Shown here one piece after another: positions 1 through 39,129 of a stretch of 39,129 bases of DNA. The stretch's first letter is position 1, and each line of letters begins with the position of its first letter. This DNA is from Chloroflexota bacterium (lineage in GTDB: Bacteria > Chloroflexota > Anaerolineae > J102): positions 1 to 39,129 of the forward strand of contig JAADII010000022.1 in the NCBI GenBank assembly GCA_013151415.1, written 5' to 3'. Below the pieces are notes generated by a model. The model saw nothing but the letters and a program-made list of their open reading frames with translations. It had not been told where the DNA came from and ran no database searches. The position numbers were made by a program, and so were the translations under genes.

Positions 1-309
1 GGCGTAGTGACCGGGCATGACAATGACCTCTCCCACCGAATTTCTCCGCAAGCCCCATTCACGCGCCAACGCCATGCCGTTGATGAACTTGCGAAAAGGA
101 TGAACGACCGTGCCATCGGCCTCATCTGCATCATTGGCTTGATCCACATAGCACGTGGATGGAAACACGCAAGAAGGCGGCAACGGCGGTAGATCATCGG
201 GAGTCGGTTGCGCATTGACCGAAACACAGGCGATGAAAATCAGCGACAAACCTGTGATTATGGCCAAAGCGAGCCGATGTCTCCTGGCGGCAAAGGCGAT
301 TCGTTCCAT
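1..309 (-). CDS. Exported beta-helix-type protein, N-terminal part (runs off the window)
   Basis: An open frame starts at ATG 309 and continues past the left edge, so only the first 103 residues are visible. A GAGGTG Shine-Dalgarno sequence lies about 5 bases upstream. Residues 1 to about 33 form a signal peptide: basic MERIAFAARRHR, then a hydrophobic stretch ending near VNA-QP. A weak lipobox-like FIAC also occurs. The mature part has a YVDQAND segment, a T-x(4)-PF stretch (TVVHPF) and an EVIVMPGHYA segment. This resembles the entry of right-handed parallel beta-helix (DUF1565/pectate-lyase-like) domains, where a YVD-G-x-P-F motif is followed by V-x-V-x-PG-x-Y. It lies 8 bases downstream of the repeat protein at 318-2453, so the two probably share a transcript. 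The fold is inferred from this short piece only, and no catalytic function can be assigned. Confidence 0.6.
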   Translation of the reverse strand, partial: MERIAFAARRHRLALAIITGLSLIFIACVSVNAQPTPDDLPPLPPSCVFPSTCYVDQANDADEADGTVVHPFRKFINGMALAREWGLRRNSVGEVIVMPGHYA

Positions 310-317
310 GATCCACC

Positions 318-2453
318 TCACTGCAAACTCACCAGCACGAGGACAAAACCCTTGCCCTCGTCCAGCCCGCTCATGGCCTTGCCCACAATCGCGCCCTGAG
401 CCCGGTTATGATCCTGCACGACCATGAGATGACCGGGCGTGTCAGACGTAGTGAGCAGGTCGCCGGGATGAATGGGGCCGTAGGATGCGTCCGCGTAGCA
501 ATACACGCGTCCGGTCAGCGCCACCGGAACAACATCGCCCTCGAGAACGCCTTCTTGGGCCATGATAAGGCCGGGGTTGACGCCGTTGGCTCCGCTCGCG
601 CATCCGGCCACGAGCCGATCATAGGCCCGATCCGCCAGACGAAGTTGGCCGGGATGGTCGGGATCGATGGAAAGCGCCATGCCCGGTTGGATGGATTCGG
701 GGTCGCGTATCTCGAACGGTTCGGCCAGATCCAGGCCGCCGTCGATCTCAAGCACATCGGTGCGCGTGCGACCGGCCACATCCAGCGCGGCTTGCGGGGC
801 GTTGGTGCCGATGCCCACGCCGCCCGAAGCCTGAATAAGGAACTGGTTTTCAGCCGTAGAGCTAAACGGCGATGACTGACGGTCGGCCCAAACAAAGGTT
901 CCGGCGTGTTGGGCGCTTGCCGCATAACCGGCCGCGAAACTATACATGCCGGCGGCTTTGTTGCTCTGACCACCGGGAACCGTGGCGTAGAGTCCGCTTG
1001 CTTCATTGCCCGATCCGCCGCCTACGGTCGCTCCTGTGTGCGAAGCCTTGTTCCCGGAGCCGCCGGCCACGGTTGCAAACGAGCCTCCGGCTATGTTCAT
1101 CTGGCCTCCGCCAACGGTTGCCAGATTGTAGGCGGCCTTGTTGTTGCGACCGCCGGACACGGTGGCGCCTTCATCCCCGGCTTCGTTGTTCTCGCCGCCG
1201 CTCACCGTGGAAGTGCGACCAAACGCGCGATTGGACATGCCTCCGCCAACGGTGGCTCCCATGGCGCTTTCGATATCGGGATCGTCGTCTCCCGCTTTAT
1301 TGTCATGGCCGCCCCCGATCGCGCCGTATTGGTCCCAGACGATATTTCCCTGCTCAGACTTCCATCCACCACCACCTGCAATCACGCCGAAGTGAGCATA
1401 CACCTGATTGTTCAGTCCGCCGCCGATGGCACCGTAATCATGATTGATGGTGTGCCCCTCGCCGCCGGCGATGGTGCTTACGCTGCCGAAAATCTCATTG
1501 CGCAACCCGCCGCCAATGACGGCGACGTCCGCGGTGATGGTGTTGCTGACGCCCCCGCTCACGGTTGTGGCCCAACCGCCGGCCTCGTTCGCGTTGCCGC
1601 CGGCCACCGTCGCGTCCACGCCGCTGGCCACGTTGCCGTATCCCCCTCCCACGGTCGCATTGTATTCACCCGTGACCCGATTCTCAATTCCACCGGCAAT
1701 GGTCGCATTGAAACCCTCCGCGCGATTGCCCATGCCACCGGCTATGGTGGAATAACCGCCCACGGCCTTATTCTTCAAACCTCCACCAATGGTCGAAAAT
1801 TCGGCGTCGTCGAATATCTCGTTGTCATTGCCGGTGCGATTCCCCTCCCCGCCGGCGATGACGCCGTAGTTGTCGGTGACGCGATTTGGTTGCCAGCGCG
1901 TGCCGCCGCCGCCAATGGTTGCGCCCCATGCGCCTTCTTTGACGGAATTAGCCGCCACGCCCCCGATCAGGTTGGGGCTGATGTCATGCTGCCGGGTCCA
2001 GAGTCCGGGCAAGGCCAGCGCGTAAGGACCGGGCAAGATGGACGTTCGAGGAGAAAGCAGGGTGAAACTCGTCTCGCTCCCGCATTTCACCTCGATTTCC
2101 AGCCAGCGCGCCTCGCCGTTGAATGCATTGGCGCCAAAGTCCAACCGAACCGCGAAGTGTCCATCTTTCACCTCCACTTCAGTCTCCTCAACCTGCTGCC
2201 CAATTTGCGCGCCCCCGACCGCGTCGTCATAAAGTCGAAAACGAAAATCACAGGCATCGGTGACGGCTGCGCCCGATTTGGACAGGCGACCCTGATAGGT
2301 GAAAGCCGTTCCCAAATCCGCGGCCATCGGTTCTAAAGCGCCGACCAACCTCGCGTCCATAGGCGCGCCATCGGCCGCGGCGACAAGCGCAATCGACAGA
2401 AAGCATAGCGCTGCAATGACCGCGATCCTTTGCCATAGAACCCGTTGTTTCAT
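318..2453 (-). CDS. Secreted protein with about 20 YadA-head-like GG-x-x-N repeats
   Basis: This is a 711-residue protein with an N-terminal signal peptide (residues 1-29, ending VAAADG). Residues about 52-160 form a conserved FTYQGRL...FRFRLYD module that is common ahead of repeat regions in exported proteins of environmental bacteria. Residues about 175-510 carry about 20 copies of a roughly 16-residue repeat, core A-T-V/I-x-GG-x-x-N-x-A-x-G. These resemble the left-handed beta-roll repeats of trimeric autotransporter (YadA/Hia) heads. The C-terminus, from about residue 545, has an ALDVAGRTRTDVLEIDGG segment and a GRVYC...GDLLTTSD...GKAMSG...VLVSLQ module similar to phage tail-fibre and peptidase-like C-terminal domains. 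No outer-membrane beta-barrel anchor follows. A GGAGGAG sequence lies just upstream of the ATG. Adhesive or surface-layer display is an inference from fold similarity. The repeats are diverged, which argues against a recent expansion. Confidence 0.75.
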   Translation of the reverse strand: MKQRVLWQRIAVIAALCFLSIALVAAADGAPMDARLVGALEPMAADLGTAFTYQGRLSKSGAAVTDACDFRFRLYDDAVGGAQIGQQVEETEVEVKDGHFAVRLDFGANAFNGEARWLEIEVKCGSETSFTLLSPRTSILPGPYALALPGLWTRQHDISPNLIGGVAANSVKEGAWGATIGGGGTRWQPNRVTDNYGVIAGGEGNRTGNDNEIFDDAEFSTIGGGLKNKAVGGYSTIAGGMGNRAEGFNATIAGGIENRVTGEYNATVGGGYGNVASGVDATVAGGNANEAGGWATTVSGGVSNTITADVAVIGGGLRNEIFGSVSTIAGGEGHTINHDYGAIGGGLNNQVYAHFGVIAGGGGWKSEQGNIVWDQYGAIGGGHDNKAGDDDPDIESAMGATVGGGMSNRAFGRTSTVSGGENNEAGDEGATVSGGRNNKAAYNLATVGGGQMNIAGGSFATVAGGSGNKASHTGATVGGGSGNEASGLYATVPGGQSNKAAGMYSFAAGYAASAQHAGTFVWADRQSSPFSSTAENQFLIQASGGVGIGTNAPQAALDVAGRTRTDVLEIDGGLDLAEPFEIRDPESIQPGMALSIDPDHPGQLRLADRAYDRLVAGCASGANGVNPGLIMAQEGVLEGDVVPVALTGRVYCYADASYGPIHPGDLLTTSDTPGHLMVVQDHNRAQGAIVGKAMSGLDEGKGFVLVLVSLQ

Positions 2454-2490
2454 CAGAATCTCCTCCTAAAACGAAAGCGCAGCCAGAGAA

Positions 2491-2560
2491 AACACAAATG
2501 GGGAGAAACACGAATAGGGCTTTTCAAAGTTTCCCATTTGTGTTCTCCCCTATTTGTGTT
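2491..2560. repeat. Large imperfect inverted repeat with word-repeat arms
   Basis: The left arm (2491-2519, beginning AACACAAATGGGGAG) is nearly the reverse complement of the right arm (2533-2560). They are separated by a 13-base loop rich in T and A. Each arm contains the same word twice in degenerate form (ACACAAAT, then ACACGAAT), so the arms are both inverted and internally direct repeats. The element lies between the stop of the 1037-residue gene and the start of the 711-residue gene. It could act as an intercistronic RNA hairpin or a terminator, although no clean U tract follows on the minus strand. Confidence 0.75.
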
Positions 2561-2601
2561 CATGGCTGTTGGCTCATGCTAAAATCCGCCAGAAGGCCGG
2601 T

Positions 2602-5600
2602 TCAAGGCTCCATCCCCTGGAAAGCGCTGCTTCCCGGTGATTGACCGAGCAGGAGAGGGAAGTTGAGTCGGTGTCTGAATTCATATGCGCCCATGTCGGT
2701 GATCGCGTCGCCATCGCCGTTCCCATCGAAAGGACGGGAGAGACCGTCCAGATCGTGATCGGGCGCACTCTGGTTCGTCCCTGCATCAATGGCCGGAGAA
2801 CCGGCGCGGAGACGGTAGTCGCCCTGGGTTGGGTTCACAAACATGGGATCGGCCGAGATGTTGCCCTCGCCGGCGGGCGCGCCGTCCTCTACATCCGAAT
2901 AGGTCATGGTGAAATCACCACCGTTGGCTGCCACGATGTCCTCACCTTCTTCTTCCCAGAGAATGCTGTTGAGGATGGTCCCGTGACTCTGGTTGAGCAG
3001 GATCCCGCCATGTGGTCCGTTGTCGGCCAGGGTGACGTTGATCAGCGTCATGGACGCATTATTGGCATGGATGGCCGGACGACCGGAGTTACCGGCCACC
3101 AGCGTGTTCATCATGGTAAAGGATGCGTCACCCACGCGCACCGCGCCGGCCCCACCACCGACCGAGTTGTCGACAATCACGGAATCTTCGATAACCGGCG
3201 ACGCGCCCTCACCGATGAGCAAGCCGCCGCCACCCCACTCATCCGGCCCCTGGGCGCGATTGCCGCGAATGATGCAGGCTCGGATGTGAGGAGACGCGCC
3301 CCTGATGGTAATGCCGCCACCATCTTGCATGACGTCTCCGCCAGTGATGGTGAATCCGTCCAGCAATGATTCACCGCTCTCAGGCTCGAAACGCACCACA
3401 GGCTCGCCTCCTTGTCCTGGGTCGCCGGGCGTGAGCACCGGATTGTTCTCCGATTTGGTCCAGGCGACGCCATCGGGTGAGGTCGCGTACCCGATCTGAC
3501 CGTTGCTCGAGTACCACATCTTATATTTGCCATCGTAGAGCACCGCGTGGTTTCCTATGCTGCCTTCATCCCATTGGCCATCTTCGGGTGACAACACCGG
3601 ATTGTGGGCGGTGTCTTTCGTCCAATGGACGCCATCATCCGAGGTCGCGTAGCCGATGCTGCGACGGCCATCGTTCGTGCGGCCTGTATACCACATCTTG
3701 AACACGCCGTCCTTCAACATGACCGCCGGGTCCAGCACCCAAAGCCCATCCCAGGCGCCGGCATCGCCCGGCGTAAGCACGGGCTCTGTGAGGACGCGCG
3801 TCCAGTTGATGCCGTTTGTCGACGTAACGACGCCGATCTGCACCTGAACTCCATCCATTCCCACATTTACACCTTCGTAGTACATCCAGTATTGACCGTT
3901 TCCATCTCGGATCACCGATGGGTCGCCCACAGCATTGCGATCCCATGTTCCATCCTGATGGGTTGGCTCAAATACCGGCGTTTCCGGATCGACCGTCCAG
4001 GCCACTCCGTCGGTCGAGGTGGCGCGATAGATGGCGCCGTCCTCACGGTTAAACCACATGACATATTGGTTGCCGCCCTCCTTGAGGACTGAGGCTTCGG
4101 TTCCGTCCAGCAAAGGATTCTCATCCGCCTTCGTCCATTGAACGCCGTCCGAACTGGTGGCCAGGCCCACGCTGAATCTTCCGCCCATACCGGAACCCGT
4201 ATACCACATTTGGTATTGACCTCCATCTGTCACTACGGCGGGGCCATAGACGAAACGGCCATCCCAGTCACCGGGAATCGGGCGACTGTTGGAGCCATCG
4301 ATGATGGTTTCGTATTGGGCTGGATCGCGCGTCCAGGTGGCAGCTTCGTAACCACCGGTGAGGGAAACGGGAAGCGAAACGGTCAGGTTTTCGGTGTACG
4401 TTCCTTTTGCCACGCGGATTTCGTCGTCCCATGCGGCCTGGTCGATGGCGTGTTGAATCGTGGCGCAGGGCGATTGCGGATCGCGACAATCGTTGTCCAC
4501 ATCCGAGCCGGTGACGGCCACGTAGCGAGGCCCTGACGGCGGTTCGGCCCGAAAGACATTTCCCACCAGGTCACGCGTGTTGGGAATGTAGTAGAAAACG
4601 GCGATGTCCTGGTTGATCTGCACATCCCATTCGGTCTGGGGGTCCCATTGGCACATGTAGGACGACGAACCATCGGCCGCAGCCGTGGAGTTGACCACCG
4701 GCGCCTGGTCCCAACCGGCTTGCCAGCCACCCCAGGGATGGCATTCCACATCGAGCGCTCCCGCGAACCACGGAGCCTGGATGGCGCCGCTGACGCTGTC
4801 CGTCTCTGTATCCACGACCCCGCCGATGTCGCCCACCCGCACCGTGTTCGTGTAGCCATCGTCGGCGCGGAAATAGACCCAATCTCCAGCCTGAATGTCG
4901 GGATTTTCTGGCGTCCAGTGCTGCGGTTCTGTCTGAAAGCCATCACCTTGCCAGCCGCCGCGAGGCTGCGTATCGACCTGGGCCGTGGCTTTCACATTGT
5001 CCGCGCTGTCGGTGACCGTAATCCAAAAGGTATGGCCGGCTTCGTAGTCCGCGCCCACCCAATCATGACCGTATTGCACGCGCACCCAGGGCGCCGCCAG
5101 GGCGTTTATCACCTGATCGCCATCCTGCGTAATATACTGAATGCCTACCGTTTGATTCAATTCAATGTCCCAAACCCCGTTGAAATCGCATTCGAAACTC
5201 CCGCCGGCGGGGTTCACGTCATCCACTGTGACCGGAGGCGGCAGCTGCTCGATCCAGATATGGCACTCCACCGAGACGAGCGTCGGGCTCAACCACGCGG
5301 CATTGACCACGCCCGTGACTTTGTCCGCCTCGTAATCCACCTGACCGGTGATTTCGCCCACCTTAAGGGTGCGCGTGATGTTTTCGTTCTCCACCGTAAC
5401 CATATCACCCACTTCGATGGGCGGCTCCCACTCGCCGGCCAGGAAATAGCCGCTCTCATCCGCTGCTCCGGTTTTCTCGCCTTTGCCGCTGATGGTGATG
5501 GTTACGGTCGTATTGGCCGCGGCCTCGGTCACTTCCGCCCAATTGTGGGCGTAGTTGACGCCGATTTGAGGGGCGACGCGGGTTCTGGCCTGGACCGGCT

Positions 5601-5715
5601 GTTGCAAACTCGCCAGCAACAGAGCCGCCAGGGCTAGCAGGACGCCAATAGCCATCATCAGTCTGGGCAACCCGCGTCCGGCGTCAAACATGGGTTGGTC
5701 GATTTTCGTTTTCAT
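2602..5715 (-). CDS. Large exported protein: tandem N-terminal domains, beta-helix interrupted by a beta-propeller
   Basis: This is a 1037-residue protein started at ATG 5715 with an AAAGGAGCG ribosome site 6 bases away. It has a signal peptide (hydrophobic core residues 19-37, cleavage near VQA-RT). Residues about 50-215 and 216-385 are two diverged copies of one domain: Y-x-H-x-W entry, GDxVxxxxxxxTxTxxVGxIxGxVD, VECHxW, then WDxxxNQ. Residues about 395-475 open a beta-helix (RYVAVTGSD, CATIQHAID, VAKGTYTENL, IIDGSNSRP). Residues about 478-765 then form a glycosidase-43/68-like propeller with repeated Y-x-M-W-Y-x-G, TS-x-DGVxWT and NPVL units. From about 772 the beta-helix resumes (VVRFEPESG, LLDGFTITGG) and ends in SPAIDAGTNQ and DMGAYEF. 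That ending is typical of choice-of-anchor-Q proteins. Catalytic acids were not identified. A surface or extracellular polysaccharide-related role is an inference from the folds. Confidence 0.75.
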   Translation of the reverse strand: MKTKIDQPMFDAGRGLPRLMMAIGVLLALAALLLASLQQPVQARTRVAPQIGVNYAHNWAEVTEAAANTTVTITISGKGEKTGAADESGYFLAGEWEPPIEVGDMVTVENENITRTLKVGEITGQVDYEADKVTGVVNAAWLSPTLVSVECHIWIEQLPPPVTVDDVNPAGGSFECDFNGVWDIELNQTVGIQYITQDGDQVINALAAPWVRVQYGHDWVGADYEAGHTFWITVTDSADNVKATAQVDTQPRGGWQGDGFQTEPQHWTPENPDIQAGDWVYFRADDGYTNTVRVGDIGGVVDTETDSVSGAIQAPWFAGALDVECHPWGGWQAGWDQAPVVNSTAAADGSSSYMCQWDPQTEWDVQINQDIAVFYYIPNTRDLVGNVFRAEPPSGPRYVAVTGSDVDNDCRDPQSPCATIQHAIDQAAWDDEIRVAKGTYTENLTVSLPVSLTGGYEAATWTRDPAQYETIIDGSNSRPIPGDWDGRFVYGPAVVTDGGQYQMWYTGSGMGGRFSVGLATSSDGVQWTKADENPLLDGTEASVLKEGGNQYVMWFNREDGAIYRATSTDGVAWTVDPETPVFEPTHQDGTWDRNAVGDPSVIRDGNGQYWMYYEGVNVGMDGVQVQIGVVTSTNGINWTRVLTEPVLTPGDAGAWDGLWVLDPAVMLKDGVFKMWYTGRTNDGRRSIGYATSDDGVHWTKDTAHNPVLSPEDGQWDEGSIGNHAVLYDGKYKMWYSSNGQIGYATSPDGVAWTKSENNPVLTPGDPGQGGEPVVRFEPESGESLLDGFTITGGDVMQDGGGITIRGASPHIRACIIRGNRAQGPDEWGGGGLLIGEGASPVIEDSVIVDNSVGGGAGAVRVGDASFTMMNTLVAGNSGRPAIHANNASMTLINVTLADNGPHGGILLNQSHGTILNSILWEEEGEDIVAANGGDFTMTYSDVEDGAPAGEGNISADPMFVNPTQGDYRLRAGSPAIDAGTNQSAPDHDLDGLSRPFDGNGDGDAITDMGAYEFRHRLNFPLLLGQSPGSSAFQGMEP

Positions 5716-6083
5716 GGTTCGCTCCTTTGCATGATATGCGGACCCCGGCGTTTTGCCGCTTTATTGATGCGAATCCTCGCGAATCACACGAAAAGATATT
5801 TAATCGTTTATCTTGTGCGAACCATTCACGTCGGAAAACTGCATTGTCAAGCCGCAACTTCACCTTTCGCCGGACTCCGACCTGTGAGAAAAACCGTTTA
5901 TACCTACCTGCACCAAGTATCGCCCAACTCCCCTGCCCGCGCCTGCCAATCCCTGCCATTTCGCTGCCAATTCTCGACTACGAAAATAGCAGATGAGCGG
6001 ATCTCGTCCATTTTGCCACGCGATCTCTGCGTGCTCGATTATTCAGTTAACCCCTGCCAGAAAAGGATTTCTGTCGTCAAAAA
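5716..6083. other. 368-base gap without a recognisable gene
   Basis: This stretch separates the start of the 1037-residue secreted protein from the PIN-domain remnant. It is richer in A and T than the flanking genes. It must hold the promoter of the 2602-5715 gene, and a TTGACA hexamer occurs on the minus strand near 5845-5850. I could not find a convincing -10 partner at normal spacing. Short open frames on the plus strand show no codon bias, ribosome site or family resemblance. Confidence 0.5.
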
Positions 6084-6323
6084 TTAGGAAACATAATCGA
6101 AAGGATTTTCTGTAGAAAAGCCTTCAACGCGTGCAGCACTAAGCAGTGTCTTGTCACTGCTCACAAAGACCAGCCGGCGTCCAATCAAATCCAACACGTT
6201 TGCCTCACGTATGGCCACGGCCAACTGAACAGCATCATAAGCTTTAAGGGGATGGCGTCGAGTGAGTTCAGCGGCCAGAAAATAGTCATCCTGTCCCATC
6301 TTTGGAGGAGATAATGATATCAC
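6084..6323 (-). pseudogene. Remnant of a PIN-domain (VapC-like) toxin, N-terminal half missing
   Basis: The readable C-terminal part, about 75 residues, contains the second half of a PIN ribonuclease domain: AAELTRRHPLKAYDAVQLAVA, then RRLVFVSSDKTLLSAARVEGF and STENP. Complete relatives are about 130-140 residues. They begin with a D-T/S-S motif carrying the first catalytic aspartate and carry a second acidic residue near position 40, and both are absent here. The remaining acidic positions (the YDA and SSD aspartates) are present. The only available start is GTG 6323, which lies inside the upstream antitoxin frame and has no good ribosome site. The likely history is deletion of the first 70-80 codons, fusing the remnant to the end of the antitoxin gene. 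An active nuclease is therefore unlikely. Confidence 0.65.
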
Positions 6324-6549
6324 TAGCCAGAGGCCCCTCAGACAGGTTGGCTAATTCTGATGTGATGGCCTCCTGTTCCTTTTTCGATAACGATTTCCAA
6401 CGAGATGCATAAGCACGCGCTGAGAGAGGTGGTTCGCTGATATGACCGGTATGCTTCAACCAGGTCACGATGTCTTCATCATTTACTTTTCTGGGCAATA
6501 GGTTCGCGCGAGAGAGAGACCTACCCGGTTGATTTGATTCGATCAACAT
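6286..6549 (-). CDS. Small antitoxin-like protein paired with the PIN remnant
   Basis: An 87-residue protein begins at ATG 6549 (TTG 6546 or TTG 6555 are alternatives, and GGAG lies directly in front of the ATG). It is hydrophilic and helical: RSLSRANLLPRKVNDEDIVTW, then a GHISEPPLSARAYASRW segment, and KKEQEAITSELANLSEG near the end. I recognise no named DNA-binding fold. Its size, its own promoter and its position directly in front of a PIN domain are typical of the antitoxin of a type II pair. Its last residues (SSKDGTG) overlap the PIN remnant frame by 38 bases. That is far more than the usual short overlap and fits a deletion that removed the toxin start. The antitoxin role is inferred from context. 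Confidence 0.55.
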   Translation of the reverse strand: MLIESNQPGRSLSRANLLPRKVNDEDIVTWLKHTGHISEPPLSARAYASRWKSLSKKEQEAITSELANLSEGPLASDIIISSKDGTG

Positions 6550-6559
6550 CTCCAATTGA

Positions 6560-6589
6560 ATACTACTGTAAACTAAGGAGTTGTGTCAA
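6560..6589 (-). promoter_or_regulatory. Candidate sigma-70 promoter of the antitoxin-like gene
   Basis: On the minus strand a perfect TTGACA (-35, 6589-6584) is followed after 18 bases by TAGTAT (-10, 6565-6560, four of six consensus positions). It ends about 11 bases before the ATG at 6549, giving a very short leader. It also lies directly downstream of the ATPase gene stop (6598), which would give the antitoxin gene independent transcription. Confidence 0.5.
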
Positions 6590-6597
6590 TGTTCGGT

Positions 6598-7959
6598 CTA
6601 TTCCTGGGGCTGGAGCTCGCTTTGCTCCAGCGATTCCAACACGGCTGTCAGCGCGTGGATAGCATCCTTGCGCTCGCGATAAAAGGTGCGCTCGGAGAGG
6701 TTGAGCTGCATGAAAATGCGGCGATTGGAATGCCCCTCCACGTATTTATGATGCAAGATGTACCAGCCGCGCCAGCGTTTGTCGGTCTTGCCCGGCCCGC
6801 GGTCATGTCGCAATTGGTTCATGGCCATGAGCAACGCGTGATGCACGGCCTTTCCCCTATCACATCCAACTTGCGCCATGCGCCGACGAACCAGATAATC
6901 CTGCACTGCTCTCAACCGCGTCAACGGACTCTCGGCCAGCCAAACCGTATCCCATAGATGCTCCAATGCAGCTTCCACATCTTCGGCCCGAATTTCGACA
7001 AAGGACGGCGCGGCGGCTTGTGCGCGGACGAACTCGCGGAAGACGCGACTGGCGCACAGATAGTGTTCATACTCGCCCGATGTCTGCCAGGCCGCTCTTT
7101 GCATCCGTTCGCGCGTGATCGCGTCCGCGTGCTCCCAGGCATAGACGAAATGATCCACCGCCTCTTGATGAAAACGCTCTTCCGCCCATGCCAGATCGGG
7201 CGGATCGCGACGTCGGCAGGCCTCCATGAGATAGAAGCAGGCGATCTGCAAGAAGAAGGGATGGAAACCCACCATATCTAATAGCCAGTCGGCATAAAGC
7301 GCCAACGAATATCCTGCACGCGTGGAAGGAACATTGATAAGTTCACGCGCGGCATTCTCATTCAATGTTTTCAACGCAATGATGGCAAAGATGTTGAAAA
7401 AGGGCGAATCCACGATCTCTGTGTGGCATAAATCGGCCAACCGGCGATGAGACGCGACCACCAGACAAAGATGATAATTGGTGGCCATATAACGCAAGAA
7501 ACTAAAAAAGGTGATGTCCAGTTGCTCGTTCCGCGTGAGGCAATCGAACTCGTCTAGCAAGAAAACCACGGTGAACCCCTGCTGGTTCAATTGAAAAATG
7601 GCCTCCTCGAACGCCTCTGGCGAAATGCGCCCCTCAGATAATGTGAAACGACCACCGCTCTGTCGCGAGAGTTGTCGTAGCAGATGGCTTAGCAAAGCGG
7701 AGGGCTCCCGCGCCGCGCTCCCCTGTAGATCAACATAAATGAACAAATAGGATGTGAAGTCGTAACCCGGTATGCGCGCCTGCACCTGTGGCAATCCTGC
7801 GCAATACAAAAGAGAGGATTTGCCAATGCGCCGATCGCCCACAATGGAGACGCTCTGACCATTGGCTAATAGGGCGAACAGCCGGCTCAGCGCACCGGTT
7901 CGCCCAAAAAACATCTGGGGATCGCGCACCGTGCTGCGGTGCGTGTAGGGATTTTGCAT
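6598..7959 (-). CDS. AAA/STAND-like ATPase with C-terminal helix-turn-helix
   Basis: This is a 453-residue protein. Residues 16-49 read MFFGR...VSIVGDRRIGKSS, a Walker A loop in the Orc1/Cdc6-like or archaeal-type ATPase family in which an FxGR box precedes the P-loop. A Walker B VVFLLDEFDCL follows near residue 135, and a sensor-like CLVVASHR near 180. The middle part is helical and resembles the STAND/AAA lid. The last 70 residues (RWRGWYILHHKYVEG, NRRIFMQLNLSERTFYRER) look like a helix-turn-helix of the sigma-region-4 type, suggesting DNA binding. It follows the Uma2 gene by 8 bases with no clear ribosome site of its own, so translation is probably coupled. Similar ATPases are abundant in Chloroflexota and mostly uncharacterised. 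The target and any signalling role are unknown. Confidence 0.7.
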   Translation of the reverse strand: MQNPYTHRSTVRDPQMFFGRTGALSRLFALLANGQSVSIVGDRRIGKSSLLYCAGLPQVQARIPGYDFTSYLFIYVDLQGSAAREPSALLSHLLRQLSRQSGGRFTLSEGRISPEAFEEAIFQLNQQGFTVVFLLDEFDCLTRNEQLDITFFSFLRYMATNYHLCLVVASHRRLADLCHTEIVDSPFFNIFAIIALKTLNENAARELINVPSTRAGYSLALYADWLLDMVGFHPFFLQIACFYLMEACRRRDPPDLAWAEERFHQEAVDHFVYAWEHADAITRERMQRAAWQTSGEYEHYLCASRVFREFVRAQAAAPSFVEIRAEDVEAALEHLWDTVWLAESPLTRLRAVQDYLVRRRMAQVGCDRGKAVHHALLMAMNQLRHDRGPGKTDKRWRGWYILHHKYVEGHSNRRIFMQLNLSERTFYRERKDAIHALTAVLESLEQSELQPQE

Positions 7960-7967
7960 GGAAGATG

Positions 7968-8597
7968 TTATGGCATAATCTCGTCCACATCAATGACAAA
8001 GCCCTTGAGCGCCTGGGAACGAGCCTGTTCTCCCGGTCCCCATTGTCCCAGCAAGGCGTAAGTTTGCCCTTTCAGGCCGTACACCTCTACGGTGCGAGCG
8101 TTGGCGTCGAGCAACCAAAGCTCCTGCACCCCGGTCTCCTCATATAGAGGCGTCTTCACCCGACGGTCGCGCCACCAGGTTCGAGGCGAAAGGATCTCCA
8201 CCACCAGAGCGGGCGCGCCTTCGATGCCCCGGTCGCTGACGGTGGCTGAACCTCCCTTGGCCACAAAAACAACATCGGGCTGCACAGGCGTCTCCTGACC
8301 GGGGAGATACACATCGATAGGGGCATAGAACACTTCGCCAAGATCATGCTCTTTGGCAAATCGCCACATGGCAAACTCCAAATTTCTCGAAGCCCGCTGG
8401 TGATCGGGCGAGGGGGCAGGGACCATGTAAAGCACTCCTTTGATGACTTCGTATTGCCAACCATCATCGGGCAGCTTGAGCCAATCTTCATATGTCCACT
8501 GTCCTTGAGGCGGGGGCCAATCATTCACCATTGCAGGCTCAACCACCGGGGTGCGTTCAGGCGTCTGCGCTTTTTCCTTGACCAGAACAGGGTTCAT
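7968..8597 (-). CDS. Uma2-family (DUF820) putative endonuclease
   Basis: This is a 209-residue protein of the Uma2 family, which has a restriction-endonuclease-like fold. Visible landmarks are YEDWLKLPDDGWQYEVIKGVL (the acidic E-V-I-x-G entry), SPDHQRASRNL, QPDVVFV (catalytic-type aspartate) and APALVVEILSPRT with the V-E-I-LSP signature. After these come KTPLYEETGVQELWLLD and VEVYGL. All expected acidic residues and the following K are present, so it looks intact. It has a strong promoter at 8658-8686 and a GGGAG ribosome site before ATG 8597, and it probably heads a two-gene unit with the ATPase. Uma2 genes occur in many copies in Cyanobacteria and Chloroflexota. Their biological role is not established. 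Confidence 0.85.
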   Translation of the reverse strand: MNPVLVKEKAQTPERTPVVEPAMVNDWPPPQGQWTYEDWLKLPDDGWQYEVIKGVLYMVPAPSPDHQRASRNLEFAMWRFAKEHDLGEVFYAPIDVYLPGQETPVQPDVVFVAKGGSATVSDRGIEGAPALVVEILSPRTWWRDRRVKTPLYEETGVQELWLLDANARTVEVYGLKGQTYALLGQWGPGEQARSQALKGFVIDVDEIMP

Positions 8598-8657
8598 GAG
8601 AAAACTCCCACGTCTGCAGAAAATAGGGGATCCGTTTCGAATACGCGCTTCGAATTC

Positions 8658-8686
8658 ATTATAGATTGTGAGGCGCGTGGCGTCAA
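8658..8686 (-). promoter_or_regulatory. Near-consensus promoter of the Uma2-ATPase unit
   Basis: The minus strand reads TTGACG (8686-8681), a 17-base spacer, then perfect TATAAT (8663-8658). The predicted start of transcription is near 8651, about 50 bases ahead of the Uma2 ATG. The -35 hexamer lies inside the left stem of the hairpin at 8672-8709. Confidence 0.75.
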
Positions 8687-8709
8687 GACATTTTCTTGAG
8701 CCACGCGCC
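8672..8709. terminator. Strong hairpin between the SPFH gene and the Uma2 promoter
   Basis: GGCGCGTGGC (8672-8681) pairs perfectly with GCCACGCGCC (8700-8709). Inside, TCAAGA (8683-8688) pairs with TCTTGA (8694-8699) around a 5-base loop. This is a 16-base-pair stem with a single bulged G. It lies about 30 bases after the SPFH stop codon and could end that transcript. A U tract is lacking, so intrinsic termination is not certain. It also overlaps the -35 of the next promoter. Confidence 0.6.
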
Positions 8710-8740
8710 GGTTAAGCCGCATATTTTTCTCCTGATCGGC

Positions 8741-9688
8741 TTACGCCGATGACGCCGAACCGGATGTTTCATCACCGTCACCGGAATCGCTATCCCGCAG
8801 CAGGTCGCCGATGCCGCCTAAGGTCGCGAGGATGCCCGTGGCCTCGTATGGCAGGTATATCTTGGAAGCCTGACCGTCGGCCACCACCTTCAGAGCTTCC
8901 AGGTATTGAATAGCGATGAGCTTGTCATCTGGATTTGCGTCCTTGATGGCTGAAAACACTTTGTTAATGGCTTCGGCCTGACCGATGGCCTCGGTTTCCA
9001 ACTTATAGCGTTGCGCGTCGGCCACGCGGCGCACGGCTTCGGCCTGGCCCTCGGCTTCCAGGATGGTGGACTGGCGCATGCCCTCGGCCTGCAAAATCTG
9101 GGCCTGACGCAAGCCCTCGGCTTCGAGGATATTGGCGCGCTTCTCGCGCTCGGCTTTCATCTGGCGATGCATGGCCTGGGTTACATCTGCGGGCGGGTCG
9201 ATGCGCTTGATCTCGACTCGCACAATGCGCACGCCCCATTTGTCGGTGGCGTCGTCAAGCACCTCGCGCAATTTGGCGTTGATGATGTCGCGAGAGGTGA
9301 GCGCCTGGTCCAGCTCCATCTCGCCGATGACATTGCGCAGATTGGTTTGGGCCAGCTTGGTGGCCGCGTCGAAAAAGTTGGCGACATTGTAGATCAATTT
9401 GATGGGATCGGTGGCCTCGTAGAAGACGACCGCATCCACTGTCACCACCACATTGTCGCGGGTGATCACTTCTTGCGGCGGGACGTCCACCACTTGCTCG
9501 CGCATATCCACTTTGCGCATCTTGTCGATAAAAGGCACGATGAGCGTTAGGCCCGGCTCGGCCGTTCGATGATATCGCCCCAAACGCTCGATCACGCCCT
9601 TTTCGTATGGCCCAACAATACGGATGGACACCGCGGCCACGATGAGCACGAATACGGCCAGGAACAGAAAGAAAATCAGCACTTCCAT
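8741..9688 (-). CDS. SPFH/Band 7 (stomatin/paraslipin-type) membrane protein
   Basis: This is a 315-residue protein. Residues 1-27 form a single membrane anchor. Residues about 28-190 are the SPFH domain: [23 protein letters not shown], a [21 protein letters not shown] segment, [12 protein letters not shown], then a [14 protein letters not shown] segment. The C-terminal part (185-250) is a coiled coil of repeated [17 protein letters not shown]-type units typical of the family. A GGAGGT ribosome site stands 5 bases before ATG 9688. Stomatins oligomerise at the membrane and organise protein and lipid microdomains. In bacteria they are commonly encoded next to an NfeD protein, as here (10056-10499, upstream on the same strand), and the pair is sometimes cleaved by a membrane protease. 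The gap to nfeD is unusually long because of inserted repeats. Confidence 0.9.
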
Positions 9689-10055
9689 GTCAGCACCTCC
9701 GAGGGCGTTTGAGATTGATTAACGGTCAATAGCCAACAGTCAACAATCAAGGGTGGACTTCCTGAAAAAAAGCTATTCCCCCGCTGAGTTCGCTGAGCGC
9801 GCAGAGAAAAAGTGGGCGTTTTAAGAGAAAAACATGGCTCAATTCACCTCATTTTTCTCCCTGCGTCCTCCGCGGGCTCGGCGGTGAACTTTTTTTCAGT
9901 GAAGCCAACAGGCAACGAGCAACGGCCGGCAAGTGGCAGGGGCAGGGGGTAGGGGGCGAGGAGCAAGTGCAAGGAGCAAGGAGCAGGTGGCAAGTGGCAA
10001 GTGATGACAAAACTTTGAACCTTGAACCAGAAATCTTGAACTTTGAACTCCAGCA
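9689..10055. repeat. 367-base gap packed with several families of degenerate word repeats
   Basis: No gene is visible. From left to right the gap holds the following. CAA-x-x-x-CAA words occupy 9725-9750 (CAACAGTCAACAATCAA). A large imperfect inverted repeat spans 9762-9899. More GCAAC words lie at 9908-9925. A run of GGCAAGT and GGAGCAAGG words lies at 9928-10002. TTGAACYTTGAAC words fill 10013-10050. The runs differ in sequence but share the same style: 6-9 base words repeated with small changes. They separate two genes, SPFH and nfeD, that usually lie side by side. Confidence 0.75.
9762..9899. repeat. Large imperfect inverted repeat with CTGAAAAAAAG ends
   Basis: The left arm (about 9762-9812) begins CTGAAAAAAAG and continues through CCGCTGAGTTCGCTGAG to CAGAGAAAAA. 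The reverse complement of the right arm (9852-9899) begins with the same CTGAAAAAAAG and continues CCGCCGAGCCCGCGGAG to AGGGAGAAAAA. The loop is about 39 bases. The arms contain the repeated word CGC-x-GAG. It has the same architecture as the elements at 2491-2560, 31006-31120 and 34029-34100. Confidence 0.7.
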
Positions 10056-10499
10056 CTACCCCTTTATCGCCCGAACCAGCACGCGCGTGCCTTCAACGCC
10101 CACAACTTCGACCACGGTCTCTGCGGGAATGACCTGGCCATCCACCGATTCCGCGCGCCATTCCTCGCGCTCGATGCGTACGCGGCCTGTGGCTTCCAGC
10201 GGATCGATGGTTTCCAACACAATAGCTTTCTGGCCCAAAACGCGATCCACGCCGACTTTGACCGACATTTCACCGGAAACCCGCTCGGCGAAGCGTCGCG
10301 AATAGATAACTGCAATGACCGAAACCATGACAAAGAGCAAGATTTGCCAGGGTAGTGCAAGGCCAACGAGCGCCGCGAGCGCGCCGCCCATCGCCCCCAC
10401 GCCAAACGCGGCCAACACAAATCCGGCTGTAAAAATTTCGGCCAGAAATAGAAACAGAGCCAAAATGAGCCAACCCCAGAAAAACGCGTCGATGGTCAT
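10056..10499 (-). CDS. NfeD-family protein, partner of the SPFH protein
   Basis: This 147-residue protein has two or three membrane helices in residues 1-70 (FFWGWLILALFLFLAEIFTAG, FGVGAMGGALAALVG, WQILLFVMVSVIAVIYS). An OB-fold domain follows in residues about 80-147: VGVDRVLGQKAIVLETIDP, TGRVRIEREEWRAES, IPAETVVEVVGVEGTRVLVR. That arrangement and length match short NfeD (NfeD1b-type) proteins, which lack the serine-protease domain. Members act at the membrane with stomatin-like SPFH proteins. It is upstream of and on the same strand as the SPFH gene, as expected, though 367 bases of repeats separate them. An extended -10 element (TGGTACAAT) lies near 10574-10582. Confidence 0.9.
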   Translation of the reverse strand: MTIDAFFWGWLILALFLFLAEIFTAGFVLAAFGVGAMGGALAALVGLALPWQILLFVMVSVIAVIYSRRFAERVSGEMSVKVGVDRVLGQKAIVLETIDPLEATGRVRIEREEWRAESVDGQVIPAETVVEVVGVEGTRVLVRAIKG

Positions 10500-10573
10500 G
10501 AGTATCGAGCCTCCGTGGCGCTAAAGTGAAGCGTGGATGGCGGAAAGGAGATGCGGGCCGGACGATTGATTGT

Positions 10574-10582
10574 ATTGTACCA
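10574..10582 (-). promoter_or_regulatory. Candidate extended -10 element ahead of nfeD
   Basis: The minus strand reads TGGTACAAT, with TACAAT at 10579-10574 preceded by the TGn extension. No good -35 is present at 17-18 bases. The leader to the NfeD ATG would be about 70 bases. Confidence 0.35.
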
Positions 10583-10731
10583 GAAGTTTGTTCAAACACC
10601 AGACCAAACGCTGACAAGAGGCTGACATTTCACGGGTTTGTTTTCTCCAGCCGATATCGGGTACCATAAAGCGTCGTAAACGTTCACCAAATTTGCATCA
10701 TTTGCGTCTGACGCAACTTTGACGATAAAAC

Positions 10732-11670
10732 GTGTCCAACGATCATGAACCCCTAGCCACCGGCTCCGCGGCGGGAAAGATCATTCTTTTTGGCGAACAC
10801 GCCGTGGTCTACGGGCGACCGGCCATCGCCGCGCCCGTGCAGCAACTGCGCGCCTATGCCGAAATCCACCCCGGCCGCAAATGCCAGGTTGTCGCGGTGG
10901 ACCTGAACCGCGTCATCGATGTGGCCGAAGCGCCGGAGGATGATCCCATTGCGCTCATGGTGCGGCTGGCGTGCCACGAACTGGGCCGGTCTCTCCCTCC
11001 CTGGCGCATTGTGATCCGCTCCGATATTCCCATGGCCGCGGGACTAGGTAGTGGCGCGGCCATTGCCGCTGCCACCGCGCGGGCGCTCCTGGCCGGTTTT
11101 CGAGTCGATTTGCCTCTCGCTCGGCTGTCGGAGATGGTGTACGAGGTGGAGAAATTGCACCACGGCTCGCCAAGCGGCATTGATAACACGGTGGTCGTTT
11201 ATGAAAAACCGGTGTGGTTCGTGCGCGGTTGGCCGCCCGAACCATTCGCGACGCCGCGCCCCTTTCATCTTCTCATTGCCGACACCGGCATTCCCAGCCC
11301 CACCCGGTTCGCGGTGGCCGATGTGCGCGCGGCCTGGCAAAAGGACCCCGTCCGATATGAAGCGCTTTTCGACCGCATCGGCCGCATCGCCGCAGAAGCG
11401 CGGCGTCATATCGAGCATGGCCGCTCAGCCGACTTGGGCCCGCTCATGGACGAAAACCAACAACTACTGGCCAAGCTAGGCGTATCGTCGCCCGAACTCG
11501 AGCGCCTGTGCGCGGCCGCGCGCGCGGCCGGCGCGCTGGGGGCCAAGCTAAGCGGCGCGGGCCGCGGGGGCAACATGATCGCGCTGGTCGAGCCGGAAAA
11601 GAGGGCGCAAGTGAAGCAAGCGTTGCTGGCCGCGGGGGCGAAGCGGGTGGTGGAGACAAAAGTGGCTTGA
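10732..11670 (+). CDS. mvk: Mevalonate kinase
   Basis: This is a 312-residue GHMP kinase that phosphorylates mevalonate with ATP in the isoprenoid (mevalonate) pathway. Residues about 14-25 (GKIILFGEHAVVYG) hold the substrate-side lysine of mevalonate kinases. The ATP loop is PMAAGLGSGAA (near residue 101), and SGIDNTVV contains the catalytic aspartate. KLSGAGRGGNMIAL is the third GHMP motif. Length and motifs fit mevalonate kinase better than galactokinase or homoserine kinase, because of the GEHxVVYG plus SGIDN combination. Translation seems to start at GTG 10732, as no ATG precedes the conserved N-terminus. It is alone on the plus strand, convergent with the KDPG aldolase gene 18 bases downstream. 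Other mevalonate-pathway genes are not in the window. Several Chloroflexota lineages use this pathway. Confidence 0.9.
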   Translation: MSNDHEPLATGSAAGKIILFGEHAVVYGRPAIAAPVQQLRAYAEIHPGRKCQVVAVDLNRVIDVAEAPEDDPIALMVRLACHELGRSLPPWRIVIRSDIPMAAGLGSGAAIAAATARALLAGFRVDLPLARLSEMVYEVEKLHHGSPSGIDNTVVVYEKPVWFVRGWPPEPFATPRPFHLLIADTGIPSPTRFAVADVRAAWQKDPVRYEALFDRIGRIAAEARRHIEHGRSADLGPLMDENQQLLAKLGVSSPELERLCAAARAAGALGAKLSGAGRGGNMIALVEPEKRAQVKQALLAAGAKRVVETKVA

Positions 11671-11688
11671 GCGAAACGATTTGGCAAA

Positions 11689-12333
11689 TCAGCGGCGCCC
11701 TTCTTGCACCGCAGCAATGAACGCCGCCGCGCGCCGCGTGAGTTCGGCCATATCGCTGCGCTCGAGCAGAGCCTGGTTGATGAGACTGCCGCCCACGCCC
11801 AGGGCGACGGCCCCGCTGCGAATAAACGCCGCGGCTGTATCTAAATTTACGCCGCCCACAGGCACAATTTCCAGTTGAGGCAACGGCGCTCGGATGGCTT
11901 TGACCAGGGCTGGGCCGCCCACGCTGGCCGGAAAAAGCTTGACCATGTCGGCGCCCGCCTCCCAGGCTGCAAGCATTTCGGTGGGAGTGAAGCAACCGGG
12001 AATGACCGGAACGCTGTATCGACGACACATGGCCACCATTTGCGGGTTGAATGTGGGCGCGACAATGAAACCAGCGCCCGCCAAGATGGCCGCTCGCGCG
12101 GTTTCAGCGTCCAGCACCGTTCCCGCGCCGAACAGCACCTCTTCGCCATATCGTTTGGTGGCTTGGGCAATGACATCCAACGCGCCAGGCGTGGTCATGG
12201 TCACTTCGATGACCTTCACGCCCCCAGCCTTGATGGCGTCTGCAGCTGCGATGAGCTGTTCGGAGCTCTGGGCGCGCATGATGGCGATGACGCCTGTCTG
12301 GCGAATGAGATGCAATTTTTCGGTTTTGTTCAT
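11689..12333 (-). CDS. eda: 2-keto-3-deoxy-6-phosphogluconate (KDPG/KHG) aldolase
   Basis: This 214-residue class I aldolase splits KDPG into pyruvate and glyceraldehyde-3-phosphate. Key segments are GVIAIMRAQ (phosphate/substrate entry), VIEVTMTTPGA with the catalytic glutamate, LFGAGTV, IVAPTFNP, VIPGCFTPTEML, MVKLFPAS with the Schiff-base lysine, and PVGGVNLDTA plus GVGGSLIN for phosphate binding. All expected residues are present and the length is normal. ATG 12333 has an AGGAGA ribosome site. It is the last gene of the minus-strand cluster, 21 bases after the sugar-acid kinase, and together they would turn 2-keto-3-deoxygluconate into central metabolites. The family can also split 4-hydroxy-2-oxoglutarate or KDPGal, so the stereochemistry of the natural substrate cannot be read here. 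Confidence 0.9.
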   Translation of the reverse strand: MNKTEKLHLIRQTGVIAIMRAQSSEQLIAAADAIKAGGVKVIEVTMTTPGALDVIAQATKRYGEEVLFGAGTVLDAETARAAILAGAGFIVAPTFNPQMVAMCRRYSVPVIPGCFTPTEMLAAWEAGADMVKLFPASVGGPALVKAIRAPLPQLEIVPVGGVNLDTAAAFIRSGAVALGVGGSLINQALLERSDMAELTRRAAAFIAAVQEGRR

Positions 12334-12354
12334 GGTTCATCTCCTGCAACGGTA

Positions 12355-13512
12355 TTAACGGGAAGTGCGCTTGCCGCCGCCCAACGCGTCGGCTTTCATG
12401 AGCGCCTGCACCTCGGCCCTATCAATAATGGGAAGATCAAACATGAGCGTTTGTTTGAGGCGCGTGGCCGCATCGCCCACCATGACGCCTTTCGCCAACC
12501 CCTCGGCTCTGAAATCCTCTGTCAGCAGGCCATAATAAAAGCCGGCATTCCAGGTGTCTCCACCTCCGAGACGATCCAGCAGCGTGATCGGGCGAACCAC
12601 GGGGGAGCGAAAGAAATGGCCCTCGGCGTCAACCGCGGCGGATTCCCATCGATGTTGCTCGAAAGAATCGGGATAGCGAATGGTGATGGCCACAATCTTG
12701 GTATTGAACAGGGCGTGAAGCTGTTCGGCAAAGGCCCGGATGTCATCGTTTTCCAATCGTCCCATCTCTCCATCGATGATTTGTTTTGGGGAGTATTGTC
12801 CGCAGCCAATTTCATATAGTTTCGCCATGTCTTCGATCGTGGTGATAAGGATATCGACATATTCGGTGATCAGAGGCGTCATGACCGCGCGCGCTTGTTC
12901 AGGAGACCACAAGGTGGCGCGGTAGTTGAAATCCAAGCCCACAAGACAGTTCTCCGGCTTGCTGGCAATGGCTTCCATAAAAGCCTCATAGCAGTAGTTT
13001 CGCGAATAGCCACTATGAGCGGCTAATCCAAAGGTGATGCCCGATGTATGAAACAAACGCGCGTTTTCCAGCGCCGCAGACCAATTCACCATGCCAGCGT
13101 CCAGCTTTGAGGCCGCCGAAAACATGCGTTGATAGACGCCCACATTCTTGCGAGGAGTGCGGCCAATCTCGTAGATAAAACGTCCGATCGGTTCTGTTTT
13201 GGGCGCCCAAACGAAGAATGTTGTATCGACGCCCTGTTCACGCGCCAGATTGCGCAAGGAGCGTCCATAAGGGTTGTCGGGCACGCGCGTAATGTAGGCT
13301 GATGGTATGCCCAGCCGACTCAGCCCAACCGCCAGGGTGAATTCACTGCCCGCCATGGACAAATGAACCAACCGGGTTCGTTCGGGTCTTTCCATATCGG
13401 CGGGCGTGTCGCGCACCATCACCTCGCCAAATGTGACGAAAACAGGGCGCGCTTTTTGAAAGCGATCGAGGTCATCGCGAGTGATATCGTAATATGGGAT
13501 TCTCTCCATCAT
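12355..13512 (-). CDS. kdgK: PfkB-family sugar kinase, probable 2-keto-3-deoxygluconate kinase
   Basis: This is a 385-residue ribokinase-family (PfkB) kinase. The N-terminal FVTFGEVMVRDTP is the KDG-kinase-type substrate entry, followed by MAGSEFTLAVGLSRLG (sugar-binding GG-like region), VPDNPYGRSLRNLAREQGVDT and CLVGLDFNYRATLW. The signature LLDRLGGGDTWNAGFYYGLL carries the catalytic aspartate in the GGGD form, which occurs in KDG kinases and differs from the GAGD of many ribokinases. It is longer than the usual 310-340 residues, with extra length at the N-terminus and in the middle. ATG 13512 has an AAAGGA ribosome site 5 bases away (a second ATG follows at once). It lies directly upstream of the KDPG aldolase gene. 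KDG is the best substrate guess; other keto-deoxy sugar acids are possible. Confidence 0.75.
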   Translation of the reverse strand: MMERIPYYDITRDDLDRFQKARPVFVTFGEVMVRDTPADMERPERTRLVHLSMAGSEFTLAVGLSRLGIPSAYITRVPDNPYGRSLRNLAREQGVDTTFFVWAPKTEPIGRFIYEIGRTPRKNVGVYQRMFSAASKLDAGMVNWSAALENARLFHTSGITFGLAAHSGYSRNYCYEAFMEAIASKPENCLVGLDFNYRATLWSPEQARAVMTPLITEYVDILITTIEDMAKLYEIGCGQYSPKQIIDGEMGRLENDDIRAFAEQLHALFNTKIVAITIRYPDSFEQHRWESAAVDAEGHFFRSPVVRPITLLDRLGGGDTWNAGFYYGLLTEDFRAEGLAKGVMVGDAATRLKQTLMFDLPIIDRAEVQALMKADALGGGKRTSR

Positions 13513-13593
13513 GGTAGTCCTTTCTCAGTAACGCGAGCATCCGTCCTCTGTGGATGAAAGATGACAGCATGGCGGTGCGTTTCGGATCGTTCA

Positions 13594-14091
13594 TCAAGTT
13601 GCGTCATCCTCGAGATACTTGGGATGCCATTCGACCCCCTCCCACGAGGTGATTTTTTCTGGCTTCAAACGCACCAGATAGCGAGGTCGAGAGAGCGAAG
13701 CTTCAAGATATTCGGGTCCTCGTTCGCCCAAATACCGCAACGCCATGCGTCGCCCTATCTCTAGCATGCGTCCCTCCATGGGCTTGGGGCCTTCCAAAAT
13801 TTCCGCTTCGCCCTCGAAGAGCACGCGCGTAAAAGGGGCGCTATCCATTGCACATGAAATGCAAATGCGAGGGTTCTCTTTGATGTATTTCATATATCTG
13901 GCTTTGGCCCGCGGAATGAAATACACGGCTTCTCCGTCATATTCTTGCCAGACGGGTGCAATGTAAGGGGCTCCGTCCGGTTTGACCGTCCCCAATCGCG
14001 CCACAATGGGTCCGGCCAAAAACTCGATGATTTCTTCATTGGTCAGACCGCGCATTTTGCCCATCCAATTCGAAGACTGTGATTGCGCCAT
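13594..14091 (-). CDS. Pyridoxamine-5'-phosphate-oxidase-like split-barrel flavin protein
   Basis: This 165-residue protein belongs to the split-barrel flavin-binding superfamily (PNPOx-like, F420/FMN users). The signature is FLAGPIVARLGTVKPDGAPYIAPVWQ..., followed by AVYFIPRAKARYMKYIKENP and ICISCAMDS. The tail (EGVEWHPKYLEDDAT) lacks the C-terminal substrate motif of true PdxH. It is therefore not expected to be the vitamin B6 oxidase. It lies in the middle of the sugar cluster (gaps of 81 and 88 bases to its neighbours). An association with the catabolic genes is possible, but nothing in the protein shows which substrate it reduces. An A/G-rich site (AAGGAGGAAGAAAC) precedes the ATG. Confidence 0.8.
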   Translation of the reverse strand: MAQSQSSNWMGKMRGLTNEEIIEFLAGPIVARLGTVKPDGAPYIAPVWQEYDGEAVYFIPRAKARYMKYIKENPRICISCAMDSAPFTRVLFEGEAEILEGPKPMEGRMLEIGRRMALRYLGERGPEYLEASLSRPRYLVRLKPEKITSWEGVEWHPKYLEDDAT

Positions 14092-14179
14092 GTTTCTTCC
14101 TCCTTGAGCATGGGGTTGATTCAGTTAGAGGTCCTGGAGGACAAGGTGATGCTGGGGAAATGAATCCGGTGAGACATGA

Positions 14180-14932
14180 TCACCAGCCATAGGTGAAGTT
14201 GGGCGGAACAAGCAATCCATCCACAATGTTCAATGCAGCGTCGATGTGTCGCTGGCCTTTGCTTAATGAGATGGTTAGATGACCGGGTAGCAATGCATCG
14301 ATTTCTGCGTTGCGCAGCTTGCTTAGGCTATCAAGATGCGCGCGCAGATCGCAATCCCAGGTGTTTTGGAGCAAGATTTTGCCTCCGAAAAACACCAAAT
14401 CCCCGCCAAAAAGAATGGTTTTGCCGTTGCAACTCAGCAAAAATGAAACATGCCCCTGACTATGGCCCGGCGTTTCAATGGTTTCCAATTCGAGAGCGCC
14501 AATTTTCACCCGTTGACCTTCTCTTAATTCCACATCCACCTGACAAGGTTCGAAGCGGTAATCGGGCGGATAAAGACCCACCTCTTTTGCTTTCGCCAAT
14601 GTGATGGCCTCTTCATCGCCCTCTTGCAGAAATCGCGCGCATGCCGCATGCATATAGACGCGAGGGTTGCCCAGGGCCTTCACCAATTTGGCGGCGCCGC
14701 CTGCATGATCGGCGTGCGCGTGGGTCAATAACACATGACGGACCTGGGCCAAGTCGAAGCCGTGGTCGCGTATGTTTTGCAGGATTTGCGGAACGCCCAA
14801 GCCCGCTCCGGCGTCGATGATGGCCAGTTCTTCGCCGCCATCGACCAGATAGATATGACAATCGTAGTCGTCTGTCATCCCAAAACCCTGAAGGCCGCTG
14901 CCGATCAGGTAGATGTGTTCCATGAGTTTCAT
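14180..14932 (-). CDS. MBL-fold metallo-hydrolase
   Basis: This 250-residue enzyme is started at ATG 14932, because GGAGGG stands 5 bases ahead of it. An earlier ATG at 14947 lacks a ribosome site. The metal ligands are complete: LLTHAHADHAGG (HxHxDH), PGHSQGHVSF, LFGGDLVFFGG and LLPGHL. The central part (residues about 100-170) is helical, as in glyoxalase II and lactonase-type relatives. The neighbourhood of sugar-acid genes makes a lactone or thioester substrate attractive, but that is inference. The family is too broad to name the reaction. The gene is 18 bases downstream of the aminotransferase, so the two are surely cotranscribed. Confidence 0.8.
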   Translation of the reverse strand: MKLMEHIYLIGSGLQGFGMTDDYDCHIYLVDGGEELAIIDAGAGLGVPQILQNIRDHGFDLAQVRHVLLTHAHADHAGGAAKLVKALGNPRVYMHAACARFLQEGDEEAITLAKAKEVGLYPPDYRFEPCQVDVELREGQRVKIGALELETIETPGHSQGHVSFLLSCNGKTILFGGDLVFFGGKILLQNTWDCDLRAHLDSLSKLRNAEIDALLPGHLTISLSKGQRHIDAALNIVDGLLVPPNFTYGW

Positions 14933-14950
14933 GGCTGCCCTCCACATTGG

Positions 14951-16195
14951 TCAAGTTGTCTGGTTCGAGCGGTGAAGCGTTTCGACTGCGGCCTCGATGC
15001 GGCGCAGTCCTTCACGTAGTTTATCTTGCGCGGTTGCGAAAGAAATGCGCATGTAACCCTCGCCATGACGTCCGAAATCGACCCCGGGCAAAACAGCAAC
15101 GCCGTTTTCAAGAAGATGATTGGTGAATGTCCGCACGTTGGCCGTTCCCAAAGCGGAAACATCTGGCAATGCATAGAAAGCCCCTGCGGGCATGGTGCAA
15201 CTCACGCCGGGCATGGCGTTCAACCGTTCGACCACCAAATTGCGACGCACTCGATATGCTTCTCTCATGGCCGCAACGCAATCCTGCGGGCCGCGTAGCG
15301 CAGCAATGCCGGCGTCTTGAGCAAAAAGCGGCGTGCAAGAATAGTTGTTGATGGCGATGTTGGTGACCGGTTCAACCAGTGGCTTAGGAAATGCGCCATA
15401 TCCCAGACGCCATCCGGTCATGGCGTATGATTTGGAAAAGCCGTCGAGTAAAATAGTGCGTTCGGCCATTTCAGGTATGGCGGCGATACTTTTCGGCGGC
15501 TCATCATAATAAAGCTGTGAGTAAATTTCATCTGAAAGTAACCATAGATTATGCTGCAAAGCAAGTTCGGCGATGGCTTCCAACTCCGCAGCGCGGATTA
15601 TGCTTCCGGTTGGATTGCCCGGCGAGTTGAGAATAAGCAGTTTGGTGCGCCTGGTGATGCGCTCTTTCAGCGCGTCGATATTCACCTGGAAGCCGGTTTC
15701 TCCGCGCAAGGGCAGCGACACCGGGGTTCCGCCTGCAAATCGAACTGTCGCCTCATATGCCGGAAACCCGGGATCGGGAATGATGACTTCATCCCCTTTT
15801 TCAACAAGCGCCAAGACGGTCATAAAAATGACGGGTTTACCGCCCGGCGTTACAATGATGCGTTCCGGGCTCACCCTCACTCCGCGGCTCGCGGCCAAAT
15901 GATCGGCGATGGCCTCGCGTAGCTCCCAAATGCCAGGCGCGGGCCCATAGCGCGTGCGGCCCGCTCTAATGGCGTCGACGCCGGCCTGGACGATGTGCGT
16001 TGGCGTGGGGAAATCGGGTTCTCCGATTTCCAGGTGAATGATGTCGATCCCGCGGGCCTCCATGTCGAGTGCGCGGCTTAAAGTCTCCAGCGCGCCTTCG
16101 CCGGGAATGCGGCGAGCGCGCGCGGCCATTGGCCGCAATGTTTCGACCGAAGACATGGGATCGTCGTTTGGTTGCGCTTGCTCTATCATGCTCAT
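14951..16195 (-). CDS. PLP-dependent class I/II aminotransferase
   Basis: This 414-residue protein has the fold-type I aminotransferase layout. It contains DIIHLEIGEPDFPTP (substrate arginine/glycine region), RYGPAPGIWELREAIADHL and VTPGGKPVIFM. NSPGNPTGSII holds the asparagine that contacts PLP. LSDEIYSQLYYD holds the PLP aspartate and tyrosine, and DGFSKSYAMTGWRLGY the Schiff-base lysine. MRISFATAQDKLREGLRRI near the end has the arginine that binds the substrate carboxylate. It is most like the AspB/thermophilic aspartate-aminotransferase group (AT-I gamma). ATG 16195 has GGAGAAAC ahead. The N-terminal 30 residues are an extension. Its place between a Gfo/Idh/MocA dehydrogenase and an MBL hydrolase in a sugar-acid cluster is unusual. 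It could transaminate an amino-sugar acid or simply be a hitchhiking aspartate or alanine aminotransferase. Confidence 0.85.
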   Translation of the reverse strand: MSMIEQAQPNDDPMSSVETLRPMAARARRIPGEGALETLSRALDMEARGIDIIHLEIGEPDFPTPTHIVQAGVDAIRAGRTRYGPAPGIWELREAIADHLAASRGVRVSPERIIVTPGGKPVIFMTVLALVEKGDEVIIPDPGFPAYEATVRFAGGTPVSLPLRGETGFQVNIDALKERITRRTKLLILNSPGNPTGSIIRAAELEAIAELALQHNLWLLSDEIYSQLYYDEPPKSIAAIPEMAERTILLDGFSKSYAMTGWRLGYGAFPKPLVEPVTNIAINNYSCTPLFAQDAGIAALRGPQDCVAAMREAYRVRRNLVVERLNAMPGVSCTMPAGAFYALPDVSALGTANVRTFTNHLLENGVAVLPGVDFGRHGEGYMRISFATAQDKLREGLRRIEAAVETLHRSNQTT

Positions 16196-16216
16196 GTTTC
16201 TCCTGCGATACGCGGG

Positions 16217-17263
16217 TCAGCCCCAGGCGCCAAGCGCCACATGCACTGGTTGTTGAGTATGTGCAGATTGTTGAATGGCCTCGACAATGGCCAACCCGCT
16301 GACGGCGTCATCCAATGAAGCTATTTTCGAGGGACGATTCTCCCGAACGCATTGGACGAAATCCGCTATTTCCATACGCAATGCGCCCTGGATGGAACCC
16401 ATAACGCGAGGCCATGCGCTCAATTCTGGGTGCGCCACGCCTTCGTCCGTCCAGATCGAGAATCCGGAATTTAGGAAGTCGAGCTTGGCCGTAGCTTTGG
16501 CGCCCACGATTTCTAGAGAAGCGTCGATGGTTCCGCCCAGTTCCAGGGTTGTTTGGGGTGCGCCATCGGGCACAAGCCAACTGGCGTCGATCAGGGCGAC
16601 CGAGCCATTTTCAAACTCCAGGATCGCGATGCTCGTATCCGGGCCGCCGTAATCCAAAAACGAACGATCGACCGCGTAGACTCTCGTACAAGGCGCGGCA
16701 ACGTACCACAGGGCCAAGTCGATATCGTGAATTGTGGATTCGAGCATGGGATGGACAGTGTGACCATACTGATAAAACCAGGTGCGAGACGCGTGGCGCT
16801 TGAGCCGCAGCGTGGCCAGGCGGCCAAAGCGTCCGGCAAGAATTTGTTCTTTGAGGTGAGCGTGACGCAACTCATAGCGAAGGATGAACCCAACCTGTAG
16901 CTGCAATCCCTTTTTTCGCGCCAGGGCCGCCAGTTTTGCGGCCTCGCGAAAAGTGAGCGCCAGCGGTTTCTCGACAAAAACGTGGAGCCCACGCTCTAAA
17001 GCCGCTTCGACCATGATCGCGTGTAATGCATCGGGCGTAACAATGTGCACTGCATCCAGCTCAGCCTCTGCAAGCATAGCCTCATAGCTGGTGGTGTGGT
17101 AAGGCGCGGCGAGTGAGAACGCGACTTCAGCCAAAATGTCGGGGCGAGTGTCGCAAAGTGCGACCAATTCCGCCTGTGGCAAGCTTTGAAGCGTCTCTGC
17201 ATGGAGGCGACCAAACCGGCCCAGGCCAACGACTCCAACGCGAATCCGATGCATGGCGTCCAT
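16217..17263 (-). CDS. Gfo/Idh/MocA-family NAD(P)-dependent oxidoreductase
   Basis: This 348-residue protein has an N-terminal Rossmann fold (IRVGVVGLGRFGRLHAETL; the GLGRFG dinucleotide loop near residues 13-18). VHIVTPDALHAIMVEAALERG and VFVEKPLALT follow; the latter holds the conserved EKP lysine. The C-terminal beta-sheet domain has HPMLESTIHDIDLALWY with the family's H-x-x-D-x-x-x-W pattern. The whole matches inositol-2-dehydrogenase and glucose-fructose-oxidoreductase relatives. Such enzymes oxidise a hydroxyl on a sugar, inositol or sugar acid. It starts 4 bases after the downstream end of the permease gene, so it is tightly linked to uptake, and it would catalyse the first oxidation of the imported compound. 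ATG 17263 has AGGGAA very close. ATG 17254 is an alternative start. Confidence 0.85.
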   Translation of the reverse strand: MDAMHRIRVGVVGLGRFGRLHAETLQSLPQAELVALCDTRPDILAEVAFSLAAPYHTTSYEAMLAEAELDAVHIVTPDALHAIMVEAALERGLHVFVEKPLALTFREAAKLAALARKKGLQLQVGFILRYELRHAHLKEQILAGRFGRLATLRLKRHASRTWFYQYGHTVHPMLESTIHDIDLALWYVAAPCTRVYAVDRSFLDYGGPDTSIAILEFENGSVALIDASWLVPDGAPQTTLELGGTIDASLEIVGAKATAKLDFLNSGFSIWTDEGVAHPELSAWPRVMGSIQGALRMEIADFVQCVRENRPSKIASLDDAVSGLAIVEAIQQSAHTQQPVHVALGAWG

Positions 17264-17267
17264 TTCC

Positions 17268-18098
17268 CTATCGAATGGCTCCCATGGTCAGCCCGCGCAC
17301 GATGTGTCGTTGAATGTAGGCCACCAAAACGAACGCGGGTACAAGAGAAAGTGAGGCGAGGGCGCTCATCAATGGCCAGTCGAAGCGCATGGTCCCCGCA
17401 ATGGCGGTGATCAACACAGGAACGGTGACGGCTTCGCTCGAGGTGAGCACAAATGCAAAGAGAAATTCGTTCCAAGAGATCATGAACACCAGGGCGCTCA
17501 CCGCCACCAACATGGGCATGCTCATGGGGATGACCACGCTCCATAACAGCTGAAGCAGATTGGCGCCATCGAGTCGAGCCGATTCCTCCACTTCTTCAGG
17601 CAATTCGATGAAGTAACTTCGCAATAACCAAATAGCCAAAGGCAAATTGATGGTGAGATGAACCAACGCCACCGAAACCAGTGAATCTAACAATCTGGCC
17701 TGACGCATCAAGATGAACATGGGCACAATGATGCCAAAGGCCGGGGCCATGCGAATCGACAATATCCAAAAGGCGATATGTTCAGTCGCGTTGGAGCGCC
17801 AGCGCGCCAGCGCGTAACCCGCGGGAACGCCCAAAAGCAAGGAGAGGGCCACATTCACGGTGGCGATAAGCGCGCTGTTGAAAAATGCCTTTTGCAAACC
17901 GCCTCCCAAAAATACTTTGCGGTAGGCGTCGAAACTGGGCTTGAAAATCAGCTGGGGCGGCAATTGGAGCGCCTGGGATGTCGTCTTGAATGAACCTTGA
18001 ATGACCCAGACAATGGGGGTGAGCACGAACAAAAGGTAGAGGGCGATGAGCGCATATATGATGATGCTTTGTCGGCGAGAACGACGGCGTCCGAGCAT
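17268..18098 (-). CDS. Carbohydrate ABC transporter permease, MalG type
   Basis: This 276-residue inner-membrane protein has six predicted helices. It opens with RRRSRRQSIIIYALIALYLL and then FVLTPIVWVIQGSF. The EAA loop, which docks the ATPase, is ELPEEVEESARLDGANLLQL (residues about 170-190), followed by VVIPMSMPML. Length and motif belong to the MalG/UgpE/LacG group of the CUT1 family. Paired with the MalF-type gene 10 bases upstream, it would form the membrane channel of a sugar importer. No ATP-binding subunit is encoded in the window, so a shared MsmX/UgpC-like ATPase encoded elsewhere is expected. Confidence 0.92.
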   Translation of the reverse strand: MLGRRRSRRQSIIIYALIALYLLFVLTPIVWVIQGSFKTTSQALQLPPQLIFKPSFDAYRKVFLGGGLQKAFFNSALIATVNVALSLLLGVPAGYALARWRSNATEHIAFWILSIRMAPAFGIIVPMFILMRQARLLDSLVSVALVHLTINLPLAIWLLRSYFIELPEEVEESARLDGANLLQLLWSVVIPMSMPMLVAVSALVFMISWNEFLFAFVLTSSEAVTVPVLITAIAGTMRFDWPLMSALASLSLVPAFVLVAYIQRHIVRGLTMGAIR

Positions 18099-18108
18099 GA
18101 TCCACGTC

Positions 18109-18960
18109 CTAGGCGGTCAAGCGAGTCATACGGCGGATGAGCATCGAACTGGGCGCGACTGTCAGGATAAGCATGATGACGGCCAACGCACTGGCCTGTC
18201 CCAGGTCGAAGTGAACAAAACCGATCTTCCAGCCAAGCAAGGGCAATGTCTGCGTGGCTACGCCAGGGCCGCCCGAAGTCATGACAAAAATGAGATCGAA
18301 TACGTTCATGGCGTCAATCAGGCGTAAAACCAAAGCCAGGGCGATGGTGGGCCGTAGCAATGGGAGGATGATCTCCCAGATAAATTGCATGCTATTGGCG
18401 CCATCCATTTCCGCCATCTCATAGAGGTCTGTGGGAATGGCTTGCAACCCGGCCAAAAAGATCAGGAACATGAGCGGGGTTTTGGCCCATAAATCCGCGA
18501 TCAGGATGGCTATGAAGGCCAACGTCGGTTCGGCCAAAACGCTCGCCTTCAGGCCGAGCGAAGGCAGGAGCCATCCACCGATCAGACCCACTTCACGACT
18601 TAAGAGAAATTTCCAGGAAAATCCAGCCACGACCGGAGGAATAATCAGGGGCAGAACAACCAGCGTCCGCAGCAAGCCCTTGGCCCTCAATGCGCCAGAC
18701 ATGAGAACGGCCAGGAAGAAGCCCACTATGGCTGTGAGCAGCGTGCTCAAGACCACATATCGTATGGTCACCCAAACCGAGCTATGGAACACCGGTGAAC
18801 GCAAGAGGGTCTCGAAATTGCCAAAGCCCACGAACTCCAGGCCCGGAACATAAAGGAACCATTGGTGAAAGCTGACATACAGCAGATACACCGTGGGGAA
18901 GGCGACGATTAGGAGAAGAACAATCAACGCCGGAGAGAGTAAGGCAATGTATTTCTTCAT
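18109..18960 (-). CDS. Carbohydrate ABC transporter permease, MalF type
   Basis: This 283-residue membrane protein has six helices. It begins MKKYIALLSPALIVLLLIVAFP and YLLYVSFHQWFL. The EAA loop is DLYEMAEMDGANSMQFIWEI (residues about 180-200), then PLLRPTIALALVLRLIDAMN and FDLIFVMTSGGPG, a stretch diagnostic of the MalF/UgpA/LacF (CUT1) group. It forms a heterodimer with the MalG-type permease encoded next. The start at ATG 18960 is clear. It is separated from the binding-protein gene upstream by 122 bases that contain a strong hairpin. That is a usual arrangement when the binding protein must be made in excess. Confidence 0.92.
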   Translation of the reverse strand: MKKYIALLSPALIVLLLIVAFPTVYLLYVSFHQWFLYVPGLEFVGFGNFETLLRSPVFHSSVWVTIRYVVLSTLLTAIVGFFLAVLMSGALRAKGLLRTLVVLPLIIPPVVAGFSWKFLLSREVGLIGGWLLPSLGLKASVLAEPTLAFIAILIADLWAKTPLMFLIFLAGLQAIPTDLYEMAEMDGANSMQFIWEIILPLLRPTIALALVLRLIDAMNVFDLIFVMTSGGPGVATQTLPLLGWKIGFVHFDLGQASALAVIMLILTVAPSSMLIRRMTRLTA

Positions 18961-18990
18961 TGGCTTGGAAGCGCCTTATCCATGATCCAT

Positions 18991-19067
18991 ATCACGCATC
19001 CTTGAGGGTAGTGTGCGCTTCGCCCACGAAGCGCACACTACAAGACCTCAGGCGATCGAAATCGCGT
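18991..19067. promoter_or_regulatory. Intercistronic stem-loop between the binding-protein and permease genes
   Basis: GTAGTGTGCGCTTCG (19008-19022) and CGAAGCGCACACTAC (19027-19041) form a perfect 15-base-pair stem with a CCCA loop. Outer elements can extend it: CTTGAGG pairs imperfectly with CCTCAGG, and ATCACGC near 18991 pairs with GCGTGAT near 19061. In sugar ABC operons such hairpins usually protect the binding-protein mRNA 3' end or attenuate downstream expression. A REP-type repeat origin is also possible. Confidence 0.75.
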
Positions 19068-19082
19068 GATAAGTGGTGCCGG

Positions 19083-20552
19083 TTAGCGATAGTACCCTGC
19101 GCGAAGCATGCGTTCTGTGGCCCAGGATTGCAGCTGAGATAGCGCATCCTCAGCGCTCTGCTCGCCCGCGATCACGGTTGAGACCGAGGTGCCGATTCTA
19201 TCCATGAACTCCACCAGTTCCGGGATATAAGGGAAGTAGAACGGGTTGGAGTTTACAATGGCGTCTTCGTTGAGCTGGATCTCCTCCTCACCCCAGCGCT
19301 CCACCAATGAAGGGCTGTGCATGACCGATTTCATGGTCACAGTGGGCCAGCCGACGCGATCGGCGAAGGCCTGTTGCGACTCTTTGCCCGTGAGGAATGT
19401 CAGCACTTTCCAGGCAGCCTCTTTGTTCTTGCAGTCGGCGTTGATGCCCAGGGAGAATGTCCAGAAGCTTTGCACAAACTCCCCGCTTGGCCCCACAGGC
19501 GAGGGCGCGAAGTCGCTGTTATTTTTGACGACTTCGTTGTCGGTGAAGGTGAGCGCTGCATATCCGTTGATGGCCGAGGGCATTAGAATGGCGGCTTTCC
19601 CCTGCATATAGAGGTTCATCATATCCACCCAGGTGTGTGTGGCGGCCCCCGGCGGCCCATATTTCTGTAGAATGTCGGCAAAAGCCGTGAAGCCTTGCGC
19701 GAAATCATCCGAGGTGAAAATGGGTTGCGCTTTCGTGGCCTTGATTTCCTCCGCGGTGATTGGGCCGCCTTCAAACCAGGCGGGATAGCCGGCGTATGCA
19801 TATACGAAACCGAGCAAATCGAGCGAAGGCTCTTCGCCGGGCGCGCCCCGCATCGTGATCGGATACACATCATCAATGCCGTCAGCTTCCAGGCCCGCCT
19901 TGAGAGTCTCGAGCACCTGGTACAACTCGTCCATGGTTTTCGGCGGCTCCACCCCATATTTCTCGAAAAGATCGGTGCGATAGATCATGCCCGGACCAAA
20001 GGAGTAATAGGGTAGCGCATAGAGCGTTCCATCCATGCGGTTCGCATCCAAGAAGTTGGCGTACACATCGTCTAGCTCGAGGTAATCCTGAGGATATTTG
20101 GTGAAATACTCATCCAAAGGCTCCAGCAGGCCGCCCGAACCGTAAGTTTGGACGCCCCCATCGCTTCCGGCCAACACAATGCAGAAGCGCCCGGTTCTCG
20201 CGGCCAGATCCGTCGCAACCTTCTGCCGAACCGCGGTTTCATCACCCCATTCGATGACAACATCCACATATTCGGCTTTTTCAAACTCCTTCAATCGTTC
20301 TGTTTCACTCACCCCGTCGTCTCCGAAAAGTTCAGGCCAAGAAAACCCCTGCCCAAAAGTGATGATGCGAACCTCGACAGGCTCTGATGGGGTGGGGGTG
20401 GGTTCTGGGGTCGGCGTATCTTGCGGAGCGGGCGCCTCTGTTGCCGCCGGTTCTGTCGGAGGCGCAGATGTGGGCTCCGGCGCTGCCGCGCACGCAGTCA
20501 ACAACAATGTGATCAGTGCCACCAAGGCAATATGTCTGTACAGGCGGTTCAT
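19083..20552 (-). CDS. Sugar-binding lipoprotein of the ABC importer
   Basis: This 489-residue extracellular solute-binding protein (family 1, maltose/glycerol-phosphate type) starts at ATG 20552, because AAAGGAGA precedes it and the signal peptide begins there (MNRLYRHIALVALITLLLTAC). The lipobox LTAC puts the mature lipoprotein cysteine near residue 21. A proline/threonine/alanine-rich linker (residues about 25-55) tethers the domain to the membrane. The binding domain follows: VEVRIITFGQG, FEKAEYVDVVIEWGDETAVRQK, LYALPYYSFGPGMIYRTDLFEKYGVEPPKTMDEL, GKAAILMPS and NKEAAWKVLTFLTG. All are typical of CUT1 binding proteins. It serves the two permeases downstream. The ligand cannot be deduced from sequence. 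Context suggests an oligo-uronide, an aldonate or another acidic sugar. Confidence 0.92.
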   Translation of the reverse strand: MNRLYRHIALVALITLLLTACAAAPEPTSAPPTEPAATEAPAPQDTPTPEPTPTPSEPVEVRIITFGQGFSWPELFGDDGVSETERLKEFEKAEYVDVVIEWGDETAVRQKVATDLAARTGRFCIVLAGSDGGVQTYGSGGLLEPLDEYFTKYPQDYLELDDVYANFLDANRMDGTLYALPYYSFGPGMIYRTDLFEKYGVEPPKTMDELYQVLETLKAGLEADGIDDVYPITMRGAPGEEPSLDLLGFVYAYAGYPAWFEGGPITAEEIKATKAQPIFTSDDFAQGFTAFADILQKYGPPGAATHTWVDMMNLYMQGKAAILMPSAINGYAALTFTDNEVVKNNSDFAPSPVGPSGEFVQSFWTFSLGINADCKNKEAAWKVLTFLTGKESQQAFADRVGWPTVTMKSVMHSPSLVERWGEEEIQLNEDAIVNSNPFYFPYIPELVEFMDRIGTSVSTVIAGEQSAEDALSQLQSWATERMLRAGYYR

Positions 20553-20681
20553 GTTTGTCTCCTTTCGTTTGCTACGTGACGCTGCAAAAAGTGAAAGCGC
20601 TCGAACGTGAAAAAACATTGTTGTGCATCATGGAAGGGTCTGGCGAGGTCGCGGGCGTCAGGCCCGACGCGCAGGTCTGAC

Positions 20682-20696
20682 ATGGCGATTCGCCAT
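20682..20696. repeat. Short perfect inverted repeat (REP-like)
   Basis: ATGGCGA and TCGCCAT flank a single central T. Directly beside it, GCGTC-AGGCCC-GACGC (20655-20670) can form a second small stem. The pair of adjacent GC-rich stems in a leader region resembles the organisation of repetitive extragenic palindromes, as does the hairpin at 19008-19041. Confidence 0.5.
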
Positions 20697-20700
20697 CTAC

Positions 20701-20727
20701 CTAAATTCTTTCCATTGGCGCCCTCCT
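20701..20727 (-). promoter_or_regulatory. Four-codon mini-ORF with a strong ribosome site
   Basis: On the minus strand AGGAGG (20727-20722) is followed after 6 bases by ATG GAA AGA ATT TAG (20715-20701), encoding MERI. A perfect Shine-Dalgarno sequence at ideal spacing in front of a stop after four codons is unlikely to serve a normal protein. It could be a leader peptide regulating the binding-protein gene about 150 bases downstream, or the stub of a lost gene. Confidence 0.35.
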
Positions 20728-20873
20728 GTAATTGGTGAGAACGGTTGATGGTTTGTTAAGTGTGAAGATGTGGATCAGTGAAGCGTCGAAAAGATATCTT
20801 CGCGTCGCATAATTGCGATATGGTCTGCGCGCTTGTGTCGTCCATTTATCTGAATGCTCTCGCTTAAAACGGT

Positions 20874-21653
20874 TCATTCAGCGCGCAAAAAGTGGTTTTG
20901 AAGGGCGGATGTAATCTTCTGCGCGCTGGCTTGAAGTTGAGGTTGCCAAGAGAGCAATTGTTCTTGATCCACCCGAAAAGCCAACGCGGCAATGCTGATG
21001 GCTCCCACCACTTGATTGTTGTGGTCGAAAAGCGGTGTGGCGATGCAGCGGATGCCCTTTTCGTGCTCCTCTTCATCGAGCGCATATCCTTGTTCGCGAA
21101 TTCTTTGCAGATGTTCGAACAATGTTCTTTCATCGGTGATGGTATTGGGCGTTCGTTGTGGCAAGCCTTGGGTGGCGATAATTTCTCGAACCGTGCGCTC
21201 GGGCAAATAGGCGAGAATGGCCTTGCCCAATCCCGTGCAATGCAAGGGGATGCGTTTTCCTATGCGTGAATACATGCGTATGGAGTTTGGGCTGTCAATC
21301 TTTTCCACATAAACGGCTTCGGTTCCATCCAATAGAGCCATGTGGATGGTCTCTCCGGTCACGCGCCCCAATTCTTCCAGGGTGGAGCGAACGACATGAT
21401 CCAGTCCAAGCCCTTCGATCAAATCACTGACGAGCCAGAGAAATTTTAGTGTTAGACGATAACGCGATGAATCTTCATCTTGCGTGGCGAAACCATCTTG
21501 AATCAGCGTTTGCAATAGCCGATAAGTGCTGCTCTTTGAAATGCCCACCTGGCGGGCGATCTCGCTCAATTTCATTCCGTTTGGCTTGCCAGCCAAAAGT
21601 GCGATGATGGCCAGCCCGCGTGACAGGGCTTTGCTGGGGGGTGTTTGACTCAT
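20874..21653 (-). CDS. IclR-family transcriptional regulator
   Basis: This 259-residue protein starts at ATG 21653 (MSQTPPSKALSRG). The open frame extends 10 residues further up, through the operator. Residues about 5-65 form the winged helix: SRGLAIIALLAG, MKLSEIARQVGISKSSTYRLLQTL. The ligand-binding domain (about 80-255) has HVVRSTLEELGRVTGETIHMAL, RMYSRIGKRIPLHCTGLGKAILAYLP, GYALDEEEHEKGIRCIATPLFD and VVGAISIAAL, all family landmarks. IclR proteins such as KdgR bind 2-keto-3-deoxygluconate or related acids. Here the regulator gene leads the cluster that ends in KDG kinase and KDPG aldolase genes. It has a consensus promoter (21701-21729) and a palindrome just after the predicted start of transcription, which suggests autoregulation. 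The effector is inferred. Confidence 0.9.
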   Translation of the reverse strand: MSQTPPSKALSRGLAIIALLAGKPNGMKLSEIARQVGISKSSTYRLLQTLIQDGFATQDEDSSRYRLTLKFLWLVSDLIEGLGLDHVVRSTLEELGRVTGETIHMALLDGTEAVYVEKIDSPNSIRMYSRIGKRIPLHCTGLGKAILAYLPERTVREIIATQGLPQRTPNTITDERTLFEHLQRIREQGYALDEEEHEKGIRCIATPLFDHNNQVVGAISIAALAFRVDQEQLLSWQPQLQASAQKITSALQNHFLRAE

Positions 21654-21667
21654 GGTTGTTCCATATA

Positions 21668-21682
21668 TGAAACAGAGTTTCA
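21668..21682. promoter_or_regulatory. Perfect 15-base palindromic operator candidate (IclR/KdgR-like)
   Basis: TGAAAC-AGA-GTTTCA is a perfect 6-3-6 inverted repeat. It lies 15 bases ahead of the regulator ATG and about 12 bases after the predicted start of transcription. The GAAAC/GTTTC arms match, as I remember it, the KdgR box of enterobacterial pectin regulons. Its position fits repression of the regulator's own gene. Confidence 0.65.
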
Positions 21683-21685
21683 ATT

Positions 21686-21695
21686 ATTGTACAAT
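21686..21695. promoter_or_regulatory. Second palindrome at the regulator start site
   Basis: ATTGTACAAT is a perfect 10-base palindrome, three bases from the 15-base operator candidate and centred on the predicted start of transcription. It may be a second half-operator for an IclR tetramer. It is AT-rich and short, so chance is possible. Confidence 0.35.
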
Positions 21696-21700
21696 TGATG

Positions 21701-21729
21701 ATTATAGCCGACCCTTGGCTTGTTGTCAA
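21701..21729 (-). promoter_or_regulatory. Perfect consensus sigma-70 promoter of the IclR gene
   Basis: The minus strand reads TTGACA (21729-21724), a 17-base spacer and TATAAT (21706-21701), identical to the sigma-70 consensus in both boxes and in spacing. It begins directly after the MFS stop codon. Such a strong promoter in front of a regulator gene suggests that it is normally held down by a repressor. Confidence 0.85.
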
Positions 21730-21730
21730 G

Positions 21731-22984
21731 TCAATTTTTCGTCAATGTCTCGCGCATGGCCAGGGCCGCGATGAGGCCGGAGACGAAGGTCAGACCGGCG
21801 ATGGCGCCGATGGCCGCGGGGATGCCCAGCGCATCCGCGATGAGGCCGGCCGCCAGCGCGCCCGCGGCATAGCCCAAATCGCGCCATAGGCGATAGACGC
21901 CCACGGCCGACCCGCGCCAGGCGGGATGAGCCACATCTGAAATCGCGGCCAGCAACGTGGGATAGACCATGGCCGTGCCCAATCCCAGCAGGATTACACC
22001 CGTCATCCAGCCCCAAAAGCCGCGGCCCGCGACCACGAACGCGATGCCCGCGGCCTGCATCCACATCCCCCCAACGATCAGTTTCTTGCGGCCAATGCGG
22101 TCGCTCCACGCGCCCGTGAACAACTGGCTCAGGCCCCACACGGCCGGATACATGGCCGCTAGCACCGCAATGCGCTTCACCGACGCGCCATGCGCGGCCA
22201 GAAAAAGGGGAAGAAGACCCCAGATCATGCCATCGTTTAGATTGTTCACCAGCCCTGCCTGGCTGATGGAAAAAAGGGTTTTGTCCTTCCAACTGGTCAG
22301 CGCGAAAATCTGGCGAAAAGAGAGATGCTCACCATGCTCGTTTTGAGTTTGGGTTGCGGCCTGCGCCTCCAAGTGAGCGAACGGTTGCGTCTCGCGCACG
22401 AAGAAAAATGTCAGGACCAGGCCCGCCACGGCAAAGAGAACGCCCGGCCAGAAAGGGACCGGGCGAACGCCGTAGGTGGCGGCCAGATAACCGGTCAGCA
22501 ATGCCGAAACCGACACGGCCAGATAGCCCGCGAACTCGTTCAGGCCCATGGCCAGCCCGCGTTGTCTTGGCCCCACCAGATCGATCTTCATGATCACGGT
22601 GGTGGACCAGCACAGGCCCTGGTTGATCCCCAGCAGCACATTGGCGAACACCACCCAACCCCAATTGGGCGCAAAGATGATCAGAAAAGGCACGGGCAAG
22701 GCCGCCAGCCATCCCGCGATCAGCACCTGCTTGCGTCCCACGCGATCGCCCAGCCGCCCCGCAAAGAGGTTGGCCAGAGCCTTGACCACCCCAAAGCTGA
22801 TCAAAAAGGAAAGAATGACCGTGCGCGAGACGATCTCGAACTCTTCGGCCGCGAGCAAGGGCAACACGGTGCGTTCCAGGCCCACCATCGCGCCCACGAA
22901 CGCGTTGATCACCACCAGCAACGCGAATTGCCGCCAGTTTGCGGCCAAACCCAATCGAATAGAGGTTGTCGATGCGTTGTTCAT
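21731..22984 (-). CDS. Major facilitator superfamily transporter
   Basis: This protein of about 417 residues has 12 predicted membrane helices in two halves. Motif A is present after helix 2 (AGRLGDRVGRKQVLIAGW) and again in the second half (GAWSDRIGRKKLIVGG). Around residue 110-140 are GINQGLCWSTTVIMKID and LVGPRQRGLAMGLNEFAGYL. This is like drug/metabolite MFS antiporters, but no substrate can be named. ATG 22984 is chosen; a TTG five codons earlier is the alternative, and neither has a good ribosome site. It stands just upstream of the IclR promoter on the same strand and may belong to a separate unit. Role in the sugar cluster is uncertain. Confidence 0.85.
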   Translation of the reverse strand: MNNASTTSIRLGLAANWRQFALLVVINAFVGAMVGLERTVLPLLAAEEFEIVSRTVILSFLISFGVVKALANLFAGRLGDRVGRKQVLIAGWLAALPVPFLIIFAPNWGWVVFANVLLGINQGLCWSTTVIMKIDLVGPRQRGLAMGLNEFAGYLAVSVSALLTGYLAATYGVRPVPFWPGVLFAVAGLVLTFFFVRETQPFAHLEAQAATQTQNEHGEHLSFRQIFALTSWKDKTLFSISQAGLVNNLNDGMIWGLLPLFLAAHGASVKRIAVLAAMYPAVWGLSQLFTGAWSDRIGRKKLIVGGMWMQAAGIAFVVAGRGFWGWMTGVILLGLGTAMVYPTLLAAISDVAHPAWRGSAVGVYRLWRDLGYAAGALAAGLIADALGIPAAIGAIAGLTFVSGLIAALAMRETLTKN

Positions 22985-23117
22985 ATTATTTTCATACAAA
23001 TGAGCGCTTGGTTTGCTGCCAATGTTCGGTCTCCCCGCAAATCAATGACCCCGGCCCACACCCCTGCCTATCCGCCGGGTCGAGCCCGCGAGCCGGCGAA
23101 AGGCTCGAATCAGGATT

Positions 23118-24413
23118 TTAGGCCGGGACCGGTCCCGACAGCCACTCGGCTAATCGTTGCTCTGATTCCAGCGGCCCCACATAAGCCAGGGCTAAACGTT
23201 CGGGGCGCCATAACTGCTGCGCCAGGCGTTGTATGTCCTCGGGTTGTACGGCATCGATTTCCGCCAAAGCCTGATCGAGGGTGAGGGGCGGAATACGACC
23301 ATAAATGAGCTGTCCCCCCCACCAAGCGGCCACCGCGGCCGAGTCTTCACTGCTCAATTCGAGTCGCCCCTTGACATATTCTCTGTATTGTTGCAAAAGG
23401 TTTTCATCCAAAGGCTGTTCTTGCAAATGGCGCCAAACGAGGTTGATCTCATCCAGCATTTTAAACAGGCGTCGCGCGTCGCAACCGCCATAGACGCCGA
23501 TCGAGCCGCTGTCGGCAAACATATTGACATAAGAGCCAATGTTGTAAGCTAGCCCCAATTGCTCGCGTAGCCGTTGCCATAGGAGCGAGATCATGCCATC
23601 GCCCAAAATAGCATGCAATAGGCTGAGGGCGAAACGGTCGGGATGAAAGCGAGACAACCCAGGCGCGGCCAGTTGCAAGTGAGCCTGCTCGGTGTTTTGA
23701 ATTTGCAGACGGTAGCGTGGCAGGGTGAGCGTTTGGGGCGCGGGATCAAAGGTGGGTCGTTGTCCTTCGGCCCGCCAATCGCCCAGATAAGTGGCAGCCG
23801 CTTCAACAAGCTCATCGGGTTTTACGGCCCCGGCCGCCGCCAATACGGCCGATTCGGGTCGATACGCGCGAGCATGGAATGAGCGCAGCGCGTCCACGGT
23901 TAGCGCCGACACGCTTTCTGGTTCGCCGGCAATGTCTCGTCCCAGGGGGTGGCCATCCCACAGCGCCTGCCCGCTGAGTTGGGCGACGCGATCTTCGGGC
24001 ACATCGCGATACATGGCGATTTCATCTAGAATGACGCCCCGCTCGATCTCGAATTCTTCCGCGTCTAACAAGGGGAAGCGCACCATGTTGGATAAGAGAT
24101 GCAACCCCTTTTTCCAAAAGCGCGCGCCGATGCGCACCCAATATGATGTGGCTTCGTAACCAGTGGATGCGTTGAGGTAGCCCCCGCGCCCCTCCACTTC
24201 GCGGGCGATATCCAACGCGCTCGGCCAACCCTCACAACCTTTGAAGACCATGTGTTCGAGAAAATGGCTGACCCCGGCCTCCTGTTCGCTTTCATAACGC
24301 GCGCCAATGCCCACATAAAGACCCAGGCTGACCGACCGCACGTCCGGCATGGGCGCGCAGGCGATGGTCAGCCCGTTTGGCAATTGAAAATGATGATATG
24401 TTTGCAGGTTCAA
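23118..24413 (-). CDS. M16-family zinc metallopeptidase (processing-peptidase type)
   Basis: This 431-residue protein starts at TTG 24413. GAGGA stands 7 bases ahead, and the upstream part of the frame overlaps the TPR gene without sense. The inverted zinc motif HxxEH is intact in VSHFLEHMVFKG (near residue 50). The distal glutamate region is EEFEIERGVILDEIAMYRD. The second half (TLPRYRLQIQNTEQAHLQLAAPGL..., then GMISLLWQRLREQLGLAYNIGSY) carries the R/Y substrate loop. This is the single-chain PqqL/YmxG-like arrangement of about 420 residues. It probably degrades or trims peptides. No signal peptide is visible, so it is cytoplasmic or associated with partners. The one-base gap to the TPR gene and the TTG start indicate translational coupling. 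Confidence 0.88.
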   Translation of the reverse strand: MNLQTYHHFQLPNGLTIACAPMPDVRSVSLGLYVGIGARYESEQEAGVSHFLEHMVFKGCEGWPSALDIAREVEGRGGYLNASTGYEATSYWVRIGARFWKKGLHLLSNMVRFPLLDAEEFEIERGVILDEIAMYRDVPEDRVAQLSGQALWDGHPLGRDIAGEPESVSALTVDALRSFHARAYRPESAVLAAAGAVKPDELVEAAATYLGDWRAEGQRPTFDPAPQTLTLPRYRLQIQNTEQAHLQLAAPGLSRFHPDRFALSLLHAILGDGMISLLWQRLREQLGLAYNIGSYVNMFADSGSIGVYGGCDARRLFKMLDEINLVWRHLQEQPLDENLLQQYREYVKGRLELSSEDSAAVAAWWGGQLIYGRIPPLTLDQALAEIDAVQPEDIQRLAQQLWRPERLALAYVGPLESEQRLAEWLSGPVPA

Positions 24414-24414
24414 T

Positions 24415-25059
24415 CTACTGTCCTCGCAACTCCTCCAAAATTCGTTCAGCCTCCCCGCGAGCGCGCGGGTCTTGAGCCGGGGGACCGGCCAGAAACGTCT
24501 CGAATTCGGCAATGGCTTCGTCGATGCGACCTTGCAGGCGACGCAACATGCCCATGCCGAAATGCGCTTCGGGCAAGACGGGGTCCAACTCCAAAGCTTT
24601 TTGGAACGACTTCTCCGCGCCCGCCAGATCATTCATTTGCAAAAGGGTGGCGCCAAGCAAATAATGGGTTGGGGCGTCATTGGGATTCACCTGTAGCGCC
24701 TTTTCGAACTGCGCTTTCGCCTCGTTCAGTTTACCTAATTGATACAACACCACGCCCAAATTGGAGAGCGTGGCCGCATGGTTGGGATTGATATTCAGCG
24801 CCTTCTCATACGCTTCCTGCGCGTCGCTTAACCGACCCTGACGCGCATAGGCGTTGCCCAATTGGAAATAAGCGTCGACGCTGGGATTCTTCTGGGCGGC
24901 CTCTTCGAGCTGCGTTAGCGATGCACCCTCATTTTGGGGGGCTGGCGCGGCCGTGGTCGTCGCTCCCATCTCCGCGGTTGGGCCACCGCCGCCACCGCCG
25001 CACGCGACCAGGGCGAGTAAAGCCGCCATCAACGCGGCTACGAGCAATAGATTTCTCAT
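24415..25059 (-). CDS. TPR-repeat lipoprotein
   Basis: This 214-residue protein begins with a lipoprotein signal (MRNLLLVAALMAALLALVAC, lipobox LVAC, then a run of six glycines). A low-complexity linker (residues 27-50) is followed by four to five tetratricopeptide repeats from about residue 52: DAYFQLGNAYARQGRLSDAQ, ATLSNLGVVLYQLGKLNEAK, APTHYLLGATLLQMNDLAGAE, PEAHFGMGMLRRLQGRIDEA. TPR proteins of this kind are scaffolds for complexes. Its ATG overlaps the stop of the MBL-like gene (ATGA), and its own stop is one base before the peptidase start, so three genes form one coupled unit. AAGGAGAG precedes the start. The binding partner is unknown, but the M16 peptidase is the obvious candidate. 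Confidence 0.9.
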   Translation of the reverse strand: MRNLLLVAALMAALLALVACGGGGGGPTAEMGATTTAAPAPQNEGASLTQLEEAAQKNPSVDAYFQLGNAYARQGRLSDAQEAYEKALNINPNHAATLSNLGVVLYQLGKLNEAKAQFEKALQVNPNDAPTHYLLGATLLQMNDLAGAEKSFQKALELDPVLPEAHFGMGMLRRLQGRIDEAIAEFETFLAGPPAQDPRARGEAERILEELRGQ

Positions 25060-25703
25060 GAGGTCTCTCCTTGCGATTCTAATAGGATCACCTGGGTTTC
25101 ACCGCCGCGCAGATCGCTCTTGGTGATTTTCAGAGATGGCATAACCTCAGGAGCGGGCACGCCCATCTCTTTCAAGAATTGGGTTACCGGATGCAGCTTG
25201 AGCTTGAGTCCTGGTTGAGCGTAATGCATGGGAATAATAATGGTCGGCTCCAGAGCAGTCACCACTTCGGCCGCGCGCGCGGCGTCCAAGGCGTCGCCCC
25301 CTCCCACAGGAACCAGGAGCGCGTCAGCGCCGCTAAGGAGCTCGACCTGTTCGCGGTCCAGCGGCGCGCCCAGGTCGCCCAAATGGGCTACGCTGATGTC
25401 GCCAAATTCGTAAAGAAAGGCGGTGTTGCGCTCGCGTCGCCCCACCTTGCCCTTATGATAGGTTGCGACTCCGGTGATGAACACGCCTCTCACTTCATAC
25501 TCGCCCGGCCCATCAAACACATGCTCGCAGCCCCGTACAGCCGAAACATGGTTGTGCCCTGGCGCGTTGTGACTCACGGTGACCACCGCCGCTCGCAAGC
25601 GGGGCAGCGTCAGGCCGATCGAAGCGTCGTAAGGATCGGTGACGATAGTCAGCGCCCGATCGCGCAGACGAAAGCAAGACAAACCATACCAGGTGATTTC
25701 CAT
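25056..25703 (-). CDS. UPF0173-like MBL-fold protein with a degenerate metal motif
   Basis: This 215-residue protein has the short MBL-fold layout of UPF0173 and ascorbate-6-phosphate-lactonase-like proteins: MEITWYGLSCFRLRDR, VTDPYDASIGL, TVSHNAPGHNHVSAV, GPGEYEVRGVFITGV, VAHLGDLGAPL, IIPMHYAQPG. In active relatives the metal motif reads H-x-H-x-D-H. Here it is H-N-A-P-G-H, so the second histidine is alanine and the aspartate is glycine, while the other histidines and the later aspartate remain. The enzyme may bind one metal, have changed chemistry, or serve as a binding protein. It is the first gene of the coupled unit with the TPR lipoprotein and M16 peptidase. ATG 25703 has GGAGATAACTT ahead. 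Confidence 0.8.
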   Translation of the reverse strand: MEITWYGLSCFRLRDRALTIVTDPYDASIGLTLPRLRAAVVTVSHNAPGHNHVSAVRGCEHVFDGPGEYEVRGVFITGVATYHKGKVGRRERNTAFLYEFGDISVAHLGDLGAPLDREQVELLSGADALLVPVGGGDALDAARAAEVVTALEPTIIIPMHYAQPGLKLKLHPVTQFLKEMGVPAPEVMPSLKITKSDLRGGETQVILLESQGETS

Positions 25704-25891
25704 AAGTTATCTCCGGAGAAAAAGGCTGCGTTGCGCAAGATGACAATGCCGCACTCGAGGCGATGGACCGGCGTCTTCGCCGTGGAGGGATGATTCGCGC
25801 ACCATCAATTATACCCCACCGCGTGGGGCGACCCAAGTTGCGAAATGCCAGGCATCGGTTCTCCAGCTTTTTTGTTGCCTTCGCGCAGGGG

Positions 25892-28645
25892 TCAAGAAGC
25901 GGAAGAAGAGCGCCATCTCATCCACCATTTCTTTAGCTCCACCGCCACCAGAACCACGACGCTTAAGATCAGACTAATGGCCAATTCCGTCGCGTTTAGA
26001 GCGCGGGTGCTAAACACCCCCTGGAAGAAGGGAACATAAACCAACACCATTTGCAAGAGGAATGTGATGATCACCGCGCCGAGCATCATTCGATTGGAGA
26101 AAAGGCCAATATGGAAAAGGGAGTCGCGGTCGCTGCGAAGGGCCAAAGCATTGCCCATTTGAGCCAAAGTGAGGGTGGTGAAAACCATGGTTTGCCAGGC
26201 TTCAGAACCGGAGCGCCAACCCCAAAAACCGGCCACTAAGGAGATGAAGCCCATCAACACGCCGATCCAAAGGATATCGACGCCCAGCCCCCGTGCAAAG
26301 ATGTTTTCATTGGGTCGGACTGGCGGACGCTTCATGGCGTTTCGTTCGCCCGGCTCCACAGTAAGAGCCAGGCCTGGCACGCCGTCGGTGACCAGATTGA
26401 TCCATAAGATTTGAAGAGGAAGCAATGGCAAAGGCATGCCCAGGAAAGGGCCGATCAGCATGACCAGAATTTCGCCTGTATTGGACGCTAAAGTGTATTT
26501 GATGAATTTGCGGATGTTATCGTAAATGACTCGCCCCTCTTCCACCGCGGCCACGATGGTGGCGAAGTTGTCATCCAACAACACCATTTCTGAAGCTTCC
26601 TTGGCCACGTCGGTGCCAGTGACGCCCATCGCCACGCCAATATCGGCCTTTTTCAACGCAGGCGCATCGTTGACGCCGTCGCCGGTCATGGCCACGATAT
26701 GGTTTTGTTGTTGCAAGGCGTCCACAATGCGCAATTTGTGTTCTGGTGAAACGCGCGCGAAGACCGCGGCCTCGAACACCACTTCTTTGAGTTGGTCTTC
26801 GGTCATGCGCTCAAGTTCTACGCCTGTGATCACATGATCATTGTCTGTGATTCCTAATTGTTTGGCGATGAAACGCGCGGTGAGCGGATGATCGCCGGTG
26901 ATCATGATAGGGCGAATGCCCGCGGTTCGACATGTGTGAACCGCATCTTTCACTTCGGGACGAGGCGGATCGATCATGCCCACCATGCCCACAAATATGA
27001 GGCGATCTTCCACCACTTCATCGACGTGGTGAGCATCGGGCGGCTCTTGCAAGCCGCGCATGGCTACGCCCAGCACCCGCATGCCGTTTTCGGCCCAACG
27101 GTCGTGCGACCGACGAATGCGCTCGCGCCATGTGTCGTCCATCGGTTCGATCCGGCCCTCAACCCACACTCGGTTTGCCAACGCCAGCAAGCCATCCACC
27201 GCGCCTTTGGTGAACGCCAGATAGGGGGGCAGTGGATCATGGGGAGCGAGTTCCAGAAAGGGCCTTAGCGTTTCACTCTGCATGAGACAATCACGGTTCA
27301 ATTCGTGCACCGTGGTCATGCGCTTGCGTTCGGAGGTGAAAGGCGCTTCGGCCACGCGAGGCAGACACGGGTCGAGCTCGTCGCGGACCAGCCCAAAGGT
27401 GGCCGCGGCCACAATCAGCGCGCCTTCGGTGGGATCGCCCAATGCTCGCCATCCCCCCTCTTCTTTGTGCTCGAGGATGGCGTCATTGCAAAGGGCCGAG
27501 CCAACAAGGGTGAGCAGCGAACCCGTATTTAGCTTCTCTGTGGCCGCTTCGGACGAAAGCACCTTGCCCCTGCGCTTGTGTTGCACTTCGAGCAGATTCA
27601 AGGTTTCACCCGCCACATCCAGCACAGCCACGGTCATTTTGTTTTCGGTGAGGGTGCCGGTTTTGTCGGAGCAGATCACCGTGACAGAGCCGAGCGTTTC
27701 CACCGCGGGCAATTTACGAATCAGGGCATGGCGTTTGAGCATGCGCTGCGCGCCCAAAGCCAAGGCAATGGTGACCACAGCCGGCAGGCCCTCTGGCACT
27801 GCGGCCACGGCCATGCTGATGGCGACGAGAAACATGTGTTTTACATCCTCGCCTCGCATCACGCCCAGGCCAAACACGATGGCCACAATGATGAGGGCGG
27901 CGACGGCCAACCCCTTTCCCAGTTGCGCCAAACGTTTTTGCAAGGGAGTTGGCTCCTGTTCCACCGTCTGGATCATATCCGCGATCTTGCCCAGTTCGGT
28001 GTTCATGCCCGTATCCGTAATGACAACCACGCCTCTGCCATATGTAACCGCGGTTCCCATGAACACCATGTTGCGCCGATCGCCCAGGGCCACCTCTTCA
28101 CGCTCAAGCGCATCCACCGATTTCTCCACCGGCTCCGATTCGCCCGTCAGCGACGCCTCTTGCACCTTCAGGTTGTAGCTTTCGACAACGCGCCCATCGG
28201 CTGGGATCATCGTTCCCGCTTCGAGAAGAACGATGTCGCCAGGCACCAATTCATGGGCGGACACTTCGATGACATGGCCCTCGCGACGCACCCTCACAAC
28301 GGGCACGGCCAGTTTTTGAAGAGCGGCCATAGCCTGCTCGGCCTTGTATTCTTGTGTGAAGCCCAGGACGGTGTTTAGCACCACTATGGCCAGGATGACG
28401 GTTGCATCGATGTATTCGCCCAATAAGAACGAGATGACGGCCGCGATGATGAGGATAATGACCATCACCTCGCTGAGTTGGTCCAAAATCATGCGCCAAA
28501 CGGGTTTGCCCGCACGCGCCACCAATTCGTTGGGACCATATTGAGCGCGACGTCGAGCGACTTCTTCTTGTGAAAGGCCCTTTTCAGGCGCCACCCCAAG
28601 TTGCGCCAGTGTTGCTGATACTGTGAGATGATACCAGGTTTTCAT
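25892..28645 (-). CDS. P-type cation ATPase, Ca2+ (SERCA/PMR1) type
   Basis: This 917-residue membrane pump has the N-terminal cation-ATPase domain ([28 protein letters not shown]). The actuator loop is SLTGESEPV (near 170). Helix M4 is [19 protein letters not shown], and the phosphorylation site is [14 protein letters not shown] with the aspartate near 328. [31 protein letters not shown] (hinge) and M6 [16 protein letters not shown] follow. [10 protein letters not shown] in M4 and N-x-x-TD in M6 are the cation-ligand motifs of Ca2+ (and some Mn2+) pumps, so Ca2+ export with ATP hydrolysis is likely. All catalytic elements are intact. Its ATG overlaps the stop of the desulfhydrase-like gene (ATGA), which implies coupled translation. 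The 188-base gap after its stop shows no clear terminator. Confidence 0.92.
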
Positions 28646-29625
28646 AGATGGCTGCTTTGGATCTCCTTCTCGTATGCAAAAAGTGCGGGAACGCCGCCTG
28701 TATGCCAGAATAGCACGCGTCCTTTTAGCGCGCCCAAACGAACCAGATCGATGAGCCCGGCCAGCGCCCGCCCGGTGTAGACCGGGTCCACCAACAAGCC
28801 CTCGCTACGAGCGAGCGAAAAGATGGCTTCTCGTTCTGCTTCGCCCACCATGCCGTAACCCTCGCCGAGATAGGCGTCGTGCATAATAACCGGATGCTGA
28901 CGCGCGGTTTCCAACAAGGCTGCGGTGGCTTGGGTCAAGGCTTCGGTCACTTCGGCCAGGTGCGGAACTTTATGGTCCACCGAAATGCCATGGAGCTCGC
29001 CTGTCCAACCCGCTTCGCCCGCGCCCACGCTCAGCCCCGCTTGGGTGCCGCCTGAGCTGGTGGCAAACACCACAGCGTTAAATTCCATGCCCAGTTTTTC
29101 GGCCTGCTGGGCCATTTCTCGCCAGGCGAACGCATAGCCGGCTGCACCCAATGGCGTTGACCCGCCCAGCGGAATGGCGTAAGGCCGCCGGCCCTGCTCT
29201 CGCAATTCGGCGAGCACTTGCTCCATGAGCATGGTGGCGTCTGAAGAGCCAGACCAATGCAACCGGGCTCCGAAAAGGCGGTCGAGTATGAGGTTTCCGC
29301 CCGGCCGCTCCTCTGGCTCGCCGCGCAACACCAGATGACAGCCCAGCCCCGCGAAAGCCGCGGCCGCGGCTGTTTGCCGGCAATGATTGGATTGCGCCGC
29401 TCCGGTGGTGACCAAATCGCTGGCTCCCTGGGCCAATGCATCGGCGACCAACAATTCAAGCTTGCGCATCTTGTTGCCGCCCAGTCCGCGAGCGGTGAGA
29501 TCATCGCGTTTGATCCAGACCTCGACGTCCTTGCCTAACCTGCGGGAAAATCTGGGCAAGGGATGAAGAGGCGTTGGCAATTGAGTCAATTGGAAGAGGG
29601 GCGGGAGGCGAAACGCTTCGTTCAT
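28642..29625 (-). CDS. D-cysteine desulfhydrase / ACC-deaminase-family PLP enzyme
   Basis: This 327-residue protein starts at ATG 29625 (MNEAFRLPPLF); sequence further upstream in this frame has no family resemblance. It is a fold-type II PLP enzyme: LTQLPTPLHPLPRFSRRLG, VWIKRDDLTARGLGGNKMRKLE with the Schiff-base lysine in GNKMRK, TGAAQSNHCRQTAAAA with the S-N-H loop, then FATSSGGTQAGL for PLP phosphate. Relatives remove NH3 and H2S from D-cysteine or NH3 from 1-aminocyclopropane-1-carboxylate. The RDDLTARGLGGNK pattern favours the D-cysteine desulfhydrase branch, but the two cannot be separated by reading alone. It precedes and overlaps the P-type ATPase gene, and a promoter candidate lies at 29656-29684. 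No strong ribosome site is visible. Confidence 0.8.
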   Translation of the reverse strand: MNEAFRLPPLFQLTQLPTPLHPLPRFSRRLGKDVEVWIKRDDLTARGLGGNKMRKLELLVADALAQGASDLVTTGAAQSNHCRQTAAAAAFAGLGCHLVLRGEPEERPGGNLILDRLFGARLHWSGSSDATMLMEQVLAELREQGRRPYAIPLGGSTPLGAAGYAFAWREMAQQAEKLGMEFNAVVFATSSGGTQAGLSVGAGEAGWTGELHGISVDHKVPHLAEVTEALTQATAALLETARQHPVIMHDAYLGEGYGMVGEAEREAIFSLARSEGLLVDPVYTGRALAGLIDLVRLGALKGRVLFWHTGGVPALFAYEKEIQSSHL

Positions 29626-29655
29626 TGATTCTTGGCATCCAGATAGATGCAGACA

Positions 29656-29684
29656 AATGTAGCATAAGTGCTTCTCGCGAGCAA
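29656..29684 (-). promoter_or_regulatory. Candidate promoter of the desulfhydrase-ATPase unit
   Basis: On the minus strand TTGCTC (29684-29679) is followed by a 17-base spacer and TACATT (29661-29656), four of six matches in each box. It overlaps no other gene and gives a leader of about 20-25 bases. Confidence 0.45.
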
Positions 29685-29695
29685 GCGGAGCGTGT

Positions 29696-29724
29696 TTGTC
29701 AGGTTCGATGATCTCATATACAAT
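29696..29724 (+). promoter_or_regulatory. Strong promoter of the plus-strand MFS gene
   Basis: TTGTCA (29696-29701), a 17-base spacer and TACAAT (29719-29724) match the sigma-70 consensus at five of six positions each. It is divergent from the desulfhydrase promoter only 12 bases away, leaving room for shared regulation. The leader to the ATG at 29805 is about 75 bases. Confidence 0.7.
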
Positions 29725-29804
29725 GAGGCTCTTCGGCATTCGTTTTTTTCTCACCTTGTAGGCGCTTTTGCTGAACATTTCGTTTCTCCTGCACGGAGTT
29801 GGTC

Positions 29805-31016
29805 ATGAACTGGCGCTACACATTCACCGTTGGTTTTGGGTTTTTTGGCATCTCCATCATATGGCCTCTTTTCAATTCCTTGATCCCGCCCATGTTGCAA
29901 GATTTGGGCCAGACTGCGGGAATAATCGGCTTCATCCTCACCTGGGATAATATCATCAACATGTTTGTCCAGCCTTGGGTGGGCAGCAAAAGCGACCGCA
30001 CCTGGACGCGTTTTGGACGGCGCAAGCCGTGGCTCATGGTGGGCGCGCCATTGGCCGCGATCTTTTTCATTCTGGTTCCTTTTGTGCGCGAAAACTTCGT
30101 GCTCATCGCGCTGGCCATTTTGGGAACCAACATCGGCATGGCCCTGTTCCGCTCGCCCACCATCGCCTATCTGGGCGATCTCTTTCCCTCTGAACAGCGC
30201 AGCAAGGCCAATGGCGTGATCAATTTCATGGGCGGCCTGGGCGCGGCCATCGCTCTGTTCACGGGCGGCGCGCTTTACAAGATCGGCGTTCCCTTGCCCT
30301 TCATCGTTGGTTCGGCGGTCATGCTTTTAGCCATCGGCATTGTGCTCCTCTTCGTACGCGAGCCAAAACCCGAAGAAGTGGAGCAAAGCGGGGAAGAAGA
30401 CCCGCCGGGGCTCATCGAGAACTTGCGCGAGGTGTGGGCTCACGAAGACCGCAGCGGGTTGATGATCCTGTTGGCCATTTTCGCCTGGTTCGTGGGTTGG
30501 AATGCGATGGAGGCCTTTTTCACGCTCTACGCGCGTAATGTTTTGGGCATTGAACCGGGAACTGCCACGCAAATGCTGACCGCATTCGCGGCCATGCTCA
30601 TCCTTTTCGCCATTCCCAGCGGTCTTATCGCCACCCGGTTTGGTCGCAAGCGCACCATTCTTGTGGGGCTTAGCGGCATGTTGGTCGGGCTGTTGGTGGG
30701 TTTTGGCGTGCGCGACGCCACGGTTCTGGTGGGGTTGTTGGCCGTGATGGGCGCGTTTTGGGCCTTGGTCAACATCAACTCCCTGCCCATCGTCTATGAC
30801 GTGGGTGGCGATGAGCGCATCGGCGCGTACACCGGTCTCTATTACTTTGCGTCCTCCTTCGCGGCCATCACCGGACCCATCCTGGCCGGCGTGCTCATCG
30901 ACTTCACCAACTACGCGATCGTTTGGCTATTTAGCGCTGTTTTCATGGCCCTGGCCATCTACGCCATGATCCGCCTGCCCGATAAACAGCAGAACGCTTT
31001 GGATATTGGATATTAG
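29805..31016 (+). CDS. MFS transporter of the sugar-symporter (GPH/SLC45-like) type
   Basis: This 403-residue protein is started at ATG 29805, 6 bases after GGAG; the in-frame TTG two codons earlier overlaps that site. It has 12 predicted helices. The first half contains QPWVGSKSDRTWTRFGRRKPW, a motif-A variant (D-R-x-W-x-R-x-G-R-R-K-P) typical of the glycoside-pentoside-hexuronide symporters and SLC45-like sucrose transporters. GNIG-like ALFRSPTIAYLGDLFPSEQRSKANG follows. The second half begins after an acidic loop (EEVEQSGEEDPPG). A cation-coupled saccharide or hexuronide substrate is likely from the motif. Its last codons (ALDIGY, stop) are written in the word repeat that fills the following gap. 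Confidence 0.85.
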   Translation: MNWRYTFTVGFGFFGISIIWPLFNSLIPPMLQDLGQTAGIIGFILTWDNIINMFVQPWVGSKSDRTWTRFGRRKPWLMVGAPLAAIFFILVPFVRENFVLIALAILGTNIGMALFRSPTIAYLGDLFPSEQRSKANGVINFMGGLGAAIALFTGGALYKIGVPLPFIVGSAVMLLAIGIVLLFVREPKPEEVEQSGEEDPPGLIENLREVWAHEDRSGLMILLAIFAWFVGWNAMEAFFTLYARNVLGIEPGTATQMLTAFAAMLILFAIPSGLIATRFGRKRTILVGLSGMLVGLLVGFGVRDATVLVGLLAVMGAFWALVNINSLPIVYDVGGDERIGAYTGLYYFASSFAAITGPILAGVLIDFTNYAIVWLFSAVFMALAIYAMIRLPDKQQNALDIGY

Positions 31017-31120
31017 GTATTTGGATATTAGATATTGGGTATTAGGTAAATAGGTATTGTGCGTTCTCCGCTACGGAGTCATCCCTCCCCAATACCCAGT
31101 ATCCCAATACCCAATACCCC
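31006..31120. repeat. Inverted word repeat at the end of the MFS gene
   Basis: The left part (31001-31058) is made of TTGGATATTAGG-like words repeated four to five times. The right part (31089-31120) is their reverse complement (CCCAATACCCAATACCCC). About 30 bases of each arm align as an imperfect stem. The loop contains its own perfect small hairpin CTCCG-CTA-CGGAG (31066-31078). The stop codon of the transporter (31014-31016) lies inside the first words. Confidence 0.75.
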
Positions 31121-31154
31121 AGCACCCATTCCCACTTCTCCAGCCAATTTTCTC

Positions 31155-32066
31155 ATGACCCGATCCCGTCTTCTCACCTCCCTTTGGGGCTTGCTTTTCG
31201 TCTTGTTCGGCGTTGTCGGCCTTCTGTTCACTTTTGGCGCGCTGGACGATTACAAGCTCATCCTCAGTTACGCGGTCAGCATCACCCTGGCCCTGGCCGG
31301 GTTGGTTTATTTGAGCCTGATGCTCTATCAGAAAAACCGCTGGGATTACGCCATCCCAGGCTTCAGTTTGCTGGCTTCTGGCCGGAGTCGTGTTCCTGCC
31401 CACGGTGCAAACGATTCGCCCGGAGCTATTGGGCGCGCTCTTTCTCGCGGGCATGGTTTTGGGTTTTCTGATTATTTTCCTGGCGGATCGCGTCGAGCAT
31501 TGGTGGGCTTTGCTTCAGGCCACAACCTTGCTCACCATCGGCGTCGTGGGCCTACTTCTCATCAATCTCTCTCGAAATCTGGAGACCGCGTTCCCTGAAT
31601 ATCTCATTGGCGCTGCGCTTCTGGGGGGATTCGCGTTGAGTTATTTTATTTCTTCGTCTACCTGTTCACCGGCGAGCGCCGGCGTTTTCAGTGGGCTTTG
31701 CTCATGGCCGTGGTTCTGGGCGCGTTCGCCATGCTCCTGGTGATGCAAAGCGCAGGCGGCGGCATTGTGGTGCAATTGTGGCCGGTGGTTTTGCTCATCG
31801 TCGGCGTGTTTTTGTTGGCGCGGGCCATCTTTAGCCGCGGGCCGACCGTTCCCTCCCAACCGGTTCCCATTGATGTCATCGAGCCGGAGGAGGTGGAGGC
31901 GGACGCAGATGTCGATGCAGAACCAGCGCAGATCATCCCACCCGAACAACCCGTACCCTCGCCCTCGCCCACGCCCGCGGCCATTCCCGCCGAGCCGCAA
32001 CCCCTCCCGCCCCAGCCGGACGCGACAGAAGAGGATGAGACGGCGGAACGATGGGACGATGGATAA
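31155..32066 (+). pseudogene. Membrane protein gene with two compensating frameshifts
   Basis: Read with corrections, this is a protein of about 303 residues. It begins at ATG 31155 (MTRSRLLTSLWGLLFVLFG), with eight or so hydrophobic helices and a proline/acid-rich tail (VIEPEEVEADADVDAE, then PPEQPVPSPSPTP). The frame changes near 31376-31384: the first frame ends in PGFSLLA, and the second frame continues AGVVFLPTVQTIRPELLG. It returns to the first frame near 31650: the second frame ends in ALSYFI, and the first continues FVYLFTGERRRFQWALLMAV. Neither stretch has a stop codon until after the shift, and helices continue through both. The changes are therefore recent, or are base-calling errors in a shallow assembly; the second falls in a T-rich run. 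I recognise no named family. No ribosome site is seen. Confidence 0.6.
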
Positions 32067-32142
32067 ATTCGAAATCGATGAGTTTTTTTGTTGACAGCCA
32101 GTCGCGGATCACGGTTGTTTGTCACCTGTTGTCCGATTTTCC

Positions 32143-32946
32143 ATGTCCACTGAACTGACACTGTCTTTGGTGCAAATGGACATCCGGCTGGGCGAGCCGG
32201 ACGCAAATCTGGAGCGCGGGCATGAGTTCGTGCGCCAGAGCGCCGAGCGCGGCTCGGACCTGGTCGTCTTTCCCGAACTATGGACCACCGGATATGACTT
32301 GCCGCGTGCGGCCGAGTTGGCCGACCCCGCGCCCGATGGCCGCACCCCAAGCGCGCTCAAGGGTTGGGCCATGGCCTACAACCTCTGGATCACCGGCTCG
32401 TTTCTATTACGCGAAGCCAACGGGGTCACCAACGCGGCCTTCTTTTTCGGGCCGGATGGCCAGCTCCTGGGCCCCTATGCCAAAATCCACCGCTTTGGAC
32501 TTATGGCCGAAGATCAGTGGCTGGAAGCCGGAGACCGCCCCGGTCTTTTCGACTTGCCCTGGGGCCGAACCGGTCTCGCCATCTGCTACGATTTGCGTTT
32601 TCCCGAACTTTTCCGCGGCTACGCGCTCGCCGGCGCGCGTCTCATTGTGTTGCCCAGCGAATGGCCCCATCCCCGCCTAGCCCATTGGCGCACGCTCATC
32701 CGCGCTCGGGCCATCGAAAACCAATGCTTCCTGGCCGCGGTCAATCGCGTGGGTAGCGACCGCGACAACACATTTTGCGGCCATTCCGCGCTCATCGACC
32801 CCTGGGGAGAGACCCTCGTCGAGGCTGGCGAGACCGAAATCCTGCTCACCGCGACCATCGACCTGGCCCAGGCCGACGAAGTCCGCCAACGCATCCCCGT
32901 CCTCGCCGACCGTCGGCCGGAGTGTTATGCAATGATTCACGATTAA
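32143..32946 (+). CDS. Carbon-nitrogen hydrolase (nitrilase superfamily, omega-amidase-like)
   Basis: This 267-residue protein starts at ATG 32143 (MSTELTLSLVQMD). The catalytic triad of the nitrilase superfamily is complete: glutamate in VVFPELWTTGYDL, lysine in YAKIHRFGLMAEDQW, cysteine in GLAICYDLRFPELFR. The conserved ARAIENQCFLAAVNRVG and GHSALIDPWGE segments follow. Length and motifs fit the single-domain amidase branch (YafV/omega-amidase, Nit2-like), which hydrolyses alpha-keto-amides or dicarboxylic acid amides. They do not fit true nitrilases. It follows the frameshifted membrane gene, and the SMP-30 gene begins 29 bases downstream, so the last two are probably cotranscribed. The exact amide is unknown. 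Confidence 0.88.
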   Translation: MSTELTLSLVQMDIRLGEPDANLERGHEFVRQSAERGSDLVVFPELWTTGYDLPRAAELADPAPDGRTPSALKGWAMAYNLWITGSFLLREANGVTNAAFFFGPDGQLLGPYAKIHRFGLMAEDQWLEAGDRPGLFDLPWGRTGLAICYDLRFPELFRGYALAGARLIVLPSEWPHPRLAHWRTLIRARAIENQCFLAAVNRVGSDRDNTFCGHSALIDPWGETLVEAGETEILLTATIDLAQADEVRQRIPVLADRRPECYAMIHD

Positions 32947-32975
32947 AAATCACCGATTCAGAAAGGAGCCTTCCC

Positions 32976-33938
32976 ATGACCGACATCAAAAACTTCACCC
33001 TCGATCTTTCCGAGCTGGAATTCGTGCACAGCGGATTGGCCCGGCCCGAAAGCGTCCTCGCGGAGCCGGACGGCACATTGTGGACATCCGACAATCGCGG
33101 CTCGGTCACCCGCATCGATCCCGATGGAACCATGCAAACCATTGGAACCATCGGCGGCGAGACCAACGGCCTGGCCATGGACGCGCAGGGCAATATCTAC
33201 ATCGCCCATATCGGCGACGGCAACATCTACAAGATGGACCGCCAGGGCAACCACGAGATCATCCTTAGCGAGCTCGACGGCAAGCCCCTGGGCGCGGCCA
33301 ATTATGTGTTCATCGACAGCAAAGATCGTTTGTGGATTTCCATCTCCACCCGCGCGCTGCCCTGGTTCGTGGCCGCGGCCGCGCCTCGACCTGATGGTTA
33401 CATTATTCTCATGGATGAAAAGGGCCCTCGCATTGTCGCGGACGGCATCTACTTCACCAACGAGATCAAAATGGACGCGGATGAGAAATACCTCTATGTG
33501 GCCGAGACGATGGGTCGCCGCGTCCTGCGCTATCCGGTGAACGAAGACGGAAGCCTGGGAGAGCAGGAAGTGTTTGGGCCGGACGACCTGGGCGAGGGCG
33601 CGTATGTGGACGGCATCACGCTGGACGCGGAGGGCAATGTTTGGGTTGTGTTGGTCATCCGCAATGGCCTGGGCGTCATCACGCCGGATGGCGATTATCA
33701 CGTCGTCTTCGAAGACGTGAACCAGCCCGCGTTGGAGCAGGCCGTGGCCCTGGTCGAGCAGAACGCGCTCACGCCCGAAGCCATGTTCGCCTGCGTTGGC
33801 CCCACCCTCCAATTTCCGGCCAGCCTCACCTTCGCCGGTCCCGATCTGCGCGACGTTTACATGGGTTCGCTGGCCATGCCGCACCTGGTCAAATTCCGTT
33901 CGCCTGTTGCCGGCCTGCCCATGCGCCACTGGCGTTGA
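32976..33938 (+). CDS. SMP-30/gluconolactonase/LRE-type six-bladed propeller hydrolase
   Basis: This 320-residue protein starts at ATG 32976, with AAAGGAG about 7 bases ahead. Repeated blade strands are visible: PDGTLWTSDNRGSVTRIDPDG, QGNIYIAHIGDGNIYKMDRQG, KDRLWISIS, DEKYLYVAETMGRRVLRYPV, EGNVWVVLVIRNGLGVITPDG. The four expected metal ligands are in place: E in ARPESVLAEPDG, N in GAANYVFID, N in YFTNEIKMD, D in YVDGITLDAEG. The family opens sugar lactones (gluconolactone, galactonolactone) or lactone-like xenobiotics. It is closest to the strictosidine-synthase-like/LRE branch. Together with the aldonate and KDG genes at 11689-21653 it could supply aldonates, but it lies 11 kb away on the other strand and may be unrelated. 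Confidence 0.85.
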   Translation: MTDIKNFTLDLSELEFVHSGLARPESVLAEPDGTLWTSDNRGSVTRIDPDGTMQTIGTIGGETNGLAMDAQGNIYIAHIGDGNIYKMDRQGNHEIILSELDGKPLGAANYVFIDSKDRLWISISTRALPWFVAAAAPRPDGYIILMDEKGPRIVADGIYFTNEIKMDADEKYLYVAETMGRRVLRYPVNEDGSLGEQEVFGPDDLGEGAYVDGITLDAEGNVWVVLVIRNGLGVITPDGDYHVVFEDVNQPALEQAVALVEQNALTPEAMFACVGPTLQFPASLTFAGPDLRDVYMGSLAMPHLVKFRSPVAGLPMRHWR

Positions 33939-34028
33939 TGACTCGACCTCCTTGACGCGCTTCGCTGCCGGTGATAGTATCGTACTGGAGTCTGGCGAGA
34001 ATCACTTCGGTCGCTTTTCACACCTATT

Positions 34029-34100
34029 TTGACACGAATTGAGCGAATTTGACGAATTTTTTCTTGCTTTATTCGTGAAACTCGCGTTCATTCGTGTCAA
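34029..34100. repeat. Large imperfect inverted repeat ahead of dnaX
   Basis: The left arm (34029-34057, TTGACACGAATTGAGCGAAT...) and the reverse complement of the right arm (34071-34100, TTGACACGAATGAACGCGAG...) match over about 30 bases with scattered differences and share perfect TTGACACGAAT ends. The loop is 13 bases and T-rich. Within each arm the word CGAAT recurs two or three times. It has the same design as the element at 2491-2560, including the ACACGAAT word. Confidence 0.75.
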
Positions 34101-34136
34101 GATCAAAAAAACGTCAGTATCCAGTATCGTATTGCG

Positions 34137-34194
34137 CATCGTCGCCCTATCGTCCATCGTCCCATCGTCCTATCGTCCATCGCCCTATCGTCCC
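34137..34194 (+). repeat. ATCGTC word array directly in front of dnaX
   Basis: Degenerate 7-8 base units (CATCGTC, CTATCGTC, CCATCGTC, CATCGCC) are repeated about seven times in one orientation and end 8 bases before the dnaX ATG at 34202. The ribosome-binding region is therefore made of this array, and no Shine-Dalgarno sequence is present. The array is open in the dnaX frame, but it has no resemblance to DnaX and is not part of the protein. Confidence 0.75.
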
Positions 34195-34201
34195 CTTCTC
34201 C

Positions 34202-35827
<1,626 letters not shown>

Positions 35828-35849
35828 AACGCGACCGAGTTTTTTCTTT

Positions 35850-35891
35850 CATCGTCCATCGTCCATCGTCCATCGTCCATCGTCTATCGTC
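35850..35891 (+). repeat. Six tandem heptamers (CATCGTC) between dnaX and ybaB
   Basis: Five perfect copies of CATCGTC (35850-35884) are followed by one TATCGTC (35885-35891). It is the cleanest copy of the word seen also before dnaX and recR. It begins 23 bases after the dnaX stop and ends 17 bases before the ybaB ATG. Confidence 0.85.
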
Positions 35892-35908
35892 CAACATAAG
35901 GTAAGCCT

Positions 35909-36289
35909 ATGGCCAAGAAAAAACGCCCCCCTCGCGGTTATCGCTCCCCCGGCTCGCGCGGCCCCCGCGGCCCCAAAGGCGGCGGCGCGGATATGCTGGC
36001 GCAAGTGCAACAGCTTCAGCAGCAGATGGAGGCCGCTCAGGCCGCGTTGGCCGAAGAAACCGTGGAGGCCGACGTGGGCGGCGGCGTGGTGCGCGTCGTC
36101 GCCACCGGTCAGCAGAAGATACAGGCTATTTACATTGAACCCGAAGTCATTGATCCTGATGACGCGGAAATGCTTCAGGATCTGATCGTCGCCGCGGTGA
36201 ACAAAGCCCTGGACGAAGCCGCGGCCCTGGCCAACGAGCGGTTGGGCGGTCTCACCGCCGGCCTCGGCCTCCCACCGGGGCTGTTTTGA
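35909..36289 (+). CDS. ybaB: YbaB/EbfC-family nucleoid-associated protein
   Basis: This 126-residue protein has a basic, glycine/proline/arginine-rich N-terminal tail (MAKKKRPPRGYRSPGSRGPR, residues 1-26) ahead of the YbaB fold. MLAQVQQLQQQMEAAQAALAEETVEADVGGG... is the long helix and strand 1, then VRVVATGQQKIQAIYIEPEVI and DAEMLQDLIVAAVNKALDEA. Dimers bind DNA. The gene lies between dnaX and recR as in most bacteria. The tail is longer and more basic than usual and may add non-specific DNA binding. TAAGG about 9 bases before ATG 35909 serves as a weak ribosome site. Confidence 0.92.
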   Translation: MAKKKRPPRGYRSPGSRGPRGPKGGGADMLAQVQQLQQQMEAAQAALAEETVEADVGGGVVRVVATGQQKIQAIYIEPEVIDPDDAEMLQDLIVAAVNKALDEAAALANERLGGLTAGLGLPPGLF

Positions 36290-36348
36290 GGCGGTGGTTC
36301 TGCATTCGTTTAATCCGAGTCGCGTGAAATTGAACGCATCTTCGTTAT

Positions 36349-36400
36349 CCAATATCAGACGATAAGACGATAGGACGATGGGACGAAAGGGCCATCGTCC
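36349..36400. repeat. ATCGTC words in both orientations forming a hairpin before recR
   Basis: GACGATAAGACGATAGGACGATGG runs are the reverse complement of the word used before dnaX and ybaB. GGACGATGG (36373-36381) pairs perfectly with CCATCGTCC (36392-36400) around a 10-base loop, ending 9 bases before the recR ATG. The stem could influence recR translation. Confidence 0.75.
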
Positions 36401-36409
36401 ATTCCTCCC

Positions 36410-37009
36410 ATGCACACCGTCGCCGAACCCATCCAACGGCTAATCGACGCGCTGGTCCGTTTGCCGGGCGTTGGCCCTAAGAGCGCTTCGCGGCTGGCGT
36501 TCTATCTTTTGCGCGCGCCCGAAGACCAGGTGCAAGAATTGGCCGCGGCCATCGGCGAACTCAAGGCGAATATCGTTTATTGCAGCCGTTGCCAAAATCT
36601 CTCAATCAGCGATCCTTGCTCCATCTGCCAGGACGCGACCCGCGACCAGAGCATCATCTGTGTGGTCGAAGAACCGCTCGACGTGGTCGCGATCGAGCGC
36701 ACCGGCGCCTACCACGGCCTTTATCATGTGCTCCACGGCGTCATCAATCCGGTCGAGGGCGTGGGGCCGGACGATCTGCGCATCGCCCAATTATTGGATC
36801 GCCAGAAGCGAGAGCCGGTGGAGGAGATTCTCATCGCCACAAACCCCACTTTGGAGGGCGAGGCCACGGCCATGTATCTGGCCCGGCTCTTGCGACCGGC
36901 CGGGGTGCGGGTCACGCGGCTGGCCCGCGGCCTGCCCGTGGGCGGCGACCTGGAATACGCAGATGAGGTGACTTTGAGCCGGGCGCTGGAGGGGCGTCGA
37001 GACCTGTAA
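36410..37009 (+). CDS. recR: Recombination mediator RecR
   Basis: This is a 199-residue protein. The N-terminal helix-hairpin-helix is visible as LIDALVRLPGVGPKSASRLAFYLL. The four-cysteine zinc module is complete (CSRCQNLSISDPCSIC). The Toprim domain has IICVVEEPLDVVAIERTGAYHGLYHVLHGVINPVEGVGPDDL and EEILIATNPTLEGEATAMYLARLL, and the C-terminus has VTRLARGLPVGGDLEYADEVTLSRALEGR. All signature residues and the family length are present. RecR works with RecO and RecF to load RecA at gaps. It is the third gene of the dnaX-ybaB-recR set. No Shine-Dalgarno sequence is seen before ATG 36410; the space is taken by the hairpin of ATCGTC words. Confidence 0.95.
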   Translation: MHTVAEPIQRLIDALVRLPGVGPKSASRLAFYLLRAPEDQVQELAAAIGELKANIVYCSRCQNLSISDPCSICQDATRDQSIICVVEEPLDVVAIERTGAYHGLYHVLHGVINPVEGVGPDDLRIAQLLDRQKREPVEEILIATNPTLEGEATAMYLARLLRPAGVRVTRLARGLPVGGDLEYADEVTLSRALEGRRDL

Positions 37010-37058
37010 TTGCCGACTGCGCGTAAACTACGCCGAGATTGACGAATTGCATCGTTTC

Positions 37059-38096
37059 TCAATCCGTCTCCGGCGCTTCAACCGTCGAAACCGGGCCTTC
37101 CGTTTCAGGCCTGACTCTGGTCTCGTGATAGAAAATGTAATCCACAGCCGGATGATTGGCAATCTGCGATAAGATTTCTTTTGACACCGTCGCATAGACG
37201 ATGGGTTCGCCCTCTCGATGCTCAGCTTCTATGCCATATGAAGCGAGCTGTTGGAGCACTGGGGCCACGCGTTTCTCGATGTCTTCCGCCAAAAGCATCA
37301 AATAAGTCCGATATATCTCCCTGGCTAATTCCCTATCACTCACCTGCATGGGTTTCCGGCCCTGACGCATGGCTTCGGCCGCCTCGGGCCATCGCGCAGC
37401 CAAAATTTCGTACAATTCCTGTTTTGAGGGTTGCTTATTCTGCCCGGCCGCCCAAATTGCTACAGGGAATACATCCTCATCCTCAGCCCTTTGCACACGC
37501 TCATACAGCTCCGGCGCCAGCTTGCCGTATTTGGCCAAACGCGCTTGCCGTTCCGCCTCTTGCAGCGCTAACAAATCTTCCGAGATTTCTCCTGTGGCTA
37601 TATCAAACAATACCGTATACTTCTCCGCCTTTTCTTTGGGCCAGGCGATGATAGTGACCAGTTGATATGTCTTCTCAAGGGTGTCGAAATGAATTTGCAT
37701 CTCTGATCGGACTTCCAATGCTTCGATTGGAATATCGTATTTCTCTGACACGTAATCGAGGGCTTTCTCTGTCCAATCCGAAGACAGAGGCTGTTTTGGG
37801 TGTGCGCTCAGCTCGTTATTTGTCCTCAACTCGTATGGAGCGCTGTTCGCGTTGGTTTCCGAATCGAGGGCGTTCGTAGGCGCGCTTGTGGAAGACGTGG
37901 TTGAGGTGAGAGAGGGGCCGGGGGTTGGGAGCTGACCAGGGGGCGCGTTGGTGACCGGGGGTGTGAGAAAGGCGCATCCGGCCAGACCTATGTTCAGGCA
38001 AGCCATGCCGATGATCGATGTGACTATGGCCCGACGGCCGGATGGACGGATCCGCGCCCGGCAGCGCAGCAAGCGAATAAAGGGATTAGCATTCAT
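37059..38096 (-). CDS. Putative lipoprotein with a protease-propeptide-like C-terminus
   Basis: This 345-residue protein has a basic N-terminus, a hydrophobic stretch and a lipobox (IGLAGC, cysteine near residue 41), then a Pro/Thr/Ser-rich linker to about residue 95. Residues about 105-180 (SDWTEKALDYVSEKYDIPIEALEV..., FDIATGEIS) resemble PepSY-like or calcium-binding propeptide segments. Residues about 185-330 hold ELYERVQRAEDEDVFPVAIW and, near the end, a LASYGIEAEHREGEPIVYATV segment followed by ILSQIANHPAVDYIFY, comparable to inhibitor I9/subtilisin propeptide modules. No protease catalytic domain follows in this frame or on either side. It could be a free-standing inhibitor or chaperone, or a protease relative that lost its catalytic part. 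GAGGG stands about 9 bases before ATG 38096. Confidence 0.6.
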   Translation of the reverse strand: MNANPFIRLLRCRARIRPSGRRAIVTSIIGMACLNIGLAGCAFLTPPVTNAPPGQLPTPGPSLTSTTSSTSAPTNALDSETNANSAPYELRTNNELSAHPKQPLSSDWTEKALDYVSEKYDIPIEALEVRSEMQIHFDTLEKTYQLVTIIAWPKEKAEKYTVLFDIATGEISEDLLALQEAERQARLAKYGKLAPELYERVQRAEDEDVFPVAIWAAGQNKQPSKQELYEILAARWPEAAEAMRQGRKPMQVSDRELAREIYRTYLMLLAEDIEKRVAPVLQQLASYGIEAEHREGEPIVYATVSKEILSQIANHPAVDYIFYHETRVRPETEGPVSTVEAPETD

Positions 38097-38335
38097 TGTC
38101 CAACGCCCTCATAAATGGCGGCCCTGTTGCCATAGGGGTGAGCATCAGAATACATCAGATCCCCTGCGCCGACAAGGCGGGTTGGACAGGGAGCGCGTTT
38201 CAAAATGGGGGCGCGTTCATAAGCGTCATGGCGAGTAACGTCACCGCACTGCTGGCGCAAATCGTCCGCAACCTTTCGTTGAAGACGGCCATCCGAGCGC
38301 GCACAAAATTTAACAAAAACATCTCGAGAAAGGTA
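38097..38335. other. Gap between the lipoprotein gene and the rRNA promoter
   Basis: No gene is visible in this part of the 664-base gap before 16S rRNA. A weak minus-strand promoter candidate for the lipoprotein gene is present: TTGTCG near 38182-38177, with TATTCT 17 bases further on. The stretch just upstream of the rRNA promoter (38305-38325) is A-rich, like the UP elements of rRNA promoters. Confidence 0.4.
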
Positions 38336-38364
38336 TTGACAAAGCCTGCGAGATGTGATATATT
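38336..38364 (+). promoter_or_regulatory. rRNA promoter P1
   Basis: TTGACA (38336-38341), a 17-base spacer and TATATT (38359-38364). The -35 is perfect and the -10 matches five of six. An A-rich tract precedes it at 38305-38325. It lies about 400 bases ahead of the 16S 5' end. Confidence 0.85.
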
Positions 38365-38420
38365 GTGTGCCGTTGTCTGCGAACTTTACCACTCAGCCGA
38401 CCGGCCCAAGGCAACATAAA

Positions 38421-38457
38421 TGCTCTCTGAGCAGGTTCTGATTTCGAGGATCGGAAC
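38421..38457 (+). other. Two small leader stems between the rRNA promoters
   Basis: TGCTC-TCT-GAGCA (38421-38433) is a perfect five-base-pair stem. GTTCTGAT (38435-38442) pairs with ATCGGAAC (38450-38457) through one G-U pair and a seven-base loop. They follow P1 and end just before the P2 -35. Confidence 0.45.
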
Positions 38458-38486
38458 TTGACAGAGGGTCGGAGAAGTGCTAAACT
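38458..38486 (+). promoter_or_regulatory. rRNA promoter P2
   Basis: TTGACA (38458-38463), a 17-base spacer and TAAACT (38481-38486, four of six). It stands 122 bases after P1 in the same orientation. This gives the tandem promoter arrangement known from many rRNA operons. Confidence 0.65.
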
Positions 38487-38669
38487 AAGCGCAGTAAACA
38501 CGAAAGGTTTCGCCGAGAGCGACCTTAACAAGGAGGCGTAGAGCTAGACGCAAAATCCAGCGACATTGGTCATTGCCAGGTGATTTTTCCTTCCGTCGGC
38601 ATGTCTACCTGTCGGCGGTTTTGTGTCCTTAGCGATAAGCCTCGTTTCAAGTGTGAAAGCGCAACGGCG

Positions 38670-38682
38670 GGCACTTTAACAA
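38670..38682 (+). promoter_or_regulatory. boxA antitermination site of the rRNA leader
   Basis: GGCACTTTAACAA matches the boxA consensus TGCTCTTTAACAA at 11 of 13 positions, including all of CTTTAACAA. It lies about 80 bases before the 16S gene, the usual position for loading NusB-S10 onto the transcript. Confidence 0.85.
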
Positions 38683-38760
38683 TTGAAGAGTGATAGGAAA
38701 GCACACAAGCCAAGTCAGGGCTCCAAAAGACCTGGATAACACAGGCAAAAGTAAACTATT

Positions 38761-39129
<369 letters not shown>

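What the first reader, a model, noticed from the sequence alone, without database searches (positions are those of the whole stretch)
2491..36400. A shared architecture of intergenic hairpins built from degenerate repeated words
At least five gaps hold large imperfect inverted repeats whose arms are themselves tandem runs of 6-9 base words: 2491-2560 (ACACAAAT), 9762-9899 (CGCnGAG with A-runs), 31006-31120 (GGATATTAG), 34029-34100 (ACACGAAT/GCGAAT) and 36373-36400 (GGACGAT). The words differ, but the design is the same: diverged direct repeats within each arm, and a loop of roughly 10-40 bases. Two sites share ACACGAAT. Simple slippage explains direct words but not their reverse-complement partners, which suggests a specific generating mechanism or selection for RNA/DNA structure. 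Similar words occur in other environmental genomes as far as I remember, but I know of no named element class.
Basis: seen in the sequence. Interest (0 to 1): 0.75.

Follow-up and report, generated by a model that had tools for sequence, protein, structure and literature searches.

The report
Miniature transposons with word-repeat hairpins
At least two of the five word-repeat hairpins between this bacterium's genes are copies of very small mobile DNA elements, and across related genomes the same element ends carry different hairpin words while one hairpin word turns up inside different element ends.

Summary
The hairpins are real. In 621.8 kb of this Chloroflexi genome, 82 of 369 gaps hold a strong inverted repeat (shuffles: mean 3.15). 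Of the long ones 31 of 50 have tandem-word arms, of the short terminator-like ones 2 of 32.

They are not one design. Site 34029-34100 lies in a 140-bp MITE (33985-34124) with a perfect 7-bp target duplication. Site 9762-9899 is a 152-bp MITE whose family has 6-bp duplications (exact in 14 of 22 copies). So transposition copies both arms at once. Site 2491-2560 has one other full-length copy; 31006-31120 and 36373-36400 are word arrays without demonstrated ends.

The surprise is modularity: the same ends carry different word hairpins in different genomes, and GACGAT words sit inside three different sets of ends. Words mostly face inward (279 sites against 39). Arms covary between sub-families but decay independently among copies in this genome, so a host function is not supported. 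Nearest known: MITEs, eukaryotic Foldback elements, cyanobacterial and Geobacter word arrays. No transposase was found. New variant of a known kind.

The parts
33985..34124 (+).
   Evidence: 24 matches, full and partial, in G000; ends and copies aligned; coordinates checked
33978..33984 (.). Left copy of the 7-bp target-site duplication TATCGTA
   Evidence: Exact duplicate on both sides
34125..34131 (.). Right copy of the 7-bp target-site duplication TATCGTA
   Evidence: Exact duplicate on both sides
9755..9906 (+).
   Evidence: 27 matches in G000, 15 of them 85-100% identical over at least 145 of 154 query columns; sharp ends; 6-bp target duplications in the family, not exact at this copy (AAGGGT / AACAGG)
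9715..9754 (.). Left part of a degenerate ~7-base array (CAACAGT/CAACAAT) in which the D element sits
   Evidence: Tandem score p 0.005 for the left flank
9907..10050 (.). Right-hand arrays of 7-base words (CAACGAG, GCAAGTG, AGGAGCA, AACTTTG)
   Evidence: Tandem Repeats Finder rows 9935-10049; right flank p 0.025
2479..2569 (.). Palindromic repeat with ACACAAAT/ACACGAAT and GGGGAGAA; one other full-length copy in the genome (88%)
   Evidence: Own-genome search: G000:C21:40580-40671 plus a 30-base fragment; hairpin score 18.5, 0 of 100 shuffles; no target duplication seen by eye
31002..31128 (.). Class C: inverted arrays of GGTATTGG/GGATATT and CCAATACC; element ends not demonstrated; loops of class C copies not clearly homologous
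   Evidence: Hairpin 31017-31117 score 15; 8 inward and 0 outward class C gaps in the sample, 5 more with one orientation; alignment
34137..34193 (.). Single-orientation array of ATCGTCC words next to the A element
   Evidence: Tandem Repeats Finder; pattern '<<<<<<'
35850..35893 (.). Single-orientation array CATCGTC x6 between dnaX and ybaB
   Evidence: Tandem Repeats Finder score 81
36358..36400 (.).
   Evidence: Score 9, 11 of 100 shuffles reach it

Best explanation
The word-hairpins with demonstrable ends are copies of several families of non-autonomous miniature transposons (MITEs), each made of conserved outer ends plus an inner hairpin whose arms are short, degenerate tandem words facing inward. 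A transposase supplied from elsewhere moves the whole palindrome, which is why a gap acquires words and their reverse complements at once. After insertion the copies decay, and single arms gain or lose words by slippage. Alongside them the genome has single-orientation arrays of the same or similar 7-base words that arise by slippage and sometimes receive the MITEs. Shown: dispersed homologous copies, sharp ends, target duplications of 6 bp (D), 7 bp (A) and 8 bp (one F1 copy), same ends with different words, one word in different ends. Inferred: a transposase in trans, and that hairpin pairing is needed by, or regenerated in, the mobile copies. Unresolved: the origin of class C, of the repeat at 2479-2569 and of the array at 36358-36400, and how the first word palindrome of each family formed.
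For: Copies: 27 D and 24 A matches in G000. Target duplications with cross-pair control: D exact 6 bp in 19 of 28 rows, which is 16 of 24 distinct copies once both-strand duplicates are merged; two of these (L099, L310) share only the ends with D, leaving 14 of 22 (8 of 15 in G000); cross pairs 13 of 756. A exact 7 bp in 9 of 19 rows (4 rows are non-family anchor hits), cross pairs 0 of 342. F1 8 bp in one copy (L096). Polarity: GACGAT...ATCGTC 279 inward against 39 outward in G000, 260 against 58 in G003. Same ends, different hairpins: family A, family D (CGCTGAG/CGCAGAG in G000, CACAGAG/CACGGAG in G009, CGCAGAG/CGCTGAG in G004), superfamily IV with words GGACGAT, GGAGACC, AGACCAACAT and chimeras. 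One word, different ends: GACGAT in IV, in F1 mixed with AGACCA, and in a G003 element with ends CTAAACTGA[AC]GTCA. One-arm duplications in F1 copies L094 and L147. No pair-keeping excess among G000 copies of D and A.
Against: No transposase was tied to any of the ends: the ends examined in G025 lie 145-151 bp apart, and G000 has no Y1 transposase match. The D copy in the window lacks an exact target duplication, as do 8 of 22 D copies. Superfamily IV has no inverted ends and no random target duplication; its mobility rests on dispersal, TGCTT-like bases at the right junction and head-to-tail tandems (the constant TGCTT on the left is part of the search pattern; among copies found by blastn it is 8 of 10). 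With the word set I chose for class D, the gaps counted show 2 outward and 0 inward junctions. Class C and two other reader sites have no demonstrated element ends.
Confidence: 0.85

Rival explanations
1. The hairpins are made in place at each gap: slippage expands a word, and fold-back template switching (palindrome correction) writes its reverse complement into the other arm.
For: Single-orientation arrays of the same words exist; class C loops are not clearly homologous; arms of family A sub-families changed together at the same pairs; one-arm duplications exist.
Against: For D, A, F1 and superfamily IV the loops and outer ends are homologous between copies, and D, A and one F1 copy carry target duplications. 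Inward polarity is strong for classes A, B, C and F, whereas in-place creation would be expected to give both orders.
Confidence: 0.15
2. They are host regulatory or terminator structures selected for RNA or DNA folding, or arrays of protein-binding sites as proposed for Geobacter metallireducens.
For: Strong predicted hairpins; paired columns are less substituted than unpaired ones (0.043 against 0.074 in D, 0.086 against 0.141 in A, 0.045 against 0.160 in IV-B); IV-B shows slightly more pair-keeping changes than shuffles (5 against 2.0, maximum 5; broken pairs 28 against 33.2, minimum 29).
Against: No pair-keeping excess in D and A; the same gaps in relatives hold other words, another repeat or none; long hairpins occur in all four gap orientations.
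Confidence: 0.08
3. They are REP elements or other repeats moved by RAYT/IS200-like Y1 transposases.
For: Superfamily IV has TGCTT-like bases at both junctions, a second GC-rich hairpin and head-to-tail tandems, like ssDNA-type elements; 16 of 21 genomes searched have a Y1 gene; a family A copy lies about 175 bp upstream of a Y1 gene in G008; one of 30 Y1 loci, L195, has a match to the IV right-end motif.
Against: G000 itself has no Y1 match; none of 30 Y1 loci carries the superfamily IV left end at up to one mismatch; D and A carry target duplications and inverted ends, unlike that class; elements are about 120-240 bp rather than 20-40.
Confidence: 0.15

Closest known systems
Bacterial MITEs (NEMIS, RUP, Bcr1, ERIC and the like; list in PMC3733652, passages read)
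   Same: 70-300 bp, no coding capacity, inverted ends, dispersed copies; target duplications recalled as a general MITE feature
   Different: Here the body is a hairpin of degenerate tandem words; ends and words combine in several ways; no source transposon found
Eukaryotic Foldback elements (Drosophila FB recalled; Tm1 of root-knot nematodes, PMC3169594, passages read)
   Same: Composite inverted arms with a variable number of internally redundant short motifs, with target duplications
   Different: Bacterial, much smaller, 6/7/8-bp duplications (Tm1 9 bp). One full-text search for foldback terms with bacteria listed no bacterial foldback element in its 12 rows of 153
Cyanobacterial heptamer repeats: STRR (recalled) and the Nostoc tRNA-Leu intron P6b stem (PMC4476775, passages read); small dispersed repeats inserted in STRRs recalled from Elhai 2008, not held
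   Same: Two sides of a stem built from complementary 7-base words, with one of two word classes replacing the other; small elements beside heptamer arrays
   Different: There within an intron stem; here in dispersed intergenic elements with target duplications
Geobacter metallireducens multicopy sites of tandem octa/heptanucleotides on opposite strands (PMC2700814, passages read)
   Same: Pairs of tandem-word arrays in opposite orientation, many copies
   Different: Interpreted there as possible IHF/HU binding sites; element ends and target duplications are not mentioned in the passages I read
TAACTGA direct repeats of Beggiatoaceae, Cyanobacteria, Bacteroidetes (PMC4679880, abstract and section list read)
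   Same: Intergenic 7-base word arrays with patchy distribution
   Different: Almost always one orientation (169 direct sets, one indirect)
REP/REPIN with GTAG or CGTC tags (PMC3733652, abstract, CGTC section and passages read)
   Same: Dispersed palindromes, often paired; CGTC occurs in the reverse complement of the GACGAT word
   Different: REPs are 20-40 bp; CGTC REPs have 8-9 bp stems and a terminal unpaired tag

Membership tests
MITE | Dispersed copies with sharp common ends | tested here: met
   D and A alignments
MITE | Terminal inverted repeats | tested here: met
   A: CTGGA...TCCAG; D: GGATTTCCTGAAAAAAG / GGCTTCACTGAAAAAAG; the G003 element CTAAACTGA[AC]GTCA. Not met for superfamily IV
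MITE | Target-site duplication of fixed length | tested here: met
   D 6 bp, A 7 bp with cross-pair control; F1 8 bp in one copy; not resolved for the G003 element or the repeat at 2479-2569
MITE | Autonomous partner with the same ends | tested here: inconclusive
   None seen in the loci examined; assemblies are fragmented
Foldback element | Inverted arms composed of tandem short repeats of variable number | tested here: met
   31 of 50 long inverted repeats; word number varies between copies
Foldback element | Descent from the eukaryotic FB/Mutator transposons | not testable with these tools
   No transposase to compare; only the architecture is compared
REP/RAYT system | 20-40 bp palindrome with terminal unpaired GTAG or CGTC tag | tested here: not met
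   Elements of about 120-240 bp with other ends
REP/RAYT system | RAYT gene in the genome flanked by the element | tested here: not met
   No PF01797 match in G000; none of 30 Y1 loci of relatives has the IV left end, one (L195) has a right-end motif match
IS200/IS605-derived element (superfamily IV only) | Subterminal hairpins, no inverted ends, fixed short target motif | tested here: inconclusive
   TGCTT-like bases at both junctions, GC hairpin, head-to-tail tandems; no transposase tied to it; the defining features are recalled
STRR-type arrays | Single-orientation degenerate heptamer arrays in gaps | tested here: met
   Window 34137-34193 and 35850-35893, and other gaps; not the same thing as the MITEs

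The most novel reading that the evidence does not exclude
Bacteria have a general foldback-like class of elements in which short-word hairpins are independent modules: they pass between unrelated transposon ends and between genomes, and the word itself is rewritten in both arms in step, so the hairpin and not the ends is the unit that persists. The Nostoc intron stems and the Geobacter paired arrays would be other instances.
Probability: 0.35. Interest if true: 0.75.

Novelty: new variant of a known kind. Interest (0 to 1): 0.55.

Why it matters
If right, an unnamed feature of environmental genomes (inverted arrays of 6-9 base words in gaps) gets a mechanism: it moves. It also warns against reading such arrays as regulatory sites from copy number alone. 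The combination of ends and words poses a testable question: whether word hairpins recombine between transposons or are rewritten by template switching.

Tried and rejected
One architecture for all five sites: rejected, because families A and D differ in ends and in target-duplication length, site 36373-36400 is not beyond chance, and site 2491-2560 has no significant tandem words.

RAYT as mobiliser: no Y1 match in G000; none of the 30 Y1 loci fetched carries the superfamily IV left end; one, L195, has a match to the right-end motif.

Autonomous copy of the family A ends: G025 has 18 hits of near-identical ends, but in the two loci where both ends were seen (L372, L377) they lie 145-151 bp apart around a GC-rich hairpin, which leaves no room for a transposase gene. 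The ORFs of these loci were listed, not searched against Pfam.

Host conservation: in 20 loci of relatives with dnaX, ybaB and recR (not all three gaps could be read in each) I saw other words, another repeat, or nothing word-like. In G003 the ybaB-recR gap holds a class C hairpin where G000 has a GACGAT array.

Plasmids: no match to A or D at E 0.001. Rfam at gathering scores: only 16S rRNA at the window end.

A first target-duplication count with loose anchors misplaced boundaries and was replaced. Rows dropped before counts: both strands of four palindromic D copies count once (28 rows to 24 copies), and L099 and L310 are set apart because one search shows they share little beyond the ends; four A rows (L040, L060, L086, L088) are non-family hits. 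In the family A covariation set L156, L188, L360, L361, L372, L373 and L377 were left out because their interior is different, shortened or not of the family; L263 and L267 were not in the list.

The gene caller is my own script, so gap borders are approximate.
Full report
Setting. The window is contig C38 of a 4,520,785-base, 197-contig genome. In the named collection the closest RecR is that of Chloroflexi isolate Bse_26 (82%); the nearest of the 40 relatives searched is G003 (86%), and the same-family relatives are all of other genera. The gaps lie beside ordinary genes: an SPFH (Band 7) and an NfeD protein around 9689-10055, an MFS transporter before 31017, and dnaX, ybaB and recR at 34202-37009.

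Noticed in passing
L334 (G000:C78:31650-32500), units at 170, 297, 422, 541: Four superfamily IV units head to tail, spaced 119-127 bases, as expected if a new copy inserts just after the TGCTT at the end of an older one.
   Followed up: partly
L295 (G008:C79:1-3000): A family A copy (265-370) with 7-bp duplication TTTATAT lies about 175 bases upstream of a Y1 transposase match (545-877); may be chance.
   Followed up: partly
L156 (G004:C133:1-20000): A repeat of about 230 bases beginning TGGTTGACTGACAAATCTTG and ending GTTTTGTCAGTCAATCAG occupies both the gap before dnaX and the gap between dnaX and ybaB.
   Followed up: no
L372, L377 (G025): Family A ends around a GC-rich hairpin with CGGCTTCAGCCG-type arms and no word array; G025 has 18 hits of such ends.
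   Followed up: partly
L225, L237, L240, L246 (G009): D-type elements with CACAGAG/CACGGAG words in both arms instead of CGCTGAG/CGCAGAG; L225, L237 and L240 have exact 6-bp target duplications, L246 does not.
   Followed up: partly
window 8672-8709 and 19008-19041: Short near-perfect hairpins between same-strand genes, terminator-like, without significant tandem words.
   Followed up: no
window 38761-39129: Start of a 16S rRNA gene at the contig end.
   Followed up: no
L300 (G000:C100:31000-32400): A superfamily IV element lies directly beside a diverged ACACGAATT hairpin.
   Followed up: no

Follow-up and report, generated by a model that had tools for sequence, protein, structure and literature searches.

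IclR-family regulators and their sites have been surveyed by Suvorova and Gelfand (2021; PMC8222616), who analysed 1340 members of the family and recognized two types of motifs. Their group 2 motif reads TGRAACAN1-2TGTTYCA, the commonest site centre is at -22 from the gene start, three-box sites occur in 32 regulator groups, and no Chloroflexota figure among the group 2 regulators. The KdgR motif given there, RWWGAAACGNCGTTTCAKKA, is one instance of the group 2 type. Outside the enterobacteria, an IclR-family KDG repressor, KdgR, has been described in Caldicellulosiruptor (PMC8579813), and the IclR-family KdgR of Thermotoga was predicted without control of kdgK and kdgA (PMC3750489). A literature search for Chloroflexota work on IclR regulators or KDPG returned nothing relevant.

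The locus considered here lies in a 39,129-nt stretch of a Chloroflexota genome (the window, i.e. the whole stretch analysed); its features are listed in Table 1. On the minus strand, the elements in front of the regulator gene follow one another in the order TTGACA-ACAAGCCAAGGGTCGGC-TATAAT-CATCA-ATTGTACAAT-AAT-TGAAAC-TCT-GTTTCA-TATA-TGGAAC-AACC-ATG. The perfect TTGACA-N17-TATAAT claimed in the initial annotation is indeed there, with its 17-nt spacer; such a sequence occurs once in the window and never in shuffles. The 4.52-Mb genome contains 12 of them, against none for the reversed control. The TGAAAC-N3-GTTTCA sequence announced in the leader was also recovered: it forms TGAAACTCTGTTTCA, downstream of the promoter and of ATTGTACAAT. 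A third half-site, TGGAAC, had been overlooked; with it, the three boxes alternate in direction. The centre of the palindrome, at 21675, is at -22 from the regulator ATG (21653), and a direct reading of the group 2 consensus gives one disagreement over its 14 letters. As relatives in two phyla have the same layout (see below), we take the promoter and the predicted IclR-type operator in front of the sugar-acid cluster to form a real control switch, of a known kind.

Table 1. Position of the promoter, the putative operator and the genes of the cluster in the window
Feature	Position	Strand	Remarks
Sigma-70-type consensus promoter	21701..21729	-	-35 = 21729-21724, -10 = 21706-21701; 12/12 consensus letters
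Perfect palindrome ATTGTACAAT	21686..21695	both	Spans the predicted transcription start
Putative operator boxes 1+2, TGAAAC-TCT-GTTTCA, IclR-family group 2 palindrome	21668..21682	-	13/14 letters; kept in relatives
Putative operator box 3, TGGAAC	21658..21663	-	4 nt from box 2 (most relatives: 5 nt)
IclR-family regulator, 259 aa	20874..21653	-	Pfam HTH_IclR + IclR_C; Lys40 in recognition helix
ABC transporter sugar-binding lipoprotein	19083..20618	-	SBP_bac_1; likely start 20552, lipoprotein signal begins at internal ATG
ABC transporter permease	18109..18960	-	BPD_transp_1
ABC transporter permease	17268..18098	-	BPD_transp_1
Gfo/Idh/MocA-family dehydrogenase	16217..17263	-	Profile searches
Class I/II aminotransferase	14951..16195	-	Profile searches
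Metallo-beta-lactamase-fold hydrolase	14180..14947	-	Profile searches
PNPOx-class flavin-fold protein	13594..14091	-	Profile searches
PfkB-family kinase, probably KDG/KDGal kinase	12355..13512	-	Passes no NCBIfam equivalog cut-off
KDPG/KHG aldolase	11689..12333	-	TIGR01182 181.1 bits, cut-off 156.05

The palindrome ATTGTACAAT stands where it had first been placed, at the start site (21695-21686 on the minus strand); the start itself would be at about 21694, as deduced from the position of the -10 box alone. It is found once in the window and twice in the genome. We rejected it as a second operator: the sole other genome copy has no promoter-operator context, and ATTGTACAAT is absent from the promoters of the related loci compared. 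It is possibly incidental.

The arrangement was then compared with that of relatives, in which the palindrome is enriched: upstream of 136 relatives, at least 9 of its 12 letters are present in 40 cases (about 10.5 in shuffles). The three-box pattern was scanned as TGRAA-N5-TTYCA-N4..6-TGRAA, with a threshold of at least 13 letters out of 15; the window site has all 15, its second pair being 16 nt long, i.e. one short of the published length. At this threshold, 16 hits were obtained upstream of regulator, kinase or aldolase genes, where shuffles gave 0.65; a few of these 16 rows repeat one locus, and four loci (L050, L168, L169 and L223) are no independent tests since the pattern was partly defined on them. 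Fifteen rows out of 16 agree in orientation relative to the gene. In ten loci (L053, L054, L155, L157, L168, L169, L170, L171, L223 and L224) a promoter of consensus or near-consensus sequence precedes the site by 6-16 nt, seven of these promoters being 12/12 matches. Relatives with the three-box layout belong to Chloroflexota and Bacillota, and the gene behind the site is often that of a KDPG aldolase or a KDG kinase; Natroniella (L050) has TGAAACAGCGTTTCATATATAAAAAC, nearly the window sequence, in front of a KDG-kinase-like gene. Three-box sites also precede IclR genes at L054 and L170, with no KDG gene found nearby. Of the non-redundant kinase/aldolase loci of the same class, 13 have an adjacent IclR gene and 8 of these carry the site (five IclR-linked KDG loci are without it), whereas the 20 with no such neighbour all lack it (Fisher p = 9e-5, a value which ignores kinship). 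Since the layout is kept in relatives, it shows that the predicted promoter-operator arrangement of the window goes beyond chance.

Within the genome itself, the palindrome TGAAACNNNGTTTCA has two exact copies, one in the window and one on contig C95 inside a 553-aa reading frame. When one mismatch to the palindrome is allowed, almost every match falls within a reading frame, and the one-mismatch three-box places inspected lie within reading frames or on their borders, with no sugar gene seen behind any of them. C39:11314, a candidate located between two reading frames, was not retained, its spacer and arm resembling a Shine-Dalgarno sequence. A genome-wide regulon was likewise discarded: the near matches are almost all coding, and those inspected have no sugar-gene context. 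A pattern search of the 4.52 Mb, together with inspection of stretches, thus gave no second convincing operator site, near related genes or elsewhere. The initial annotation, which had called for such a search, had also pointed to sister genomes; there, such sites do stand before KDPG-aldolase and KDG-kinase genes.

A further link between site and regulator comes from the recognition helix, whose position 28 (published numbering) is Lys40 in the window regulator. Where this residue is lysine (window, E. coli KdgR, L049, L050, L054 and L170), half-site position 6 is C; with Ser, Asn or Thr it is mainly A or T (G in one case). Half-site position 6 played no part in the three-box scan. At L072 (Lys) and L159 (Arg) the agreement is limited to one side of the site. 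For group 1 motifs, a Lys-G contact had been predicted independently (PMC8222616). Because the lysine covaries with C at position 6, these data argue that the adjacent regulator is the binder of the putative operator. The promoter, the predicted operator, their conservation and their tie to the neighbouring IclR gene are all supported by the sequence and these comparisons.

What follows is inference as regards binding by the regulator, the sign of its effect, transcription running on into the transporter genes, and the effector. The strong consensus promoter would fire at about 21694. The regulator would sit on TGAAAC-TCT-GTTTCA, aided by box 3, no further than ~40 bases into the transcript, as a steric block to initiation or early elongation; steric repression is suggested by the short distance from the strong promoter to the site downstream of it, and the same positional argument has been used for the repressor sites of KdgR and others in Caldicellulosiruptor (PMC8579813). 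Repression would thereby cover the regulator gene itself and, via read-through, the transport and catabolic genes, and would be lifted by a metabolite derived from the imported sugar acid, the likeliest candidate being KDG or a close relative (KDGal, KDPG). Altogether, we consider it probable that the adjacent IclR-family regulator has its operator here and represses its own gene and the downstream cluster until relieved by a sugar-acid metabolite. What weighs against this reading is the spacing of boxes 2 and 3 (4 nt rather than the usual 5), a gap of 255-321 nt between the regulator and transporter genes, the five IclR-linked KDG loci that lack the site, and the comparable sites at L054 and L170.

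The initial annotation had the cluster end with KDG kinase and KDPG aldolase: the aldolase scores above its cut-off, and the kinase is a PfkB protein of the KDG-kinase kind, resembling KDG/KDGal kinases as well as the kinase portion of a protein in which KDPG aldolase and kinase are fused. As it passes no cut-off, the KDG kinase label is probable rather than certain. The PNPOx-class gene may belong to the pathway, since it is similarly linked in two other loci: IclR, PNPOx-class, KDG-kinase-like and KDPG-aldolase-like genes are directly in a row in a Bacillota locus (L064:2148-4700) and near one another in an Actinomycetota locus (L082:10001-18400). In clusters of the same class, RraA-like aldolase-family genes were seen near IclR and KDPG-aldolase genes (L157:363-1040, L159:7332-8009 and L163:10526-11272). 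The binding-protein gene is separated from the first permease gene by a stretch with a perfect inverted repeat of 12 bp, TAGTGTGCGCTT..AAGCGCACACTA (19009-19040), perhaps an mRNA-stabilizing or attenuating hairpin.

The regulator, the only detected match to itself in its genome, is a member of the IclR family (HTH_IclR, 66.2 bits for a cut-off of 22; IclR_C, 194.5 bits for a cut-off of 24). It is below the cut-off of the KdgR equivalog NF011671 (197.5 bits versus 275), so that KdgR membership by NCBIfam profile was rejected, and equally below those of BhcR NF045644 (202.3 versus 350) and of the PcaR/PcaU/PobR subfamily TIGR02431 (196.3 versus 284.75). No close orthologue above 44% identity was found among relatives, and in a tree the regulator falls in no supported group and is not joined to E. 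coli KdgR. It has in common with E. coli KdgR and the KDG-linked Bacillota regulators an RMYS-x-[IV]-G motif, which is absent from E. coli IclR, AllR, PlaR and MhpR; RMYS is also absent from the Chloroflexota KDG-linked clade. As to the resemblance of the arms to the KdgR box, put forward at the outset, it is real, the core being equal to that of RWWGAAACGNCGTTTCAKKA with 15 of the 19 specified letters; as RWWGAAACGNCGTTTCAKKA is itself a group 2 instance, the resemblance is family-wide and is no pointer to KDG.

From gene linkage and the RMYS motif, we favour a sugar-acid intermediate as effector. A KDG-like ligand is suggested by the terminal kinase and aldolase genes, by the recurrence of the IclR-kinase-aldolase linkage in Chloroflexota and Bacillota, and by the motif common with E. 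coli KdgR. For KDG itself we would go no further than possible, somewhat short of probable, because the profile scores are similar, tree placement is lacking, RMYS is missing in the Chloroflexota clade and sites occur at L054 and L170. The same operator and repressor could respond instead to a compound outside the KDG kin, such as a glyoxylate- or pyruvate-like keto acid or another sugar acid on which the cluster's dehydrogenase and aminotransferase act. Equal scores with three profiles, all below cut-off, an unplaced regulator, a family-wide motif and a kinase under every equivalog cut-off speak for such an effector, the terminal kinase-aldolase pair, its recurrent linkage to IclR genes and the RMYS motif against it, and we give it a serious though less than even chance.

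How far repression would extend is a separate matter. If the regulator controlled its own gene only, the transporter and catabolic genes would be under a promoter of their own and some other control, as might be expected from the 255-321 nt gap and from the fact that no IclR site was found before the transporter gene. Yet neither a sigma-70-like promoter nor a terminator is predicted on the minus strand of this gap, which makes read-through the simplest reading, and relatives have this site at the head of an aldolase-regulator-kinase-transporter run; restriction to the regulator gene is therefore unlikely in our view, and read-through into the transporter gene is what we would expect. The gap also contains AGGAGGGCGCCAATGGAAAGAATTTAG (20700-20727, minus strand), which provides a good Shine-Dalgarno sequence, next a possible 4-codon frame (MERI) and after it two small inverted repeats; a leader and the remnant of a gene are both conceivable.

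Some IclR-family members are activators, e.g. PobR, PcaU and MhpR (the last annotated as such), so the site might serve to recruit polymerase rather than to block it. Its position downstream of a perfect promoter in need of no help, the conservation of this layout in relatives, and the fact that sites so placed are taken as repressor sites in Caldicellulosiruptor (PMC8579813) make activation very improbable. That the inverted repeat acts as a hairpin of the leader RNA, within which it is transcribed, was rejected as hardly credible: shuffled sequences fold as well as the leader (z +0.48), and the half-site letters and a third box are conserved across loci and vary with the recognition residue, for which an RNA stem would have no use. 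A chance palindrome behind a strong promoter, conceivable because short palindromes are common, the choice was made post hoc and the other genome copies are in coding DNA, is just as implausible given the perfect match, the family-typical position and a layout conserved in two phyla.

The window would supply a concrete promoter-operator pair for carbohydrate regulation in Chloroflexota, a phylum in which, to our knowledge, few regulators have been studied. More speculatively, and with less than even odds, a KDG-responsive switch of the IclR type, in which a three-box operator directly follows a consensus promoter, may be common to Chloroflexota and some Bacillota. If this is true, IclR-based KDG control is widespread and arose several times or moved between phyla, and the third box permits two dimer arrangements. 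The conserved association of a strong promoter with a three-box site would be a good substrate for examining the alternative dimerization proposed for IclR-family proteins.

Comparison with the known systems places the locus as follows. We take TM0065 of Thermotoga maritima to be the Thermotoga KdgR, the one predicted not to control kdgK and kdgA. This IclR-family protein (PDB 1mkm) is the best match of the window regulator among solved structures, but identity is 34% and Val replaces Lys in the recognition helix. The gamma-proteobacterial KdgR has the same core TGAAAC-N3-GTTTCA, a recognition helix of the SKSxxYRxLQT form and the RMYSRIG motif, and it controls KDG-type genes, as predicted here; the window regulator differs in its 37% identity, below the NCBIfam cut-off, in 4 of the 19 motif letters, and in having a single site instead of a multi-operon regulon. 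The KdgR of Caldicellulosiruptor is an IclR-family KDG repressor from a distant phylum whose sites overlap promoter elements or lie in 5' leaders, but its regulon covers glucuronate and galacturonate genes and the likeness is by description, not sequence (PMC8579813); such repressors being already published, a KdgR-like logic in a distant phylum has a precedent. The agreement with the group 2 and three-box sites of PMC8222616 extends to the core, the centre at -22, the three alternating half-sites and the Lys paired with G:C at the half-site edge; the difference is the 4-nt spacer between boxes 2 and 3, which gives a 16-nt pair versus 17-18 nt for their group 1 pairs. Such sites would thereby be extended to Chloroflexota, as far as the literature shows a new phylum relative to that survey.
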